Source of the DNA: Candidatus Methanohalarchaeum thermophilum
GTDB taxonomy: Archaea; Halobacteriota; Methanonatronarchaeia; Methanonatronarchaeales; Methanonatronarchaeaceae
DNA: 64,000 bases
Direction of reading: 5' to 3'
Assembly (NCBI GenBank): GCA_001914405.1
Contig: MSDW01000002.1
Location: forward strand, 124,001 to 188,000
The notes under the pieces: model-generated
The model's database searches: none
What the model was told of the DNA's origin: nothing
Seen by the model: the letters and a program-made list of their open reading frames with translations, nothing else
Part shown: piece after piece, positions 1 through 64,000 of the stretch
How the letters are laid out: every line of letters starts with the position of its first letter
Numbering within the stretch: position 1 is the stretch's first letter
Translations under genes and position numbers: made by a program

Positions 1-112
1 GCTTATTTGGAGAAAGTAGGTAGAAAAACTTTAAGAAGTTATTTTTCTGCTTAACACTTTTTTTTTAGTTTTTATTTTTTTATTGTAGTAATAGAATAGG
101 TGTTGGGTGCTT

Positions 113-670
113 CTAAACTTTGAAGGGACTATCGTGTCCTGGTATCACGAGGTCTGCTATTTTTATTATTTTTTGGATACTTTCCATGGATTTTTCTTTG
201 TCTATGTTTATTCCGGGAGGTTTTTCTTTGAGGTAATTTGTTTTTTCTGGTAATGCGTCTCCTGCTACTACTATATTTTTATTGGTTTCTTTATCTTTTA
301 TTAGAACTGAAACATGGTTTTTTGTGTGTCCTGGTGTATTAATGATTTTTAATTGGTTTAGGTCTTTGTTTATTCTTTTATGAAACTTGGACCTATCTTT
401 TGGTTGGTCTGTTGTTTTTTCTGCTTCTTTGAATATGTGGTTGCATCCCTTGTGGTCAAAGTGTAGGTGCGTGTTTATTACAAAGTCTATATCATTAGGG
501 CTGTAATCCAGTTTTTTTAGATTTTGTTTTATTTCTTTTTCATTTTGTGGAGCTGCAGTATCTATGATACAGATGGAATCGTAGTCTGTTAGTACTACTG
601 AAGACGATGCATATTGGATATTACCGTTTTTTCTTTCTATTTGGCCTTCTTTTATTATTTCGTAAGACAT
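113..670 (-). CDS. MBL-fold metallo-hydrolase
   Basis: Predicted soluble zinc hydrolase of the metallo-beta-lactamase superfamily (185 aa). The metal site is visible: HLHFDH at residues 68-73, a third His in NTPGH (H115), the bridging Asp in VAGDA (D139) and the last His in VIPGHD (H179). This full ligand set matches glyoxalase II/lactonase-like members. It is a compact version; many relatives are 200-250 aa, so the lid region is short. No signal peptide or membrane segment is present. It stands alone next to a dead transposon, so context gives no substrate. The fold is secure, the substrate unknown. Confidence 0.88.
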   Translation of the reverse strand: MSYEIIKEGQIERKNGNIQYASSSVVLTDYDSICIIDTAAPQNEKEIKQNLKKLDYSPNDIDFVINTHLHFDHKGCNHIFKEAEKTTDQPKDRSKFHKRINKDLNQLKIINTPGHTKNHVSVLIKDKETNKNIVVAGDALPEKTNYLKEKPPGINIDKEKSMESIQKIIKIADLVIPGHDSPFKV

Positions 671-872
671 CGTTTCTTTATCTTTAAATTGTTTTTATTC
701 CTTAATTAGTTTTTAAGGTGGATATAGGAGGAAAATTGTTCATTTGGTCATTGGTTCATGGGATATCAAAAAAGATGTTTTATTATTTAAGGATGCGGAA
801 GAGAACAAGAGATGAGAAGGTACTGACTTCTCCCATGGCTGAAGCATGTGGGGTTCTCCAGTCGAACACCGT

Positions 873-1990
873 TCAACATTTGGCTTCACCTTTCTCTGCT
901 GGAGTTCTGGGCACAGCCAGTAGCGCCCCCACCTCGGATAGAAGTCTTCGAACAGACTTACCCAAAACTCGTTTAGCAATATTAGACGCTCCATCTTTAT
1001 CCGCATTATCCTCCAAACCACAATCCCTACAAACAAACTTTCCTTGTCCAACCCTCTCCATGTTTTGACTTCCACACCTATTGCAAGTCTTCAAGGTATC
1101 CCTCTCATCCACTTCAACAACCCTAATTCCTTCCCACTCAGCCTTATATTCGATGAAACGCTTCAGTTTGTCAAAAGGGAACTTATGAAGTTTACCGTTG
1201 AACCTTCTACCCTTATCCTCTTGTTCTCTAATCCCCCTCAAATCACCAATAACAATAATAGCATCTCTATCCTTCGCATCTCCAACTATTTCCCTACCAA
1301 TCTAGTGCAGACGATCTTCCACTTTCCTCGATTCCTTACTCCCTATCCTCTTGATTACTTGTTTCCCTTTTCTAACCTTTTTCTTTCCAATTTTCTTACG
1401 GAGCATCTTATAGTACTCTCTAATCTCCCAGACCTCCTCCCCATAAAACTTCGTCTCACAATTCAATAACACCACAGACATTACAACCCACCAAACACCC
1501 ATATCCACAGCGATTACATCCAAAAAAGAAGAAGGACAATCAGGACAAATAGCTTCAAACTCAACCTCCCTCTTGATCACAAGATGAACAAACCAGTTCC
1601 CATCCTCCTCATGCTTAACCTAGTTCAGAATCGCCAAACTCACACTCTTCAACATCCCCCCTATCCTTTTGAGGAATTATCACCGAACACCAAATTGATT
1701 CACCACGCTCTTTTTCAGGGTTATAAACAGGAATTTTCACCCAATAACTGGAAATCCCCGTATCCTGCTCTTCCAACTTCATAACATCATTTCTAAGTCT
1801 TATCGGCTGTTTGTTTTCCGGATTGTTTTGAATTACAACTCTTCTCGCTTGTTGCTTTGTAGCAGAATACAATTGAGAGTCTTCTCCATCCACAGCTTCT
1901 TGAAATGCTTCATACTCCCTTTCTAACAGTTCTTCCTTGATATTTGTTAAGTGATGAAGTTTAACTCTAACAGTCCTCTTTAGCTTTCAT
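873..1990 (-). pseudogene. tnpB: TnpB RNA-guided nuclease, broken
   Basis: Remnant of the IS605 OrfB/TnpB nuclease. An N-terminal part begins at the ATG at 1990 and shifts frame within the first ten codons. A RuvC-I piece with VIAVDMGVWW lies at about 1300-1580. The C-terminal zinc ribbon (CNRCGSQN...FVCRDCG, then the RuvC-III Asp in EDNADKDGASNIAKR) lies at 873-1241. Several frameshifts and stops separate the pieces. The start overlaps the tnpA stop closely (stop at 1992-1994), the normal order for an autonomous IS605. It should be inactive. Confidence 0.85.
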
Positions 1991-1991
1991 A

Positions 1992-2375
1992 TCAAACACC
2001 AGTTTGAGCCTCAACATATTCCTCAATAGTTTCACTCGAAACACTACCTGCTGAGGAAACAAAATAACTCCTCGTCCATAACACAGGCAAAGAACTGAAA
2101 CCAAATCCCTCACTTAACAATCTTGAAATATATCCCTTCATCTGTTAAATTATCTTATTTAGAGCAATAGTAGAATCCCCTTCTACAAATAGATAAACAT
2201 GATCAGAACTTATTGAAAGCCTAAGAATATCAAGACCTAACTCGTCAGCCTCCTCTTAAACCAATTCCCTCAACCTCTCCTCAACCTCTTCCTTGAGAAT
2301 CTTCTTCCGATACTTAGAACACCAAATGAAATAATAATTCAAAAAATGGACAGAGATTTTCTCACGACTACACCC
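1992..2375 (-). pseudogene. tnpA: Y1/HUH transposase TnpA with two in-frame stops
   Basis: IS200-like single-strand transposase of about 127 codons in one continuous frame. It starts with the family signature NYYFIWCSKYRKK and ends with EEYVEAQTGV, which carries the expected catalytic Tyr. Two TAA codons interrupt it, at 2256-2258 (position of a Glu) and 2145-2147 (position of a Gln). Both are single-base changes from sense codons. The HUH motif reads SDHVYLF, so its second His is also lost. It is dead by point mutation rather than rearrangement, so it decayed fairly recently. Confidence 0.82.
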
Positions 2376-2530
2376 CTCTTGACAATATATAAACCCCACA
2401 CACACATATACAGAGACCAAACACCTATCAATTCTTCCCACTTTGCCATTCATCCCACCACTAAAGATAGTAGGCTTTCTGGCGATATTTCTGTAAAATA
2501 AGTAAAATAGAGGAGTTTTTGTTTTTTAGT

Positions 2531-2965
2531 TTAGAGGTTTAGTGCGTCCATTAGGTCCATTTCGTGTTCTTGTTCAGTTACGAGGATGTTTTTTATTGTT
2601 TCTGCCGTTGCGTATTCATCTAGTGATTTTGATTGTTTTATTCTTTTTTTGTATCTTTCTATAGCTTCTCTTTCTCCTTGTAGGTCTTGTTTTAGCATTT
2701 CTTTTGGGTCGTTGCTTGTTTTTATTTCTTCGACTTTGATCTCTGGTTCTCCTCCTAAGTAGTCTATTTGGTCGGCTAATTGGATTGCGTGTTGTATTTC
2801 TTCATTTACATGGATAGCTAGTTCGTCTCTTATGTTGTTGTATTGAGCGCCTGATATAATGGATTGGTGCTGTATGTATTGTATGGCTGCTGCGTATTCC
2901 CATTGGAGATCGTAGTTTATTTTTTCTATTAGTTCTTCTTTTGTTATGTCGATTTCTGTTCTCAA
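2531..2965 (-). CDS. Ferritin-like diiron protein
   Basis: Four-helix-bundle protein of the ferritin/Dps-like superfamily (144 aa), expected to bind a diiron site and to oxidise or store iron, or detoxify peroxide, in the cytoplasm. Likely ligands are visible as WEYAAAIQY (helix 1 Glu), NEEIQHA (helix 2 ExxH), EREAIERY (helix 3 Glu) and TEQEHE (helix 4 ExxH). It lies 20 bp downstream of the peroxiredoxin gene on the same strand, so the two are probably co-transcribed as an oxidative-stress unit. The exact subfamily (bacterioferritin-like, Dps-like or rubrerythrin-like without a rubredoxin domain) cannot be settled by eye. Confidence 0.82.
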   Translation of the reverse strand: MRTEIDITKEELIEKINYDLQWEYAAAIQYIQHQSIISGAQYNNIRDELAIHVNEEIQHAIQLADQIDYLGGEPEIKVEEIKTSNDPKEMLKQDLQGEREAIERYKKRIKQSKSLDEYATAETIKNILVTEQEHEMDLMDALNL

Positions 2966-2985
2966 ATTTTTTCTCTCTTTTTAGT

Positions 2986-3654
2986 TTATATTTCTTTGTG
3001 GCATAGCCACCAGTCGTAGCATTCAAATTTTCCTTTTTTTGCTTCTTCTAATCTCTTTTTGGCTTTTTCTTCGCTTTTTGGTGGTTCTATTATTACATTG
3101 TTTCCTATTAGTTCGTTGTTTGGCCAGTTTGCTGGTATTGCTGCTTTTTCTTTTTCTGATGTTTGGAATCCTTCTATTATTCTTAAGATCTCGTCCATGT
3201 TTCTTCCGAGTTCTTGAGGGTAATAGAGTATCGTTCTAATTGTTGAATCTGGGTCTACTATGAAAACTGCTCTTACAGTGTTGTTTCCTTTGTCTGGATG
3301 TACCATTCCTAGTTTTTCTGCTACTTTTCCGCGGTCGTCTGCTATTATTGGGAACTTTATTTCTTCGTCTAGGTTTTCTTTTATCCATTCCGTCCACTTC
3401 ATGTGGCTAAATACTTGGTCTATGCTTAATCCTAGTAGTTCTGTATTTAGTTCTTTGAATTGATCGTATCTTTTTTGGAATGCGTAGAATTCTGTCGTAC
3501 AAACTGGTGTGTAGTCTGCTGGATGTGAGAAGAGTATTAGCCAGCTTCCTTTATAGTCTTTTGGAATGTTTATGTTTCCATGGGTTGTTTGAACTTCCAT
3601 TTCCGGTAGTTTTTCTCCTATTAGGGGTATTCCATTTTTTTGTTCTTCATTCAT
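2986..3654 (-). CDS. Peroxiredoxin (archaeal Prx6/AhpC type)
   Basis: Thiol peroxidase of 222 aa reducing H2O2 and organic peroxides. The peroxidatic cysteine is C52 in [17 protein letters not shown], the classic PxxxTxxC active site. The C-terminal tail carries two more cysteines (C212 and C218 in FECYDWWLC), the arrangement of the archaeal 1-Cys/Prx6-like decameric enzymes, where tail cysteines act in resolution. The full length matches the family. It is the first gene of a two-gene unit with the ferritin-like gene and is divergent from an Lrp-type regulator. Confidence 0.94.
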
Positions 3655-3763
3655 TTCGATTTACCTCAAATTTATTTCGAAAAAAAGATTATTATTCTCT
3701 TAAACAATATATTATATTGCTAACTTAAAAACATTATGATCGAATTTCGAAGGTTATGGTAAA
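3655..3763. promoter_or_regulatory. Divergent prx / lrp promoter region with TTCGAA pair
   Basis: The 109-bp gap between the peroxiredoxin operon and the divergent Lrp gene is AT-rich (TATATTATATT at its centre). It contains the palindrome TTCGAA twice, at 3676-3681 and 3746-3751, one beside each start codon. The second copy sits in CGAATTTCGAAGG. The positions suit an autoregulating Lrp-family operator pair, which is inference from placement. Confidence 0.4.
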
Positions 3764-4213
3764 ATGGACGAAAAAGACAGAAAAATAATCAAACTACTAC
3801 AAGAAAACTCAAGAAGACCATTCACCGAAATAGCCGAAAAACTCGATGTAAGCGAAGCCACCATTAGAAAAAGAGTCCAAGAACTAGAAAAAGAAGGAAT
3901 AATCCAAAAATACACACTCAAAGTCAAACCAGAAAAACTAGGATACGACGCAGTAACACTCCTAGGTCTAGACGTAGAACCAGAAAAACTACTAAGAGTA
4001 ACAGAAACCATTAAATCAATGAAAGAAGTTAAAAATGTCTCAATATGCACCGGAGACCACATGGTTATGGCAAAAATATGGGCAAACGACAACGAACACC
4101 TAAACGAGATAATTTCAAAAAAAATAGGCAAAATAGAAGGAGTAAAAGATCTATGCCCTGCCATAATAATGGAAGAAGTAACCGAAGAAAAAAACAATCA
4201 CTCAAAAACATAA
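3764..4213 (+). CDS. Lrp/AsnC-family transcription regulator
   Basis: Regulator of 149 aa with an N-terminal AsnC-type winged helix-turn-helix (residues ~3-60: DRKIIKLLQENSRRPFTEIA through SEATIRKRVQELEKEGII) and a C-terminal RAM/ligand domain. The length and order are standard. The RAM domain has two cysteines (NVSICTGDH and KDLCPAII). The gene is divergent from the peroxiredoxin-ferritin unit and may control it as well as itself. Lrp proteins usually respond to amino acids; a redox role would be inference from context only. Confidence 0.92.
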   Translation: MDEKDRKIIKLLQENSRRPFTEIAEKLDVSEATIRKRVQELEKEGIIQKYTLKVKPEKLGYDAVTLLGLDVEPEKLLRVTETIKSMKEVKNVSICTGDHMVMAKIWANDNEHLNEIISKKIGKIEGVKDLCPAIIMEEVTEEKNNHSKT

Positions 4214-4262
4214 AAAAAAGATAAATAGATAAAAATAAAAAAAATCATTTATTTAACCGAGT

Positions 4263-5279
4263 ATGCTTGGATTAGTCTTCCTAATATCACTCACATTAGC
4301 TTCCACTTTAATCGTATGGAAAGGAAGCGGTATTCTTGAAGGATCAAGCGAAAAATTGGCAACCTACTACGGGTTACCTGACATTGTCCAAGGAGCTATA
4401 ATAACCGCAATAGGGTCAAGCTTCCCCGAATTATCGAGTACAGTAATATCAACAATAATCCACCAAAAATTCGAGCTGGGCGTATCAGTTATAGTTGGAT
4501 CTGCAATCTTCAATATACTAGTAATCCCAGGACTATCAGGGCTTTACTCAATCAATCCTCTTCAATCAAACAAGGAACTAGTCTATAAAGAAGCACAGTT
4601 CTACATGTTGGCCGTAGCCACACTTCTACTAACATTCTCTTTCGCAGTTATATACAACCCAATCAAAGGTAAAGAATTAATAGGAGAAATAAATAGATTT
4701 ATTGCAATAATACCAGTCCTACTGTACATAATATACATTTTCATCCAATACCAAGATAGTATGGACTTCGAATCTAAAATAGATGCTTCAAAGATAAACC
4801 AAAAAAGACAGTGGATTTTTTTAATCACAAGCCTGGGCTTAATCCTAGTTGGAGTAGAAGGATTGATCAGAGCCGCAATAGGACTTGGAGAATACTTTAA
4901 CACACCAAGCTTCCTCTGGGGCTTAACAGTCATAGCCGCTGGAACAAGTATAGCAGACGCATTTGTTAGTATCAGAGCAGCCAAAGAAGGCAAAGGAATA
5001 ATATGCCTAGCCAATGTTTTAGGTAGCAACACATTTGATCTACTAATCGCAATACCAATAGGAGTACTAATTGCAGGAACTGCAACAATAAACTTTTCAA
5101 GAGCTGCTCCATTATTTGGAGCACTAGTAGCAGGAACACTTTCACTATTCTTATTCGCCAGAACAGACCTAGAAATCACAAAAAAAGAATCCTACATACT
5201 TTTAATACTTTATATAGCTTTTATTATATTCATGGGACTAGAATCATCCGACCTAACCTCATTAATACCAGGAATCTAA
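4263..5279 (+). CDS. Ca2+/cation antiporter family membrane protein
   Basis: Integral membrane exchanger of the CaCA superfamily (338 aa, about ten hydrophobic segments). Both signature alpha repeats are seen: the first as AIGSSFPELSSTVIS...GSAIFNILVIPGL (residues ~52-95), the second as IAAGTSIADAFVSI...NVLGSNTFDLLIAIPIG (~220-260). In the first, GSSFPEL replaces the more usual GTSxPEL. Members exchange Na+ or H+ for Ca2+. It starts 49 bp after the Lrp gene and has its own AT-rich upstream region. The transported ion is not proven. Confidence 0.9.
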   Translation: MLGLVFLISLTLASTLIVWKGSGILEGSSEKLATYYGLPDIVQGAIITAIGSSFPELSSTVISTIIHQKFELGVSVIVGSAIFNILVIPGLSGLYSINPLQSNKELVYKEAQFYMLAVATLLLTFSFAVIYNPIKGKELIGEINRFIAIIPVLLYIIYIFIQYQDSMDFESKIDASKINQKRQWIFLITSLGLILVGVEGLIRAAIGLGEYFNTPSFLWGLTVIAAGTSIADAFVSIRAAKEGKGIICLANVLGSNTFDLLIAIPIGVLIAGTATINFSRAAPLFGALVAGTLSLFLFARTDLEITKKESYILLILYIAFIIFMGLESSDLTSLIPGI

Positions 5280-5316
5280 CCACCAAACAAAAACCCCTTA
5301 ATAGCTTCTCATTATA

Positions 5317-5627
5317 GTGACTTCCTCCCCTACCAAAATCAAAGATTTTGGAAGGATGCTTCCAGAGTTAAAGGAGGTTTTACTTCCTACCGCCGTCATC
5401 CAATCTCAGTCCTGGGCGGCGCTTATCTAGGAAGCTTTTTGGGGGTTTTCCCGATTCAGCCAGCGAGCTTGGTAACCAGAACTCTTAATCTGTCCACGGG
5501 CTTTAGCCTTCGGCCACAACCCCTGCCCCACACACAAAACCTAAGACACGGAGTCATTTAAGCCTTATAGGTTGATTCATCCCCTCCCTAATCAAAAGAT
5601 AAGAAAAGAGTCTTCTCAACCACCAAG
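5317..5627 (-). mobile_element. TnpB-less IS200/IS605-type element, short copy
   Basis: Non-coding element of about 311 bp between the antiporter stop and the permease stop. In minus orientation its left end (5600-5627) reads CTTGGTGGTTGAGAAGAC, directly after TTTAT. The right end (5317-5345) has a hairpin AATCAAAGATTTT and ends at GTGAC. The interior lacks most of the core seen in the ~460-bp copies and holds no open frame. It ends a few bases from the stop codon of the neighbouring permease. Confidence 0.65.
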
Positions 5628-5634
5628 ATAAAAG

Positions 5635-6573
5635 TTAAAATAGGAAATTTAGTGTTATCCCGATTGTTATTATTCCAACTGATATTATTGTTGCGTATGC
5701 TGCTATTAGTTCCTTTTTCATTACTTTTTTTAGTAAAACGAATTCGGGAATTGATAATGCTGCTACCGACATCATGAAAGCTATTGAGGTTCCTATTGGT
5801 AGTCCTTTACCTATCAAGCTTTTTACAACAGGTATTACACCCATTATGTTTGTATATACTGGTACTCCAACTACTACTGCTGCTGGAACCGCTAATGTAC
5901 CAGTTAAGTATTTTGTTATTAGATTTCTTGGTATAAATCCATGTATGATTGCTCCTATTCCTACGCCCACCACAACATAAGGGAAGATCGATTTTAATAT
6001 ATCTTTTGCTTCTGCGTAAGCTTGTTTAAGCCTATCTTTAGTTGTAGAATTTATTTTACAGCTATTATCTCCAAATTTAAAGCTTTTAGCGTATTTTTGG
6101 AACCCTAATTTAGTTAATAGGAAGCCTCCTACCATTCCAACGGTTATTCCTCCCACAATATAAGCTGTAGTTAGCTTCCAACCAAGTACTCCAAATAAGA
6201 CGAAAATAGCTGCTTCGTTTATCATAGGAGAAGTAACTAAAAAGGTCAAAGCCATTCCAAATGGTACTCCAGCCCCCATGAACCCCAGGAATATGGGTAT
6301 CGTGGAACAAGAACAGAAGGGAGAAACTATTCCTAATATCGATGCTCCCAAGTAACCAACAAAGACATTTTTATCCTGTAGGTAGTCTCGAACATCTTCT
6401 GGCCGGATATATGTTCTGAGGTATCCGATCCCAAGTATGACTAACAGTAAAATAAATGTGATTTTCAGAGTATCGTATATCCAGAAGTCTACTGCAGCTG
6501 CAGCTTTACCAGTTAATCCGAGGGCCGATACAATAAAATCGGAAATTTCTTTAAAAACCATTTTTAAAACCAT
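5635..6573 (-). CDS. Predicted permease (ArsP/YraQ, DUF318 family)
   Basis: Multi-pass membrane protein (312 aa, about eight segments) of the permease family that includes ArsP and SO_0444-type exporters. The family cysteine motif SPFCSCSTIPIFLGF is present at about residues 83-97, with a second half-site VGVPVYTNIMGVIPV. It is the last gene of a tight operon ArsR regulator - redox thioredoxin - permease (gaps of 7 and 3 bp). This arrangement suggests efflux of a thiophilic metal, metalloid or organoarsenical with a dithiol helper. The substrate is inferred from context. Confidence 0.88.
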   Translation of the reverse strand: MVLKMVFKEISDFIVSALGLTGKAAAAVDFWIYDTLKITFILLLVILGIGYLRTYIRPEDVRDYLQDKNVFVGYLGASILGIVSPFCSCSTIPIFLGFMGAGVPFGMALTFLVTSPMINEAAIFVLFGVLGWKLTTAYIVGGITVGMVGGFLLTKLGFQKYAKSFKFGDNSCKINSTTKDRLKQAYAEAKDILKSIFPYVVVGVGIGAIIHGFIPRNLITKYLTGTLAVPAAVVVGVPVYTNIMGVIPVVKSLIGKGLPIGTSIAFMMSVAALSIPEFVLLKKVMKKELIAAYATIISVGIITIGITLNFLF

Positions 6574-6576
6574 TTT

Positions 6577-6816
6577 TTATATTAATTCTTCTCTAATTTC
6601 TTCCTTAGATGGTAGTCTCCCTCTAAATTTGACTTCGCCAGATATAGAAACTGCTGGAGTACTCATTATTCCCTTACTAGCCATCTCTGCCATATCCTCA
6701 ATTTTTTCAACTTTTAACTGTTTTTCATTGTCCAATTCATCTATTACTTCCTCTATCTTTTCCTTCAAAGAAGAGCATTTTTCACAGCCACTACTACCAT
6801 AGACCTTAATCTTCAT
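6577..6816 (-). CDS. Small thioredoxin-fold redox protein
   Basis: A 79-aa thioredoxin/glutaredoxin-like protein with active site SGCEKC (C11, C14) and the cis-Pro region STPAVSI. It belongs to the 'redox-active disulfide protein 2' group of mini-thioredoxins. It lies between the ArsR regulator and the permease and is likely co-translated with both. Members of this arrangement are thought to keep the permease cysteines reduced or to deliver the metal(loid). Confidence 0.9.
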   Translation of the reverse strand: MKIKVYGSSGCEKCSSLKEKIEEVIDELDNEKQLKVEKIEDMAEMASKGIMSTPAVSISGEVKFRGRLPSKEEIREELI

Positions 6817-6823
6817 ATTTCAA

Positions 6824-7099
6824 TTACACCTCTTTTATTAAATCGAAGAGTTCTTGGATTTTATCTGGGTTTTTCAGTTTACATTCAATCTTCTTGCCTC
6901 TTTTTCTAGTTTTTATCATATCAGCTTTTTCTAAGGTCTTGAAGTGCCTATATATCACTGATCTATCCTTATCTATGACATCATCAAATTCACAGATACA
7001 TGTGTAGCCATCTTTGTCTATTAGCTCCTTCAGCAATTTTATCCTAGGACCTGAAGACAACGCCTTAAACTTATCTTGCATCTGTGCACAACTTTGCAC
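6824..7099 (-). CDS. ArsR/SmtB-family repressor
   Basis: Winged-helix regulator of 91 aa. The DNA-binding region includes DRSVIYRHFKTLEKADMI. The metal-binding segment of the ELCVCDL type appears as YTCICEFDD (C34, C36), with another Cys at C4, which suggests As(III)/Sb(III) or a similar thiophilic inducer. It is the first gene of the three-gene efflux operon and probably represses it. Upstream (7100-7125), TTGCACTAATATATATTAAG provides a TATA-like element overlapping a likely operator. Confidence 0.9.
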   Translation of the reverse strand: MQSCAQMQDKFKALSSGPRIKLLKELIDKDGYTCICEFDDVIDKDRSVIYRHFKTLEKADMIKTRKRGKKIECKLKNPDKIQELFDLIKEV

Positions 7100-7144
7100 T
7101 AATATATATTAAGGGTTTGGGTTCCAGTAACTCAGATTATAAGA

Positions 7145-7792
7145 CTAATCAAAAAGTAAAAGACCGTAAAGCACTACTTCCTGTTCCTTCGACTTAAATA
7201 TCGCTGTATCATATCCCGCATTTTCCGCAGTCATAAATACATCAATCCCACATCCCTCCATAGATGGCCTCATCAAACTCGGATTCTTACAGTGCCTCTC
7301 CGATACAGAATCAGTTGGATCCAACTCTTCTATCACGCACTCCTCACAGAGAGCGCAAGGTAGGCCATGAAGACTAAAAGCCTTATAGAAACCCTCAAGA
7401 AAAGCTTTTCTCTCTACTCTCAACATTTTTTCACTTACTTCCCTCACTCCCTCAAAGAAATAGTGATGAAGATGTTCCGGGTTTGGTTCTTTATCTAGAA
7501 TTGGACTATAACAGGTTTCTTTTCCAGATTTAAAATAACTAGAATCAGTTTCTACATCCTCAAACCTAAATAGGTACGCTTTATCGTAGCCTTTTAATAA
7601 TCTTCGTGTTTCTGTTGGCGTAGGAGCGTAAGGTGGGCACGAAAAATGTTTGCCATATCCCTTACATCCATATTTACATTTCCATCGAACCCAATCAGAT
7701 ACAACTATTTCATCGGCTGAAAGCCGCTTAAAATCCTCATGTACATCCTCAACTGCTTCTTCAAATTTTTTTAGATCCTCTCGCAAAAACAA
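7145..7792 (-). CDS. DUF2284 predicted metal-binding protein
   Basis: Soluble cysteine-rich protein (215 aa) of the DUF2284 family, common in methanogens and anaerobes. Conserved cysteines are in WKCKYGCKGYGKHFSCPPYAP (C39, C43, C52) and in the later CALCEEC and HCKNP. The PxxPxxP turn TPTETRRLLKGY follows the first set. Family members are believed to bind an Fe-S cluster or zinc, and no reaction is established. The upstream gap to the next gene holds only repeats. Confidence 0.85.
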   Translation of the reverse strand: MFLREDLKKFEEAVEDVHEDFKRLSADEIVVSDWVRWKCKYGCKGYGKHFSCPPYAPTPTETRRLLKGYDKAYLFRFEDVETDSSYFKSGKETCYSPILDKEPNPEHLHHYFFEGVREVSEKMLRVERKAFLEGFYKAFSLHGLPCALCEECVIEELDPTDSVSERHCKNPSLMRPSMEGCGIDVFMTAENAGYDTAIFKSKEQEVVLYGLLLFD

Positions 7793-7850
7793 AACCTCTT
7801 CCCTACATTATATTATAGAAACAATAACCCAAAACATTTTTTGTTTAAAT

Positions 7851-8275
7851 TGAAGTGACATCCTCTCCGCTCTGAAGGGCGGAGAGGATGTCACTTCACC
7901 CGTGTTATCTGGTTTCGGGGTACCGATGGAATTGGCATGAAGAGGAACGTCCTCTTCATAGCCATTGTTGACGGTTACCTACCTACCTCACCAGCTTTTT
8001 GCCAAAAGGCACAGAGGTTGGGTCAACGGTAGTGGCTTCTGAGCCCTGCCCTGCCACAGAGGACTCCTCGTTCACAGTAGAGGCTTGAAATTGTTCGGTG
8101 GAGGATTCAGTCCCTCACCGCTCCTAACGCTTCCACATAGCTTGGGAACTTGGAGCTTACCGTAAACCTGACAATAACATTATTGGTCTCTTACCTATAA
8201 AGTATTATGAATGAGAGAGCCTGTGTACCCTCGCCCTAAAGGGACGGGGACTATGCTGCTCTCTCAAACTCTCAC
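7851..8275 (-). mobile_element. TnpB-less IS200/IS605-type element, divergent copy with perfect hairpin
   Basis: Non-coding structured block filling the gap before the PAP2 gene. Its low-coordinate end is a perfect 20-bp inverted repeat (7851-7870 with 7879-7898, 8-nt loop) that begins TGAAGTGAC like the right ends of the other copies. The interior shares ACCCGTGTTATCT...TACCGATGGAA with the remnant at 60.95 kb. Near the far end a second hairpin CGCCCTAAAGGGACG (8231-8245) occurs. No open frame fits. It is a divergent branch of the family, and the boundaries are approximate. Confidence 0.5.
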
Positions 8276-8336
8276 AAAAGTTAAAAACTTAATTAAAAAA
8301 TTAACCTAAAACTGCTCTTAGCTTAGTAAGGGTACT

Positions 8337-8394
8337 CTTATCTATAGTAGAGTAAGCGAGAAAACCCCACAGATTGGTATGTGGATTACTTCAA
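8337..8394 (+). repeat. Short palindromic repeat, CTATAGTAGAGT family
   Basis: One of three ~55-60-bp repeats in the window (others at 27160-27215 on the minus strand and 40158-40216). Each begins with the palindrome CTATAGTAG plus AGTAAG, then has a purine run GAGAAAACC, a small hairpin (here CCACA/TGTGG) and ends like TTACTTCA. The hairpin arms differ among copies but stay paired. Confidence 0.5.
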
Positions 8395-8494
8395 TGGCTT
8401 TTATTTAGGTTTTTTAGGTTTTTTATTAGTTTTCCTTCTTTTAGGTTTTCTTTTCATAGATTATTTGTGACTCTAATTTCTATATATCTTTTTA

Positions 8495-9070
8495 ATGAAT
8501 CGGGATCTTGGGTTTTACTTGGTTTCTATGGAATTACCTAGTTTATTGAAGTTTTTAGCTGGGTTGGTAACTCAGCTTGGTGATATTGGATTCATTATTT
8601 TATTTTTAGTTTTTTTCTATTTGTTGGATGGTAAGAGATTTAGTCTAACTGATAACCGATCTAAAAGTTTTTTTTATTTGTCAACTATTTTTGTAGTTTC
8701 TGTTGTTTTAACTTTTTTTCTTAAGAATTTATTTAGATTGCCTAGGCCTCCTTCCGCTTCGGCTGAAGTGGCTCCAATTTGGATGAAGGGTTGGATAGAA
8801 GAGATCTATATCTCTATGACCACAGGATCGGGATACGGTTTTCCAAGTGGCCATAGCTTGATTTCTACCTCTTTTTACCTGGGACTAGCCCATGTAGTTA
8901 AGAAAGGTACTAGGAAAGTTAGATTCAGTTTAGCTCTTTTGATTGTAACTGTCGTTTGTTTAACTAGGATTCTACTTGGGGTTCATTATCTACTCGATGT
9001 AGCAGTAGGATTTCTCATTGGTTTGTTCCTATTTTTTGCTATTACTCTACTTATCAAACCCGCTGAGTGA
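8495..9070 (+). CDS. PAP2-family membrane phosphatase
   Basis: Membrane phosphatase of the PAP2 superfamily (191 aa, about five hydrophobic segments), acting on lipid or isoprenoid phosphates. All three motifs are present: KNLFRLPRP, the PSGH box in GFPSGHSLIS, and TRILLGVHYLLDV with catalytic His and Asp. The first ATG (8495) lies only about 12 bp from a TATA-like stretch CTATATATCT at 8480-8489. The second ATG at 8528 (MELPSLLKF) may therefore be the true start of a transcript beginning near 8510. Confidence 0.9.
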   Translation: MNRDLGFYLVSMELPSLLKFLAGLVTQLGDIGFIILFLVFFYLLDGKRFSLTDNRSKSFFYLSTIFVVSVVLTFFLKNLFRLPRPPSASAEVAPIWMKGWIEEIYISMTTGSGYGFPSGHSLISTSFYLGLAHVVKKGTRKVRFSLALLIVTVVCLTRILLGVHYLLDVAVGFLIGLFLFFAITLLIKPAE

Positions 9071-9139
9071 TTGGATAGATGTTTTATTGTCCATTATTTG
9101 AATTAGATTTGATTCTGTTTCATGGTATTTTTTGTTTAT

Positions 9140-9599
9140 CTAAATAGTTGAGAAGACACCTTCCTAAATTTTTAATTTAGGTAGTGTGATGAATCAACTA
9201 AAGATGTTTTAAGTGTTTCTAAGACTAATCAAGAGTAACTGGCAGTTGGTTGAAGGTCTGCCTTACCAAAAAGCAATTCCATGCCTTGAGGCATCTAGCT
9301 AAAGCCTCGGACTCTGCATCGAGAGGTGTATGGTAAGTAGTAAGGTAGATGGGTAAGCCCGAAACTTCGGGAGTAGGGTGTAGTGGTTGTGTGGAGCAAC
9401 CGAAAGTGAATAAGAGGAGCCATTGTGTAGCTAATATATGGGAACTGTGCCCCTAATCCAATTCTTCCTCAAAGCAATAGGTTCCCTGTTGATCAAGTGT
9501 ATGAGAGAAGCTTGGTGAAAAACAAACTCCTCTTTCGAGGATAAGGTCCACATGGAAGCCCCCTCCTAAATCATTTGATTTAGGTAGGGGTCACTTCAC
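9140..9599 (+). mobile_element. TnpB-less IS200/IS605-type element, full copy A
   Basis: A 460-bp non-coding element in plus orientation. After the flank TTTAT it begins CTAAATAGTTGAGAAGAC, followed by a left hairpin (CCTAAATTTTTAATTTAGG). The right hairpin is CCTAAATCATTTGATTTAGG and the end is GGTAGGGGTCACTTCAC. The interior includes GTAAGCCCGAAACTTCGGGA, also found at the 3' end of the intact tnpB at 21.05 kb. It closely resembles copies at 39698 and 61411. It has no credible ORF. Confidence 0.8.
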
Positions 9600-9754
9600 T
9601 GTGATATCATTGTCTCTCTAGTAAGAAGTCTTAGCTTTGAATTAAGATAAGAAATATCTTTAGATGGAATTTTTGTTTTTGGGTGGTGATCTGTTTATTT
9701 TTGTGTTTTTTGGTGGGTAGGGTTTTTTATTTGGTTTTTGGTTGTTTTGTTTTG

Positions 9755-10519
9755 TTAGATCTTTTGTTTCATTTTTTTGATGTATTGTGTTATTTGTTGG
9801 TTTTTTTTGTTTTTTTCTATTTTGTCTACTATTGCGCTTCCTACGATTACTCCGTCTGCTCCTGCTTTTCTTGCTTTTTTTACGTGGCTTGGTTTTGTTA
9901 TTCCGAAACCTACTGCTACTGGTAGGTCTGTATTTGATTTGACTTTTTTTATTAGTTTTTTTGTGGTTTCTTGGAAGTTTTTTCTCTTTCCGGTGACTCC
10001 TAGTCTTGATACTACATAGATGAATCCGCTTCCTTTTTCTGATATGGTTTTTATCCTTTTTTCGGTGGTTGTTGGTGCGACTAGGAAGATTTGGTTGATT
10101 TTTTTGTCTTTGATTTTTTTGGTTACTTGTTTTGATTCTTCTGGTGGCATGTCTGCTATTATTACTCCGTTTACTCCGATTTTTTCTGTTTTTTGGTAGA
10201 AGTTTTCTATGCCTTGGTTGTAGACGATGTTGTAGTATGTTAGTAATATTATTGGTATATCTGAGTATTTTCTTATTTCTTTTATGTATTGGTAGATTTG
10301 TTTTACTTTGAAGCCATTGTTTAGGGATCTGGCGTATGCTTTTTGGATTGTAGGTCCGTCTGCTGCTGGATCTGTGAATGGTATTCCTATTTCAAGGGCA
10401 TCTGCTCCTGCATCGATTATTTTTTTGGCTATTTCTAGGCTTTTTTTGTAATCTGGGTCTCCTGCTACTATGTATGGTATGAATGCTCCATCTTGGAAGG
10501 ATTTTTTTAGTTCATTCAT
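9755..10519 (-). CDS. trpA: Tryptophan synthase alpha chain
   Basis: Cleaves indole-3-glycerol phosphate to indole and glyceraldehyde 3-phosphate. It is a TIM barrel of 254 aa. Visible motifs are the catalytic Glu in [15 protein letters not shown] (with the second acid in DPAADGP), YYNIVYNQG, and the phosphate loops [10 protein letters not shown] and [10 protein letters not shown]. It is the last gene of the trp operon and overlaps trpB by 8 nt. A second ORF on the opposite strand here is a shadow. Confidence 0.97.
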
Positions 10520-11645
10520 GTTTTTGGACCTCTTCTACATCTTTGTCTCCTCTTCCTGATAGGTTTATTATCACTATATCGTCTCGTGTTACTTCTTTTT
10601 GTATTTTTGGTAATTGTGCTAATGCGTGGCTTGATTCTAGTGCTGGTATTATTCCTTCTTTTTTGGATAGTAATTTGTGGGCTTGGAGTGCTTCTTTATC
10701 GTTTGCAGTAGTGTAATTGATTCTATTTAATTCGTCGTAGAGTGAGTGTTCGGGGCCGACTCCAGGGTAGTCTAGTCCTGCGGCTATGCTTTCTGTTTCT
10801 TTGATTTGGCCTTCGTCTGTTTGCAGTATTTTTGAAAAGGATCCGTGTAGTACTCCTTCTAATCCTTTGGATATTGATGCGCTTCCTGCTGCTTCTACTC
10901 CTGTTAGTTTTATGTTTTTTTCTTCGATGAATTCCTTGAATATGCCTATTGCGTTGCTTCCTCCTCCTACACAGGCTATTATTCTGTCTGGTAGTTTTCC
11001 TTCTTTTTCTTGGATCTGTTTTTTTGTTTCTTTTCCGATGACGCTTTGAAAATCTCTTACTATCTTTGGGAAGGGTGATGGTCCTACTACTGATCCTATT
11101 AGGTAATGTGTGTCTTCAAGTTGCTTTACCCATGTTCTAAGTGATTCGTTTACTGCGTCTTTTAGTTTGGCTTCTCCTGAGGTTACTTCGTTTACTTTTG
11201 CTCCTAGTAGCTCCATTCTTCGTACATTCATTTTTTGTCTTTGTACATCTTCGTGTCCCATGTATATCTCAGTTTCAAGTCCTAGTTTTGCTCCTGCCAT
11301 TGATGTTGCTACTCCGTGTTGTCCTGCTCCTGTTTCTGCTATTATTTTATCTTTATCCATATGTTTGGCTAAAAGGGCTTGGCCAATTGTGTTATTTAAT
11401 TTGTGTGCTCCTCCGTGCAGTAGGTCTTCTCTTTTTAGGTATATTTTACATCCAAATTTATCTGATAGTTTTTTTGAATAAGTTAAGGGGGTTGGTCTTC
11501 CTGCGTACTCTTTTAGTAATTGGTCGAGTTCTTTTTTGAAGTCCTTGGTGTTTTTTATGTTTTCGTATTCTTCTTCTAGTTCGTCGAGTGCTGATATTAT
11601 TGGTTCTGGAACAAACTTTCCTCCATATTTACTAAACTCTCTCAT
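10512..11645 (-). CDS. trpB: Tryptophan synthase beta chain
   Basis: PLP enzyme joining indole to serine (377 aa). The PLP lysine is K82 in [16 protein letters not shown]. Also present are [11 protein letters not shown] (the family Glu), the phosphate-binding GGGSNAIG and the C-terminal GRGDKDV. Length and motifs are of the canonical TrpB1 type that partners TrpA, which is encoded directly downstream with an 8-nt overlap; trpF overlaps its start by 4 nt. Confidence 0.97.
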
Positions 11646-12214
11646 AGATTTAGGCCTCTTTTTAAGATCTTTTTCATCTTTTTGGTGTCTTTTGTTCCTT
11701 TAGAGGTTTCTATTCCTGATGAAACATCTATTCCATATGGATTTAGGTGATCTACTATTTCTTTAATATTATTTGGATTTATTCCGCCTGATACTAATAC
11801 TGGTTTGTTTATTGAATTCATTATTTTTTTATATAAGGTTATAGGTAATTTTTTTCCTTTTCCATGGCTTTTATCTAATAAAATAGCTTTTGAATGGCTT
11901 ATATTCTTTAGTTGTTTTTTATCGCTTACAGCTCTTATAAGAGGCTTTTTTAGTCTTATCTTGGGTTCTGAATATATCTGTATTGCATCGGCACTTGTTT
12001 TTTCGATCGATTTTAGTTTATCGCTTGAGGTGGTCTTTGTTACGCATACTTTAGTCGTGTAGGGGCCTAGTGATTTAAATATTTCTTCTGCTTTGTCGAG
12101 TTCTATTGATCGATTGGATTCTGTTTTAACGATAACCCCTATGGCATGGGCTCCTAGTTTTTCTGCTTTCTTTGCGTCTTTTTGGTTTTGGATCCCACAG
12201 AATTTTATGCGCAT
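11642..12214 (-). CDS. trpF: Phosphoribosylanthranilate isomerase
   Basis: Converts PRA to CdRP in tryptophan synthesis. It is a small TIM barrel (190 aa, slightly short). The catalytic Cys is in [11 protein letters not shown] near the N-terminus, the catalytic Asp in [10 protein letters not shown], and the phosphate loop is SGGINPNNI. It overlaps trpC by 10 nt and trpB by 4 nt. Confidence 0.95.
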
Positions 12215-12939
12215 AAGAACTTATCCACCTTTTTTTCTAGGTTATTTGATTTCATAAAAGCTGTTCCTATTAGAAAGGCATCACAGTAGTCTTCTAGCTC
12301 TTTAATGTCTTTAATATCTTTTATTCCACTTTCTGATACTGTGGTGATTTCTTCTGGTATGTATTGTGAAAGTTTTTTGGTTCTTTCTAGGTTGATCCCG
12401 AGTGTTTCGAGGTTTCTATTGTTTATTCCGATTAATTTTGTTTTCGTCTTTAAAGCTAGATCGAGCTCTTTTTTGGTTTTTACTTCTACTAATGGATCTA
12501 ATTTTAGTTTATTGGATAATTGAACAAATTCGGTTAATTTTTCGCCAAGTATTGATGTTATTAAGAGTACTGCATCTGCTTTATGTCTTTTTGTTTGGTA
12601 AAGTTGTCTTTTATCGTAGATAAAGTCCTTTCTTAGAACTGGTTTTTTGTAGATTTCTTTAACTCTATCTAAGTAATCGATTGATCCATTAAAGTAGTTT
12701 GATTCTGTTAATATTGAAAGTGAATTTAGTTTTTCCATTTTTCGTACTAGGTTCTCTAATTCTTCTTCTATTATTTTTCCTTCGCTTGGTGATTTGAATT
12801 TTATTTCACCAATTAGTGCGTTTTCTCTTTTTTCTAATGCTTTCTTAAGGCTATTTGATTTGTATTTATTTTTTATTAGTTTTGGTTCATTTGAAAGGTC
12901 TTCTTGGGCTTTCTTTTTAACTAGAATTTCTTTTAGCAT
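12205..12939 (-). CDS. trpC: Indole-3-glycerol phosphate synthase
   Basis: Cyclises CdRP to indole-3-glycerol phosphate (244 aa). The catalytic set is visible: GEIKFKSPSEG (Lys, Ser), LRKDFIYD (Lys, Asp), GINNRNLETLGI (Asn) and VSESGIKD (Glu, Ser). The start overlaps the end of trpD by 23 nt, which suggests translational coupling. It is a separate protein, not fused to TrpF as in enteric bacteria. Confidence 0.96.
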   Translation of the reverse strand: MLKEILVKKKAQEDLSNEPKLIKNKYKSNSLKKALEKRENALIGEIKFKSPSEGKIIEEELENLVRKMEKLNSLSILTESNYFNGSIDYLDRVKEIYKKPVLRKDFIYDKRQLYQTKRHKADAVLLITSILGEKLTEFVQLSNKLKLDPLVEVKTKKELDLALKTKTKLIGINNRNLETLGINLERTKKLSQYIPEEITTVSESGIKDIKDIKELEDYCDAFLIGTAFMKSNNLEKKVDKFLCA

Positions 12940-13951
12940 TTTTGATCACTTTTGGGTAATTTACTAGGTCCTTTAATTTGTTTAAGGCTTTTCCAGTTTC
13001 AATTGTTTTTTCTGCTATTTCAAATCCTTCTTTTATTGAGTTTACTGTACCTGTTAGGTAAATTAAAGCTCCTGCATTTGCTAATACTACTTGGCTTTTT
13101 TCTTTGGCTTCTCCGTTTAGTATTTTATTTAATATTTTTGCATTGTGGCTGGGGTTTCCTCCTTTTAGAGCCGATGGCTTGGTTTTTCGTATACCCATCT
13201 CTTCAGGAGATATCTGGTAATTAGAGATTTTTCCGTTTTTTAATTCGGAGATCTTGGTTTTTCCAACTGAAGATATTTCGTCCAATCCATCTCCGTGTAC
13301 TACCATAGCTCGTTTTAAGTCAAGTTCTCTTAGAACTTTAGCTATTTTTTCCGTTAAGTCTGGGGAAAAAACTCCTACTATCTGTATCTCTGGCTTTAAT
13401 GGATTTGTTAAAGGACCAAGAATGTTGAAAAACGTTCTTATGCCTATTCTTTTTCTAGGTTTCATTGCATTTTTCATTGATGGATGATATGATGGAGCAT
13501 AGAGAAAGGTTAAGTTAATCTCTTCTAGTAATTTTTTAGCTATCTCGGGTTTTATATCTAATTCAACTCCCAGTTCTTCTAGTACATCAGCAGATCCACA
13601 GTTACTGCTTATGCTTCTATTTCCATGTTTTGCTACAGTTATTCCTGCTCCAGCTGCTACAAAGGTAGCCACTGTGCTAATATTAAATGTATTGTAATTG
13701 TCTCCCCCTGTCCCACAGTTATCTGCTACTACATCGGTTTCACGGTCTATTTCGAGGGAATATTCTCTCATAACCTTTGCAAACTCAGTTAATTCTTCAT
13801 GGGTTTCTCCCTTCATCTTCATTGCAGTTATAAATGAAGCTATTTCTTCTGAACTTGCTTTTCCAGACATTATTTTATTCATTGCTCTTTTTGAACTATC
13901 TTTAGATAGGTTGGTTCCTTCAGTTGCTTTTTTAATTTCAGAAACTAACAT
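12917..13951 (-). CDS. trpD: Anthranilate phosphoribosyltransferase
   Basis: Transfers phosphoribose from PRPP to anthranilate (344 aa). The glycine-rich PRPP site GTGGDNYNTFNIST is at residues 80-93, followed by the Mg/anthranilate segment KHGNRSISSNCGSAD. The Mg-binding pair normally written DE appears in VHGDGLDEIS. It begins 2 bp after the trpG stop. Confidence 0.96.
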   Translation of the reverse strand: MLVSEIKKATEGTNLSKDSSKRAMNKIMSGKASSEEIASFITAMKMKGETHEELTEFAKVMREYSLEIDRETDVVADNCGTGGDNYNTFNISTVATFVAAGAGITVAKHGNRSISSNCGSADVLEELGVELDIKPEIAKKLLEEINLTFLYAPSYHPSMKNAMKPRKRIGIRTFFNILGPLTNPLKPEIQIVGVFSPDLTEKIAKVLRELDLKRAMVVHGDGLDEISSVGKTKISELKNGKISNYQISPEEMGIRKTKPSALKGGNPSHNAKILNKILNGEAKEKSQVVLANAGALIYLTGTVNSIKEGFEIAEKTIETGKALNKLKDLVNYPKVIKNAKRNSS

Positions 13952-13953
13952 TT

Positions 13954-14523
13954 CTAAACAACCTCCATTTGTAAGAAGTTTTTAATTATTTCATCGCCCA
14001 AAGGAGTTAGAATACTCTCAGTATGAAATTGTATACCAAATAAGGGCTTTTTTCTATGTCTAACGGCCATAATTTCTTTATTTCTGGTTTCTGCGATTTT
14101 TTGGAAACTACTTGGTATCTTTTGAGCTATCAGGGAATGATATCTGCCTGCCTGAAATCCCTGCGGTAGATCCTTAAATAAGGAAGAGTTATCATGGAAT
14201 ATTCTATCTTTTTTTCCATGTATGGGCTCACCCTTAACGACTTTCCCCTTAAACTGGGATACGAGCACTTGATGGCCTAAACAAACTCCTAATATCGGTT
14301 TATTTGTTTCTTCTACTAGTTCTCTACAAACTCCAGAATCTTCGGGCTTTCCGGGTCCAGGTGAAAAAACAATCCTTTCAAAGCCCATATCTAAAATTCT
14401 TTCGATTTCTTCGTCATTCTTCACTACCTTTGGCTCTCTATCTAAACGACCAATCTGTTGATACAGGTTGTAGGTAAAGCTATCGTAACAGTCAACGAGT
14501 AAAGTATCACTCATCTCTGTCAC
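13954..14523 (-). CDS. trpG: Anthranilate synthase glutamine amidotransferase subunit
   Basis: Class I glutaminase subunit supplying ammonia to TrpE (189 aa). The catalytic triad is C81 in GVCLGHQ plus His and Glu in IQFHTES. FSPGPGKPEDSG is the oxyanion-region signature. The ORF overlaps the trpE end by 17 nt; an internal ATG (MSDTLL, at 14511) is an alternative start that would shorten the overlap. Confidence 0.95.
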   Translation of the reverse strand: MTEMSDTLLVDCYDSFTYNLYQQIGRLDREPKVVKNDEEIERILDMGFERIVFSPGPGKPEDSGVCRELVEETNKPILGVCLGHQVLVSQFKGKVVKGEPIHGKKDRIFHDNSSLFKDLPQGFQAGRYHSLIAQKIPSSFQKIAETRNKEIMAVRHRKKPLFGIQFHTESILTPLGDEIIKNFLQMEVV

Positions 14524-15943
14524 CTCTAAATAATCTGAGTGCTTTCATTCCCGCTTTTCCCTTATCGATGGTTTCTTTCCATTCCTTCCTAGGAACGGAG
14601 TCTTTTACTATTCCTGCTCCCACCTGTAGCTGGACCTCGTTTTCTTTAACATGGAATGTTCTGATAGTTATCGCAAAATCCATCTCCTCGTTGAAAGAAA
14701 AGTAACCAACTGCTCCGGAATAGGGGCCTCTGGGGTCTTTCTCTAATTCATCGATTACTTGTATTGATCTTAGTTTGGGTGCTCCAGATACTGTTCCAGC
14801 TGGAAAACATGATCTAAATGCGTCGAACATATCTTTTTCTTTTTTAAGTCTTGCTATTACCTTTGAAGTGATGTGTTGTACATGTGAAAACTTTTTTATT
14901 CTTTTGAAATCTTTTACTCTCACTGATCCTATCTCCGATACTCTTCCAAGGTCGTTTCTAGCTAGATCAACTAGCATAACATGTTCCGATTTTTCTTTGG
15001 GATCTTGGAGTAGTTCCTGTGCTAGTTTTTTATCTTCGACTTTGTTACGGCCTCTAGAAATGGTTCCTGCTATTGGAACGGTCTCTACTTTATTACCAGA
15101 TGAACGAACCAGCATCTCTGGACTGCTTCCGATTATTTTTCTTTCATCAAAATCTAGGTGATATAAATACGAACTTGGGTTGACTTTTCTCAGATTAAAA
15201 TAGAGTTCTAGGGGATCTACTTGAACTGGGATATCTATTCTTCTGGAGAGAACAATTTGGTATGTTTCTCCTTCTTGTATGTATCTTTTGGCTTTTTCAA
15301 CTATGTCTTCGTATTCTTTTTGGCTGTAATTAGAGTTTATTTTATTTATTTCTATTTTTTTATGTTTTAGTTGTTTTTGTTGCATTGATTCTATTTCTTG
15401 AAGTTCTTGACTTAATTTACGCCTATTTGATTTTATTTGGGTTTTATCTGGATCTTTGAGGTATTTAATTAGGCTTAGTTCGTTTGTTGAGTGATTGTAT
15501 TTTAGGAATTTTTTGGGGAAGTAGAATTCAGCTAGTGGATGGTTCAGGTTTTTTTCTTTTAGTTTGTTTGAAATTTGATGTATGGTTTCAAAGGAGAAGT
15601 ATCCTACTATTCCTCCTGCAAATCTTGGAAAAGTAGGGTTATATACATTAATTTGATTGAATATTGATTTTATTCGATTTACTGGGTTTTTATTGTTTAA
15701 TTCATCTGTTTCTGTGACCTGTTCTTCTAGAATTGGTCCAGTTACTTTGGTGTTATTTTGGTTTATCTGGATTTTATCGTTACATTCGATGCTTAAGAGA
15801 CTGTAATTTATTCTATCTGATTCTAATTCCTTAGTTTCTAATAGAAAACCTTTTCCTTTTTCTTTATATATCTTACCTGGATCTATTTCTTTTTTAGGTT
15901 TTTTCTTTACTCTTACTGGATGTAATTTTGGTTTGCTAGACAT
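14507..15943 (-). CDS. trpE: Anthranilate synthase component I
   Basis: Chorismate-to-anthranilate enzyme (478 aa), first gene of the operon. The chorismate-binding C-terminal domain is clear: GETYQIVLSRR, IIGSSPEMLVR, PIAGTISRGRN, DLARNDLGRV, and PAGTVSGAPKLRSIQVIDEL. The N-terminal domain is AT-rich and less conserved, and the inhibitor motif region (LLES) reads LLETKELESDR. Upstream lies a divergent regulatory gap with repeated TGTCA/TGACA. Confidence 0.96.
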   Translation of the reverse strand: MSSKPKLHPVRVKKKPKKEIDPGKIYKEKGKGFLLETKELESDRINYSLLSIECNDKIQINQNNTKVTGPILEEQVTETDELNNKNPVNRIKSIFNQINVYNPTFPRFAGGIVGYFSFETIHQISNKLKEKNLNHPLAEFYFPKKFLKYNHSTNELSLIKYLKDPDKTQIKSNRRKLSQELQEIESMQQKQLKHKKIEINKINSNYSQKEYEDIVEKAKRYIQEGETYQIVLSRRIDIPVQVDPLELYFNLRKVNPSSYLYHLDFDERKIIGSSPEMLVRSSGNKVETVPIAGTISRGRNKVEDKKLAQELLQDPKEKSEHVMLVDLARNDLGRVSEIGSVRVKDFKRIKKFSHVQHITSKVIARLKKEKDMFDAFRSCFPAGTVSGAPKLRSIQVIDELEKDPRGPYSGAVGYFSFNEEMDFAITIRTFHVKENEVQLQVGAGIVKDSVPRKEWKETIDKGKAGMKALRLFRGDRDE

Positions 15944-16034
15944 TTAGAGACAATGCTAGTTTTGTGTCATAACTAATAAAATAAGTGACATAAATCCATA
16001 AGATATTTATTTTTTGACATATATTTGTTAATAA
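15944..16034. promoter_or_regulatory. Divergent trpE / ACT-gene control region with TGTCA repeats
   Basis: The 91-bp gap between trpE and the divergent ACT gene contains TGTCA at 15965-15969 and its inverse TGACA at 15986-15990, forming an interrupted palindrome. TGACA occurs again at 16015-16019, beside TATATTTG before the ACT gene start. The three spaced sites resemble a regulator-binding array; known archaeal trp operators (TrpY boxes, TGTACA) are similar in kind but not identical. The binding protein is not known. Confidence 0.45.
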
Positions 16035-16679
16035 ATGAATAATACAAGAAGAACTGTCGAGAAATTCATAGACCAAGACGCCGCAATAAAAAGAGACCTA
16101 AAAAGAGACATAATCAACAAAAGAGCATTAGCCAGATACATAAAAAAGAAATTAAATATAACAAAGAGCATAGATGCAGTAATCAGCGCCATCAGAAGAT
16201 ATCCACTAGATGAAGTAGAAATAAAAGACAAAAGTTTTCCAAGAGACTTTAAACTAAGTATGAAAAACGAGATATTCGATCTATCCCTATCGAACAACCC
16301 TAGCGTCCACGAAAGACTAAGCAAATTACCCCAACTAATCGATTTCAGTAGAGGAGAAACCCTAAGAATAATAGTTGGAGTACAATCAATAAAAGTAATA
16401 GGAGACGAAAGAAACTTAAAAAAGATAAATAAGAAATTTAAGAACGAAAATATCTTAAACCAAAAAACAAATTTATCAGAAATAACATTAACATTCCCAA
16501 AAGACGCAGACGAAAGAACAGGTATAGTTTCAAGAGTAACAAACGAATTAACACTAAATGATATTAATCTAGCAGAAATAATGAGTTCAGCTCCAGAACT
16601 TATCATAGTCATCAAAGAAAAAGATTCAATAAAAGCCTACAAAAGCCTAACACAAATGAAAAAAGAGGAATTAAATTAA
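16035..16679 (+). CDS. ACT-domain protein with N-terminal HTH-like region
   Basis: Protein of 214 aa, divergent from the trp operon. The N-terminal ~60 residues are basic and helical (RRTVEKFIDQDAAIKRDLKR, then NKRALARYIKKKL), like a winged helix. The C-terminus resembles an aspartokinase-type ACT half-domain (ERTGIVSRVTNELTLNDINL, then ELIIVIKEKDS). Similar proteins occur in methanogens and haloarchaea with unknown function. The amino-acid-sensing fold and the divergent position suggest a tryptophan or amino-acid regulator, which is inference. Confidence 0.7.
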   Translation: MNNTRRTVEKFIDQDAAIKRDLKRDIINKRALARYIKKKLNITKSIDAVISAIRRYPLDEVEIKDKSFPRDFKLSMKNEIFDLSLSNNPSVHERLSKLPQLIDFSRGETLRIIVGVQSIKVIGDERNLKKINKKFKNENILNQKTNLSEITLTFPKDADERTGIVSRVTNELTLNDINLAEIMSSAPELIIVIKEKDSIKAYKSLTQMKKEELN

Positions 16680-16867
16680 ATCTTAATTTCACTTAAAAAA
16701 CTAAAACTCACTTCAATGCTCACTAAATACTTCAGTTAAATATTTAAACATTTAAAATCCATTTAATCTAGTTTCAACTAAATTTAGTTCCTATGTTTTT
16801 CTCATGATGTTGCTTTGAAAAAATTTATTTTATTTAATTTAGTATTAGATATTTGGAGAGGTTTTAG

Positions 16868-18565
16868 TTGAAGAATAAAGAGATTGCAGATATCTTCTAT
16901 GAAATTGCTGGATTTTTAGAGATCAAAGATGTCAAGTGGAAGCCTAGAGCTTATCGTAGGGCAGCTAGAAGTATCGAGACACTATCCGAAGATATTGAAA
17001 AGATATATCGAGAAAAGAGATTAGAGGATATTGAAGGTGTTGGAGAAAATATTAGAGATAAGATAATCGAGTACCTCGAAACCGGTCACCTAGAATACTA
17101 TGAGGAACTTAAAAAAGATCTACCCGTTGATTTCGATGCTCTTACTTCAATTGAAGGAATTGGCCCTAAAACTGTAAAAAAACTTTACCAAGAACTTGAT
17201 GTAAACGATATTGAGGATCTTGAAGAAGCTGCTAGGAAAGGAAAAATAGCTGATTTAAAAGGTTTCGGTGAGAAAAGTGAACAAAATATCTTAAAAGGAC
17301 TAGATATGGCTAAGATTAACCAAAAAAGAATGCTTCTCGGTGAAGCTTTTCCCTTGGTTAGTGACATAAAACAAAGATTAAGTGATTCGATTTATTTTGA
17401 TAAGATTGATGTTGTTGGTTCCTTTAGGAGGAAAAAACCTACTATTGGAGATATAGATATTCTTGCAACCTCTAATAACCCTGAAAAGGCCATGGAAGAG
17501 TTTTGTAATTTCGAAGATGTTGTTGAAGTCCTAGAAAAGGGAAAAACTAAGTCCTCCGTCATCGTTTCAGATGGTTTAGAAATAGATTTACGCATAATAG
17601 ACAATGAATCATGGGGATCTGGCCTAATATATTTCACCGGTTCCAAAGACCATAATATTAATTTAAGAAGATTATCTAACCGTAAGAGCTATAAACTAAA
17701 CGAATATGGGTTATATAGAAAGGAAGGAGAAAAAGAAAAAATTGCTTCCGTATGTGAAAAAGATGTCTACAAGGCTTTGAACTTGGATTACATTCCTCCT
17801 GAGTTGAGAGAAGATACCGGAGAAGTAGAAGCAGCGGAAGGAGGTAAACTACCTAAGTTAGTTGAAATAGGTGATATCAGAGGAGATCTACATATGCACA
17901 CAAATTGGAGCGATGGCATTAATTCAATTGAAGAGATGGCTAAAAAAGCTGAAAAAAGAGGATATAACTATATTGCAATAACTGACCACGGCCCAGGAGC
18001 AAAAATAACCGATCCACCTCAATCAATTAGTGACTGGAAAAAACTAAAAGAAGAAATAACTAGAATTAATGAAAAATATAACTTGAAGGTTTTGTTTGGC
18101 GCCGAAGCAGAGATAGAAAAAGATGGCATTGATCTAGTTGATGAAATAGTGGACATGTTGGATCTATTGCTTGTTGCATTACATAGAAAATTAAGTAACC
18201 CTACTGAGAAACTGATTGATGTTTTTAATAGATATCCAGTAGGTATCTGGGTTCATCCATTAAATAGAAAAATAAATAAAAGAGAACCACTAGATTTAAA
18301 CCTAAATAAACTTGTTAATAAAGCTAAAAAAGAGAATATATCACTTGAAATCAATTCCCAACCTCATAGACTAGATCTCCCATGGGATCTAGTTAAAAAA
18401 CATAGAAATAAAATAGATTATGTCATCAACACAGACGCTCATTCGGTAAAACAATTAGATTACTTAAAGTTTGGTATTTACCAAGCTAGAAGAGGATGGC
18501 TCGAAAAAGAAAATATACTAAATACCAGAAAATTAGATAATCTTCAAAAAATCTTAACAAAGTGA
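16868..18565 (+). CDS. polX: PolX-type DNA polymerase with PHP domain
   Basis: Family X repair polymerase of 565 aa. Order: helix-hairpin-helix region (1-110, with DIEGVGENIRDKI and SIEGIGPKTVKKL), palm with the metal-binding acids in GDIDILATS (~195) and EIDLRII (~240), and a C-terminal PHP exonuclease domain from ~340 (GDLHMHTNWSDG, AITDHG, GAEAEIEKDG, VHPLN, NTDAHS). Start choice: TTG at 16868, preceded at ~7 nt by the strong Shine-Dalgarno GGAGAGG. It likely acts in base-excision repair and gap filling. Confidence 0.95.
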   Translation: MKNKEIADIFYEIAGFLEIKDVKWKPRAYRRAARSIETLSEDIEKIYREKRLEDIEGVGENIRDKIIEYLETGHLEYYEELKKDLPVDFDALTSIEGIGPKTVKKLYQELDVNDIEDLEEAARKGKIADLKGFGEKSEQNILKGLDMAKINQKRMLLGEAFPLVSDIKQRLSDSIYFDKIDVVGSFRRKKPTIGDIDILATSNNPEKAMEEFCNFEDVVEVLEKGKTKSSVIVSDGLEIDLRIIDNESWGSGLIYFTGSKDHNINLRRLSNRKSYKLNEYGLYRKEGEKEKIASVCEKDVYKALNLDYIPPELREDTGEVEAAEGGKLPKLVEIGDIRGDLHMHTNWSDGINSIEEMAKKAEKRGYNYIAITDHGPGAKITDPPQSISDWKKLKEEITRINEKYNLKVLFGAEAEIEKDGIDLVDEIVDMLDLLLVALHRKLSNPTEKLIDVFNRYPVGIWVHPLNRKINKREPLDLNLNKLVNKAKKENISLEINSQPHRLDLPWDLVKKHRNKIDYVINTDAHSVKQLDYLKFGIYQARRGWLEKENILNTRKLDNLQKILTK

Positions 18566-18643
18566 ACCACTCGTGAACTATCCCCTTCCTGAAGGAAAAA
18601 ACTTAAATCTTATATTCTTTTTCTTTGGTTTTTGATAGAGTAT

Positions 18644-19438
18644 TTATTTGTTTTCTATGTCTAGGTTCCTTAGTCTTGGGTAGTCTGGTGTGTTTCTTTT
18701 ATGTTGGGTTTTTATGTGTAGTTTTTTTATTTTTTCTATTTTTTGTTTATCTATTTTGGTTTTTTTGGCTATTTCGTCTGTTGAGTAGTTGAATTCTATT
18801 AGGTGTTTTAGTATTTTATCTATTTCTTTGTAGGTTGCTCCTAATTCGCTTTCGTCTGTTTGTCCTTTCCATAATCCTGCTGTTGGTTGTTTTTCGATGA
18901 ATTTATTTGGTAAATCTATTATTTTAGCTACTTCTCTTACTTCGGTTTTGTATAGGCATCTTAGTATCTGGACATCTACTGCTTCGTCGCCATATTTAGT
19001 GAAGTACCCTAAGAGTAGTTCGGTTCTGTTTCCTGCGCCTAAGACGAGTGTGTTGTTTTCATTTGAATCTATGTATTGAAAATTCATTCTTATTCTTGCT
19101 CTCAGATTTCCCAGGGTATTTTTTGATAAGTTAAATGGAGTTTTTTTGTTGAATAATTGAGTGATCTCTTCTATGTTTATTATCTTGGGCTCTAAATTTA
19201 GTTTATTTGTTAGGTTTTTGGCGTCTTTGATGTTTTTTTCCTTGCTTGGGTTTCCTGGCATTATCCATGGCCTGATTTTTTCTTTGTTTAGGGCTTGGGA
19301 TGCTATTTTTAATGTTACTGCTGAGTCAAGGCCTCCGCTTACTCCTATTGTGTATCCTTGAGCCCCAGTTTCATCTAATTTATTTCTTAGGAATCGCTTC
19401 ATTTTTTCTAGGCCTTTTTTCAGATTAATATTAGACAT
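18644..19438 (-). CDS. nadE: NAD+ synthetase, ammonia-dependent
   Basis: Last step of NAD synthesis, amidating deamido-NAD with ammonia and ATP (264 aa). The PP-loop SGGLDS is at residues 34-39, followed by LGAGNRTELLLGYFTKYGD and the C-terminal PTAGLWKGQTDESELGATY. There is no glutaminase domain, as expected for archaeal NadE. Monocistronic: its 3' end faces polX, and its upstream region is a ~300-bp AT-rich gap. Confidence 0.96.
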   Translation of the reverse strand: MSNINLKKGLEKMKRFLRNKLDETGAQGYTIGVSGGLDSAVTLKIASQALNKEKIRPWIMPGNPSKEKNIKDAKNLTNKLNLEPKIINIEEITQLFNKKTPFNLSKNTLGNLRARIRMNFQYIDSNENNTLVLGAGNRTELLLGYFTKYGDEAVDVQILRCLYKTEVREVAKIIDLPNKFIEKQPTAGLWKGQTDESELGATYKEIDKILKHLIEFNYSTDEIAKKTKIDKQKIEKIKKLHIKTQHKRNTPDYPRLRNLDIENK

Positions 19439-19735
19439 CTTTTACACTTCTCTAACTTTAGTTTCCACTCTTTTAGCTTACCATAGATGTTTCTAGTTTT
19501 TGCCTTTTTATCTTCTTTATTTATTAGAATTATTAAAAGCTATTTAATTGAACTTAACTTAGGTAAATCCCTGTATCTGGTTTATGGGGTTTTTTATGTT
19601 TATTTTAATCTTTAGTCTATTTAATTGGTTTTTTATCTCATAGAGGTGTTTAATGTTTTTATTGGCTTTAGTTGGTTAAGTATTAAAGTTATTCAACGTA
19701 AATAACTATTAGGGTTTTGTATAATTTGATCTTAT
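19439..19735. other. AT-rich intergenic region
   Basis: About 300 bp between nadE and the left end of the TnpB element at 19736. It is very AT-rich and should contain the nadE promoter. I see no coding frame, hairpin or repeat in it. Confidence 0.5.
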
Positions 19736-19845
19736 CTATTTGACTGAGAAGACACCCTCCTATATCCCTGATTTAGGTGGGTGATAAATGAGTCTTCTGG
19801 AAAAACTTTAAACATAATTAAAAATATATATTATATGTTAGGAAA

Positions 19846-21183
19846 ATGAAGAAGTCATTGAGACAGAACCTACGAGGACTAACTAAACAAGAATATGAGA
19901 TATTGAAGAAGATGAGTCATAAATCCAAGGACCTATACAACGAAACACTCTACGAAGTAAGACAATACTTCTTCAACAATGGAGAATACCTAAGTTACTA
20001 CGACGCCTACGAACGACTTAAAGGAGAAAGCGAGAACTACAGAGTCTTACCTTCTCAAATGGCTCAACAAACAATGAAACACGTGGACAAAGCCTTCAAA
20101 TCATTCTTTAACTTAATCAAAAAGAAAAGAGAAGGTAAATACGATGCCGAAGCACACCCACCAAATTACCTAGAAAAAGACGGACACTTTTCACTAATCT
20201 ATCCAAATCAAAGTTTCCAAGTCAAAGAAAACCACATAAGAATCGGTGTCCCAAAAAATTTCAGAGAAAAATATGGGTACACCAAAAAAGAAATCCAGAT
20301 AGATTTCACTTACGAGAAACTAAAACAAAGCCACATAGACATCAAACAACTACACATAATTCCAAGAGCAAAAGCACAATACTTCGAATACAGAATAATT
20401 TACGAAGAAGAAAAAAAACCAGTTGAGACAAAGGAAGGTACTTGGTTAAGTATTGATTTAGGATTAGATAATTTAGCTACTTGTGTTGACCATCTTGGAC
20501 GCTCATTTATCTTGGATGGGCGATTACTCAAATCGTACAACAAGTGGTGGAACAAAGAAGTAGATAAGTTACAGAGTATTAAAGATAAACAAGGTATTGA
20601 AGGCAATACTAGGAGAATAAATAAGTTATTCCGAGACCGAAACAACTACGTGCATGATTATTTGAATAAAGCAACCAAAGCAATTGTTAACTACTGTAAA
20701 GAGAATAAAATCGAGAAAGTGTTTTGTGGGGATGGAAAGGGTTGGAAACGAGGAATTAATTTAGGTGGTAGCAACAACGAGAAATTTGTTCAAATATCTT
20801 TCGATAAGTTCAAGCAGAAACTTAAGCATAAGTTAGAGTTCTATGATATAGAGTTTGAGTTAGTTGATGAATCTTACACTAGTAAGTGCAGTTTCTTTGA
20901 TAGCGAGTCCATAGAACATCACGAAGAGTACGTTGGTTCAAGGGTGGAAAGAGGCTTATTTAAAACAAGTGATGGAGTTTTAATAAATGCTGATGTAAAT
21001 GGAGCACTAAATATCGCTAAGAAAGGATTAAAAGAAATAGATATGGGTAAGCCTGAAACTTCGGGAGTAGGGTCCAGTGGCGTTGTAGACACGCCAAGGA
21101 GAATAAGGAAACCCTTTAGGTTAGGATACGGCTCAAACATAAGCGAGAGCCTAATTCAAACTTCTCCTGAACCCCCTACCTAA
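19846..21183 (+). CDS. tnpB: TnpB RNA-guided nuclease (intact, variant RuvC)
   Basis: IS605 OrfB/TnpB of 445 aa. The N-terminal OrfB helix region is present ([20 protein letters not shown]). RuvC-I Asp is in [12 protein letters not shown] and RuvC-III Asp in [13 protein letters not shown]. The expected RuvC-II Glu block is replaced by [16 protein letters not shown], with no Glu at the usual place, a pattern of one TnpB branch. The zinc ribbon is degenerate ([10 protein letters not shown] without the second CxxC). The 3' 160 nt overlap the probable omega-RNA. Confidence 0.9.
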
Positions 21184-21209
21184 TCAAAGATTAGGAAGGG
21201 GTAGTTCAC
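21046..21209 (+). ncRNA. Probable omega-RNA/reRNA region of TnpB element
   Basis: The tnpB 3' end and right end form a structured region: GTAAGCCTGAAACTTCGGG, then AGTGGCGTTGTAGACACGCC (a stem around TTGTAGA), then the terminal hairpin CCTAATCAAAGATTAGG. TnpB elements generally produce a guide RNA from exactly this overlap, and the 5' part is conserved in the ~460-bp elements. The guide would start at 21210. Existence is inferred by analogy. Confidence 0.5.
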
Positions 21210-21255
21210 TTAGAAAGCTATTGTATTTTAATGGTGTTTTGTTGGCTGTGTAAGG

Positions 21256-22239
21256 ATGGATGAAGAGACGGTAATTGAAACTAAGGGGTTAACTAAGTAT
21301 TATGGAGATGTAAAGGGAGCTGAAGATCTGGATCTCTCTGTTGAGTCCGGTGAGATATTTGGTTTTCTTGGGCCTAATGGAGCAGGTAAAACCACTACCA
21401 TAAGATTACTTCTGGGTTTCTTGAAGCCGTCCAGGGGTAAGGCATGGTTACTTGGTAGGGACATAGGGGATAGAAAGCAATTAACTTTTGTTAAGGAAAA
21501 GATTGGGTTTTTGCCATCAGAATATAAATTCTACGAAGATGTTACCGGTAGAAAAATGCTTAATCACTTTGAATCAATTAGAGGAGGCGAAAGACGGGAT
21601 GAATTAGAGGAGATGTTTCCAATTCCCTTCGATGATAAAATAAGAAATTATTCTCATGGTAATAAGCAGAAATTAGCTATCATTCAGACATTTATGCATA
21701 ACCCAGAATTAGTTTTAATGGACGAGCCTACCCAGGGATTGGATCCGCTTATGCAACGTGAATTTAATGAATTTCTTTTTGAAGAAAAAGAAAAAGGCTT
21801 GAGCGTTTTTTTCTCTTCTCATATACTAAGTGAGGTTCGTAAGGTCTGTGATAGGGTTGGAATAATTAAAAATGGAGAAATAGTTGCCGTTGAAGATGTT
21901 GAAGATTTAATTGATAAGAGCGGTAAAATAGTTGAGGTCGAAACTAAGGACAAAATTAGTAGCCTAGAGTTCGGAGAAACCGGTTTTGAAGTAATTAATA
22001 AAGATCCTCTTAGGATAATCGTTGGTAAAACTCTTGAAGTGCAGACAGGAAGTAAAATAGGTAGAGATCAGTTTGAAGAAAAAGGATTCAAAGTGTTAAA
22101 TAGAGATCCTCTCAGGATAATGGCTACTGGTAATTACAATTTTCTATTGGATGAATTATCCAAAAGTGATATTGAAGACATAGAGATCCGTGAACCGAGT
22201 TTGGAAGATATTTTTATGCATTTCTACGAGGAGGAATAA
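21256..22239 (+). CDS. ABC exporter ATP-binding protein (ABC-2 type)
   Basis: ATPase of 327 aa. Walker A GPNGAGKTT, a signature region reading NYSHGNKQKLAI in place of LSGGQ, Walker B LVLMDEPTQGLDP, and an H-loop in FFSSHILSEV are visible. The C-terminal extension contains an internal near-duplication: FEVINKDPLRIIV and FKVLNRDPLRIMA, about 33 residues apart. It pairs with the downstream membrane subunit (stop and next start 4 nt apart). Substrate unknown; relatives export drugs, lipids or antibiotics. Confidence 0.92.
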   Translation: MDEETVIETKGLTKYYGDVKGAEDLDLSVESGEIFGFLGPNGAGKTTTIRLLLGFLKPSRGKAWLLGRDIGDRKQLTFVKEKIGFLPSEYKFYEDVTGRKMLNHFESIRGGERRDELEEMFPIPFDDKIRNYSHGNKQKLAIIQTFMHNPELVLMDEPTQGLDPLMQREFNEFLFEEKEKGLSVFFSSHILSEVRKVCDRVGIIKNGEIVAVEDVEDLIDKSGKIVEVETKDKISSLEFGETGFEVINKDPLRIIVGKTLEVQTGSKIGRDQFEEKGFKVLNRDPLRIMATGNYNFLLDELSKSDIEDIEIREPSLEDIFMHFYEEE

Positions 22240-22243
22240 AGAT

Positions 22244-23044
22244 ATGTTACCAATCACCTCATTTGACTTCAAAAGAAAAATAAAATCCAAAATTGGAGTT
22301 TCAATTGCATTAACAGCTTTAGCACTACTTATTATTGGTGTTTTTCCTTCTATACAGGAATCAGGTGTTGATTTTGGACAATACATTGAGAACCTGCCTC
22401 CAGCATTTGCAAAAGCATTTGGTGCTTCAATCGCAAATTACAACACCATTGAGGGGTTCCTTTCTATAGAATTCTATAGTTTCTTCTGGCTAGCTGTCCT
22501 AGGAGCATACTTTGCTTACAAAGGCGGTTCACTCATCTCTGGAGAAATCGAGAACCAGAGAATAGACCTAATTCTATCAAATCCAGTTTCAAGAACACGA
22601 ATAGCAATTGAAAAATTTCTATCCCTATTACCAGACATATTAATCATTAACATAATCGTTGCTTCTTCAATCTACCTAGGAACAATCGCTATAAACGAAA
22701 AAATAGCTCTAAACGCAATCTTAAAAGTACACGCAGCCTCAATACCATTCTGGCTAGCCTGCGGAGCACTAGGACTACTTATATCAACCATAATAAACCA
22801 AGAGAAAAGATCCCAGCTGTATGCAGCAGGAATTATATTCGCAATGTACCTAATAGAAACCATTACCATTGAAACAAAATACGAAATACTAAGCAAACTA
22901 AGCTTCACCCACTACTACAAACCAGTTAACCTCCTAAGCCTAGGAGAAATAGAACCAAACAATGTAATAATACTAACAACTCTAACATTAATCTTAGTAG
23001 CACTAAGCACCATTATATTCGAAAAAAAAGACATAAAAACCTAA
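22244..23044 (+). CDS. ABC-2 type transporter membrane subunit
   Basis: Membrane partner of the ATPase just upstream (266 aa from this start, about six hydrophobic segments). An in-frame codon 54 nt earlier exists, but ATG 22244 follows a strong Shine-Dalgarno GAGGAGGA overlapping the ATPase stop, so it is preferred. ISGEIENQRIDLILSNPVSR is the coupling-region motif typical of ABC-2 permeases. Codon use changes from T-rich to A-rich along the gene, as in neighbours. Confidence 0.88.
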   Translation: MLPITSFDFKRKIKSKIGVSIALTALALLIIGVFPSIQESGVDFGQYIENLPPAFAKAFGASIANYNTIEGFLSIEFYSFFWLAVLGAYFAYKGGSLISGEIENQRIDLILSNPVSRTRIAIEKFLSLLPDILIINIIVASSIYLGTIAINEKIALNAILKVHAASIPFWLACGALGLLISTIINQEKRSQLYAAGIIFAMYLIETITIETKYEILSKLSFTHYYKPVNLLSLGEIEPNNVIILTTLTLILVALSTIIFEKKDIKT

Positions 23045-23190
23045 CAAAACTCCATCAAAACCACAAAAACAATTAAAAAACAAACCCAAAACAGTAACTA
23101 GATCCACCGATACATCACACTCACTCTCACCAAAAAACCAAAACCAAAAAAACAGATAAATTATTATACTCTTAATAGATACCTTTAATC

Positions 23191-23868
23191 ATGTCAAAGA
23201 ATCTTAGGCTCTCTGGACAAATAATATCAGGGTTAATCATAATATTAGTAGGAGTATTATTTCTGCTAGGAACAACCGGCTGGTACGATACAAGTACACT
23301 ATGGAAGTACTTCCCTAGCATATTCATATTGATAGGTATTTACTCGCTAATTCGAAACAAACTAAGAAACATAGCTGGACCAATATTATTGATCTCAATA
23401 GCAACTCTGTTCCAACTACTGGCCCTCAACCTAGTCACAGGTGATACATTAGCCAAGTGGTGGCCTATATTTATTATCATTATTGGAATAGTTATTGTTA
23501 TTAAGAGATTCGAAAAGCCATCCAGAAAAATATCAAAAAACCAAATTAACTTATTCGCATTACTAGGCGGTAACGAAGGCAGATCTATTAGTAAATCATT
23601 CAAAGGAGGAGATCTGACAGCTATCCTAGGAGGAATAGAAATAGACTTAAGAGATGCAGAAATCTCCAAAGAACCCGCAATAATCCATGCAACAGCTATT
23701 TTAGGAGGAATAGACATAAAACTACCAAGAGATTGGAATGTACAAAACAATATTCTACCAATACTAGGAGGAGCCGAAGACAAACGCAGAACAACAACCG
23801 GAAAAGGAGAAACAGACTTAATAATAGAAGGATTCGCTTTTTTAGGAGGAATCTCACTAAAAGACTAG
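23191..23868 (+). CDS. LiaF/LiaI-like envelope-stress membrane protein
   Basis: Protein of 225 aa with four predicted N-terminal membrane segments (residues ~10-105) and a C-terminal soluble beta-rich domain built of repeats: LTAILGGIEIDLRDA, ATAILGGIDIKLP, LPILGGAED and FAFLGGISL. This is the LiaF-type 'cell wall-active antibiotics response' domain, which probably forms a small beta-helix. In Firmicutes LiaF modulates a stress two-component system. The archaeal role is unknown. Confidence 0.85.
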   Translation: MSKNLRLSGQIISGLIIILVGVLFLLGTTGWYDTSTLWKYFPSIFILIGIYSLIRNKLRNIAGPILLISIATLFQLLALNLVTGDTLAKWWPIFIIIIGIVIVIKRFEKPSRKISKNQINLFALLGGNEGRSISKSFKGGDLTAILGGIEIDLRDAEISKEPAIIHATAILGGIDIKLPRDWNVQNNILPILGGAEDKRRTTTGKGETDLIIEGFAFLGGISLKD

Positions 23869-24167
23869 AAAAAAACTACCCCAACAAATCAAAACAAAAA
23901 CCAAAACCAGCAACATATCTAAATCAAGACACAAAACCCCCTTAATCCACCCAAGAAAAAAAACAAAAAAATTTGATACATAAATCCAAAAAAACCAAAT
24001 AAGAAGTTCAATAACCCATAACGGAAAAAAGTGCTCACAGCCAAGAGTAAAGAAATTACCCAAGCAATAAAATAAACCATATTCAAAGAAAACTTTACTT
24101 TTTCTAAATAACAATACTTGAATAACACCACCACAAGAAGCATCAACTAGCTTATAAAAGATTTTAT
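23869..24167. other. A-rich intergenic region
   Basis: About 300 bp between the LiaF-like gene and the left end of the next TnpB element. The plus strand is very A/C-rich, and the stop-free frames on the minus strand (F/L/V-rich translations) are composition artefacts. No gene, hairpin or known repeat is seen. Confidence 0.4.
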
Positions 24168-25521
24168 CTTGATGGTTGAGAAAACCCCTCCAAATCAAAG
24201 GTTTGGTAGGGGATGAATCAACTAAAAACCTCAAACCACTTAAACCATAAAACCATAAATTAGTGATGGGATGACTCAATCACTTTCTTACAAATACGAT
24301 GCTCATCCTACAGAAGAAAATAAAGAAGAGTTAAAAAGCACTTCAAAATACACAAAGACATCTACAATAAAGCACTAGAAACACTAAACGAATCAAGTGA
24401 ATGGATACCAAATATACGAGATGTACAACAAACTCCCAAAATGGAAGAAAACATCAAATCCCGAATTCCAAAACGTGTATTCAAAGACTGCTCAACAAAC
24501 CATTGGAAGAATATATGACGCAATCAAAGCCTTAAACACAAAAAAAGAGAAAGGAAAAAAAGTTGGAAAACTAAGATACAAGAATTCAATAAACAGCATC
24601 GAAAATCAACCAATCAGGCTACAAAATAAACCAACAAAAAGAAATCATACATCTATCAAAAATAGGGAAAATACCCGTAAACTTCCACAGACCAATTCCA
24701 GAAGACGCTGAAGTTAAAGGCGTAGTAATAAAAGAATACAGTTGCGGTGACTGGAAAGTTATTCTCGAGATAGAAGTCCCAAAGCCTGATAAAAAACCAA
24801 TTACAGAAGATAGCGACATAATAGGAATAGACCTAAACGTATCCAACTTCTTAACTGACAGCGAAGGCAGAGAAATACAGGACCTAAAAAACTTGTTATA
24901 CAATAAATACAAGAGAGTTAAGAAAGAACAAAAGAAGTTATCGAGGAAAGAGAAAGGAAGCAACAACTGGAAGAAACAAAAGAAAAAATTGGCGAAAGCC
25001 CACAAAAAACTGAGAGATGCACGAAGAGATTTCTTACATAAACTATCAAGAGCATATGTCGATGAATATGATGTAATAGCAGTAGAGGATTTGGATACTA
25101 AGAACTTATCGGAAGGGGAGAGTAGTGCCCTAAATAGGCATATAGCTAATCATGCTTGGAATGAGTTTGTTTCTATGCTTGCTTACAAAGCTTCACAAGC
25201 TGGTAAGCAAGTATGTAGAGGTAGAAGCAAAAAACACCACAAAAAGTTGCTCAAACCCAAATTGTGATAATAAAGTAGATAAAGAATTAACAGATAGAAC
25301 CCACAAATGTAAAGAATGTGGTTTAGAGATAGATCGAGATTTGAATGCAGCCATAAACATCCTAAATAAGGCTATAAGTTTGGTAGGGCAGGGACTGTCC
25401 GAAGTCAAAGCCCTCAGACACAATGACCTCTGCTGGAACCACTTCGATTCCAGTAAGTCATGTGGTTGAACAGGGAAACCCCTTCCTAACGAGAGAAGCA
25501 AGTTAGGTAGGGGTAGTTCAC
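24168..25521 (+). mobile_element. TnpB-only IS200/IS605-family element, decayed
   Basis: A 1354-bp plus-strand element. The left end follows TTTTAT and reads CTTGATGGTTGAGAAAACCC with hairpin CCAAATCAAAGGTTTGG. The right end ends GGTAGGGGTAGTTCAC at 25521. The right-end motif matches those of the element at 19736 and the TnpB-less copies. Confidence 0.75.
24271..25469 (+). pseudogene. tnpB: TnpB nuclease, frameshifted
   Basis: Fragments in different frames together cover a TnpB: an N-terminus from ATG 24271 (QSLSYKYDAHPTEENKEEL) that shifts within 30 codons, a piece at 24397-24711, a middle with ADSDIIGIDLNVS-like RuvC-I near 24820 and the RuvC-II block VIAVEDLDTKNL at ~25070-25105, and a C-terminal zinc ribbon in another frame at 25152-25469 (CSNPNC...HKCKECG, RDLNAAINI). 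Catalytic motifs survive but several frameshifts make it inactive. Confidence 0.85.
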
Positions 25522-25571
25522 AACCTATGTCAGCTTTAATTGAAGTTATGTGTATTTAGAGAGGATTGAAG

Positions 25572-26396
25572 ATGTTGATTAGTCTTGATTTTTTAAAGGC
25601 CTCTATTAAGGTAGGTCAAACTGAAATAACTTTATATAATGTTATTTTGTTCTTAGCTATAATCTTAGGTTCGTTTGTGGTTTCAAAGTATATTAGAAAG
25701 GTCATTAAATCTCTTCTTATAAAGGAGAAGATAGCTGAAAAGAAAAGCTATCCTGTTCTTAAATTAATCCACTATATTATAATATTAATTGGAACTTATC
25801 TAGCATTTAATGTCCTTGGTTTTCCACTTACAGGATTATTAGCTGCAGCAGGTGTTTTAGGTATAATACTCGGTTTCGGGCTTCAATCCATTACCAGCAA
25901 TATGATTGCTGGATTAATTTTGATGGGAGAAGGAACTATCTCCATTGGAGATATCATCGAAGTTGAAAACACACTAGGAGAAGTCGTTGAAACCAGGGTA
26001 AGATCAACCACAATAAGAACATTTGATAACCTTCACAAAATCATTCCTAACCAAGACTTTTTCACGAAATCCTTCACCAACTATTCTTATAAAGATGAAA
26101 AGGTTAGACTAAATTTAGAGGTTGGAGTAGCCTACGGAACTAATACTGATGTGGTAAAGGATTTATTGGCTAAAATAGCAGTGAAGAATGAAAAAGTACT
26201 TGAAGAACCTGAACCCAAGGTTTTTTTCGCTGGATTTGGTGAATCAAGTATGATCTTTGAGTTTAAGTGCTGGATCAAAAGCCCATTAGGTAGAAAAGAG
26301 GTAACAAGTCAGCTATATTCCGAGATCGAAAAAAGATTCGAAGAAGAAAACATAACTATTCCATTTCCCCAAAGAGATCTTTGGTTCAAAAACTGA
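25572..26396 (+). CDS. MscS-family mechanosensitive channel
   Basis: Small-conductance mechanosensitive channel (274 aa). Two to three N-terminal membrane helices precede the pore helix LLAAAGVLGIILGFGLQSI and the beta domain (SIGDIIEVENTLGEVVETRV, PNQDFFT). A TTG lies two codons earlier at 25566, but the Shine-Dalgarno GAGAGGA ends at 25565, giving proper spacing only for ATG 25572. It relieves osmotic downshock, relevant for an organism of salty habitats. Confidence 0.92.
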   Translation: MLISLDFLKASIKVGQTEITLYNVILFLAIILGSFVVSKYIRKVIKSLLIKEKIAEKKSYPVLKLIHYIIILIGTYLAFNVLGFPLTGLLAAAGVLGIILGFGLQSITSNMIAGLILMGEGTISIGDIIEVENTLGEVVETRVRSTTIRTFDNLHKIIPNQDFFTKSFTNYSYKDEKVRLNLEVGVAYGTNTDVVKDLLAKIAVKNEKVLEEPEPKVFFAGFGESSMIFEFKCWIKSPLGRKEVTSQLYSEIEKRFEEENITIPFPQRDLWFKN

Positions 26397-26444
26397 AAAG
26401 AAAATCCTTTAAAGAAGCTTATATCGTTCCTATACCAGGGCTAG

Positions 26445-26832
26445 TGCTCCCCTCACCTACTCAACCATCGGTTAAGGAACGCGTGCTTTCTATTTTTTCC
26501 CTTGGCCATAGATCCTGTCAATTTAGTTTACATACATACCGATAAAAACCTTATCGAGAAAATCTACAAGGACGGAACATCCACCTAGTCGGGGCCTACC
26601 ACCCACCTCGCAGACTTTGCCCTACAGAGCCCTAGTGCAACAGCAAAGTGGCTTATCCTGGATTCAAGACACAGCAACAACATTTCCAATTACAGAAAAA
26701 ACTTTTCTTCATTCAAAAAAGCTCTTCATTTTCCCTCTTCTCCTAGAACTTCCTCTATACCCTAAAGAACTCAAAAGTTTTCCTAACATCCAGCAACCAC
26801 TAATATCTCCTTCACAACATATAAAAGTCGTG
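26445..26832. repeat. Second MITE-like repeat family, copy 1
   Basis: Non-coding block related to 34110-34505. Shared stretches include TACCGATAAAAACC, the segment around TTGGCCA(C/T)AGATCC, GAACTCAAAAG(T/C)TTTC and a closing ATATCTCCTTCACAACATATA-like end. Gene-sized frames are absent. It is distinct from the TTCAC-ended elements and may be a dead transposon relic or a structured repeat. Confidence 0.45.
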
Positions 26833-27115
26833 AAGTGACCTCACAGCAAAGCTGTGGGGCTTCCCTGCGAGCAATTCTGCCTTCACACCAGGCTTCTCTC
26901 ATTCACCCCGGTCAGCAGGGAACTTACGCTTCGGACGAAACCATCCTGCATGAGTGGCAGGGTATTTTTTGGTCGCCCCTGCATTTCTTAGGAGCTGTTA
27001 CAAGTTCTCTGTAGCTTCACACTACTCGACGCCACCTCACCCCAACCTCTCGATTTCTTGAAAGGTAGAACATGTAAAGCACCCAAAAAAGCCCCACTTT
27101 TGGAGATAAAAAGAT
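26833..27115 (-). mobile_element. TnpB-less IS200/IS605-type element, divergent copy
   Basis: It begins with GTGAAGTGAC (the right end in minus orientation) and a hairpin CACAGCAAAGCTGTG. It continues with CTTCCCTGCGAGCA and the core CAGCAGGGAACTTACGC, also found in the copies at 32172 and, inverted, in copies B and C. The left end is not recognisable, so it is a partial or divergent copy. Confidence 0.5.
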
Positions 27116-27159
27116 ACTTAGTAATATTAAAATTTAAGTTTAACAGAATTCACCCTCAC

Positions 27160-27215
27160 GCCAAGCCGCGAGGTTCTCCCCCTCACTCTACTATAGAGGG
27201 ATAATTTCACGGAAA
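27160..27215 (-). repeat. Short palindromic repeat, CTATAGTAGAGT family
   Basis: Second copy of the ~55-bp repeat, inverted: on the minus strand CTCTATAGTAGAGTGAGG, then GAGAACC, then the hairpin CCTCGCG/CGTGAGG. The arms differ in sequence from the other copies but remain complementary. Confidence 0.5.
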
Positions 27216-27343
27216 CAAATAACAAAATCACTTTAAACGAGAAATAAGAAAAACTAAAAATTAGTTTTTGTGCTCATAGTAGCTTATTCTCTACTAGTAA
27301 CCTAAGTAAAGGTTTATATCTTGCTATTAGATAATATTATTGT

Positions 27344-28357
27344 ATGAAGAAATCTTATCTTAGGTTTATTGTATTGTGTTCTATTTCCTTGGTCTTATTT
27401 ACTGGCTTGGCAAGTGGTAACGCTAGTGCCCTTGAGTTTAGAGCAGGAGACCAAGTTGTAATTAGTTCTCAGATCAATGATGATGTCTTTGTTACGGCAG
27501 GGAATATCGAAATTAATGCACCTGTTAATAGTTTAACAGTTGTTGGAGGAACTATCGAAGTGAACGCTCCAGTAAACGGGGATATATATGTTACTGGAGG
27601 AGAAGTTCATATTAATTCAGATGTAGAAGGTAAGCTAGTTGCTTTAGCTAGTAATTTGAAAATAAATGGCCATATTGATAATATATTGGCTGCAGGTAGT
27701 AAAGTAGAAATAGGTTCCGGTACGGTCGTTAGAGAGGATGCAGTTATTTCAGCCGAATATCTAACGGTTAAAGGCACCGTCTTAGGCACATTAAAAGCTT
27801 CGGTGGATAATTTGGATAATCAAGGGACGGTAGGTCGGTTAGATACAACAGATGATCTGTCGAGTTTCTTTGAGTTTGTGACGAGTACTGTTTCTATTTT
27901 GTTTACAATAGGCCTCTTTATTTTGGGTTTAATATTAGTTCACTTGTTGCCAGACCAGTTCAATGTATTGGTTGAGGATGTTAAAGAGAATACATTAGGT
28001 AAAACTCTGATTGGTTTTCTAGGGATAATTGGACTATTAATAGGTTCAATTCTATTAGCTTTCACTTTAATTGGTTTACCAATAGCTTTACTTAGCTTAG
28101 CAACTCTTTTAGCCGTTTCTTTAATTTCGCCTCTATTTGTTTCGTTTGCTATTGGAGAAAAATTCTTTGAAGTAGTCAATGTAGAACCAGAAAACAGGTA
28201 TTTAACATATTCTATTGGTTTTTTAGTCCTTTACCTGTCATTCAGACTACCTCTATTGATCGGTTCATTAATCGGGTTGATCGCAGCTAGTATAGGATTC
28301 GGAGCAATAATACGTCAACTACCCACGTCTGAAGACGTGGGCTTGTCTGTGGACTAA
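27344..28357 (+). CDS. Bactofilin-like polymer-forming membrane protein, 3' end altered by IS
   Basis: Exported or membrane protein of 337 aa. A signal peptide (residues 1-30, FIVLCSISLVLFTGLASG) is followed by a beta-helix of short repeats (NIEINAPVN, TIEVNAPVNGD, EVHINSDVEG; ~35-165) and four hydrophobic segments (~180-325). It fits the archaeal polymer-forming/bactofilin-like envelope family. TATA box TTTATATC at 27313 suggests a near-leaderless start. The last ~14 residues (QLPTSEDVGLSVD) are encoded by the right-end hairpin of the inserted TnpB element, so the native C-terminus is lost. Confidence 0.8.
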   Translation: MKKSYLRFIVLCSISLVLFTGLASGNASALEFRAGDQVVISSQINDDVFVTAGNIEINAPVNSLTVVGGTIEVNAPVNGDIYVTGGEVHINSDVEGKLVALASNLKINGHIDNILAAGSKVEIGSGTVVREDAVISAEYLTVKGTVLGTLKASVDNLDNQGTVGRLDTTDDLSSFFEFVTSTVSILFTIGLFILGLILVHLLPDQFNVLVEDVKENTLGKTLIGFLGIIGLLIGSILLAFTLIGLPIALLSLATLLAVSLISPLFVSFAIGEKFFEVVNVEPENRYLTYSIGFLVLYLSFRLPLLIGSLIGLIAASIGFGAIIRQLPTSEDVGLSVD

Positions 28358-28367
28358 AACCAACTTG

Positions 28368-29552
28368 CTATGCAGCGGTTGGATTCAACGTCCCAGACTT
28401 AAGAGCCAGTTGACCGTGGCTCAACCCATCGGAACTTTTGTCCGATGGTAAAGCTCTAGTTCCTATATTCTTTGCTGCGTTGTAATCTGCGTTGACCTCA
28501 TAACCACATTCTTTACATTTGAACTGGCTGCCGTTTCTGTTGCTTTTCTCTGTGTGTCCACACTTGCTACAAGTTTGAGAGGTGTATTCACTTTTCACTC
28601 TTACTACTTCAACCCCTTTTTCTTTTGCCTTATACTCCGTAAATTTCTGTAGCTTCTCAAAACCCCAAGAATGTAACTGCCTTTCTAATCTTGAGTTGAA
28701 TTTCTCGTCTTTGTCTCTGATTTCTTTGAGGTCTTCAAATGCTATTGTCTTACAGTTGTGTTTTTCGGCTTCTTCAACCAATTCCCGTGAGATGTTATGG
28801 AGCTTGTTTTCGGTATAGCGGTTTTCCCTGCCCGCCATATCTTTTAGAGTTCTCATAGCGGACTGGGTGCCTTTACCTTGCAACCCCTTTTTCACACGGA
28901 AGAAGTGGTTTTTCTGCCAACGCATATCTTCACCTAAAAACTTGCCTGTGCTTGTGACTGCAATGTTCTTCATGCCTAAGTCCACTCCTAAGACATTTCC
29001 TTCATTCCTATATAGCACAGGCTTCCTTATAGTGATATGTAGATAAAATTCATCTTTATCTCGTTCGTAATTAAGTGTACAGCTACGGAACTCGTAGTTT
29101 TTATCATCTAAGTGTTTCTTCTGATACTCTCCGATTACATACTCAGCTTCTATCCTCCCATCTACGGTTGAGAGGGTGCAGTATCTATCTTTAATCGTTG
29201 CACTTCTCTTATCGTAGAGGATAGAAGAATATTTATCAAACTGTGGTTTTGACGCTTTCTTACCGTTGCTCCAGCCTTGAACAACTTTCTTTATTGCTTC
29301 TGCTGCCCTGTTTCTAGCCGAACATACAAGATTCGCTGTTAAATCCAGTTCGTCTTTGATGTCTCTATATGTTTCTTCGTGTAACTCCATCTTGTTGTAG
29401 TTCTTATCACCGCTCTTATTCCATCCAGCTTCCACTACTTTATTACAAGACCTGTTAAACTGCCTAAAAGTTCCTAACAGTTTATCCTTGTCATCTTCAT
29501 CTACATCGAGTTTAACTTTCACTGTTTTCTTAAGATAATTAGGCACATTCAT
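28368..29552 (-). CDS. tnpB: TnpB RNA-guided nuclease (intact)
   Basis: IS605 OrfB/TnpB of 394 aa from the ATG at 29552 (MNVPNYLKKTV); a longer TTG-started frame reaches 29588 but lacks support. All catalytic parts are present: RuvC-I GVDLGMKNIAVTS, RuvC-II TIAFEDLKEIRDK, a four-cysteine zinc ribbon (CSKCGHT...FKCKECG) and RuvC-III VNADYNAAKNIG. It is the best candidate for an active TnpB in this window. Its promoter region is now separated from the left end by the IS6-type insertion 43 bp upstream. Confidence 0.93.
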   Translation of the reverse strand: MNVPNYLKKTVKVKLDVDEDDKDKLLGTFRQFNRSCNKVVEAGWNKSGDKNYNKMELHEETYRDIKDELDLTANLVCSARNRAAEAIKKVVQGWSNGKKASKPQFDKYSSILYDKRSATIKDRYCTLSTVDGRIEAEYVIGEYQKKHLDDKNYEFRSCTLNYERDKDEFYLHITIRKPVLYRNEGNVLGVDLGMKNIAVTSTGKFLGEDMRWQKNHFFRVKKGLQGKGTQSAMRTLKDMAGRENRYTENKLHNISRELVEEAEKHNCKTIAFEDLKEIRDKDEKFNSRLERQLHSWGFEKLQKFTEYKAKEKGVEVVRVKSEYTSQTCSKCGHTEKSNRNGSQFKCKECGYEVNADYNAAKNIGTRALPSDKSSDGLSHGQLALKSGTLNPTAA

Positions 29553-29594
29553 ATATATGTCCCCAGAGTATATAGATGTGTGGTTCAAATTAAA

Positions 29595-30372
29595 GGCACT
29601 GTTCAGTTAAGCACCTTCATTTACTTGGTTAGGTGTTTTCCAGCCTAGGCTCTGATGTTTTCTGAGGTTGTTGTGGTAGAGGGTAAACACCCTTTAGCCA
29701 CTTGTTTGCATGTTGAACGTTTTTGCTATTCGGGAAACAGGCAGTAAAGGTTCTGTATCCTTCTCTTCAACGTTTGGAACCATCTCTCGATGTAGTTTCT
29801 GATGCTTTCCTGAGACAACCCTCCTCTTTATTCCGAGCTTCTCAATGATCTTGTACCATGGTCCTCCGTCCACGATAGCTTCCTTTAGGCTTATCCCCAT
29901 ATTTCTTCATCATTTCCTGGAAGAAGCTCTTTGTCGTTAGGTAATTCCTAGAAGGATAGGCCGACAGCGTAGACGATTCTCCTGTCTTTTGGGAGAATGT
30001 TGCTGCATAAAGGTACCAGTGGTCACTACCTAACCTACCTTTTACTACTGCCTTCGTCTACAACTACCTTTGAAGGTAGTTCTCCTCTCCAGATCTCCTG
30101 CTCTCCAAGCTTCTGTATCCAATAGTGTACGCCTCTATAGGTCAAATCTTCGTTTAGGTAGCTTAACAGTTCTTCAACCTTTCCTCTAGCTATGTCCCTG
30201 CTGGTACAACAGTATTGATAACGCTATGACCTTGGGTTCTCTTCTCTCCCTCTCAACAAAACCTTTAAAGCTTAAGGGAAACTTATCTAAAACTGCTTCT
30301 AGCTCTAGCAAATCCATCCCCTCCAATAGGGGATGGATCCCCCTACTACTTAACTCTTAACTGAACAGTGCC
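29595..30372 (-). mobile_element. IS6-family-like insertion sequence (778 bp)
   Basis: Bounded by perfect 17-bp inverted repeats, GGCACTGTTCAGTTAAG at 29595-29611 and its complement at 30356-30372. Both sides carry the 8-bp direct repeat AAATTAAA (29587-29594 and 30373-30380). GGCACTGTT termini and 8-bp duplications are hallmarks of the IS6/IS26 family. The perfect ends and duplication show a simple, fairly recent insertion, although the transposase is already broken. Confidence 0.9.
29640..30315 (-). pseudogene. IS6-family DDE transposase, broken
   Basis: Reading the minus strand, conserved pieces appear in several frames: an N-terminus DLLELEAVLDKFPLSFKGF near 30300, a middle VHYWIQKLG with VVVDE near 30040-30110, and IVDGGPWYKIIEKLGIKRR at 29800-29880 (the third-acid region of IS6 transposases). 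It ends with a piece encoding WLKGVYPLYHNNLRKHQSLG. Frameshifts and stops interrupt it at least three times. Confidence 0.8.
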
Positions 30373-30650
30373 AAATTAAATACCAATTCCTCCCACGACT
30401 AAAGTCATGGGTTTCCTTGGTGATTATTATATGAAATTAAAGAGATATGGAAGAAAAAAGTAGATAAAAAAAAGAAAAAATAGAACTCGGTATCTATCCT
30501 AAGTAGGAAAATTTTGGGCTTAAAACGGATATGAGGTTTACTTAAGCCTATTTCGAAGTAAGAATATAATTATTTTTGTTATAAGTATAGTTAGTTACTT
30601 TTTTATCGAAATAAAAAAAATAATGGGTTTATTGGTTTTTTGTTTGTTTT

Positions 30651-31994
30651 TTAGAGTCCGAGTAAACCTAGTTTGCCTATTGCTCCTATTATTCCGAAGA
30701 ATATAGTGATTATCATACATGTTATGTAGAATGTTGTTCTTTTTTTGGTTGGGTGGAATTTTTTAGGTAAATGTTTTTTTACTATGTAGTAGTTGGCGAA
30801 GTAGAAGAATGGACCGAAGATTGCCATGAGGCCTGCTGAGAAGGTTGTAATTACGACTGGTAGCTCTCCGAAGGATAGTACTGGTATTATGCTTGCTAGT
30901 GGCATTAGTATAATAAAGGTTTTTCTCCATTTTTCTGTGTTGGTTTTTGTTTCTTTTATCATTGGGATTATGTCGGATGCTACTCTTGATGCTCCGTCTA
31001 GTACTGTTAGTACAGTGGAGTAGAGTGCTGCGAATGCGGCGATTCCTACTACTGGGAAGGCCCAGGTCCCTAATAGGTTCTTTAGTAGGTTTCCTATTAC
31101 TATTGGGGTTTTTCCTCCTGATGGAATTATTCCTCTTGGGTAAAGGACGCTTGCCGCTAGTGCCGTTGTTGAGATTATTAGGATTAAGCTGAATCCAAAT
31201 CCTATTTTAAAGTCTCTTTTTCCGGTTTTTATCCATTTTTTTATGTATTCATGGTATTTTTCTTTTGATGGGTCTTTTCCTTGGTTTCTTAAGGCGCTTG
31301 CTCCTTCTTTTTTGGCTAAGCTCCAGCTACCTATTGAGATAGTTGTACTGAGGCCAGTTGGCATATATCCTGCTGCAGCTGCAAACAGTGATAGAAATGC
31401 TGCTGAAGTTAGGTCCGGTATCCTGAATGCTGTTTGTGTAATTGTTTCAGGTGAAGGAGGTGTAATTATTAGACCTAAGATTATTAATGGAGCTAATGCG
31501 ATTACAAATACCTTTAATACATTTTCTATAACATTATACCCTGTCACAAGGAGAAATGCTATTGCTAAACCTATCAGAACTAAGTACCAATTGACCATGC
31601 CTAGACCCGGTATCAGAGCTGAGATAAATGAAGCAGCTCCCGTTCCTACAGCTCCAAGTATGATTGTCCAAGCTCCTAGGTATATGAATAGTGTAAAGTA
31701 TCTTCCCCAGTTTTTTGGCCCAGGTAGATCGCCATAGCCCTCTACCGGATTTCTGCCGTGCCCATAATTGTATATAATTCCAAGATCCCAAGCACCATAT
31801 TTTACTAAGTAAACCCCTACAATCATCCATATAGCGAATATACCGTATTTAGCTCCTAATACTGGTGCAATTATTATATGACTAGCTCCTATACCCATTA
31901 AAGCCCAAAGAATCGATGGCCCAAAATGTTCTTTAAAAAATCCTTTTAAACTCTCTTCAGGGTAATTTAGTTCTTCATTTTCTTCAATACTCAT
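30651..31994 (-). CDS. Nramp-related transporter lacking the DPGN motif
   Basis: Membrane protein (447 aa, about eleven segments) related to Nramp/MntH divalent metal transporters in the APC/LeuT fold. Helix 6 keeps a MetPro pair (AAGYMPTGLS). Helix 1, which carries the metal-binding DPGN in true Nramp proteins, reads GPSILWALMGIGASHIII, with neither Asp nor Asn. The normal Mn2+/Fe2+ site is therefore missing and the substrate may differ. Single gene; its promoter lies beyond 31994. Confidence 0.85.
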   Translation of the reverse strand: MSIEENEELNYPEESLKGFFKEHFGPSILWALMGIGASHIIIAPVLGAKYGIFAIWMIVGVYLVKYGAWDLGIIYNYGHGRNPVEGYGDLPGPKNWGRYFTLFIYLGAWTIILGAVGTGAASFISALIPGLGMVNWYLVLIGLAIAFLLVTGYNVIENVLKVFVIALAPLIILGLIITPPSPETITQTAFRIPDLTSAAFLSLFAAAAGYMPTGLSTTISIGSWSLAKKEGASALRNQGKDPSKEKYHEYIKKWIKTGKRDFKIGFGFSLILIISTTALAASVLYPRGIIPSGGKTPIVIGNLLKNLLGTWAFPVVGIAAFAALYSTVLTVLDGASRVASDIIPMIKETKTNTEKWRKTFIILMPLASIIPVLSFGELPVVITTFSAGLMAIFGPFFYFANYYIVKKHLPKKFHPTKKRTTFYITCMIITIFFGIIGAIGKLGLLGL

Positions 31995-32171
31995 GTTTAT
32001 TATACTCCAAAAACCAAGATAACTAAATTCAAAACATTACTAAATGCTTTGACATAATTATGCTAAAAAATAAATTTGTGACACATCTAAACCAAATACA
32101 GTATTCCAAAAAAATAGACAAAATATTCCTCTCCAAATGCAATAAAAACCCTCTCCCTGTACCCTCCCTAC

Positions 32172-32580
32172 GTGAAGTGACTCACTCCCTAAAAGGGAGC
32201 GAGTATCCTTGTGAGGCCTTATACAAATTGAAGTTTGCCTTATCTACTGGGCTTGTCTCATACACCCAATAAGCAAGGGAACTTACGCTCTGAGAAAGAA
32301 CCGGATTAGGGAACAAAGCCCATATACCAACCCATAGAGAGCTCCTCTTATTCCTCAGCGGCTGCTCCACACAACCACTAGAACCCCCTACTCCAAGAAC
32401 TGTTTCAAGGTTACCTAGGGAGATTTCTTTAGCCAATAAACAGAGAAATGGCCCACGTTTATTTGAAAAGGCAAAACGCCTAACAGCCAAAGCTTAACTC
32501 AGTTCCAAAATCACTCAAATGTTATTAAAGGCACTCATCCCATGCCCCTTGAAGAACACGAGTCTTCTGCCTCCAACTCT
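32172..32580 (-). mobile_element. TnpB-less IS200/IS605-type element, copy F
   Basis: A 409-bp non-coding copy in minus orientation. The right end starts GTGAAGTGAC with hairpin CTCCCTAAAAGGGAG; the left end is at 32580, just inside a TTAT flank (minus strand: TTAT then AGAGTTGGAGGCAGAAG). The interior keeps AAGCAAGGGAACTTACGC, CCCATATA and GCTGCTCCACACAACCACTA, all shared with other copies. More diverged than A-D. Confidence 0.65.
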
Positions 32581-32881
32581 ATAACTTAATTGCTTTAATT
32601 AAGGTTTTAGTTTAGAATAAGTATATATTATTTAAGAAATAGTTTTAGATCTGAATTAAAAGAGATTTAAATATTTTTTATTACTTTAATAGTTTTTTAG
32701 GTAAATTTGTGGATTTATTTTTACCTTAATCTTTTTTTAAGTTAAGAAGATATTTTTGATTAATTTGTAGGTTGTTTGAGTTATTTAGGTTTCTTTGGAG
32801 TTTTTGTTTTGGGGGTTTTTTTGCCAAAAGATTAAAATACGTTAACCCGATAACTTATTTGAGGAGAGTGGAAAGAGTATT
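32581..32881. other. T-rich upstream region of the MtaA-like gene
   Basis: About 300 bp without ORFs. Long T runs at 32690-32825 come before GAGGAGAGTGG (32861-32871), the probable ribosome binding site of the next gene. No repeat is recognised. Confidence 0.4.
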
Positions 32882-33940
32882 ATGAAACATTTTGACAGAG
32901 TGAAAACTGCACTAGATGGCGGGGAACCGGATAGGGTTCCTATGTTCGATCCCATGAATTGGACAATAAATTTTGCTGGAAACAACCTCGAACACATGGG
33001 AGAAGAGGAAAAAGATATTTCATTTCCAAAGTGGATACACAATCCAGATATCTTCGTGGACTCACAGTTAAAATCCTATAACCACTTTGATTATGATTTT
33101 GTTCACTCTAGGATGTCCGCCCATATTTTAGCAGAAGCTATCGGTTGCGAAGAAGAAGAGAAATACTGGGATCTACCTTTTACTTCTCCAGCTATAGACA
33201 GCTTAGACGAAGTAGATGAATTAGAGAAACCAAACTACGATACAGATGGAAAAATACCTATACAAACAACCGCTATTCGAATGCTTGACAAAGCCACATC
33301 CGAAATGGAAGATCCTCCGATGATAACCGGTTTTGTTAGAGGGCCTTTCACCTTAGCCGGCCAAGTTTACGGAGTCGAAAAAACCATGACAGCAGTTTAC
33401 AGGGAACCAGAAAAACTAAAGGACCTTATCGACTTCTGTACTGATTGCACGATAGAATACATAAAGAAACAGATAGAAGCAGGAGCAGACCATATCTATA
33501 CACCTGATCCAAGTGCTTCTGGTGACTTGATAAGTAGAGAAGTGTTTGAAGAATTTGCTCTTCCCTACGCAAAGAAACAATCAAAAGCAATAATAGACTA
33601 TAGCACCAAATACTCGCATCACTACCACATATGCGGAGATACCGGAGATAGACTTGATTTACTCTCAGAGTTAGATGCTAGTTATGTCTCAGTTGACTAT
33701 AAAGTTGACCTAGCTGAAGCTAAAGAAAAGATTGGAAGCGTAGCAGGAAATGTAAACCCCACAGCAACAATGCTATCAGGTTCACCAAAAGAAGTAAGAA
33801 AAGAAACAGAAGAATGTATCGAAAAAGCAGCAGATGGAGGAAACTACGTACTATGGCTAGGATGCGACTGGCCACTCGATGTACCCCTAAAAAACGCAGA
33901 AACACTATACGAAACCGGAAAGGAAAAAGGAAAATACTAA
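32882..33940 (+). CDS. Methylcobamide:CoM methyltransferase-like protein (MtaA/UroD family)
   Basis: Protein of 352 aa with the uroporphyrinogen decarboxylase fold in the MtaA/MtbA/CmuA branch. The zinc-thiolate motif is seen as YHICGDTGDR (HxCxxT) and the distal Cys in WLGCDWPLDVP; ITGFVRGPFTLAG is a further family signature. MtaA-type enzymes move a methyl group from a corrinoid protein to coenzyme M. No corrinoid protein or MtaB lies beside it, so the methyl donor is open. The start is backed by GAGGAGAG upstream. Confidence 0.85.
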   Translation: MKHFDRVKTALDGGEPDRVPMFDPMNWTINFAGNNLEHMGEEEKDISFPKWIHNPDIFVDSQLKSYNHFDYDFVHSRMSAHILAEAIGCEEEEKYWDLPFTSPAIDSLDEVDELEKPNYDTDGKIPIQTTAIRMLDKATSEMEDPPMITGFVRGPFTLAGQVYGVEKTMTAVYREPEKLKDLIDFCTDCTIEYIKKQIEAGADHIYTPDPSASGDLISREVFEEFALPYAKKQSKAIIDYSTKYSHHYHICGDTGDRLDLLSELDASYVSVDYKVDLAEAKEKIGSVAGNVNPTATMLSGSPKEVRKETEECIEKAADGGNYVLWLGCDWPLDVPLKNAETLYETGKEKGKY

Positions 33941-34109
33941 AATAATTCACAAGAAAAAACCAAAACAGAAAACTCTAAAAAATAAAATAATCAATTTATT
34001 TAATTAATCAAAGACCAAAGAAATCTAGCCATAAAATAAACCAATTAAACCCTTATCATTTATTTCAAATACAGTTAAAATTCTCTAACCTAGGTTGGAA
34101 TATCCTCCT

Positions 34110-34505
34110 CACTGTATAACCTTTTAATGAGGGATATGCTTTCCTATCTCCATTTGGCCACAGATCCCATCAAGTTAATTTTCAGACCTACCGATAAAAA
34201 CCTCTACAAAAACTCCCCGCAAAGGCAAAAAATCCAATTACTCGTAACTACCCTCACCATCACTGATTTAAATAGACATAGGCCAAGGCCAATAGCAAGG
34301 TGAATTGGCTTCGATTTTGGACACTGCCAAAATACCTCCAACGCAAAAAGATACTTTTTTAGTTCAAAAAAACCTATTTTATCCCATATCTATCTATCTA
34401 TCTATCTATCTATCCCAGTACCATTCTCTATCAATTTGAGAGAACTCAAAAGCTTTCTCAACATCTTGCTACCACCACTATATCCTTCATATCATATAGA
34501 AACCC
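34110..34505. repeat. Second MITE-like repeat family, copy 2
   Basis: Related to 26445-26832: shared TTGGCCACAGATCC, ACCTACCGATAAAAACC, GAACTCAAAAGCTTTC and an ATATCCTTCATATCATATA-like end. It contains an internal tetranucleotide run (TATC, about seven units) at 34386-34414. No coding capacity. Confidence 0.45.
34386..34414 (+). repeat. Tetranucleotide microsatellite (TATC)n
   Basis: About seven uninterrupted TATC units inside the MITE-like block. The related copy at 26445 lacks it, so it expanded after the copies separated. Confidence 0.85.
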
Positions 34506-34572
34506 CAATTCATTGCACACCCCCAACCATGGATTTGGGAAGGAAGAGGGTTCTTGGGTGATAAGTTAATGG

Positions 34573-34965
34573 GTGACATCCTCCTCCTAAATGATAGAGG
34601 CTTCCACCATTCGCACCCTTCTGGCCCAATTTTGAGGTGTTACCGAATGTTGTACAGAGGCAGACAAGATCTGCCAGGATATTACAGGCCCACAAGGACT
34701 TAAATACTGGTTTCCAGTACTTCGGCCATGTCCATCGCCATCATGTGCCTTGGTCCTAGGCTCGATCACAGGAACCTTGTCCCCAACCCCACCACCTACC
34801 TATTGCGATGTAGCCTTGCGCTCAAGTGCTTGCCCACTCAAACTTAGCATATAAGCTGAAAAACCTCTCAACAAAAACCAATTACCCCCTAAAATACAAA
34901 TACCCTGTAATGATTCATCCCCTACCTAAAACCAGAGACTAGAAGAAAGAGGATCTCTCACCAAA
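34573..34965 (-). mobile_element. TnpB-less IS200/IS605-type element, divergent copy
   Basis: Minus orientation: the right end GTGACATCCTCCTCC is near 34573. The left end near 34915-34965 reads GATTCATCCCCTACC...GGATCTCTCACC, matching the left-end pattern of other copies (GATGAATC and GAGAAG on the minus strand). The interior is rearranged and shares little with copies A-D. Confidence 0.5.
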
Positions 34966-35093
34966 TACAGTTAAAGGCTAAATTGGATGTATCCTCACCC
35001 TACAGAGAGAGGTCTTACCCAACCACAAAGAGTAATGTTATTTGATTGTTTATTATTTAATAGAGGAAAGGTAAGAATTAGAGGTAATTTTTT

Positions 35094-35549
35094 ATGGTAG
35101 AAAAAGTTTTAAAAAGAGATGGAGAATATGAGCCTTTTATTAAGGAGAAAATAATTGTTAGCGCTTTGAACGCAGGTTTAAGTTTGGAAAAAGCTAGAAA
35201 AGTTGCCTTAGACATAGAAGATACCTTTGATAAGAAAGAAAAAGTAAGGACTTCAGAGATTAAAAAGAAGTTGTTCAAGTATATGAGTCAAGACAGGAAG
35301 ATACCAGAAAAGACTCCTGATGAACTTATGGCGAAAATTGAAGAAACTGAAGAACATTTGGAAGAAGATGTAGTAGAATTCGGATCTTCTGAGATTATAT
35401 TAATAGCTCTAGAGGACCTAGATAGGTTCAATCAATTAAGTAGAAATATAAGTCAAAAGGAAAATGTTAAGATCAGGGAAGTGAACGAAGTAGACAGCAA
35501 AATAGTGGTAGAAATACAGGTATTTTCACCAAGCCAGACATTAATTTAA
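35094..35549 (+). CDS. ATP-cone domain protein
   Basis: Protein of 151 aa with an N-terminal ATP-cone (residues 1-90: VLKRDGEYEPFIKEKIIVSA and the following KARKVALDIED), the nucleotide-sensing module of ribonucleotide reductases, NrdR and 2-phosphoglycerate kinase. The C-terminal ~60 residues (EFGSSEIILIALEDLDRFNQ) match no domain I recognise. A Shine-Dalgarno AGAGGTAA lies upstream. A nucleotide-responsive regulator is possible. The cDPG genes 0.7 kb downstream include a kinase with the same module. Confidence 0.75.
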   Translation: MVEKVLKRDGEYEPFIKEKIIVSALNAGLSLEKARKVALDIEDTFDKKEKVRTSEIKKKLFKYMSQDRKIPEKTPDELMAKIEETEEHLEEDVVEFGSSEIILIALEDLDRFNQLSRNISQKENVKIREVNEVDSKIVVEIQVFSPSQTLI

Positions 35550-35615
35550 GTCCCACATTAAAGAAGTCAAGAAAGAGAGAGAAAGAAAAATATATATAAT
35601 TGTAAGACTTGGATC

Positions 35616-35960
35616 CTATTCGAGCCAGTATATATTTTTATCTAACTTACGTGCCAATTTCAATTCATTTTCGGTTGATTCTCCAATGTAACTATCTTTA
35701 TTTAGTACTAAAACCGAGTCAGCTTCTTTTATTCTTTTTTTATGTAGTTTCTCAAGGTAGTCTTTGTAGCCATTATGGTAGTTTTCTACTTCATCTAACT
35801 TATCCGCGTGTCCATAGCATTCAACTCCCCGAGGAAACCATCCCTTCTCCAATAATTTCTTAAAAACTTGTTTCCAAGTTTCTTTGAACCTAGTTGACCC
35901 TATTATTGCAATTATTTTTTCTTCATCAGATGGAGTAGGTAGATCCATCTCGAAAACCAT
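35616..35960 (-). CDS. Nucleoside 2-deoxyribosyltransferase-like small protein
   Basis: Soluble 114-aa protein with a Rossmann-like start (IIAIIGSTRFKETW) and a C-terminal ADSVLVLNKDSYIGESTENE...ARKLDKNIYWLE. This resembles the DUF4406/nucleoside 2-deoxyribosyltransferase group, where the Ser/Glu of GESTENEL lies in the nucleotide site. The substrate is unknown. The start could be the Met five codons in (MDLPTPS). Confidence 0.65.
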   Translation of the reverse strand: MVFEMDLPTPSDEEKIIAIIGSTRFKETWKQVFKKLLEKGWFPRGVECYGHADKLDEVENYHNGYKDYLEKLHKKRIKEADSVLVLNKDSYIGESTENELKLARKLDKNIYWLE

Positions 35961-36024
35961 CCATTTATTGAGGTTTATTAAGGAACCATGGACTTAATTT
36001 TTTTGTAAGGGTTTTGAGAAAACG

Positions 36025-36237
36025 TTAAGGCCAGTGTTTCTTTGAAAAAAGAAGATTCTCCTGAAATACGTTTAGAGCATCTTCTATCTCCTCAGCCACA
36101 ATCAACTCGTTACGGATCGTTTTCTTTTTTTCTCTGAGGATAGAAGTAAGCTTTTTATTAACTAAATTTTTTATGTCTTCTTTCAGTATAGATCTAGGGT
36201 TTTTTATGTCGTTTTTTGAGTTTATCGATAAATACAA
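36025..36237 (-). CDS. Small hypothetical protein
   Basis: A 70-aa frame starting with TTG, divergent from the cDPG synthetase gene (45 bp apart). Basic N-terminal half, then EEIEDALNVFQENLLF as a likely amphipathic helix. No family is recognised. The composition is compatible with a real gene, but no strong ribosome binding site is visible, so it may be spurious. Confidence 0.35.
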   Translation of the reverse strand: MYLSINSKNDIKNPRSILKEDIKNLVNKKLTSILREKKKTIRNELIVAEEIEDALNVFQENLLFSKKHWP

Positions 36238-36282
36238 GTTGTAAACCAGTTTATTAATAGTTGGGTTAATTTTTGATTAAGA

Positions 36283-37716
36283 ATGATAGATAAAAAATTA
36301 TTTAGATCTGTTCATTTGGATGATTTGCAGTTTAAGGGTTTTAACGGAAAAAGGGTTCTGTGCTTAGTTGATGGTGATCACTATCCTCCTGTGGTTAAGT
36401 GGACGATAGAGGAGTTAGAGAAATCTGGTGGGAAGGTGGTTGCTCTTGTATTTCTTGGTGGAACTGAAAAAATCAGGGTTTCTAGTAAAGATTTGAAGGA
36501 TATTTTTGATCTAAGAGTTTATTTGAGGAAGAGTAGATTAGATGACTCAATTAGTTTTTTAGTAGAAGCTTTGGAAGAAGAAAATCCGGATATTGTTTTA
36601 GATCTTTCTGATGAACCTATTGTTGATTATTGGAAGAGGTTTAAGATAGGTTCAAGGGTATTAGAGATGGGAATTGATTATATTGGCTCCGATTTTTGGT
36701 TTAAGCCTCCAGTAGAAGATGAAGTCTTGAATAAACCTAGTATCTCTGTAATTGGGACTGGTAAGAGGATTGGAAAAACTGCGATCGGCGTAACGGTGGC
36801 TAGGTTGGTGAAGGAAGAGTTGTTTGATCCAGTTGTTTTGTGTATGGGGAGAGGAGGTCCACCTGAACCTGAGGTCATTGATCCAGAGAAGATTGATTTA
36901 GAGGTAGATACTCTTATTGATGTTGCAGAAAGAGGTAGGCATGCTGCTTCTGATTACTGGGAGGATGCTTTACTTAGCCAGGTTTCTACTATTGGCTGCA
37001 GGCGATGTGGTGGTGGGATGGCTGGAAATCCTTTTTCTTCAAATGTCTTGGAAGGTGGAGGTATTGCTAACGAATTGTCACAGGATTTTGTTATCACAGA
37101 GGGATCGGGTCCTACATTTCCTCCTGTGAAAACAGATAAGAAGATAGTGGTAATTGGAGCTAAACAGCCTTTAGAGAAGATATTAAGTTTTTTTGGTGAA
37201 TACAGGATCAGGGTAGCCGATTTAGCGATAATAACTATGTGTGAAAAGCCATATGTGGATGATGAAAAAATAGAAAAAATAGAGAAAGGTATTTTAAAAA
37301 TAAATCCGGATTTGGATGTAGTTAAAACAGTTTTTAGGCCTCAACCCCTGGACGAGGTTGCTAGAAGAGATGTATTTGTAGCTACAACTGCATCAGATCA
37401 ATCGAATAAGTCTATCAAAGCTTACTTGGAAGAAGAATATGGATGTAGGGTTAAGGAAATTTCTAATAATCTTTCAAATCGAATTAAATTAAAGAAAGAT
37501 TTAAATAGAAGTATTTCGAGTTGTGATATACTTTTAACGGAGATTAAAGCTGCTTCTATAGATGTTGCAGCTAAAAAAGCTAAAAAAGAGGGACTAGAAA
37601 TAGTTTTCTTACATAATCGACCGGTTCCCGTTGACGGATCAATTGACGAACTAAACGAAGCAATTCTTTCCCTATGTAAAAAAGCACATAAAAGTTTTAG
37701 GAGAGGAGAAAACTGA
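36283..37716 (+). CDS. cpgS: Cyclic 2,3-diphosphoglycerate synthetase
   Basis: ATP-dependent ring closure of 2,3-bisphosphoglycerate to cyclic 2,3-diphosphoglycerate, a compatible solute and phosphate store of methanogens. 477 aa, near the family length of ~460. Recognised by the N-terminal VLCLVDGDHYPPVVKWTIEE, the P-loop GTGKRIGKTAIGV (~residue 160), MGRGGPPEPEVI and GCRRCGGGMAG. The 2-phosphoglycerate kinase gene follows after 80 bp, so both enzymes of the pathway are together. Confidence 0.93.
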   Translation: MIDKKLFRSVHLDDLQFKGFNGKRVLCLVDGDHYPPVVKWTIEELEKSGGKVVALVFLGGTEKIRVSSKDLKDIFDLRVYLRKSRLDDSISFLVEALEEENPDIVLDLSDEPIVDYWKRFKIGSRVLEMGIDYIGSDFWFKPPVEDEVLNKPSISVIGTGKRIGKTAIGVTVARLVKEELFDPVVLCMGRGGPPEPEVIDPEKIDLEVDTLIDVAERGRHAASDYWEDALLSQVSTIGCRRCGGGMAGNPFSSNVLEGGGIANELSQDFVITEGSGPTFPPVKTDKKIVVIGAKQPLEKILSFFGEYRIRVADLAIITMCEKPYVDDEKIEKIEKGILKINPDLDVVKTVFRPQPLDEVARRDVFVATTASDQSNKSIKAYLEEEYGCRVKEISNNLSNRIKLKKDLNRSISSCDILLTEIKAASIDVAAKKAKKEGLEIVFLHNRPVPVDGSIDELNEAILSLCKKAHKSFRRGEN

Positions 37717-37796
37717 TTTATGTAACTAGAGGAAATCAAAAGTTTCCTTTCTCAAGAGGGATATTAGCTAGGTCAATTTATCTCTCAGGCCTTTCT

Positions 37797-38591
37797 ATGC
37801 ATGAATCATACGAAATCGTACAAAAGATAAAGAGACAACTAGAGAAAGAAAAAACAGAAGTCATTTCTTCAGAGAAACTAAGAAAAAAAGTAATTAATGA
37901 ACTATTATCAAGAGGATTCGAGAAAGAAGAAAAGTTTTATCGCGTGAGACACGAGATAAAGAACCTAGATAAACCAATATTTATTTTAATTGGAGGAGGA
38001 ACCGGAGTCGGCAAATCAACTATCGCATTGGATATTGGACACAGACTTGATATTAATAGGGTTATCGGCTCAGACCAGGTTCGCGAGATAATGAGATCAA
38101 TTTTATCACCAAATCTAGTTCCAACATTACACCAATCAAGCTTCAAGGCCAAAGACAAAATCAGAACACCCTTCAGAGATAACAAACTGATATATGGCTT
38201 CAGAGAGCAAACCTCAATAGTCAACGAAGGACTCGCCGCAGTAATGAAAAGAGGAGAAAAAGAAGGACTAAACATGATCCTAAATGGAGTACATATCATA
38301 CCAGGTTTCCTTGAAAGAACAATGAAAAAACTACCTGAACACACATTTAGATATATCTTAGATGTCCCAGACAAACAACAACACATACAACACTTCTATA
38401 CAAGAGAAGAAGGAAGCAAAAGAAAACCAAACAGATACATAAATGAACTTGAAGACATAAGAGAGATACACAACCACATACTAGAAATGGCCAAAGAAAA
38501 AAATGTAAAAATAGTAGAAAACACAGACTACGAAGAATCACTACGAACAATACTAGAAGACATAATAGAAAAACTAGAAAAGAAAATCTAA
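37797..38591 (+). CDS. pgk2: 2-phosphoglycerate kinase
   Basis: Makes 2,3-bisphosphoglycerate from 2-phosphoglycerate and ATP, the first step toward cDPG. 264 aa: an N-terminal ATP-cone-like region (1-55), then a P-loop kinase with GGGTGVGKSTIALDIG, GSDQVREIMRS and NGVHIIPGF. The length is slightly under methanogen homologues (~300). It follows cpgS on the same strand. Confidence 0.93.
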   Translation: MHESYEIVQKIKRQLEKEKTEVISSEKLRKKVINELLSRGFEKEEKFYRVRHEIKNLDKPIFILIGGGTGVGKSTIALDIGHRLDINRVIGSDQVREIMRSILSPNLVPTLHQSSFKAKDKIRTPFRDNKLIYGFREQTSIVNEGLAAVMKRGEKEGLNMILNGVHIIPGFLERTMKKLPEHTFRYILDVPDKQQHIQHFYTREEGSKRKPNRYINELEDIREIHNHILEMAKEKNVKIVENTDYEESLRTILEDIIEKLEKKI

Positions 38592-38856
38592 ATCAAAGAA
38601 CCAAAAAAAACAATCTTAAAAACTATAATACTATTAAGAGAAAAAACACCAACAAATACTACAAACAGACAACTACCCTCACCCCTACCTCACCCAGTTT
38701 TCGCTCATAAGAGATGACATCCCACCAAATAAACTAAAACCAAAAAACCGAAACAAAAAAAACGCAGAAACAATACACTCATCTTTTAACTTCTAATAGT
38801 AGCCTACAAATTATTTAGAGACCTAATAACATATTAAGTAATCGAAGTTTTTTAAA
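38592..38856. other. A-rich intergenic region
   Basis: 265 bp of A/C-rich plus strand between pgk2 and the nitroreductase gene. It holds no gene or clear repeat, only a short CCCTCACCCCTACCTCACC stretch. Confidence 0.4.
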
Positions 38857-39645
38857 ATGAATTATAAAAAGGCTATTCGGAAAAGAAAATCCACACGGAA
38901 GTATAAAAACAAAAAACTAGACGATAAAATATTGAATTCAATAGAAAATAAAATTGAAGACACTAATACCTTATTAAGTAATCAGATAGAGGCTAGAGTA
39001 ATCGAGAGAGAAAAGATAGAAAGTTTTGTTAGCGGCATCATTGGTGATTATAGAAAGATAGAGTCACCTTACTACCTGGTTATATCTAGTAAGGGTCAAA
39101 GCGAGGATTTGATAGATGTTGGGTTTTTAGGAGAAAAAATAATCTTAGATTTGACTAAACAAGAGTTAGGAACCTGTTGGATCGGTAAAATAGGAGACAA
39201 AAAGGATATTAAAAGAGAATTAGGCCTAAAAAATATTCCAAAGGCCTTAATCGCGTTTGGTTACGCAAAAAACAAGGCAACAAGAGATAAAGAACCTGAT
39301 AGAAAAAATTTGAACGAATTAATAATAGAAGGACAAACAAATAGTTTAACACAAGATATCTTAGAATTAGTTAAATTAGGTCCTTCTGCAGTCAATCAAC
39401 AACCATGGAGATTTTTATTAAAAGAAAAACAAATTGATTTTTATTTAACCAAAAAAGGTTTATTCAAGAAACTACTAAAAAAAATAAGTAATTTAGAAAA
39501 ACTAAATTACATAGACATGGGTATAGCACTTAGACACGCAGAACTAGGACTAAGAGAAAAGGAAAAGGAACCAAAATTTCATCAAAAACAACCAAAAAAA
39601 GATAGAAAAAAATTAGAGTACATAATAAGCCTAAAAACCCCCTAA
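38857..39645 (+). CDS. Nitroreductase-family flavoprotein
   Basis: Probable FMN-dependent oxidoreductase (262 aa) of the TM1586-type nitroreductase group. KAIRKRKSTRKYKNK is the usual FMN phosphate-binding N-terminal motif, LGTCWIGKIGD lies in the first half, and LVKLGPSAVNQQPWRF is a second FMN-binding motif. It looks like two half-domains in one chain. The substrate is unknown. Confidence 0.85.
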   Translation: MNYKKAIRKRKSTRKYKNKKLDDKILNSIENKIEDTNTLLSNQIEARVIEREKIESFVSGIIGDYRKIESPYYLVISSKGQSEDLIDVGFLGEKIILDLTKQELGTCWIGKIGDKKDIKRELGLKNIPKALIAFGYAKNKATRDKEPDRKNLNELIIEGQTNSLTQDILELVKLGPSAVNQQPWRFLLKEKQIDFYLTKKGLFKKLLKKISNLEKLNYIDMGIALRHAELGLREKEKEPKFHQKQPKKDRKKLEYIISLKTP

Positions 39646-39697
39646 AAACCAAATAATTAACATTTAATTTAGTCTAAAAAATAAAATCAGATTTTAT

Positions 39698-40153
39698 CTA
39701 AATAGTTGAGAAGACACCTTCCTAAATCTTTTGATTTAGGTGGGTGATGAATCAACTAAAGATGTTTTAAGTGTTTTTAAGACTAATTAAGAGTAACTGG
39801 CAGTTGGTTGGGAGTCTGCCTTACCAAAAAGCAATCCCATGTCTTGAGGTAATGGCTAAAGCCTCGGACTCTACATCGAATAGGTGTATGGTAAGTAGTA
39901 AGGTAGATGGGTAAGCCCGAAACTTCGGGAGTAGGGTGTAGTGGTTGTGTGGAGCAACCAGAGTGAATAAGGGAGCCATTGTGTAGCTAATATATGGGAA
40001 CTGTTCCCTAAGTCCAGACTTCACTCAGAGCGCAAGTTCCCTGTTGACGGTGTATATGAGACAAGCACCGTGGAAAACAAACTCCTCTTTCGAGGACAAG
40101 GTCACAGGGAAGCCCCCTCCTAAATCATTTGATCTAGGAAGGGGTCACTTCAC
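39698..40153 (+). mobile_element. TnpB-less IS200/IS605-type element, full copy B
   Basis: A 456-bp copy closely matching A and C. It starts CTAAATAGTTGAGAAGAC after TTTTAT and ends GGAAGGGGTCACTTCAC. Foldable parts of the right half: TTCCCTG(TT)GAC pairs with GTC(AC)AGGGAA, enclosing ACGGTG/CACCGT and CCTC-TTTC-GAGG hairpins, a three-way junction just before the terminal hairpin. Confidence 0.82.
39985..40153 (+). ncRNA. Putative solo omega-RNA in element copy B
   Basis: The right ~170 nt fold on paper into a three-way junction (arms ACGGTG/CACCGT and CCTC/GAGG within a TTCCCTG/CAGGGAA stem), followed by the right-end hairpin and TTCAC. The position corresponds to the omega-RNA of TnpB elements. 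Transcription is not shown; this is inference from structure and relatedness to the tnpB element. Confidence 0.4.
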
Positions 40154-40157
40154 TCTA

Positions 40158-40216
40158 TCTATCTCTATAGTAGAGTAAGAGAGAGAAACCATGCCTTGCT
40201 ATGCAGGTTATTTCAC
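40158..40216 (+). repeat. Short palindromic repeat, CTATAGTAGAGT family
   Basis: Third copy: CTCTATAGTAGAGTAAGAG, then AGAGAAACC, a small hairpin in CCATGCCTTGCTATGCAGG and GTTATTTCAC. It abuts the right end of element copy B, so it could be its flank or a target site. Confidence 0.5.
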
Positions 40217-40233
40217 GATTTATCTTTTTTTAT

Positions 40234-40714
40234 TTCTCCATCGGAGAGGACCCCTTTTCTCAATTCTCTTGGAATTTAGGTTAGATAGTGGGATGAATCC
40301 AATACATTTCTAGGATTTGAAACGCCCAAATTGCCATTAACGGCAGTTTGATTGGGACTTACTGCCTCAACAACAAACAACAATCCCATTTGCCTATATA
40401 AGCATATCACAAACTAGACTGATTTGGAAAAGAAACAAGCTAAAGTAACCCAAACTCAGAGCTTTTCAGCTCTGAGAATGCTATAGCAAGTAGCATGAAG
40501 CTAAACTACTAAAGTAAATAAGAGGAACCATCGAGAGTTAAGTTAAGTTAATATATGGCGTAGTAGCCTAATCCAATTCTTCCCTCAAAGCATAAGTCCC
40601 CTGCTGACCAAACGCATAGGACAAATTCGATGGAAAACAAACTCCTCTGCTTCGAAGAGGACAAGGTCGCAGGAAAGCCCCCTCCAATTCCTGATTGGTA
40701 ATGGGTCACTTCAC
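40234..40714 (+). mobile_element. TnpB-less IS200/IS605-type element, copy G
   Basis: A 481-bp diverged plus-strand copy ending ATGGGTCACTTCAC at 40714, with right hairpin CCAATTCCTGATTGG. It keeps AATAAGAGGAACCATCGAGA, TCCAATTCTTCCCTCAAAGC, the CCTCTGCTTCGAAGAGG hairpin and CAAGGTCGCAGGAAAGCCCC. The stem changes relative to B are mostly paired changes. Confidence 0.65.
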
Positions 40715-40728
40715 TAATTCTTTTAGCC

Positions 40729-40784
40729 GTGAACTACCCCTACCTAATCAAAAGACTTAGAAAGGTGTCTTCTCAGTCAAATAG
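40729..40784 (-). repeat. 56-bp fused right-end/left-end mini-element
   Basis: Starts GTGAACTACCCCTACCTAA (a right end, minus orientation) and ends GGTGTCTTCTCAGTCAAATAG (a left end), with one hairpin shared between them. It is the whole element with its interior deleted through the similar palindromes. The left flank is TTTAT on the minus strand. Confidence 0.7.
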
Positions 40785-40843
40785 ATAAAATAGGTCTCTT
40801 ATTTTTTAGGAAAAAATAAAGGAGTTTTTGTGTTTTTTGTTGA

Positions 40844-42883
40844 TTAGATTTTTCCTTTGTCTTCTAATTCGTCTGCTACATATTCGAGACCTAATTCTTC
40901 TAGTGTTGAGCGGGTTGGCTTTCCTGTTTCTTTGTTCCATCCTGCTAGTTCGTAGTATTTTGTCTTCCATTCTTTTACTTTTTCCCTATCTAAGTTCCTT
41001 GGACATACATCTTTGTATTTCCATTCTCCGTCTTCTTTTACTGGCATGTAGTATGGTCCTTCTGCTGGTACATCATATACATAGTCTGGGAAGTCTTCGT
41101 CTTCTCTTGTTCTTCCTTGGAGTACTAGAATTGAGCGATCTAGGTTCCACATTTTTCTACCTATCTCTAATGTATCTGAAAATGTTAGATCTTCGCCTGT
41201 TACGGCTTTAAACATCTTCATTTCGCCTTCTGGGGTTAGGCCTTTCATTTCGTCTGGTGAATATGGGTTTATGAAGTCTGCGTAGGCATTATCGCACATT
41301 CCGCAGGACTGTTTCCAGAACCTAGTGTATTTGAAGAGCCAATCCGTGACTTTTGCCATATCTGTTGAATATAGTTTATCTGTTGAGAAGTTGAATACAT
41401 CTGGATCTTCCCATCCAGTTTTCTCAGCTATTATTGCTGCAGTTTGTTCAGCTGAGATAGGAGGAGTTCTTCCTGCTGTTATATCTAATGTAGGCATCCA
41501 GTAAGCTGGTACATTGAAGTCATGGCAATTTACATCTCTTCCTCCTATAATTGAAGCATATCCCCAGTAGGTTTCTGTTCTAGCATCGTAATGCTGTGGA
41601 TATCCCCAGAACATTTGAGGTAAATCTCCTGTAGCTAGATCCTGTTCTAGTCTTCCCCATTTCTCAGCTGCTCTTGGTAATCCTTCGGCTAAATCGTCTC
41701 CAATTCCTTCTCTATAGGCTATTTTATTTAATAGTACTTCTGCGAATTCGTATTCTCCTACTTCCTCGAATGGAATGTCTGCTTCTATTTCTTTTCCTTT
41801 TCCCAGGACACCTTCATCGTGTAGGTATAGTACATATCCTAATGGTCCTTCAAAGCTGTTTATTCCTAGCTTTTCAACTAGATTGGTTACTTGTCCCGAG
41901 ATTTCAGTTATTTCACCATGGGCCTCTGCATCGTAGCCAGTGTAATATGAGGCTTCAGTACATATGGCTTCGTTACTTCCTCCGCTCGCGGTTTTGGGTC
42001 TGCATCCCATATGGCAAGAATAACAACCGTGGCTTCTTTTTTGGTCTGCATAAGAAGCCCAATGAGGACCTGGTTGGCCACCAAAGTGTGATGTTATATA
42101 GTTTAGCCATTTGTATTCTTCGTAAGGGTCTTCATCATCCCATCCGTAGTTTTCAGCCCACAATCTCGTTTTCATTAATTCTTCTGGGTCTGCTACCTCT
42201 ACACTTCCCGTACCAAGAACTGATATAGCTTTTAGGTTTTTGGATCCCCAGACTCCTCCAAATCCTCCTTGTCCAAACGCTGAACCTCCGTCTGTCATTA
42301 TTACTCCTATTCTGCTCTGATTTTCACCGGCTGGTCCTATTGCTAATACGGAAGGTCTTTGTGTTGTTTTTCTTCCATTATTAGTATCTATCCATCCACC
42401 ATACCCTTTTGAGCCGCTTACTTCGTCAAATATTATTTCTTGAGATTCGAATGTATTAAGCCCCCATATTCCTGTTGCATCTTCAAACTCTACTTCGCCA
42501 TCGATTATATTGAGCCATGTTGGCTCTTCTGCTGCTCCTTCCAGTGTTATTGCATCAAATCCAGCGTATTTTAAAAGAGCTCCGAATCTACCGCCGATAT
42601 TTGTTCTTGTGAACCACTCAGTTGGATATGATTGGGCCTGTATGCCAACCATTTCAGTTCTATTGGTGGCTGGAGCTAACGTACCTGCTAATAACCCAGG
42701 GGCAATAACTAATGTGTTCTTTGGGTTAAAGCCACTAATGGCTTTATCTTCTACTAAGTCAAAGAATAAAGCTGTTGCAAGGCCATGCCCTCCTATCCAT
42801 TCTTCATATTCGCTAGTATCTATAGTACTTGTAGATTTTTGATTTAAGTCAACTCTTAATATTTTTCCAACTTGTCCCTTCAT
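40844..42883 (-). CDS. Aldehyde:ferredoxin oxidoreductase (tungsten family)
   Basis: W-bis-pterin enzyme of 679 aa. The N-terminal domain starts KILRVDLNQKSTSTIDTSEY. Cluster ligands appear as CYSCHMGC (~285) with the fourth Cys in SCGMCDNAY (~495). NRTEMVGIQAQS, GGRFGALLKYAGFD and IGPAGENQSRIG are pterin-binding family segments. It oxidises aldehydes to acids with ferredoxin, or acts on a related substrate (YdhV/BamB-like members exist). No Tat signal, so it is cytoplasmic. A 4Fe-4S protein is encoded 17 bp upstream. Confidence 0.92.
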   Translation of the reverse strand: MKGQVGKILRVDLNQKSTSTIDTSEYEEWIGGHGLATALFFDLVEDKAISGFNPKNTLVIAPGLLAGTLAPATNRTEMVGIQAQSYPTEWFTRTNIGGRFGALLKYAGFDAITLEGAAEEPTWLNIIDGEVEFEDATGIWGLNTFESQEIIFDEVSGSKGYGGWIDTNNGRKTTQRPSVLAIGPAGENQSRIGVIMTDGGSAFGQGGFGGVWGSKNLKAISVLGTGSVEVADPEELMKTRLWAENYGWDDEDPYEEYKWLNYITSHFGGQPGPHWASYADQKRSHGCYSCHMGCRPKTASGGSNEAICTEASYYTGYDAEAHGEITEISGQVTNLVEKLGINSFEGPLGYVLYLHDEGVLGKGKEIEADIPFEEVGEYEFAEVLLNKIAYREGIGDDLAEGLPRAAEKWGRLEQDLATGDLPQMFWGYPQHYDARTETYWGYASIIGGRDVNCHDFNVPAYWMPTLDITAGRTPPISAEQTAAIIAEKTGWEDPDVFNFSTDKLYSTDMAKVTDWLFKYTRFWKQSCGMCDNAYADFINPYSPDEMKGLTPEGEMKMFKAVTGEDLTFSDTLEIGRKMWNLDRSILVLQGRTREDEDFPDYVYDVPAEGPYYMPVKEDGEWKYKDVCPRNLDREKVKEWKTKYYELAGWNKETGKPTRSTLEELGLEYVADELEDKGKI

Positions 42884-42900
42884 CTTTAATCACCTCTTGG

Positions 42901-43686
42901 TTAATCTGTTGGTAAATCGAGTTCTCCCCATCCTTCTCCTCTTAAATTAACATAATACCCAGCTGGCCCTGATGGAGATGGGGGTTCTTCCACAAACTTT
43001 ATAGCATTTACTGGACACGCTTCGACACAAGCAAATTCCTTTTTATCATGTTCCCAGTATGGCGTATTCTTACAGAGATCACATTTCATTGCAACCTGCT
43101 TTTCTTCATTCCAAACCATGTTTTCCGGCTTATAGTAGCATTCCTCGAGGCATATTCCACAGCCCGTGCATTTTTCTTGGTCAACTCTTCTCACATTCAT
43201 ATGATCTTCATCTACGATTATCGCTTCTTCTGGACAGGAATCTGCACAGACTGGGTCATCACATTGATGACAAAATCCAAAAGTTACATCTTCGGGGAAA
43301 CCTTCAAATGGGTCTTCTAATACTTGTATCCTTGAATTTGAGAGACTTGATTTTCCTTCATGGACCAAAGAACAAGCCAACATACAGCTACAGCATTCAG
43401 TGCATTTTTCATCATCAACTACTAGATAACCCTTAGCTTTCTTGTATTCAGATATTTCTCCAGCATGTTCTGTTTCTATGTGGTCTCTTAGAGCTGTCTC
43501 AGTTTCAAATTCTTGATCACAGTATGGACAGGGTTGCATGACTTCTTCTCTCTCCAAGCAACCGGAAACACCTACTGTGGTAGCAGCTCCACCAACAGCA
43601 ACCATCTTTAGTAGCTGTCTTCTAGTGAGTTCAGATCCTTCTCTATTATCTTTTTCTTGAACCTCAACTTCTTTTTTTTCTTTCAT
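42901..43686 (-). CDS. Tat-exported lipoprotein with C2H2 finger and four 4Fe-4S sites
   Basis: Electron-transfer protein of 261 aa. A twin-arginine signal TRRQLLKMVAVGGAA (~21-35) ends in a lipobox-like VSGC. Then comes a classical C2H2 finger, CPYCDQEF...LRDHIETEH, and ferredoxin motifs CTECCSCMLAC, CHQCDDPVCADSC, CTGCGICLEEC and CDLCKN...CVEACP. The ferredoxin part resembles HycB/DmsB-type subunits. It is transcribed just ahead of the AOR gene. The C2H2 finger is unexpected in an exported Fe-S protein. Confidence 0.88.
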   Translation of the reverse strand: MKEKKEVEVQEKDNREGSELTRRQLLKMVAVGGAATTVGVSGCLEREEVMQPCPYCDQEFETETALRDHIETEHAGEISEYKKAKGYLVVDDEKCTECCSCMLACSLVHEGKSSLSNSRIQVLEDPFEGFPEDVTFGFCHQCDDPVCADSCPEEAIIVDEDHMNVRRVDQEKCTGCGICLEECYYKPENMVWNEEKQVAMKCDLCKNTPYWEHDKKEFACVEACPVNAIKFVEEPPSPSGPAGYYVNLRGEGWGELDLPTD

Positions 43687-44035
43687 TTAAACAAGAACTC
43701 TTAGTTTACCTATATTTTAGGTTTATTTATCAAGCTATACAATCAACCACTCAATTGAATTCCCTATACGCCTTTCTACAATTAAAAAATAAGTAAAATA
43801 GCTTATATATAATTATCGTAACTAAAAACAATTAAAAAATCCACTAAAAGTTATATAAACAACTAACATCTTCTAAAAAAATAGACAACAATTAACCTAA
43901 AAAATCAACCCAAAAGACAGGTCTGCCACAAAGACATAGTCCCTAATCCTACAAAAACAAAAAACCAACAAAAATTAAAAATAACTCAAAAACACCTAAT
44001 CCAAACCTATACAGTTAAAACACCACAAAGCCACA
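43687..44035. other. AT-rich intergenic region
   Basis: About 350 bp upstream of the Fe-S protein gene. It contains the promoter of that operon (AGCTATTTTAC and TATATAATT-like stretches near 43800-43825) and an A/C-rich tail. No gene or repeat is seen. Confidence 0.4.
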
Positions 44036-44470
44036 GTCAACTACCCCTACCAAAATCAAAGATTTTGGAAGGGGCTTGTGTATGATAGGACCAGACCACA
44101 TGTACAATTTAATTATCGGTTTCCTCGGAGAACTTCCGTTACACACAGAGAGGTTCTCGCTCATCTAGAACCGATTCCAAGGGCCAGTTGACCGTGACCC
44201 ATCCACTTCTGGGAACCGAACATAGTCAGTGGTTCCATCGGCTCTCGCGAGCACGCTTTTGCCCGAAGCGGAAAAGTTCAGGTTCTCAAGCATGGCAGCG
44301 TTCCCCAAAGAAGCGGTTTTCTCTCCTTTAAGAGAGTGCCTTAAACCAGGAGCCAACCATTCAAACCTATTGACTTTGACCAAAAATATGTGTTCTAGCC
44401 ATTCAAGCATTACCTCAATTCCTCTCCCACCTAATCAGAGATTAGAAAGGAGTCTCCTTGAGGTGAAAAG
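44036..44470 (-). mobile_element. TnpB-less IS200/IS605-type element, divergent copy
   Basis: Minus-strand copy. The right end GTCAACTACCCCTACC has hairpin AAAATCAAAGATTTT. The interior GGCCAGTTGACCGTGACCCATCC matches the 3' coding end of the intact tnpB at 28.4 kb (GCCAGTTGACCGTGGCTCAACCC), so its core relates to that second TnpB family. The left end is near 44470. A mosaic between families is possible. Confidence 0.55.
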
Positions 44471-44525
44471 ATGAACTAACCCCTACCTAATCATAGATCA
44501 GAAAAGGGTTGTCTCAACAACTAAA
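44471..44525 (-). repeat. 55-bp fused right-end/left-end mini-element
   Basis: TGAACTAACCCCTACCTAA...GGGTTGTCTCAACAACTAAA: one hairpin joins a right end to a left end. It directly abuts the left end of the element at 44036. The left flank is TTTTAT on the minus strand. Confidence 0.55.
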
Positions 44526-44647
44526 ATAAAATAAAAATTCCTGATCTTGGATGGGTTTTAGATTAATTTTTTCTCTAAATCTTAATGGGAATGATTGTTT
44601 TTTCGTGGTTTATTTAAATTATAAAAATTAATTTTTTTTATGAAGTT

Positions 44648-47500
44648 ATGATTGATGTTCTTATTGTTGATGATGAAAAGAGTTTTCTTGAGCTTACAAA
44701 GACTTATTTAGAGAAGGAAGACGATAGGTTAGATGTGGATACATATAGTTCTCCTGTAGATGCTTTTGATTGTGTTAAAAAGGGAGATTATGATTGTGTT
44801 GTTTGTGACTATCAGATGCCTGAGATGAATGGTATTGAGTTACTTCGAAAGATTAGGGAAGACTTAGATAGTGATTTACCTTTTATTGTTTTTACTGGTA
44901 AGAGCCGTGAAGAGATTGCTATAGATGCGTTGAATTATGGGGCTGATCGTTATATTCAGAAAGGTGGTGAACCTAAAAGCCAGTTCAGTGTTTTAGCTAA
45001 GGCAATAAAGCAAGAATCTGAGTACTATAAAACTAAAGAGAGACTTGAGTTGACTAATTTTTCCTTGCAGAATGCTAGTATTGGAGCGCTTTGGATTTCT
45101 CCTGGTGGGGTTATTAGGTATGCTAATAAGGAGATTTGTAGTAATCTAGGTTATGATAGGAGTGAGTTAGTTGGTAAAACTGTTGGCGAGATTAATCCAG
45201 AGTATTCTAGGGATAGGCCAGATATATGGAGTGAACTTAAGGATGAGGGTGAAATAGTTTTTAGAACCAAGCATGTGACCAAGGATGGAGATATTTACCC
45301 GGTAGAAGTTCATAGCCATTATTTAAAGAGGGATGGCAAGGAATATGAGTTTGCTTTTACTCAAGACATATCTGATATCAAAGAGAAAAAAGAGATGTTT
45401 CAAGAGATGCTTGATGGGTTACCAGATGTGGTCGGTTTCCAGAAGCCGGATCATACTATTATAAGATACAATCAAACTGGGTATGACCTATTGGATGTTT
45501 CCCCTGAGGAGGCTAGGGGCACAAAATGTTATCGTTTATTAGGTAGGGAAGTTGAATGTGAAGAGTGTGCAACTAAAAAAGCTTTAAAATCAAAGGATGT
45601 GGAGTGTTTAGAGAAATATCAGTCTGAGCTTGATATGCACCTAAAAATTACAGCAAATCCAGTATTAGATGAGCAAGAAGAAGTTAAGTACATTATAGAA
45701 CATTTACATGATATTAGTGATAGAAAAGAAGCTGAAGAAGAAATTAAAAAAACAAAAAGGAGATATCAAAACCTATTTGAAAAGGCTGGAGATGGAGTTG
45801 CTGTAATTTCACTAGAAGATGGTCATGGTGAGATACTTGAGTCTAATGAGACTTTTGCTGATATGCTTGGATACGGCCGAGAAGAACTTATTGGAAAAGA
45901 TGTTCACGACTTTATAGTCAAGGAAGACGATTTAATGGGAAAAGAAATGCATGAAGAGAAGCTTAAAAAAGGAGAAACAGTTAGATTCAATGAGAAAAAA
46001 GAGACAAAAGGTGGTAGAGAGATTTGGACAGAGGTCGTAGCCACACCAATTGATTACAACGATCAAAAAGCTGTTTTAGGAATAAACAGAGATATAACTC
46101 AGGAAAAAGATAGAAAACAAAAACTCAAAGGATATAGGAGAGTTGTAGATAGATCAGATCACTCGATTGCAGTGATAAACAAGAAACGCGAATTCGTATT
46201 TGCAAATCCACAGTACAGGGAATTTTTGGGTTTAAATGAAAAAGAACGGCTCGAAGGAAGAAAACTGGATGATTTCTTTGAAGAAAGGAAAAACAGAGAT
46301 ATAAAAGAAAGAATTAAAAAATGTTTTAACGGAGAAAGAATACAATACGAAACAACTATTACAAAAAACAAAGAAGAAAAATCCTTTGAAGTAAGATTTT
46401 ATCCTATAACAAACGATAATAAAACTAAAAAATCGGTTATGATTTTAACTGATATAACAGAAAGAAAGAAAGCTGAAAAAGACCTAAAAGAAGCTAAAAA
46501 TATTCTAGAAAAAAGCCCAGTCATTACATTTTCCTGGAAAAACGAAAAAGGATGGCCCGCGGAATTTGTATCAAGCAATGTAGATAACATATTTGGATAC
46601 ACTAAAAATGAATTTAAATCAAATAAAATACTCTATAAAGACCTTATACATCCTAGTGACCGAGAAAGAGTCCAAAAGGAAGTAAAAGAAGCTAGTAAAA
46701 AAGGAAAAAAAGAATTCACCCACAAACCATACAGAGTCAAAACCAAAAATGGAGACACCCGAATAGTAAGAGATTGGACCTCTATTGAAAGAGATTCTGA
46801 TGGAAAAATAAGACGCTACAAGGGCATAATCAGAGATATAACAAAACAAAAAAAAGCTGAAGAAAAAGAAAAATTCCTTCATAGCCTACTCAGACATGAC
46901 CTGAGCAACAAGATACAGGTGATAAAAGGCTACTTAGAACTACTACAAGAAGAACCAGAACAAAAACCCGAACACATCAAAAAGGCATTAAAAACCTGCA
47001 AAAGCAGTGAAGACATAATAGAAAAAGTAAGAACACTAAGAAAAATCGAAGAAGAAGAAGAAAACAAAGAAATCAACATAAACAATATCCTAAAAGATGC
47101 AATCGAAAAAAACCAAGATCTGGCAAAAGAAAAAAACATAAAACTGCAAAAAAACTACCCCAAAAAAATCCACAGAGTAAAAGGAGGAAAACTACTCAAA
47201 GAACTATTTAACAACCTAATAGAAAACGCAATAAAACACTCCAAAGGAAACAAAATACAAATAAACTGCAAAACAAGAGAAAACAAAGTCATATGCTCAA
47301 TTGAAGATGACGGAAAAGGAATACCAGATAAAAAAAAGAAAAAAATATTCCACAAAGGATACAAACACGGAGAAACCGCAGGAACCGGCCTAGGACTATA
47401 CCTAGCCAAAGAAATAACCAAAAACTACAACGGAAAAATAGAAGTAAAAGACTCAAAACTGGGCGGCACAAAATTCAATGTATATCTAAAAAAAGCGTGA
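44648..47500 (+). CDS. REC-multiPAS sensor histidine kinase
   Basis: Cytoplasmic sensor kinase of 950 aa. Order: receiver domain (1-122; phospho-Asp in VVCDYQMPEMNG, Lys in YIQKGG), five PAS domains (~140-250, 250-365, 370-490, 493-612, 615-740), an H-box FLHSLLRHDLSNKIQVI (His ~750) and HATPase (NLIENAIKHS, DDGKGIPD, GTGLGLYLAKE). PAS2 carries a cysteine set, KCYRLLGREVECEEC, possibly redox or metal sensing. No membrane segments. Its TGA stop is formed by the right end of the element that follows. Confidence 0.93.
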   Translation: MIDVLIVDDEKSFLELTKTYLEKEDDRLDVDTYSSPVDAFDCVKKGDYDCVVCDYQMPEMNGIELLRKIREDLDSDLPFIVFTGKSREEIAIDALNYGADRYIQKGGEPKSQFSVLAKAIKQESEYYKTKERLELTNFSLQNASIGALWISPGGVIRYANKEICSNLGYDRSELVGKTVGEINPEYSRDRPDIWSELKDEGEIVFRTKHVTKDGDIYPVEVHSHYLKRDGKEYEFAFTQDISDIKEKKEMFQEMLDGLPDVVGFQKPDHTIIRYNQTGYDLLDVSPEEARGTKCYRLLGREVECEECATKKALKSKDVECLEKYQSELDMHLKITANPVLDEQEEVKYIIEHLHDISDRKEAEEEIKKTKRRYQNLFEKAGDGVAVISLEDGHGEILESNETFADMLGYGREELIGKDVHDFIVKEDDLMGKEMHEEKLKKGETVRFNEKKETKGGREIWTEVVATPIDYNDQKAVLGINRDITQEKDRKQKLKGYRRVVDRSDHSIAVINKKREFVFANPQYREFLGLNEKERLEGRKLDDFFEERKNRDIKERIKKCFNGERIQYETTITKNKEEKSFEVRFYPITNDNKTKKSVMILTDITERKKAEKDLKEAKNILEKSPVITFSWKNEKGWPAEFVSSNVDNIFGYTKNEFKSNKILYKDLIHPSDRERVQKEVKEASKKGKKEFTHKPYRVKTKNGDTRIVRDWTSIERDSDGKIRRYKGIIRDITKQKKAEEKEKFLHSLLRHDLSNKIQVIKGYLELLQEEPEQKPEHIKKALKTCKSSEDIIEKVRTLRKIEEEEENKEININNILKDAIEKNQDLAKEKNIKLQKNYPKKIHRVKGGKLLKELFNNLIENAIKHSKGNKIQINCKTRENKVICSIEDDGKGIPDKKKKKIFHKGYKHGETAGTGLGLYLAKEITKNYNGKIEVKDSKLGGTKFNVYLKKA

Positions 47501-47945
47501 AGCAACCCCTACCTTACTCGCTTACGTTGTGAGGAAATGTGCTTCCATGTGATCCTTATCCAAATAGGAGTTTGTTTTTTTTCCCCTAGGCTTCTCTCAC
47601 TGCACCTAAATCAACACCTGGAACTTCTTGATCCAAGAGAAAAATTGGATCAGGACACAAAAAAGTGTCATATATTAACTTAACTCTTCGAATGGGGCCG
47701 CTTATCCTCCTCCAGTAGCTCCTACAACAGCCACCAAAGACCCCTACTCCAAAAGCTTCGGAGACTTACCTCTGTTTTATGTATTTGTCTAAAAGACAAT
47801 GGAATTGCTTTTTGTTTAAAAAAGGCAGACAAACCAACCAACTGCCTATTACTATTAGTTAGTACTGGAGCTAAATAAAGTGTTACGGTTGATTCATCAC
47901 CTACCTAAACCACAGATTTAGGAAGGTGTCTTCTCAACTGTTTAA
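47497..47945 (-). mobile_element. TnpB-less IS200/IS605-type element, copy E
   Basis: A 449-bp copy in minus orientation. The right end GTGAAGCAACCCCTACC starts inside the last codons of the kinase gene. The left end reads CAGTTGAGAAGACACC (minus strand) and follows CTTAT, only a few bases before the ATG of the RHH gene. The interior matches copy D in order (CTTCTCTCAC, GATCAGGACAC, ATATTAAC, CCCCTACTCC). Confidence 0.72.
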
Positions 47946-47950
47946 ATAAG

Positions 47951-48232
47951 ATGAATAACGAAAAACCACCTTCAAGGAAAAAATACGAAAAAAACAACCC
48001 CGTGGTAGGATTTCGGATAAGCAAAGAATCAAAAAAGAAATTAAACCAAATAGTCGAAGAACTAGACACAACAAAAAAAGAATGGCTTGAAAAAGTTATC
48101 AGAAACGAAGAAAGAGATATAGAAAGAGCCAAGAAAAAAGCCAAGAAAGGCAGCTGGGAAAGAGGATACAACGCAGCAGTAAAAGATGGTGGAATGGAAG
48201 AAGAGCTACCAATATATGAAATAGAAAAATAA
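47951..48232 (+). CDS. Small ribbon-helix-helix-like protein
   Basis: Highly charged 93-aa protein. Residues 17-52 (PVVGFRISKESKKKLNQIVE, then DTTKKEWLEKVI) fit an RHH DNA-binding domain; a lysine-rich helix and GSWERGYNAAVKDGG follow. Its ATG lies 5 bp from the inserted element E, so any native upstream region has been replaced by the element's left end. It could be an antitoxin-like or plasmid-type regulator. No partner toxin is adjacent. Confidence 0.65.
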   Translation: MNNEKPPSRKKYEKNNPVVGFRISKESKKKLNQIVEELDTTKKEWLEKVIRNEERDIERAKKKAKKGSWERGYNAAVKDGGMEEELPIYEIEK

Positions 48233-48501
48233 AGAAGTCTAAAAGAAACTAGAAAAAAACCCTAACAATCCATGGTTTTTTAGGTTTTATACATGTTTAC
48301 CAGTGGGTTAAAGCCAAATAAACCGAAAGAAACAGGGGAATTTCCTTTATAAACCCCATATTTTCCCATATATCCATATTATACTCTAATTATTTGGTTT
48401 ATGTGAGTTAAGGTAAATTCTATATAGTTATTTCTAAATCCTATATGTTTCCCTAGTTTTTCCTTTGGATCTATTGTTGCAAACTCTCTATACCTTGCAC
48501 C
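48233..48501. other. AT-rich intergenic region
   Basis: About 270 bp without a gene. Several TATA-like stretches (TATATCCATATTATA near 48370-48390) could serve the small ORF that follows. No repeat is recognised. Confidence 0.35.
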
Positions 48502-48639
48502 ATGGATCCCTCGGAAACAGTAGGGGAGCCAAGAAAAAAGAGAATTTATTATTTGCTTGGTCTTTTCTTTTTAACTTTTATCTTCTTGATAGTTTTAGGA
48601 GTTAATAACATAGAATATACAGAAGAAATACCCACTTGA
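48502..48639 (+). CDS. Small single-pass membrane protein (45 aa)
   Basis: An ATG-started frame encoding a charged N-terminus (ETVGEPRKKR), one clear transmembrane helix (YYLLGLFFLTFIFLIVLG) and a short acidic tail NNIEYTEEIPT. The positive-inside charges before the helix suggest an N-in orientation. No family recognised. It is convergent with the PemK-like operon (10-bp gap between stops). Confidence 0.5.
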   Translation: MDPSETVGEPRKKRIYYLLGLFFLTFIFLIVLGVNNIEYTEEIPT

Positions 48640-48648
48640 TTAAAAAAA

Positions 48649-48981
48649 TTAATTAATAGGATCAATGTAATGTAACAATTCTCTATAGGTTTCTTTTATC
48701 AAATAATTATCTACTATTGCTATATTTTTCTCAATATAATCATCTTTAATAGTAACTATACACCAAGGAGAAACATAAGAACTTTTTGGCAACTCTCCTT
48801 TTCTAAAGTTATTATCGTTTATTGGAATTGCCTTTTCTCTATTAGTAGTTGTGACAACTACACCAAGATATTCTTCCCCCATAAAAGGATGTCTCTTATT
48901 CGAGATAATTAAATAAGGTCTTTTAGAATCATTACTAAAAGGATTATTTCCAATAACTATTGAACCCTGACTATAGGGCAT
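48649..48981 (-). CDS. PemK/MazF-like protein, haloarchaeal type
   Basis: Protein of 110 aa with the SH3-like PemK/MazF fold: GSIVIGNNPFSNDSKRPYLI, HPFMGEEYLGVVVTTTNRE, and SSYVSPWCIVTIK. This subtype is known from haloarchaea as a 'growth inhibitor PemK' homologue. Canonical MazF is an mRNA endonuclease, but activity of this subtype is not established. Its ATG overlaps the stop of the preceding gene (TAATG). It is the last gene of a three-gene operon. Confidence 0.8.
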   Translation of the reverse strand: MPYSQGSIVIGNNPFSNDSKRPYLIISNKRHPFMGEEYLGVVVTTTNREKAIPINDNNFRKGELPKSSYVSPWCIVTIKDDYIEKNIAIVDNYLIKETYRELLHYIDPIN

Positions 48982-49346
48982 TAAACCTCACCTAAATCCT
49001 CTAAATTCTCTCCCCAATCCGGGTTTCTTCCATACCAATCATCACCAAATTCACTCTCAACTACCCCAAACCCAACTGAAAGCACTTTCTTATCTTTTTC
49101 ATGTCCTTGAGAACTAGGTGTATAATCTAGGGTAGAACACTCAGTTGTAAAATTTTCATGAATGTATAAAGAAAAATAATTTCCTATAGAAGAAATAGCT
49201 TTAAAGGTTATAGTATAAGTATCTTCTTCATCTTCTTTAAAAAAATCTGAAATAGACTCATTAAAACTTAAACTAGATATAGAAGAACTTGAATAACTAA
49301 AATCTAAGTTATGCATATTTTGGCCGCAATTAATTGCTTTTACCAT
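48981..49346 (-). CDS. Unknown protein, middle gene of PemK-like operon
   Basis: A 121-aa protein from ATG 49346 (MVKAINCGQNMHNL); a TTG three codons earlier is less likely because AAAGGT upstream spaces well to the ATG. It begins 1 nt after the stop of the 165-aa gene and ends overlapping the pemK-like start. Ser-rich N-terminal third, then an acidic region with DWYGRNPDWGENLEDLGEV at the end. I recognise no family. Tight coupling suggests a partner or antitoxin role (inference). Confidence 0.7.
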   Translation of the reverse strand: MVKAINCGQNMHNLDFSYSSSSISSLSFNESISDFFKEDEEDTYTITFKAISSIGNYFSLYIHENFTTECSTLDYTPSSQGHEKDKKVLSVGFGVVESEFGDDWYGRNPDWGENLEDLGEV

Positions 49347-49347
49347 C

Positions 49348-49845
49348 TTATTCAACCTTTATTTTTTTAAGTTCTTTTTGTAATTTATTTTTAACTTCTT
49401 TGGGGACATTAATTTTTGTTAGTGTTTCACTATTAACCTTATAAACAGGTTCACCTACTGGATCAATTAAATCTGTTTTTAATATTTGAGCAATTGCTGG
49501 TTTTACATTTATTTCTATACCTTCTACTAGTTCTCCCTTTAGTTTATAAGAATTCCATTTTTCATTTTTTTCCTTAATCCCTACATCATCATCTACGATA
49601 TTCTCTTCAACTTCATCAGGAGGGATAGGAGAATTTCTTGGCTCTCCTTTCATCTCCTCTGGAGCAAAAACTGTTGTTGCTCTTTTGGTTCCAGTACCTA
49701 CCACCAGATCTCCTTCCTCCTTTATACCTGGAATCAAAACTTTGCATAAAATGATTTTATGTTTTAATTTTGTTCCATCTTCTAAGATATATTCATTCCA
49801 AAACTCTTCATTGACTTCAAAATCTGGGGTTAAAAAATCAACCAT
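49348..49845 (-). CDS. Unknown acidic protein, first gene of PemK-like operon
   Basis: A 165-aa soluble acidic protein, beta-rich by appearance (KHKIILCKVLIPGIKEEGDL, VEGIEINVKPAIAQI), with a lysine-rich helical tail. No family recognised. Supported as a gene by Shine-Dalgarno GAGG before ATG 49845, TATA-like CATATATC near 49890, and coupling to two downstream genes. Its promoter is about 60 bp from the right end of a TnpB element. Confidence 0.7.
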   Translation of the reverse strand: MVDFLTPDFEVNEEFWNEYILEDGTKLKHKIILCKVLIPGIKEEGDLVVGTGTKRATTVFAPEEMKGEPRNSPIPPDEVEENIVDDDVGIKEKNEKWNSYKLKGELVEGIEINVKPAIAQILKTDLIDPVGEPVYKVNSETLTKINVPKEVKNKLQKELKKIKVE

Positions 49846-50046
49846 GTTTTGTCCTCTTAATATAAATTTTTCTTTTCATAAAAAAAGATATATGATTACT
49901 TATGTGAACTACCCCTACCTAGCTCACGTTGTTCGTGAGGAAGGGGTTTCCTGCGAGTGTTTGGACATTTGCTGGTTGGCGTATTCCAAACCTGTTTGTC
50001 GCAGAAAACCTTCCATAAAGGAAGATTGCTCGTTCACAGAGCATTC

Positions 50047-51173
50047 TTATGATAGGAAACAATTCATTATATTGATAGCAGAGTTTTTGTCTCTGTCAAT
50101 TTCGTTTCCACAATCACATTTATAAGTTCTTTCATGTAATGGCATATCCTGTTTCTTCCCACAGACACAGCACCTTTTAGTAGTGCTTGCTTCGTTGATT
50201 TCTACTACCTTCTTACCTACAAGTTCTGCCTCGTAGATTAGAAACCTAACAAATCCACCTATGGTGCCTGTATTTTGTAAACTCCTGTTCAAACCCCCTA
50301 CATCCTTGTTGCTCTATGCCATACCTTTAGCATCTAAATCCCCAACTACTATAATATTCGCTTTAATGTTCTCAACTATCTTTTTACCTAATCTATGTCG
50401 CCAATCCTTCATTTAATTAGCAAGTCTTCTTTTCACCTGTTGCAATTTCTTATTATACCATTTCCATCTATTACTTCCTTTTTACATCTGTCTCATTTTG
50501 ATTAAACTTCTTCCATTTTCAATTGCCAAAACTTACCCGGTCTTGGGTTCCTGAACCCAACAAACTTCCCACCCATATCAACTCCCATGTGTTTGTCAAC
50601 TCCTAAATCGAAAGCTTGATACTCTCCGTTATCTTTGTATCTTGGAATATCCACCCCATAAGATATTAAGACATAGTATTCTTCCTTAACTTCATCTCTG
50701 AAAATTTCAATTTGCTTAATGTCCTTATCTTCCAAATAAAACTTGGTTGGAACATCAAAAAATAGTTCTGTCTTGTCTGGATGATTGTGAAAAAACTTTA
50801 TTCCCCCCCTTTTTTATTTTAAACCCAAATTAGTTATAGCATAAATCCATGAAGTATTTACTGCCTTTAAATCCTGGTAGTTTCGCTTTATTATCTCCCT
50901 TTCTCCCATAAAGAGAATAAAAACTTGTAATTAGCGCCCAATTTCTTTAAAGCCATTTGTAAGACCTTTGAATACACCCAGTTATATTTTGGATATCCTT
51001 CTCTTAATTTGAATAACTTATTTTATTGATCTGTATATGTAATGTAATTTCTTTCCTCTTTTGATTTGTCCTTGTCTTCTTTCCAGTCCACTATACTTTC
51101 CTTGAGTGAAAAATCATAAAGCAACCTACATATCTCAAAAAGAGAAATAAGAACCTCTTCTCATTCTTCTATT
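50047..51173 (-). pseudogene. tnpB: TnpB nuclease, heavily decayed
   Basis: Pieces in order: RLLYDFSLKESIVDWKEDKD near 51100, LREGYPKYNWVYSKVLQMAL near 50970, GDNKAKLPGFKGSKYFMDL near 50870, IKFFHNHPDKTELFFDVP near 50770, RuvC-I FDLGVDKHMGVDMGGKFVGF at ~50560-50620, and the zinc ribbon CCVCGKKQ...YKCDCGNEIDRDKNSAINI at ~50050-50170. At least six stops or frameshifts and a missing middle make it dead. Confidence 0.82.
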
Positions 51174-51176
51174 AGC

Positions 51177-51317
51177 TCAATCCTTATTTTTTAAGTTAGT
51201 TACATTTTTCACCAACCTATTTAATATTTCATCGTATGTTTCCCTCTTTGTTATCCTTAGCTCCTTGAGTCTCTTCCGTGTTTCTTTTTCTACCTGTATA
51301 GTTGCCAGGTCCTCCAC
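51177..51317 (-). CDS. 46-aa RHH (VapB-like) protein inside TnpB element
   Basis: GTG-started short frame with an excellent Shine-Dalgarno (AGGAGG, 6 nt upstream). It encodes MEDLATIQVEKETRKRLKEL, then RITKRETYDEILNRLV, a typical ribbon-helix-helix antitoxin-like domain with strand ATIQV and helix-turn-helix. The stop lies just before the tnpB N-terminus, inside the element. The frame is intact although the adjacent tnpB is badly broken. Confidence 0.65.
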   Translation of the reverse strand: MEDLATIQVEKETRKRLKELRITKRETYDEILNRLVKNVTNLKNKD

Positions 51318-51442
51318 ATATACCTCCTACATAAACACTATTCAACTACTTATACACACCTTGTGGTAATTCATCCCCCTACCTAAATCAAAGATTAAAG
51401 ACAGGGATTTCTCACCAAAAAAAGTTAAATCATTATTCCTTT

Positions 51443-51589
51443 TTAAGAAACAAAACCCTCGGATTCATAACTAAAATCTATTTTGTCTCCTTTTTTCCAG
51501 TCTAGGCCTTCGACCATGTCTTTTGGTAGGATTATTCGGTAGGATCCATCTTTCTTTTGTTGTAGTTTACGGGTACCCAAAAATACCAC
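51443..51589 (-). CDS. 48-aa AbrB/MazE-like DNA-binding protein
   Basis: GTG-started frame encoding GTRKLQQKKDGSYRIILPKD, then MVEGLDWKKGDKIDFSYESE, the swapped-hairpin AbrB/SpoVT fold of MazE-like antitoxins and archaeal regulators. TTTTTATATC lies about 25 bp upstream of the GTG, fitting a leaderless transcript. It lies just outside the left end of the TnpB element. No partner toxin is adjacent; the nearest PemK-like gene is 2.5 kb away. Confidence 0.6.
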   Translation of the reverse strand: MVFLGTRKLQQKKDGSYRIILPKDMVEGLDWKKGDKIDFSYESEGFVS

Positions 51590-51683
51590 TATCAGTACCT
51601 ATATAGATTTTGATATAAAAATGCTGGGAAAAGAATAAGAAAAGAGAGTATATTGTGTATACCCTTTGAACCTTCCTTCTACA

Positions 51684-51758
<75 letters not shown>

Positions 51759-51859
51759 TTAATTGATTCAAGGTTGATTTTATTTGAACATACTTCTTTT
51801 GGGTTTAGAGACCTAAAAAATTTACTTGCTGAGTAGTAAAATAGATCGGGATCTTAACT

Positions 51860-52144
51860 ATGTCTAAGGAATTAAATGTTAATATACCTGAGGAAACTCA
51901 ACCCACTTACGCTAATCTAGTGCAGATTTCCCATAAGGATGACGAGTTCACTCTTAATTTTTTGCATAGAATACCTAACACGAACCAAGCTAATGCTAAG
52001 GCGATAGTATCTATTACTCCACAGCACGCTAAGAGGTTGAAAAGAGCACTTGAACAAAACATACAAAAATATGAAAGTAAATTTGGTAAAATAGATTTAC
52101 CTGAAGAGGAAGAAAAGGAACACCACGATGTAGAAATAGCCTGA
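51860..52144 (+). CDS. DUF3467 family protein
   Basis: Soluble 94-aa protein with the DUF3467 pattern: TYANLVQISHKDDEFTLNFL, then KAIVSITPQHAKRLKRALEQ and NIQKYESKFGKI, followed by an acidic tail. The family occurs in archaea and bacteria without known function. It lies between two tRNA genes; a TATA-like region precedes it near 51830. Confidence 0.88.
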   Translation: MSKELNVNIPEETQPTYANLVQISHKDDEFTLNFLHRIPNTNQANAKAIVSITPQHAKRLKRALEQNIQKYESKFGKIDLPEEEEKEHHDVEIA

Positions 52145-52158
52145 AACTAATTAACTTC

Positions 52159-52231
52159 AGTCCCGTTGGGTAGTGGTCAATCCTCTGAGGCTCTGGACCT
52201 CAGGACGGCGGTTCGAATCCGCCCGGGACTA
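52159..52231 (+). tRNA. tRNA-Gln (CUG)
   Basis: Acceptor AGTCCCG/CGGGACT, D arm with TGGGTAGTGGTCAATCC, anticodon stem TGAGG/CCTCA around loop CTCTGGA (anticodon CTG), T arm GGCGG-TTCGAAT-CCGCC, discriminator A. CCA is not encoded. Confidence 0.94.
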
Positions 52232-52256
52232 TTAAAAAGGATTAGCCTAAAAAGAT

Positions 52257-52313
52257 GTGAAGTAACCCCTACCTAAATCAGAGATTTAGGAGGGTGTCTT
52301 CTCAGTCCAATAG
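52257..52313 (-). repeat. 57-bp fused right-end/left-end mini-element
   Basis: Begins GTGAAGTAACCCCTACCTAA and ends GGGTGTCTTCTCAGTCCAAT, joined in one hairpin AAATCAGAGATTT. On the minus strand it follows TTTAT. It is nearly the same length and structure as the one at 40729. The truncated P-type ATPase frame starts immediately beyond it. Confidence 0.72.
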
Positions 52314-52315
52314 AT

Positions 52316-52789
52316 AAACCACCCAGAGATCCAGACGAAGCTATTCTAACCTGTAGAAACTGGGCGGAAATAAGCTTGTATGGTGTTTTAATAGGTTTAT
52401 CTACATTAATAGCTTTTATAATAGGAGGAAAATGGTTTGGAATGTACGCTAACGGAGTTACCAACTATAAAGTTGTCTCTATTTCGTTCCTCACTTTAGC
52501 CTTCGGACAATTATGGCATGTCTTCAATATGCGAGACACAAAATCCAATTTTTTGAAAAATGAGATAACTGTCAACAAATATATATGGGGTGCTCTAGGT
52601 CTGTGCACAGTTTTAATCCTAATATCCGTATATACTCCAGGGCTCTCAACGGTACTAAAAATAGTGGATCCAGGAACCGAGGGATGGGGTCTAGCAATAG
52701 TAATGAGCCTAGTCCCATTTGCAATTGGACAGATAGGTAAAAAATTAGCACTACACCTCCCAATTAAACTAAATAACTTAAAAACCTGA
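52316..52789 (+). pseudogene. C-terminal fragment of a P-type cation ATPase
   Basis: An open frame continues from the mini-element without a proper start: PPRDPDEAILTCRNWAEISL, then four hydrophobic segments with SFLTLAFGQLWHVFNMRD. This is the C-terminal transmembrane domain of Ca2+/cation-transporting P-type ATPases. The ~700-residue N-terminal part (actuator, DKTGT phosphorylation site, nucleotide domain) is absent. An ATG at 52376 could start a 137-aa peptide, but it would not be a pump. Confidence 0.85.
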
Positions 52790-52924
52790 ACAATAAACCT
52801 AAAAAAAGATGAATGAAAACAGAAAAACCTAAGACACTTTTTATTGTATTTAATATTAATCATACCTGCCTCAGCTTAAGCACCAAATAAAAACAACCCA
52901 TTAATTATTTAAGGTAATTTGAAA

Positions 52925-53320
52925 TCCTCACTCCACCTAACCGTTAGTTAAGGTAGAATGAATCCATCCACTCACTTGCACCATCTGGTTTTCAGAACCA
53001 CCGAAGAAATCCAATCCAATCCAATCCTATGCTATTGGGAACATCCTTTTTGGGAAATGGAAAAAAAGAATATCTTTCTTTTTCTAAAGTTATAATTCAC
53101 TTATATCTGCTTGGGTTACATAATCAGAGGTTCAAAGTCAATGGTAGTGGATTTGAGTTGATTTTGGCTATGGTTGTTTTTGATATCAGTAGAGGGTCTA
53201 TTTTTCGTTCAAGAAGGGAATCCCCTATTCTTTATCTGTTTTTGATTCTTCTCTACTGGATTAAGAGGATTCAAAGGATTTTCGTTATCTTGCTACTATC
53301 AAGAACAGGGGCCCTGTAAT
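52925..53320 (+). pseudogene. Transposon or repeat relic, possible IS4-like transposase tail
   Basis: The gap between the ATPase relic and the ABC operon holds repeat-like sequence (CCACCTAACCGTTAGTTAAGG, AATCC tandem copies). A frame at 53150-53290 encodes SRGSIFRSRRESPILYLFLI, reminiscent of the 'R..TTSRNPxxRLFYF' tail of IS4-type transposases. The evidence is weak. The frame could be chance. Confidence 0.25.
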
Positions 53321-53386
53321 TCATTTTTACTTTGGTTAACCACTCATTTTCTTCTTAATTGGGGAAGAGTGTTTTCGTGTGAGGAG

Positions 53387-54157
53387 TTAATTTTTTTGGA
53401 GTGAGTTTTTTAGTATTATTAGTTTTTGGTTGTCAAATTTTTTTATTTCTGCTTCTACTCCGTAGACTTTTCTTATGTTTTCTTGGTTTATGACTTCTGT
53501 TCCTCCTGCATCTAGGATTTCGCCGTCTTTTAAAAAAATGAATTTGTCGCAGTATTTGGAAGCTAGGTTTATGTCGTGTATTGCCATTATTGCTGATACA
53601 TCTGTTTTTGTTTCTTTTTTTATTAGGTCTAGTACTTCGAGTTGGTGTTTTACATCTAAGCTGCTTGTTGGTTCGTCGAAGATTAGTATTTCTGGTTGTT
53701 GTGCTAGGGCTCTTGCTATTAGGGCTTTTTGTCTTTGTCCTCCGCTCAGTTCGTTGATGTCTCTGGTGGCTTGGTCTTTTAGGTCTATTTTTTCTAGGAT
53801 GTTGGTAACTATTTCTTTGTCTTTGGTTGATGGTCTCCAGGTTGAGTGTGGTCTTCTTCCCATTAGTACTGTGTCAAAGACGGTTGATGGGAAGTTGTTA
53901 GCGTCTTCTTGTGGGACGTATCCCATTTTTTCGGCTATTTGTTTTTGTTTTAGGTTTTTTATGTCTTGTTTCTGGATGTAAACGGATCCATAGTCTATTT
54001 TTAGGTTTTTGTTTATGCATTTTAGTAGTGTGGTTTTTCCTGAGCCGTTCGGCCCTAAGATACCTACTATTTCTCCTTTTTTTACTTTGAAGTTTACTTT
54101 GTTTAGTATTGATTTTGAGTTGTAGCTGAACTTTATATCTTTTACTTGTAGTTTCAC
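53387..54157 (-). CDS. ABC importer ATPase (FecE/BtuD type)
   Basis: ATPase of 256 aa for a metal-chelate or corrinoid importer. Walker A GPNGSGKTT, Q-loop PQEDANNFPS, signature LSGGQRQKALIARAL, Walker B LIFDEPTSSLD and H-loop AIHDINLA are intact. It overlaps the permease gene by 4 nt; operon order is binding protein - permease - ATPase. Confidence 0.94.
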   Translation of the reverse strand: MKLQVKDIKFSYNSKSILNKVNFKVKKGEIVGILGPNGSGKTTLLKCINKNLKIDYGSVYIQKQDIKNLKQKQIAEKMGYVPQEDANNFPSTVFDTVLMGRRPHSTWRPSTKDKEIVTNILEKIDLKDQATRDINELSGGQRQKALIARALAQQPEILIFDEPTSSLDVKHQLEVLDLIKKETKTDVSAIMAIHDINLASKYCDKFIFLKDGEILDAGGTEVINQENIRKVYGVEAEIKKFDNQKLIILKNSLQKN

Positions 54158-55224
54158 CAGTATTCCCTCCCTTTTATTACTAGGTAAATGAAGAGTGGTG
54201 CGCCTAGGAAGGAAGTTACGATTCCTACGGGTAATACGATTGGGGTGAATGCTGTTCTTGCTCCAGTATCAGATACAAGTAATATTAGTGCCCCTATTAG
54301 GCAGGATGATGGTATTAGGAATTTTTCGTCTCCTCCTATGATTTTTCTTATTATGTGAGGGACTACGAGTCCTATGAACCCTATTATTCCGACAAATGAT
54401 ATTATTAGTGATGTTATAAATGATGATAATAGCATTCCCTTGATTCTTAGTTTTTCTACATTTATTCCTAGGCTTTTTGCTACATCGTCTCCGGAATCGA
54501 GTATATTGTAGTCCCAGCCCTTGTATGTGAAATAAGCTATTGAGGGAGCAACGAATAATGTCATTAGTCCTAGGTCGGTCCATGTTGCTCTTCCTATATC
54601 GCCAAATGTCCAATAAACTATTGTGGATAACTGGGTTTGGTCAGCAAAGTATTGCATAGAAGAATACCCTGCAGTAAATAGTGAACCTAAGGCTATTCCA
54701 GTTAGGATCATAGTCGCTGGCGAGGCTTTCTTTAATTTAGCTAGGAGGAGGATTATCAGGGTACATACCAGTGACCAGAAGAAGGCTGAAATTGGGACTA
54801 TGTATGGGTTATTTAGGACTATGGTTCCGCCTGTTTGGGCTGTTCCTGCTCCTAGAAATATTACTGCGAATGCAGCTCCGAATGCGGCTGCATGAGAAAT
54901 TCCTAGTGTATATGGAGAGGCTAATGGGTTTTTTAGTACACTCTGCATCACCGCCCCCGATATAGAGAGCCCGATTCCAGCTACGATAGCAGTTAATACC
55001 CGTAGTATTCTAATATTCCATAATACATTTGTCGCTATTTCCGTTCCTTTTCCCATAAATACATAAGCTATGTCTTTTATAGAGATTGGTACTGGCCCTA
55101 ATAAGAATGATAAGAGTATAGATATAAAGAGAAGAAATGAGGAGATAAGGAGGAAGCTAGTTTTTCGGTTTAATATTTTTTTATATTTCTTAATTTCCTG
55201 GCTCCGTTCTGTTTCTCCATTCAT
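54154..55224 (-). CDS. FecCD/BtuC-type permease
   Basis: Permease of 356 aa with ten or so membrane segments. Signatures: RILRVLTAIVAGIGLSISGA near residue 70, QSVLKNPLASPYTLGIS, and FVGIIGFIGLVVPHIIRKII, the coupling segment to the ATPase. Imports iron chelates, haem or cobalamin. Confidence 0.95.
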   Translation of the reverse strand: MNGETERSQEIKKYKKILNRKTSFLLISSFLLFISILLSFLLGPVPISIKDIAYVFMGKGTEIATNVLWNIRILRVLTAIVAGIGLSISGAVMQSVLKNPLASPYTLGISHAAAFGAAFAVIFLGAGTAQTGGTIVLNNPYIVPISAFFWSLVCTLIILLLAKLKKASPATMILTGIALGSLFTAGYSSMQYFADQTQLSTIVYWTFGDIGRATWTDLGLMTLFVAPSIAYFTYKGWDYNILDSGDDVAKSLGINVEKLRIKGMLLSSFITSLIISFVGIIGFIGLVVPHIIRKIIGGDEKFLIPSSCLIGALILLVSDTGARTAFTPIVLPVGIVTSFLGAPLFIYLVIKGREYW

Positions 55225-55250
55225 TTTTAATAGTTCTTTTTAAATGAGTT

Positions 55251-56348
55251 TTAGTATGGTTTTTTTATTTTTTTGTATCCACCAAAGTCTTGCTTTATTT
55301 CATGGTAAACTGGTTTGCCTACTAGTTTTTCGAATATCTGGTTTGATTTTTGTTTGATATCTATGTCTTCGAATCGATCTGGGTAGATTATTTTCCCTAT
55401 GTAATAGCTGTTGGATAAAACCGTTGCGTGCATGTGGTGGTAGTAGCTTTGAGGTAATACAGCATACACATTTCCTTCTTTTATGGCGGTTAAGTCCTGG
55501 AACTCAGGTTGTCTTAGGTTTTCCATCACTAGGTTGTATCCTCCTTCGTCAACGAATAAGTAATCTGGATCCCATTGGAGGATCTTTTCTTTGTATACCT
55601 GTATATGTTCTTTTCCTTGTCCTTTTGCCACATTTTTTGCGTTAATGAATTTAAAAGGAGCATATGCTAGTTCTGTTCCTCTTATTCCGTATGATCCTTT
55701 AAAGTTTACTCCTCCTATATATGCTGTTGGTTTTTCTTCTTCTGGTATGTCTTTGGTTCTATCTTCAAGGCCAGATATGGTATCTTTTATGTATTGAATA
55801 ACTTCATTTGCTCTTTCTCTTTTATCTAGGATTTTTCCCATGAACTCAAGATTATTGTATAGCCTGTTCTTAGTACGGGTTAGATCACCGTATCCTACTC
55901 CAACTACAGGGATCCCCGTGTTACTCTGCAATGTGTTACAGTCTTTGGCTGTGGAATTTGTTTTTATAACTAGGTCCGGATCTTGTTCCAATATAAGCGA
56001 TGGGGCTCCACCGTGTTGTGGTCCAATTGATGGCTTATCAAGTAGTTCGGGATTGGAGTGAATATATAATCTGTTGCTTGGATCGTCTTTTTCAAATTGT
56101 TCTACTCCTACAACCCTATCTGTACATTTTATGTAGGTGATTAGTCTTAAGGCACCTGCACCTACTCCTACAATTTCATCGACTTTTTCCGGGATTTCTA
56201 CTTCTCTTCCAAATGCATCGGTGATCTTAACCATATTTTCTTCGTTTTCTTTGTTTTCTCCTTTTAAACAACCTGATAAGGGAGTTAAAGTAGCTAAAAC
56301 AGCTGCAGATCCTAGTGATTTCATAAAACCTCTTCTGTTAATCCTCAT
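55251..56348 (-). CDS. Tat-exported substrate-binding lipoprotein of iron/corrinoid ABC importer
   Basis: Binding protein (365 aa from this start) of the FepB/BtuF class. The ATG at 56348 gives MRINRRGFMKSLGSAAVLAT, a twin-arginine signal followed by lipobox LSGC; the longer frame would add 12 unlikely residues. The fold markers are ITDAFGREVEIPEKVDEIVG and DPDYLFVDEGG. The C-terminal YYIGKIIYPDRFEDI is common in archaeal iron-type proteins. Corrinoid use would suit a methyl-dependent methanogen, but it cannot be told from sequence. Confidence 0.9.
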   Translation of the reverse strand: MRINRRGFMKSLGSAAVLATLTPLSGCLKGENKENEENMVKITDAFGREVEIPEKVDEIVGVGAGALRLITYIKCTDRVVGVEQFEKDDPSNRLYIHSNPELLDKPSIGPQHGGAPSLILEQDPDLVIKTNSTAKDCNTLQSNTGIPVVGVGYGDLTRTKNRLYNNLEFMGKILDKRERANEVIQYIKDTISGLEDRTKDIPEEEKPTAYIGGVNFKGSYGIRGTELAYAPFKFINAKNVAKGQGKEHIQVYKEKILQWDPDYLFVDEGGYNLVMENLRQPEFQDLTAIKEGNVYAVLPQSYYHHMHATVLSNSYYIGKIIYPDRFEDIDIKQKSNQIFEKLVGKPVYHEIKQDFGGYKKIKKPY

Positions 56349-56587
56349 CAGACCATCTCTTTTTGCATTATATTTGGTTCCCAATATTTAAATATTACTA
56401 ACATCACGAAAAGTAACACGATTCACATAAAATCACTTCTATAATTAATAAAAAAACATAGCCAACACAAAAACACAAAAAACACAAAACCCAAAACACA
56501 CAAGCAAAAAACAAAAAAACCACAAAACCCATAAAAAACTACAAAACCAACAAAACACTATCCAAAAAACACAAAACCCAAAACACA

Positions 56588-57382
56588 TTAATCCGAACCA
56601 AAAAAAGTAAAAAACCCTCCAAAATAAATAGCAAACAAAGCAACAGTAGAAAAAACCACTAAAAAATAAAATAACACATCAGGAACCCCCAGGATCCTAG
56701 CACCAACCAAAGGCTCTGCTGAAACCCCTCCAAGAAAAACCCAATGTCTAATCCCCAACTGAGGCAAAAAAACATACAAAGGTAAATCAAGCAACCCAAC
56801 AACCCCAGAAACCCAAAAAAACATATTTCTACGACTAAATACAGCAAAAAACCACGAAACAAGATTAGTCGATAAAGAGCCTCCTAATAAATAAATACCT
56901 CTCCCAAAATCACTCTCAAATCCCGAAAATAAAACTTTTCCAAGTTTAAATTCACTAACCAAGCGTATACCAGGATAGAGTTCAACAAAACCTATTTTCA
57001 AATAACTCAATTCGCCTCCACCAATCAACCCCCAAAATACATGTCCAAACTCGTGAACTGCACACATAAAAAAACTAGCTAAAAAAACTACAAGAATCAA
57101 CGCCAAGAAATTACTCTTCCTTGATTTAAATCTATTAAACAAAAAAATTAATAGATAGAAAATAGCAGCCCAAAAAACTAGGTCAAGAAAAAAATTGCTC
57201 CAAAAAATTTCCTGCTGCCTAAAAATAACTGAGGTCCTCCACACAAGTGGATAGCCATAGTATTCGATCTCAGGTATACCTATTGAAGGACTATTTTCAA
57301 CTAACCCCAATACCAAAGTAGATATAAACCCTAATAAGGTAGCTAAACTAATATTACTATATTTTAAACCCCTAAGATCCAT
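56588..57382 (-). CDS. Membrane metalloprotease-like protein with HEFGH
   Basis: Membrane protein of 264 aa with about six hydrophobic segments. CAVHEFGHVFWG (~residues 109-120) lies at a membrane segment, fitting an M50/site-2-like zinc protease. No obvious NPDG is seen; the second ligand could be the Asp in VGLLDLPLYVF. Single gene, convergent with none. A role in intramembrane proteolysis or as a zinc enzyme is inference. Confidence 0.65.
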   Translation of the reverse strand: MDLRGLKYSNISLATLLGFISTLVLGLVENSPSIGIPEIEYYGYPLVWRTSVIFRQQEIFWSNFFLDLVFWAAIFYLLIFLFNRFKSRKSNFLALILVVFLASFFMCAVHEFGHVFWGLIGGGELSYLKIGFVELYPGIRLVSEFKLGKVLFSGFESDFGRGIYLLGGSLSTNLVSWFFAVFSRRNMFFWVSGVVGLLDLPLYVFLPQLGIRHWVFLGGVSAEPLVGARILGVPDVLFYFLVVFSTVALFAIYFGGFFTFFGSD

Positions 57383-57444
57383 TTTAATACAGACATGATC
57401 ATATTATTTATTTTTAATTCACATCTACAAGCCCAGTAACTTGA

Positions 57445-57857
<413 letters not shown>

Positions 57858-58147
57858 AAATTTGACTTGGCATTAAGTGGTATTCGGTAGACCAAGATAT
57901 TTTTTTCCCTGAAAAGCATTCTCTTCAAGATTATTAAAAAAATGTTAATCGTTTAATAATTTACTAATAGGGTTTTTTACAAAATTTATTTTATTTTATA
58001 GTTTCTCGGGTCTTTTAGTTATCTATTTATTGCTAGTTATGTCTTTGTCTTGTTTTTAGTTTATTTTTGTCTTTTTAAGGTTTTTGGATTTGTTTTATTT
58101 GAGGTTTATTCACTTCTTGTGGTGGTTAGATTTTTTTACTTTGTTTT
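57858..58147. other. T-rich intergenic region
   Basis: About 290 bp of T-rich sequence downstream of the ABC-2 permease stop. It may include its transcription terminator in T runs (58120-58145). No gene or repeat. Confidence 0.4.
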
Positions 58148-59017
58148 TTAGGTTATGTCGGTTTTTCTGAAGACTAGGTAACCTAGGATTGGTGGTATGG
58201 TTATCCATATTAGCATTGTTGCTAGGAATGTGTAGTTTGTTAGGTAGAATGGTATGGTTTCTGTTCCGATTAGTGTGCTGATGTCTGTATATTGGCTGAA
58301 TTGGCCTAGATCCATTAATTCATTCGATAGGGTTCCAAAGGCTCCGTTTGGTGTTATTCTTTGTAAAAAAACAAACCACGCGGGTAGTGTTTCTTGCTGG
58401 CCTGCTGCGTATGGTATTGTTCTGTTGATTACGTAGTATATGCCCATTATGAATGTGTCCCAGAGGAACATGAAGAAGAAATACACTGCTACTGCCCATC
58501 CAAGTGCTTTGGTTTTTGTATCTGTTGCGGCTGAAAAACCTATTGATATACTTAGAAAAGATATTGCAAGTAGAATTGTTAAGAATATAAATATCATGAA
58601 ATTTGTTATTAGAAATTTATCGTAAAATGCAGCTATTATTATAGATGCTATTATGAAGGCTATTGCTATTGGTACTATAGCTACTAGTGATCGGCCTATC
58701 CATTTCCCGAGTACCACATCGAATCTTGTGTTAGGTAATCCGAGCAGGGTTTTTATTGTTCCAAAATCTCTTTCTCCTGCTATAGCCATGTAACCTATCA
58801 TTAAAGATATTAAAGGAACTATTAAAGATATAATACCCTGTAATGGTATTATTGCATTGTCTGAGGTTAAGTTTTCGCCTATTATTGCTTCAGGAAGGAT
58901 AGAGACTATAAAAGTTCCTCCTGCTATTAAAACCAAGAAAATTAATGTAACAATCCAGAGGCTACTGGATCTTATTGAATCCTCAAAGTCTTTTTTTGCT
59001 ATATTTATCCAACTCAT
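58148..59017 (-). CDS. ABC-2 type transporter membrane subunit
   Basis: Membrane subunit of 289 aa with about six segments, of the NosY-like/ABC-2 membrane group. N-terminal NIAKKDFEDSIRSSSLW and the coupling motif GERDFGTIKTLLGLPNTRFD are typical. Encoded 3 bp after its ATPase. Exports an unknown substrate. Confidence 0.9.
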   Translation of the reverse strand: MSWINIAKKDFEDSIRSSSLWIVTLIFLVLIAGGTFIVSILPEAIIGENLTSDNAIIPLQGIISLIVPLISLMIGYMAIAGERDFGTIKTLLGLPNTRFDVVLGKWIGRSLVAIVPIAIAFIIASIIIAAFYDKFLITNFMIFIFLTILLAISFLSISIGFSAATDTKTKALGWAVAVYFFFMFLWDTFIMGIYYVINRTIPYAAGQQETLPAWFVFLQRITPNGAFGTLSNELMDLGQFSQYTDISTLIGTETIPFYLTNYTFLATMLIWITIPPILGYLVFRKTDIT

Positions 59018-59020
59018 TCT

Positions 59021-59923
59021 TCATTTCTCCGTTAAGATTGCAAAAATATCATCCAATGATGATTCCTTAGTCCTCAAGTCAATTATCCGAGTATTTTCAC
59101 GCTCTATGACCTCAAATATCTCGCTTCTAACAACATCTCTACCAGCCTCAATTTCGATAACATTATCTTCTACCTCAACTGATTTGACTCCCTCCATCCC
59201 TTCAAGTTCTCTGAGATCCGGTACTTCGTTTACCTCGATCCTCATATACGAAGACCTACCAGTTCTTTCTCTTAAACCCTCTATAGTATCTTCAGCCACA
59301 ATTTTTCCGTCCTTAAGTATCCCAACTCTATCCGAGACCTTTTCCACCTGTTCAAGTATGTGACTCGAGAAAAAAACCGTTGCTCCTCTATCTTTTTCTT
59401 CCTTAACTATCTCTCTAACCATTCTCGCTCCATTCGGATCAAGACCAGTAGTAGGTTCATCCAATATAAATAACTCGGGTTCTCCAACCAATGCAATACC
59501 TAAGCATAGCCTCTGTTTCATTCCCTTAGAATAAGTTCCTGCTCTTTTATCCGCATCATGAAATAACCCAACTCTCTCAAGTACCTTTGATATATCAGTA
59601 TCTGCATTCTTAGTTTCTTTTGCAAATTTTAAGTGCTTAAAACCAGTTAATCTACTATACACATTAGAAACTTCGGGTAAATACCCAATATTTTTCCTTA
59701 TATCCAAACTATTCTCTTGAGCATCCAACCCAAGAACCTCGGCCTCACCACTATCAGGCCGAATAAAATCCAAAAGAATCCTTATTGTAGTGGTTTTACC
59801 AGCCCCATTAGGCCCAAGAAAACCAAACACCTCACCAGACCCAACAGACAAATCCACCTCTCTCAAAGCTTCTATTCCATCATAAGACTTAGTTAATCCT
59901 CTTGTCTCAATCGCATTCTTCAA
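59021..59923 (-). CDS. ABC exporter ATP-binding protein
   Basis: ATPase of 300 aa: Walker A GPNGAGKTTTIRILLDF, signature-region YSKGMKQRLCLGIAL, Walker B ELFILDEPTTGLDPNG, H-loop FFSSHILEQVEKV. A C-terminal ~80-residue domain (IRTKESSLDDIF-like end) is common to ABC-2 exporters. It is the first gene of a two-gene operon. Confidence 0.94.
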   Translation of the reverse strand: MKNAIETRGLTKSYDGIEALREVDLSVGSGEVFGFLGPNGAGKTTTIRILLDFIRPDSGEAEVLGLDAQENSLDIRKNIGYLPEVSNVYSRLTGFKHLKFAKETKNADTDISKVLERVGLFHDADKRAGTYSKGMKQRLCLGIALVGEPELFILDEPTTGLDPNGARMVREIVKEEKDRGATVFFSSHILEQVEKVSDRVGILKDGKIVAEDTIEGLRERTGRSSYMRIEVNEVPDLRELEGMEGVKSVEVEDNVIEIEAGRDVVRSEIFEVIERENTRIIDLRTKESSLDDIFAILTEK

Positions 59924-59968
59924 TCAATCTCCTCCAAGACTAAAGAATAAATAAGCAAATTAAATTAT

Positions 59969-60433
59969 GTGAAGTGACCCCTACCTAAATCAGAGATCTT
60001 GGAGAGGGCTTCCATGCAGACCTTATCCAAATGAAGTTTGCCAAGCATCAGGCTTCTCTCATACACCTACTCAACATGGAAAACTTTAAGGAAGAACTGG
60101 ATTAGGGCACAAAGCCCATATATTAGCTACACAATAGCCCCCTTATTCCTCAAAGGCTGCTCCACACCAACCACTAGACCCCCTACTCCAAAACCGTTTC
60201 AGGCTTACCTATCTACCCCAATACTTACTTACTTACCTATACATCTCTCGATGTAGAGTCTGAGGCTTTAGCCAGATGCCTCAAGGGCATGGGATTGCTC
60301 TTTGTTCAAAAGGCAGACAAACCAACCAACTGCCAAGTCCATTATTTGTCTTAGAAACACTTAAAATATCTGTAATTGATTCATCACCCACCTAAATCAA
60401 AAGATTTAGGAAAGTGTCTTCTCAGTAAAATAG
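59969..60433 (-). mobile_element. TnpB-less IS200/IS605-type element, full copy D
   Basis: A 465-bp copy in minus orientation: right end GTGAAGTGACCCCTACC, left end CTATTTTACTGAGAAGAC after TTAT on the minus strand. The interior is largely colinear with A-C (GGATTAGGGCACAAAGCCC, GCTGCTCCACACC, CCCCTACTCC, GACTCTACATCGAGAG inverted). Its left end resembles the tnpB element at 19736 more than A-C. Confidence 0.78.
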
Positions 60434-60607
60434 ATAATTGCTATTTAATTTTACTCCACTTATTTAACTTATTTAAGGGCTATGATTGATTTATTCTTTT
60501 ATCTAAACCCATAAGCTCCTTTCACTTAATCTACTATAAATCCAGAGACTTAACCTATTAGGGAAAAAGTTAATTAACTCGATAGATTTAGGTTTACTCG
60601 ATCTTCT

Positions 60608-60892
60608 ATGTCTAAAGTAAATGAGGTTTTAAAGGAAAAAGGTATCGATTTTGAAGAAGAGGTCGTTGAGAAACTGATGGATGGAGGAGCACTAGATCCA
60701 GAAACTAAGCGTCTTATGACAATTGCATGTGCTACTGCAGTCGACTGTAAAGAATGTGTAAACCACCACACTAAGCTCGCAAAAAAAGAGGGAATTGAGG
60801 AAGAAAAAATAGAAGAGGCTATGTTAGTTGCTTCTTTAGTAGGTTTTGGCTCAAGATCAAAGCACTTAGCCCAATACAAAAACAAAAACTAA
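60608..60892 (+). CDS. Carboxymuconolactone decarboxylase/AhpD-like protein
   Basis: Soluble 94-aa all-helical protein with the CMD/AhpD motif AVDCKECVNHHTKLA (CxxC...H), the redox-active pair of AhpD-like peroxide-defence proteins. Downstream MLVASLVGFGSRSKH is typical. The usual size for the small family members is 90-120 aa. It lies alone between repeats. Confidence 0.9.
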   Translation: MSKVNEVLKEKGIDFEEEVVEKLMDGGALDPETKRLMTIACATAVDCKECVNHHTKLAKKEGIEEEKIEEAMLVASLVGFGSRSKHLAQYKNKN

Positions 60893-60929
60893 CCAATCCC
60901 ACACACAGATTTTACTTCATTTATCTAGA

Positions 60930-61145
60930 GTAACATCCTCCTCTTACTGAAGGAAGCGGCTTCTATCTATTTACCCGTGTCATCTACTTTCAGGTTACCG
61001 ATGGAAGCTTCCAGAGACACTCTAGAAAGGAGAGACACTCGCCTTTAATTAGTCACCTACCTACCCTAACCAGCTTGTCAACCAAAAAGACCCCCAAAAA
61101 CAAGACCAACCAGTAGTGACCTCTCAACCCCACAACAAAAACCCC
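60930..61145 (-). mobile_element. TnpB-less element remnant
   Basis: Truncated copy related to the one at 7851: GTAACATCCTCCTCTTACTG, ACCCGTGTCATCT, GGTTACCGATGGAAGC and TCACCTACCTACC occur in the same order. The far end fades into an A/C-rich stretch (61150-61380) with no feature. Confidence 0.45.
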
Positions 61146-61410
61146 CCTATCCAAAGCAGAGAACTTATACCTACATTCCAGTAAAAAGAACCCCCACATA
61201 CCATACAAACTCAGAACAATACCAAAAACCCATTACCCTAAATCAAAAATTAGAAATACACAAAAACAAAATCCAAGAAAAAACCCATGCACCCCCACCT
61301 AAAGAAAAAGAACTATACAGCTCTCCCAAAACCCCCAAAAAAGCTAATAAAAAAACAAAATTGTAAAACCAGAGCCTAAAAAAAAAGAAAGGCCCTCAAT
61401 CTTGAGTTAT

Positions 61411-61869
61411 CTAAATAGTTGAGAAGACACCTTCCTAAATTTTTAATTTAGGTGGGTGATGAATCAACTAAAGATGTTTTAAGTGTTTTTAAGACTAATT
61501 AAGAGTAACTGGCAGTTGGTTGGGAGTCTGCCTTTTGAACAAAAAGCAATCCCATTGTCTTTGAGGTAATGGCTAAAGCCTCGGACTCTGCATCGAGAGG
61601 TGTATGGTAAGTAGTAAGGTAGATGGGTAAGCCCGAAACTTCGGGAGTAGGGTGTAGTGGTTGTGTGGAGCAACCGGAGAGAATAAGGGGGCTATTGTGT
61701 AGCTAATATATGGGAACTGTTCCCTAAGTCCAGACTTCACTCAGAGCGCAAGTTCCCTGTTGACGGTGTATATGAGATAAGCACCGTGGAAAACAAACTC
61801 CTCTTTCGAGGATAAGGTCACAGGGAAGCCCCCTCCTAAATCATTTAATTTAGGTAGGGGTCACTTCAC
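61411..61869 (+). mobile_element. TnpB-less IS200/IS605-type element, full copy C
   Basis: A 459-bp copy, nearly identical to B (shared runs such as GTTCCCTAAGTCCAGACTTC and ACTCAGAGCGCAAGTTCCCT) and close to A. Left flank GAGTTAT, then CTAAATAGTTGAGAAGAC; it ends GGTAGGGGTCACTTCAC. The near identity to B indicates recent movement or gene conversion. Confidence 0.82.
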
Positions 61870-62183
61870 ACATGACTTCTAAGATCGATTCTTTAGGATG
61901 AAACTAAAGTAGATTATTTCCTTTAGGCCGTTAATTAGAAAGCAGGAAAACCATATTTTTTACTTTAATCTACTCTACCTTAATTTACTCCTACTTTACT
62001 TTATTTTGACCGGGTTTTTATTTGGTTTGGTTTGGTTTGGTTTGGTTTGGTTTTATTTGTTTGTTGTTTTAGTCTAGGTGTTTTGGGTTTGTTTTTTTTG
62101 TTTTTGCGGTTAGAGCTAAGTTTTTTTTGGTTGGGATTGTATGTTGTTTGGTTTTGGTTTTGGTTTTGGTTTTGGTTTTGGTT
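61870..62183. repeat. Gap with GGTTT and GGTTTT microsatellites
   Basis: The gap between element C and the MinD-like gene stop is T-rich. It holds tandem TTTGG units (about seven, ~62019-62053) and, right against the gene's stop codon, tandem GGTTTT units (about six, ~62150-62185). The opposite-strand ORF rich in Lys-Pro at 62116-62541 is a product of these repeats and a shadow of the MinD-like gene. Confidence 0.75.
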
Positions 62184-63062
62184 TTAGTGGATTTTTTTCC
62201 ATATTTGGAATATTGCTCCTGCTACTTCGAATAGGTCGTTTTGTTTTATGGTTGTGTCTAGGTTTATTGATTCGAATATGGTTTTTCCTTGTGCTATTGT
62301 TTTGTTTATGTTTTCGTTGTATGGGATTTTTACTGTGTCTGTGTTGTTTTTTTGGGCTATTTTTGTTATTTCTTTGGTTTTTTGTTTGTTTAGGTCGTAT
62401 TTGTTTATGCATACTGTTTTTTCTAGGTTGAAGTTGTTGGTTAGTTCTATTACTCTTTTTAGGTCGTGTATTCCTGATACTGTTGGTTCTGTTACTATTA
62501 GAACGTGGTCTACTCCGTTTATTGATGCTATGACTGGGCATCCTACTCCTGGGGAACCGTCTATTAGTATGTGGTCTTTTGATTTGGTTTTTGCTACTTT
62601 TCTTGCTTTTTCTTTTACTTTGTCAACTATTTTTCCGGTTGCTTCTTCTCCTATTCGGAGTTTTCCGTAGACCATTGGCCCGAATCTAGTTGTTGAGTTG
62701 TAGATGTCTCCTGATTCTTTTTCTTGTAATTTTATTACATTGTTTGGGCATATATATTGGCATACTCCGCATCCCTCGCATTTGAATTTGTTTATTGTTA
62801 GGTCTTGGTTTATTGCATCGAATCTGCAGTTTTCTCTACATTTGTTGCATTCTATGCAGTTTTCTATGTTTACTCTTTCTGCTACTTTGCTTACTTTTAC
62901 TGCTTCTTTTTCGTGTACTTTTGGTTCCAGAACTAGGTCTAGGTTAGGGGCATCTACATCACAGTCTGCGTATACTGAGTTATTCATTAGTTGAGCGAGT
63001 GACGCCGTTATCGTGGTTTTACCTGTTCCTCCTTTACCACTGATAACTGATATTTCTTTCAT
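62184..63062 (-). CDS. MinD-like ATPase with inserted 2x[4Fe-4S] ferredoxin domain
   Basis: P-loop ATPase of 292 aa of the SIMIBI/MinD class. Deviant Walker A GKGGTGKTT near the N-terminus, an inserted ferredoxin domain CIECNKCRENC...CEGCGVCQYICP (~residues 69-105), and Walker B-like HILIDGSPGVGCPVIAS. Archaea often carry two such genes side by side, thought to act in Fe-S cluster or metallocofactor assembly. It starts 3 bp after its paralogue. Confidence 0.93.
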   Translation of the reverse strand: MKEISVISGKGGTGKTTITASLAQLMNNSVYADCDVDAPNLDLVLEPKVHEKEAVKVSKVAERVNIENCIECNKCRENCRFDAINQDLTINKFKCEGCGVCQYICPNNVIKLQEKESGDIYNSTTRFGPMVYGKLRIGEEATGKIVDKVKEKARKVAKTKSKDHILIDGSPGVGCPVIASINGVDHVLIVTEPTVSGIHDLKRVIELTNNFNLEKTVCINKYDLNKQKTKEITKIAQKNNTDTVKIPYNENINKTIAQGKTIFESINLDTTIKQNDLFEVAGAIFQIWKKIH

Positions 63063-63065
63063 CTC

Positions 63066-64000
63066 TTAGTTCACCTCTATTTCTATTTTTTCTTTTATTT
63101 CACTGTAGGTATCTCTAAACTTCTTTTTCCATTGTGGCATCTGTGTTATAAAGGGAACTCCGTCTGAGTAAAGTTCTGCTATCTCTCTTTGGTTAGGTAT
63201 TTCCAGGTGTATTGGTATGTCTTTTTTTGAACAATATTTATGTGTTTCTTGGGCGTCTTCCTGTGATTTGTTTATTATTACTCCATGTGGTATTTTCATG
63301 GCTTCTGCTAGTTTAACTGAGTTCTTTAAGTCGCTTAAACCAAATTTTGTGGGTTCTGTAACTAAGATCAGGTAATCTAGGTTATCCATTGCTTCGATTA
63401 CCGGGCACCCTGAACCTGGTGGTATGTCAAGTATATTTAGCTTGGAGTTATCGATCTGTTTTTTTAGTTCACTGATTACTGGGGAAGACATCACTCTACC
63501 TACATCCATCTCCCCTTCATAAAATTCGATTTCATTATCGCTGGCTGGTATACTTTTATCGCTGTTCTTGGTCTTTTCGTTACTTTTATCTATTTCATTG
63601 GTTTTTTTGGGTTTTTTCTGGATCTGATTGGTTTTAATTTCTCCTATTCTAGTTCCTTTTTCTTTTATAGCTTCTTCTGGGCATACCATTGAACATAGGC
63701 CACAACTATGGCATAAGTCATCAAAAACCATTACTTCATCTGGTACTACTGCTAAAGCATTGAATTCACAGTATTCCATGCATTTTTTACAGAAATTACA
63801 TTTATCATAGTTTATATTCGGGATCTTTTTTTCCACGGTTTTTAATCTATCTAATTCATAGCCAAAAAACAGATTCGAGTTAGGTTCCTCTACATCACAG
63901 TCTAAAAACCTCAGACCCAGATCCAGATCTAGGTTCAAGGAAAGAGCTAAATTAACTGCTACGGTTGTTTTTCCGGTTCCTCCCTTTCCACTCGCTACTC
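63066..64000 (-). CDS. MinD-like ATPase with ferredoxin domain (5' end outside window)
   Basis: Paralogue of the preceding gene. The frame continues to the window edge, adding the Walker A VASGKGGTGKTTVAVNLALS before the internal TTG at 63938, so the true start lies beyond 64000. Ferredoxin insertion: CNFCKKCMEYC and CHSCGLCSMVCP. A charged linker (KKPKKTNEIDKSNEKTKNSD) is unusually long. ILDIPPGSGCPVIEAMDN is the Walker B region. Likely a heterodimer partner of the 292-aa protein. Confidence 0.93.
   Translation of the reverse strand, partial: VASGKGGTGKTTVAVNLALSLNLDLDLGLRFLDCDVEEPNSNLFFGYELDRLKTVEKKIPNINYDKCNFCKKCMEYCEFNALAVVPDEVMVFDDLCHSCGLCSMVCPEEAIKEKGTRIGEIKTNQIQKKPKKTNEIDKSNEKTKNSDKSIPASDNEIEFYEGEMDVGRVMSSPVISELKKQIDNSKLNILDIPPGSGCPVIEAMDNLDYLILVTEPTKFGLSDLKNSVKLAEAMKIPHGVIINKSQEDAQETHKYCSKKDIPIHLEIPNQREIAELYSDGVPFITQMPQWKKKFRDTYSEIKEKIEIEVN

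What the first reader, a model, noticed from the sequence alone, without database searches (positions are those of the whole stretch)
9140..61869. A swarm of ~460-bp TnpB-less elements that look like mobile solo omega-RNA genes
At least twelve gaps hold a non-coding element sharing its left end (CTAAATAGTTGAGAAGAC type), right end (GGGGTCACTTCAC) and the segment GTAAGCCCGAAACTTCGGGA with the intact tnpB element at 19736-21209. Full copies lie at 9140-9599, 39698-40153, 59969-60433 and 61411-61869; diverged ones at 5317, 7851, 26833, 32172, 34573, 40234, 44036, 47497 and 57445. None has an ORF, yet paired changes preserve hairpins. TnpB elements make guide RNAs from this region (established). 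That these copies are stand-alone guide-RNA genes served in trans by a TnpB is inference.
Basis: partly seen in the sequence, partly recalled or inferred. Interest (0 to 1): 0.85.

Follow-up and report, generated by a model that had tools for sequence, protein, structure and literature searches.

The report
Protein-less jumping guide-RNA elements
This archaeal genome carries dozens of tiny mobile DNA elements that seem to make no protein but keep a conserved folded RNA closely related to the guide RNA of a neighbouring TnpB nuclease, so they may ride on that nuclease as guide-RNA parasites.

Summary
The four full copies are real, but the list mixes several element families: 7 of the 13 places listed carry one RNA family by covariance model. 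In the part of the genome fetched there are 78 full-length copies; 60 have TTATC within 45 bases on the left and 73 end in TTCAC.

A model built only from ORF-less copies finds the 3' end of the intact tnpB element (window 21042-21167, 74.1 bits, E about 1e-16). Compensatory changes support the helices: 8 of 17 pairs in the H4 domain, against 0-3 when slid; one H3 pair ranks first of all column pairs under a tree-aware null. Among 392 genomes only this one and one other genus match. There the core is kept while the right terminal hairpin is replaced in 3 of 4 copies parsed.

They are palindrome-associated IS605-type elements (PATEs, a known kind) carrying an omega-RNA-like core plus a domain (H4) found in no tnpB-linked RNA here. 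Mobility is well supported and RNA function likely. Use by TnpB in trans is inference: there were no expression or binding data. Only 1 of 16 tnpB copies of the matching family is uninterrupted.

The parts
9141..9599 (+). solo element, subfamily A; TTATC at 9136-9140 on its left; core RNA 9348-9469, H4 domain 9470-9561, terminal hairpin to 9599; putative guide from 9600
   Evidence: R1 127.3 bits, R2 100.2 bits
39699..40153 (+). solo element, subfamily A; core RNA 39906-40024, H4 40026-40115
   Evidence: R1 135.1 bits, R2 99.9 bits
61412..61869 (+). solo element, subfamily A; core RNA 61622-61740, H4 61742-61831
   Evidence: R1 131.4 bits, R2 101.5 bits; fold z -2.59 for 61627-61885
59969..60432 (-). 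solo element, subfamily C; TTATC on its left; core RNA 60089-60213, H4 60006-60088
   Evidence: R1 136 bits, R2 71.9 bits
47497..47943 (-). diverged solo element of the same family; no TTATC at its left
   Evidence: R1 33.1 bits, R2 50.2 bits
40225..40714 (+). diverged solo element of the same family (left boundary approximate)
   Evidence: R1 30 bits, R2 61.2 bits
32172..32581 (-). solo element with the same RNA but other terminal hairpins (left boundary approximate)
   Evidence: R1 91 bits, R2 58.3 bits, sequence
26830..27196 (-). second solo RNA family; matches the H4 model only; TTCAC end; left end begins near TCTATAGTAG
   Evidence: R2 53.8 bits at 26857-26933; sequences
19737..21209 (+). 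tnpB element, TTATC at 19732-19736, right end GGGGTAGTTCAC
19846..21183 (+). uninterrupted tnpB gene, 445 aa; candidate protein partner
   Evidence: PF01385 E 5.3e-26, PF07282 E 2e-10; NF040570 guided_TnpB 185.8 bits, cut-off 100
21042..21209 (+). tnpB-linked omega-RNA region, overlapping the 3' end of tnpB; 21042-21167 matches the solo-RNA model
   Evidence: R1 74.1 bits; fold z -3.13 for 21047-21225

Best explanation
These are non-autonomous IS200/IS605-type elements (PATEs) that have dropped their protein genes and kept two things: ends that a TnpA supplied in trans can cut, and a structured RNA whose core is homologous to the tnpB omega-RNA. Most likely working: (1) TnpA from sibling elements excises and inserts them next to TTATC (shown: many dispersed copies beside TTATC; inferred: which TnpA). 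(2) An RNA read rightward through the element runs past the TTCAC end and takes up the first bases of the flank as its guide (inferred). (3) The uninterrupted TnpB of the window binds the shared core and cuts empty sites reading TTATC plus guide, so the element is copied back and kept (inferred from the known TnpB pathway). The 5' hairpin region and the H4 domain are features of the solo lineage; I assume they stabilise the RNA or help it compete for the protein, which is a guess.
For: A model made only from 40 solo copies hits, over its full length, 16 tnpB-linked RNAs in this genome and one in a second genus; the window's intact tnpB scores 74.1 bits. Compensatory changes: H4 on a plain alignment, 8 of 17 pairs with changes on both sides (shuffled mean 4.6; slid 0-3), score 0.222 against at most 0.052 slid; core on a plain alignment, score 0.134 against at most 0.034 slid and 0.086 shuffled; core on an alignment fitted to the model, 13 of 15 pairs, 0.279 against at most 0.071 slid. 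One H3 pair is C-G in 15 of 17 tnpB-linked RNAs and G-C in 51 of 91 solo RNAs, with C-G also in 17 of the 91. TTATC within 45 bases on the left in 60 of 78 full copies, as at the tnpB element; right end TTCAC in 73 of 78. The first 16 bases of the right flank differ in all 60 copies tested. In 3 of 4 copies of the other genus parsed, the right terminus is replaced (median identity 0.39-0.47) while the core stays at 0.72-0.76. TnpA frames of 141 and 136 aa without stops lie within about 1.6 kb of a TAGTTCAC end.
Against: No transcript, guide or protein binding was seen. H4 was found with no tnpB-linked RNA, so the solo RNAs may be made for something else. On the plain core alignment doubly changed pairs (3 of 15) and further pair types (7) are no more than in shuffles (2.8 and 7.8). 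Under the tree-aware null only one H3 pair stands clear; the second-ranked column pair (E 0.05) is no pair of my model, and the H2b pair and a second H3 pair are not significant. The strand test was inconclusive, 41 G-U against 31 A-C cells. Fifteen of 16 tnpB-linked copies in this genome have no uninterrupted gene. In the fourth copy of the other genus the right terminus is conserved (0.90) and the core is 0.69. The cut-and-keep role is taken from other TnpB systems.
Confidence: 0.6

Rival explanations
1. The RNA is real but works against or beside TnpB: a decoy or satellite that occupies TnpB (or another protein) through the shared core, with the extra domains doing the work, and the flanking guide is not used.
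For: H4 occurs only in elements without a tnpB gene, and the 5' hairpin is strongly conserved. Solo copies (78 full-length in fetched sequence) far outnumber uninterrupted TnpB genes of the matching family (one).
Against: The core and its 3' position next to the flank are kept as in tnpB elements, and the TTATC flank is the same.
Confidence: 0.17
2. Passive relics: PATEs born from tnpB elements by deletion, moved by TnpA alone, with the RNA part kept only by descent and gene conversion.
For: PATEs formed by core deletion from IS605-type elements are described in Haloquadratum (PMC3119063, passages). Terminal-only elements of about 50 bp, which would move without any RNA, are also present here.
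Against: Compensatory changes, a core conserved in another genus while the right end was replaced in 3 of 4 copies, and a domain that no tnpB-linked RNA here has.
Confidence: 0.15
3. The helices act in single-stranded DNA during transposition, not in RNA.
For: IS605-type TnpA works on single-stranded terminal hairpins (established, recalled). The G-U over A-C excess is too weak to assign RNA.
Against: The interior helices are shared with the tnpB 3' region, where omega-RNA lies in other TnpB systems (PMC10278001, passages); TnpA is known to need only the ends (recalled).
Confidence: 0.08

Closest known systems
PATEs (palindrome-associated transposable elements) of Haloquadratum walsbyi (PMC3119063, passages seen)
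   Same: Too short to code, near-terminal palindromes, ends like IS605-type transposons, many diverged copies, a 52-bp terminal-only form; [quoted passage not shown]
   Different: Here the interior is a conserved structured RNA with covarying helices, an omega-RNA-like core and the H4 domain; the passages I saw speak of no RNA.
TnpB omega-RNAs, including haloarchaeal sotRNAs (Rfam RF02656, RF02657; PMC12558985 and PMC10278001, passages seen)
   Same: Position at the right end, overlap with the 3' end of tnpB in the homologous element, helices, guide expected from the flank.
   Different: Solo copies have no tnpB and carry extra 5' and H4 parts; in the window only a tRNA reached an Rfam gathering score.
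PATE-like IS605 element of Halanaerobium hydrogeniformans (PMC7290912, passages seen)
   Same: Part of the left end, the last 58 nt of tnpB and the whole 160-nt right end.
   Different: One such sequence is reported; the passages I saw give end hairpins but no guide RNA.
HEARO / IscB omega-RNA elements and Geobacillus PATEs (recalled from Weinberg 2009, Altae-Tran 2021 and Meers 2023; the last two are not held)
   Same: Recalled: mobile structured guide RNAs that also occur without a protein gene nearby.
   Different: IscB RNAs lie upstream of the gene (so PMC12558985, passage); no sequence comparison was made here beyond the Rfam scans.

Membership tests
PATE (IS605-type non-autonomous element) | no transposase or tnpB gene inside | tested here: met
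   No PF01385 or PF01797 match lies inside the seven window copies. In the 460 bases left of 102 right ends (336 for one) the longest stop-free stretches were 45-152 codons. Of 32 ends inspected, 15 same-strand stretches of 110 aa or more that end within 700 bases were scanned against Pfam: only two, pieces of one interrupted tnpB left of C1:1170054, were TnpB-like.
PATE (IS605-type non-autonomous element) | near-terminal palindromes, no terminal inverted repeats | tested here: met
   Subfamily folds and terminal sequences; no separate test for inverted repeats was run.
PATE (IS605-type non-autonomous element) | no target duplication | tested here: inconclusive
   Joined flanks of two copies match paralogous sequence across the junction with small gaps (70-77% identity); no exact empty site was found.
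PATE (IS605-type non-autonomous element) | ends shared with IS605-type elements of the same genome | tested here: met
   TTATC left and TTCAC right at the tnpB and solo elements; left-end profile matches at tnpB elements.
TnpB omega-RNA | sequence and structure homology to a tnpB-linked right-end RNA | tested here: met
   R1 hits, E about 1e-16 for the window tnpB.
TnpB omega-RNA | covarying helices | tested here: met
   Strong for H4 and H3; H1, H2 and H2b weaker.
TnpB omega-RNA | transcribed with a guide from the flank and bound by TnpB | not testable with these tools
   No RNA-seq or binding data.
Rfam families (sotRNA, HEARO and others) | score above the gathering cut-off | tested here: not met
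   Window scan, only a tRNA; four loci at E up to 1 gave two matches (a microRNA family and HgcC), both far below their cut-offs.

The most novel reading that the evidence does not exclude
A long-lived RNA-only lineage of IS605 elements, older than the split of two archaeal genera, that has its own RNA domains and lives as a satellite of TnpB and TnpA: dozens of solo RNAs with different guides, served by a single intact nuclease gene or by an unknown partner.
Probability: 0.3. Interest if true: 0.78.

Novelty: new variant of a known kind. Interest (0 to 1): 0.6.

Why it matters
If the solo RNAs are loaded into TnpB, one nuclease would be programmed by dozens of unlinked mobile guide genes. That would be a mobile counterpart to a dispersed CRISPR array, and a test of whether RNA-guided retention lets protein-less elements persist. 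The H4 domain and the 5' hairpin are concrete, conserved RNA modules with no assigned role.

Tried and rejected
An IscB/HEARO origin was considered because RRXRR (IscB-like) remnants occur; not preferred, since the core matches tnpB-linked RNAs. A hit for the 5' motif in a Herpetosiphonaceae MAG (L234) matched neither RNA model and is taken as chance. A tblastn scan of named genomes with the window TnpB confirmed no relative, and a viral scan with the 5' motif found none; both may leave out the window's own or very near genomes. A strand test by G-U against A-C cells was inconclusive. The all-copy alignment was too diverse for RNAalifold, so subfamilies and covariance models were used. Empty sites were sought by joining flanks; only 70-77% paralogous matches in held sequence span the junction. 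TTATC plus the first 8 guide bases was sought for 60 guides in held sequence: one match, with 3 mismatches in 16.

Rows dropped or not used: three 34-nt profile hits and one copy cut by a fetch edge (56 to 52 copies); three of 52 copies without complete boundaries; 12 of 52 diverged copies left out of A1 and A4; A5 used 29 of the 32 copies listed. Sources for R1 and R2 were chosen by me: 42, 91, 82, 4 and 10 loci. Identities used 24 of 52 copies that my anchors could parse and 4 copies of G001; the left-end values include flank and are not quoted. H2 positions were shifted by one, so I quote none of them.
Full report
What was checked. The window is G000:C2:124001-188000 of a 2.14-Mb, four-contig genome. 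No tool names its organism. The one other genome with the same elements, G001, has three contigs of exactly the lengths of records of archaeon SCG-AAA382B04. I suspect a member of the Methanonatronarchaeia, from recall only.

Observation. The four full copies exist at the stated places. A profile and two covariance models put seven of the 13 listed places into one family: 9141, 39699, about 40225 and 61412 on the + strand; 32172, 47497 and 59969 on the - strand. The copy at 26830 belongs to a second RNA family that matches only the H4 model, and 44036 to a third with another right end. 5317, 34573 and 57445 are other palindrome-ended elements, and 7851 shows only palindromic GTCAC-type ends. 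The tnpB element shares the left-end type and the final TTCAC, not the whole right end.

Scale. Blastn with the 9140 copy gives 54 matches in the genome. The right-end pattern gives 123 sites against 9 for its reversed control, and 14 against 3 in G001. In the fetched 454 kb, 78 full-length copies (more than 350 of 466 profile positions, reaching the right end) were counted; 60 have TTATC within 45 bases on the left and 73 end in TTCAC. The fetched sequence was selected by similarity, so these are lower bounds. Of 102 right ends held, 32 without a full family match were inspected. Fifteen same-strand stop-free stretches of at least 110 aa ending within 700 bases of them were scanned against Pfam: three are host-type proteins (PyrI, TFIIB, a CobB/CobQ-like protein), one has bacterial PH domains, nine match nothing, and two are pieces of one interrupted tnpB at C1:1170054, 116 bases from the end. 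What lies between looked to me like a separate terminal-only element.

Relation to tnpB. Model R1 was built from 40 solo copies only. Over 91 sources it finds 108 matches: 100 in G000, of which 16 are tnpB-linked, and 8 in G001, of which one is tnpB-linked; ten further sources gave two more clear matches. The window's tnpB region 21042-21167 scores 74.1 bits. A 317-bp element (C1:307132-307448) joins the solo left half to the tnpB-type RNA and the TAGTTCAC end, with no stop-free stretch over 58 codons. Only the window's tnpB is uninterrupted over its 445 codons. Of the other 15 family copies in this genome, 14 carry stops or frame breaks and one is seen only as a C-terminal piece without a PF01385 match. 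At least seven share one inserted base, so protein-dead but RNA-bearing copies seem to have multiplied (inference). The window TnpB passes NCBI's guided_TnpB model. It has IDLG and NADVN motifs; NADXN is the Derived-TnpB RuvC-III motif in PMC10278001 (passage). Where its RuvC-II glutamate lies I did not settle.

RNA anatomy. From 5' to 3': a hairpin GGCAG...CTGCC followed by a conserved CAAAAAGCAATCCC; variable hairpins; the core with H1, H2, H2b and H3; H4, a stem with two inner hairpins; and the terminal palindrome. The centroid fold of one copy shows H1, H3, the H4 stems and the terminal hairpin, but not H2 (z -2.59, 4 of 200 shuffles as stable). The tnpB RNA has z -3.13 (1 of 200).

Covariation. 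H4 on a plain alignment: 96.6% of cells paired, 8 of 17 pairs with double changes (shuffled mean 4.6), score 0.222 against at most 0.052 for slid partners. Core on a plain alignment: score 0.134 against at most 0.034 slid and 0.086 shuffled, and 19 doubly changed cells against 7.6 shuffled; but the number of doubly changed pairs (3 of 15, shuffled mean 2.8) and of further pair types (7, shuffled 7.8) is not raised. Core on the model-fitted alignment of 108: 13 of 15 pairs, 0.279 against at most 0.071 slid. Against a null that replays substitutions on a tree (60 simulations, solo and tnpB-linked rows together), the H3 pair 97-105 ranks first of all column pairs; second is a non-pair at E 0.05, and the rest, including the H2b pair and the second H3 pair, are not significant. 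The copies look mosaic, which may raise the background. The strand test gave 41 G-U against 31 A-C cells, not decisive.

Spread. R1 matches 2 of 392 genomes of the phylum, this one and G001 (2 of 136 genera; stricter filters that lose weak matches). The 9140 element matches the same 2 of 60 relatives. In 3 of 4 G001 copies parsed the right terminus is replaced while the core is kept (0.72-0.76), with H4 at 0.61-0.87; in the fourth the right terminus is conserved. H4 was found 29 times in the G000 sources searched: 28 have no same-strand PF01385 match within 1.5 kb upstream, and the 29th (18.9 bits, E 0.11) lies beyond the right end of the tnpB element before it.

Mechanism. Insertion beside TTATC with varied right flanks (60 of 60 different over 16 bases) and TnpA frames near TAGTTCAC ends fit TnpA mobilisation in trans. 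The homologous core at the right end next to the flank fits a guide RNA. That TnpB uses it in trans is inference from the known pathway (PMC10278001, passages).

Known or new. PATEs have been described since 2011 (PMC3119063, passages), and a PATE-like element with a tnpB 3' end since 2020 (PMC7290912, passages). My searches for PATEs with TnpB, solo or non-autonomous omega-RNAs, HEARO with IscB, and sotRNA listed no title or abstract on covarying solo omega-RNA elements. The library lacks most subscription papers, and I recall that Meers 2023 mentions PATEs with guide RNAs. Hence: new variant of a known kind.

Noticed in passing
window 26830-27196 (-); C1:261769, 283978, 1505989 and others: A second family of ORF-less elements, ten copies printed, matches the first only in the H4 domain and right end; its left end starts near TCTATAGTAG instead of TTATC.
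   Followed up: partly
window 44036 to about 44460 (-); C1:450199, C2:306989: A third element with a structured-looking interior and end TAGTTGAC, three very similar copies, one beside an IscB-like (RRXRR) remnant.
   Followed up: no
window 52257-52312 (-), 40729-40783 (-), about 40160-40216 (+); C2:215262, C1:1471309: Terminal-only elements of about 50 bp, as known from Haloquadratum.
   Followed up: no
C1:307132-307448 (L011:23-339): Hybrid ORF-less element: solo left half fused to tnpB-type RNA and end.
   Followed up: partly
C1, segments starting 532912, 536993, 662037, 678461, 937244, 1199872, 1425100: Seven interrupted tnpB copies share an inserted base at one site, so broken copies seem to have spread.
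   Followed up: partly
window 5317, 7851, 34573, 57445: Other palindrome-ended elements or palindromic ends, closing in GTCAC, with no match to either RNA model.
   Followed up: no
C2:306328, C2:122228, C1:95809 (L111-L113): IscB/IsrB-like RRXRR genes, each with stops inside the matched stretch.
   Followed up: no

Follow-up and report, generated by a model that had tools for sequence, protein, structure and literature searches.

Two adjacent genes of the 64,000-nucleotide stretch of DNA analysed here (the window), designated B and C, probably form a tail-based type II toxin-antitoxin pair, a reading that we hold with good confidence. Gene C encodes a divergent relative of the MazF/PemK toxins, as judged from its sequence, and gene B is best read as an antitoxin that has kept the toxin-gripping tail of its relatives while its DNA-binding domain appears to have been exchanged for an unrelated domain of about 85 residues. 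A third gene, A, precedes them and encodes what is predicted to be an internally duplicated all-beta protein.

The trio A-B-C lies on the minus strand at 49845-48649 of the window, its genes comprising 165, 121 and 110 codons in that order (Table 1), and the genome that carries it is archaeal, 2.14 Mb in size and assembled in four contigs; the searches group it in one class with two other genomes, within the phylum to which the haloarchaea belong. An earlier note on this DNA had described three coupled genes of 165, 121 and 110 aa joined by a 1-nt gap and a TAATG overlap, and its description holds, with the coordinates 48649-49845 exact. The A-B junction, with its 1-nt gap, reads GAATAAGATGG, and the B-C junction, in which TAATG is the overlap and GGTGAGG stands immediately ahead of the gene C start, reads GGTGAGGTTTAATGCC. 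An alternative TTG start 9 nt upstream would extend gene B to 124 aa and into overlap with gene A. The promoter of the trio would be expected in the short region upstream of gene A (Table 1); neither tRNA nor Rfam RNA was found within the trio.

Table 1. Coordinates of the three-gene cluster and its immediate surroundings in the window.
Feature	Position	Strand	Details
Gene A	49348..49845	-	ATG start, TAA stop; 165 aa; acidic
Gene B	48981..49346	-	ATG at 49346, stop ends 48981; 121 aa; proposed antitoxin
Gene C	48649..48981	-	ATG at 48981, stop ends 48649; 110 aa; putative MazF/PemK-family toxin
Tail-coding part of gene B	48990..49085	-	VLSVGFGVVESEFGDDWYGRNPDWGENLEDLG; homologous to winged-helix antitoxin tails; = G000:C2:172990-173085
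Upstream region	49846..49910	-	GAGG 7 nt before gene A; AT-rich TATA-like stretches
Decayed TnpB element remnants	49911..50735	.	C-terminal zinc-ribbon fragment 50047-50292; CCCCTACCT element at 49912

The assignment of gene C, which the earlier note had called a haloarchaeal-type PemK/MazF-like protein, is borne out by several comparisons. The Pfam model PemK_toxin (PF02452) matched residues 6-103 with an E-value of 6e-4 and 20.4 bits, which is under its curated cut-off of 23.1 bits, and the PHROG match was MazF-like. A profile of the gene C family, built from 17 sequences, aligned over its full length (positions 1-107) with the solved structure of MazF6 at an E-value of 2.2e-6, the best overall, and also matched solved MazF4 and EndoA. 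Among the 17 homologues R21, which forms part of an RP motif, is invariant and T45 nearly so; from what is known of MazF, we take these two residues to be the catalytic Arg and Thr. Of the 394 Halobacteriota genomes sampled, 79 carried a member of the family, and the five nearest relatives of gene C are 44-51% identical to it; the named plasmid relatives among the matches listed were haloarchaeal, and a viral scan returned no relative.

The usual partner of this toxin family emerged when the upstream neighbours of 42 toxin homologues, among them a few redundant ones, were surveyed. At 38 of these loci, a coupled gene for a MarR-like winged-helix protein of about 120 aa lies directly upstream, mostly with a 4-nt overlap or a spacing within 5 nt; three more distant toxins follow a gene whose product resembles, by eye, AbrB-type MazE, and at one locus no upstream partner was found. 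The winged-helix partners tested match Pfam MarR_2 with E-values of up to 1.7e-9, and their C-termini are acidic tails, of which there are several kinds. The coupled winged-helix gene is evidently the antitoxin of the gene C family toxins and, because it stands upstream of 38 of the 42, the winged-helix/MazF pair is likely the ancestral state; in these relatives the winged-helix protein presumably represses its own operon. A PemK-like gene that usually stands alone among unrelated neighbours, which the earlier note had named as evidence against its proposal, is thus not what the survey found. The portion of Makarova et al. (2009; PMC2701414) available to us gives AbrB, RHH, CcdA-like and XF1863 proteins as partners of MazF, and a winged-helix partner is not among them; nor was a description of a widespread haloarchaeal winged-helix/MazF family found in the open-access literature searched.

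Gene B is tied to these antitoxins by its C-terminus. Residues 1-85 make up an orphan acidic domain and residues from about 86 to 121 a toxin-type tail, the last 32 or so of which match the antitoxin tails (VLSVGFGVVESEFGDDWYGRNPDWGENLEDLG, compared with ASFVGVETAASSFGDDWYAENEGWEEDLPDLS in the antitoxin paired with the closest toxin). Scored with a position matrix derived from 13 winged-helix antitoxin tails, with gene B left out, the tail reached 36.5 bits; among 20,000 shuffled versions of gene B the mean was -21 and the maximum 11.1, and gene B was the best of the 578 open frames in the window, the runner-up scoring -0.5. When the whole of gene B was compared with 72,556 plasmids using tblastn, the single match, a weak one (E 0.09), aligned residues 91-120 with a haloarchaeal HTH protein that is, by its sequence, of the same winged-helix antitoxin type. 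Over 34 antitoxin-toxin pairs, tail and toxin co-vary with a rank correlation of 0.55, a value reached in none of 2000 permutations; the winged helices co-vary with the toxins too (rank correlation 0.67), so that co-variation alone is no proof of the tail as the binding site. Of the five tails that most resemble the gene B tail, four belong to the four toxins closest to gene C. These observations sustain the toxin-antitoxin class proposed in the earlier note, with a MazF relative in gene C and, in gene B, a tail homologous to those of winged-helix antitoxins.

A search of the 394 genomes with a tail profile returned 23 places, comprising 20 winged-helix proteins, two relics and gene B; among the 23, only gene B combines a neighbouring toxin with the lack of a winged helix. 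The two relics (L099, L100) have neither toxin nor winged helix. Two winged-helix antitoxins of the partner family (L086, L091) were also seen with no detectable toxin nearby and, taken with the isolated tail relics, they indicate that the loss of parts of the pair is recurrent.

The N-terminal part of gene B resembles nothing to which it was compared. A six-frame profile search of 48400-50200 detected the tail alone and no trace of a winged helix in any frame, which led us to reject a frame-shifted winged helix, and residues 1-85 scored no better than shuffles against winged helices. No Pfam family matched gene B at E <= 1, AbrB- and RHH-type N-terminal domains included, in keeping with the earlier observation that the trio lacks a standard MazE. 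Relatives of the N-terminus were absent from 247 Halobacteriota genomes, plasmids, phages and the PDB, and pattern scans, which reach close relatives only, likewise returned none from viral contigs or from 85,000 species genomes. The possibility that gene B is a diverged copy of the gene A domain was rejected on an hhalign probability of 0.2%. Structure prediction of gene B alone was unusable (pLDDT 33), and the coding signal of its N-terminal part is weak in the annotated frame, that of gene C being nearly as weak. The earlier statement that the first two proteins match nothing recognisable therefore stands for gene A and for the gene B N-terminus, both without known function, and falls for the tail of gene B. 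The alternative it had allowed for, that these two proteins are metabolic enzymes, did not hold either; neither looks like one.

The surroundings of the trio are those of an accessory patch beside mobile elements, as the earlier note had proposed: third-position GC is 0.18 in A, B and C alike, compared with 0.29 +/- 0.026 for the window's reference genes, and this low value fits such a patch, as do the adjoining remnants of decayed TnpB elements (Table 1). The element CCCCTACCT occurs 13 times in the window where 0.34 occurrences are expected, with copies at 21173, 44480, 47506, 49912, 51376 and 52266 among others; it is found at the 3' end of a tnpB gene (19846-21183) as well as alone in intergenic DNA. 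These copies are likely IS605/TnpB end or guide-RNA-like elements, and those in 44000-53000 were not recognised by Rfam. Downstream of the trio, on the opposite strand at 47951-48232, lies a gene for a lysine-rich protein of 93 aa with weak transcription-repressor and RHH matches. The earlier suggestion of a defence cassette found nothing in its support; PADLOC scores were at chance level with no credible match, and an anti-virus reading was rejected. A sister genome (G001), inspected for an empty site, shares the order tRNA-Pro, DUF3467, tRNA-Gln, but the contig breaks off some 400 nt past tRNA-Pro. The complete trio was absent from every other genome and collection searched; consequently, conservation cannot be called upon for a three-part system, and recurrence offers no argument against assembly error or decay.

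A second locus in the same genome (G000:C2:305111-305422; L110, L117) encodes an intact antitoxin of this family with the conventional winged helix. The toxin that follows stops after HHPF, at about 36 residues, where a TTTGGTAGGGG (CCCCTACC-type) repeat takes over. One and the same organism thus also has the usual gene arrangement, with a CCCCTACC-type repeat at the toxin breakpoint.

Gene A belongs to a mostly archaeal family, for which no Pfam or NCBIfam model was found, marked by the motif W-N-x-Y-x-L-x-D-G ... G-x-P-x-Y-x-V-x-S (the WNEY-LEDGT family) and occurring in single (about 95 aa) and double (about 145 aa) forms; one single-domain relative is from a deltaproteobacterial metagenome-assembled genome. 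An AlphaFold2 model based on ten sequences (pLDDT 89.7) predicts an all-beta protein of two four-strand units, whose strands measure 6/5/16/14 and 5/6/17/14 residues, and a terminal helix. The two halves of gene A align with each other with a score of 48 and those of an Archaeoglobaceae relative better, with a score of 98; on this model, gene A is an internally duplicated all-beta protein. Neither the PDB nor viral models gave a fold match at E <= 0.001, and weak matches to a GFP barrel and an SSB fold (best E 0.17 and 0.046) were set aside. There was likewise no significant PDB sequence match, no match to a DNA-binding family of Pfam or NCBIfam, and no relative on plasmids, phages or viral contigs.

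The relatives of gene A bear on whether it belongs to the system at all. They stand alone beside housekeeping genes and never adjoin toxins in the loci seen; within flanks of about 1.5 kb, a gene for the modification of tRNA or of a translation factor (Trm56, TrmG10-like, TrmI/GCD14, ArcTGT or Dph6, names that go beyond Pfam matches being our own assignment) accompanies 21 of 29 of them (L020, L022-L026, L029-L031, L034, L035, L037, L038, L040-L046, L048). These 21 probably represent few independent placements and are no more than a lead; a role of the family near RNA modification is worth testing. We therefore lean towards gene A as a bystander: a small protein, either acquired or resident, whose gene happens to lie in the operon of a system made up of B and C only. 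The richness of the patch in mobile-element remnants agrees with this, while the tight A-B junction and the equal composition of the genes speak against it. The same 1-nt gap and shared low third-position GC, along with the well-folded prediction for gene A and the existence of systems with a separate regulator or chaperone (PMC4803016, PMC6377645), would suit a true three-component system, in which gene A is needed as a chaperone, a stabiliser or a separate regulator acting with the gene B N-terminus. Such a system is possible and on the whole doubtful, since relatives of gene A keep away from toxins, gene A has no SecB-like or DNA-binding match, and the trio was found in a single genome.

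Decay of the locus, at least in part, is possible but unlikely. Here recombination would have destroyed the winged helix and fused the tail by chance to a short frame, leaving B a minimal or failing antitoxin; the orphan N-terminus with its weak coding signal, the relic tails elsewhere (L099, L100) and the truncated sister toxin in the same genome speak for it. Against this, toxin C is intact with its conserved residues and, if active, needs a working antitoxin, and gene B has a clean start and stop and tight junctions on both sides. That gene C is a repurposed MazF-fold protein and no toxin, in a housekeeping or regulatory trio, draws on the sub-threshold Pfam score and is very improbable in view of the conserved R21 and T45, the match to solved MazF, the accessory and patchy distribution of the family and the cognate antitoxin tail alongside.

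Taking B and C as a toxin-antitoxin pair, its mechanism may be proposed on the model of MazEF, where a disordered MazE tail blocks MazF (PMC4803016). By that analogy gene C would be a MazF-family ribonuclease that cuts RNA and so stops growth, the acidic, aromatic C-terminal tail of gene B would grip and block it, and loss of gene B would release C and arrest growth. The ancestral partner would have joined this tail to a MarR-like winged helix and presumably repressed its own operon; its winged helix would then have been swapped for the acidic domain, perhaps by recombination in the TnpB-rich patch, a direction of exchange that we infer, and the duplicated beta protein would now head the operon. 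As gene B lacks a winged helix, autoregulation would have been lost or taken over by another factor, possibly gene A, and it is our guess that gene A makes up for a function missing from the new antitoxin, be it regulation, stability or folding. That the new antitoxin domain works with the duplicated WNEY-LEDGT beta protein in a three-component archaeal system seems improbable; if true, regulation or stability of an antitoxin would have passed to a family otherwise found beside tRNA-modification genes.

Archaeal toxin-antitoxin biology is thinly studied, and the locus draws attention to a winged-helix/MazF family that is widespread in haloarchaea. It suggests, here in archaea, that the toxin-binding tail of an antitoxin may be inherited as a unit apart from the DNA-binding part, and, being small, it lends itself to the question of what an antitoxin requires beyond the tail. 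The uncharacterised, mostly archaeal beta-domain family of gene A gains a testable setting.

Among known systems, the toxins of E. coli MazEF and B. subtilis EndoA belong to the same fold family as gene C, and blocking of the toxin through the C-terminal tail of the antitoxin is presumably common to them and to the B-C pair; the N-terminus of MazE is AbrB-type (RHH-type in others; PMC4803016), whereas gene B has no such match. TAC modules, such as HigBA with SecB, likewise couple three genes that include antitoxin and toxin, and their antitoxin HigA1 is a DNA-binding protein with an added C-terminal chaperone-addiction extension that SecB recognises (PMC6377645); gene A, in contrast, does not match SecB, and gene B ends in a tail of the toxin type. 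As in omega-epsilon-zeta and paaR-paaA-parE, the antitoxin has no recognisable DNA-binding domain and another gene leads the operon, but gene A is acidic and without a DNA-binding family match, and the toxin family differs. A pair on plasmid PL131 of Natronomonas pharaonis (WP_011324426, WP_011324427) has a toxin of the same family (47% identity) and the same gene order, with the antitoxin gene directly before the toxin in both, and shares with gene B the tail motif DDWYxQNxxW...LPDL; in PL131-type pairs the antitoxin begins with a MarR-like winged helix, whereas here an unrelated domain takes that place and an extra gene stands ahead.
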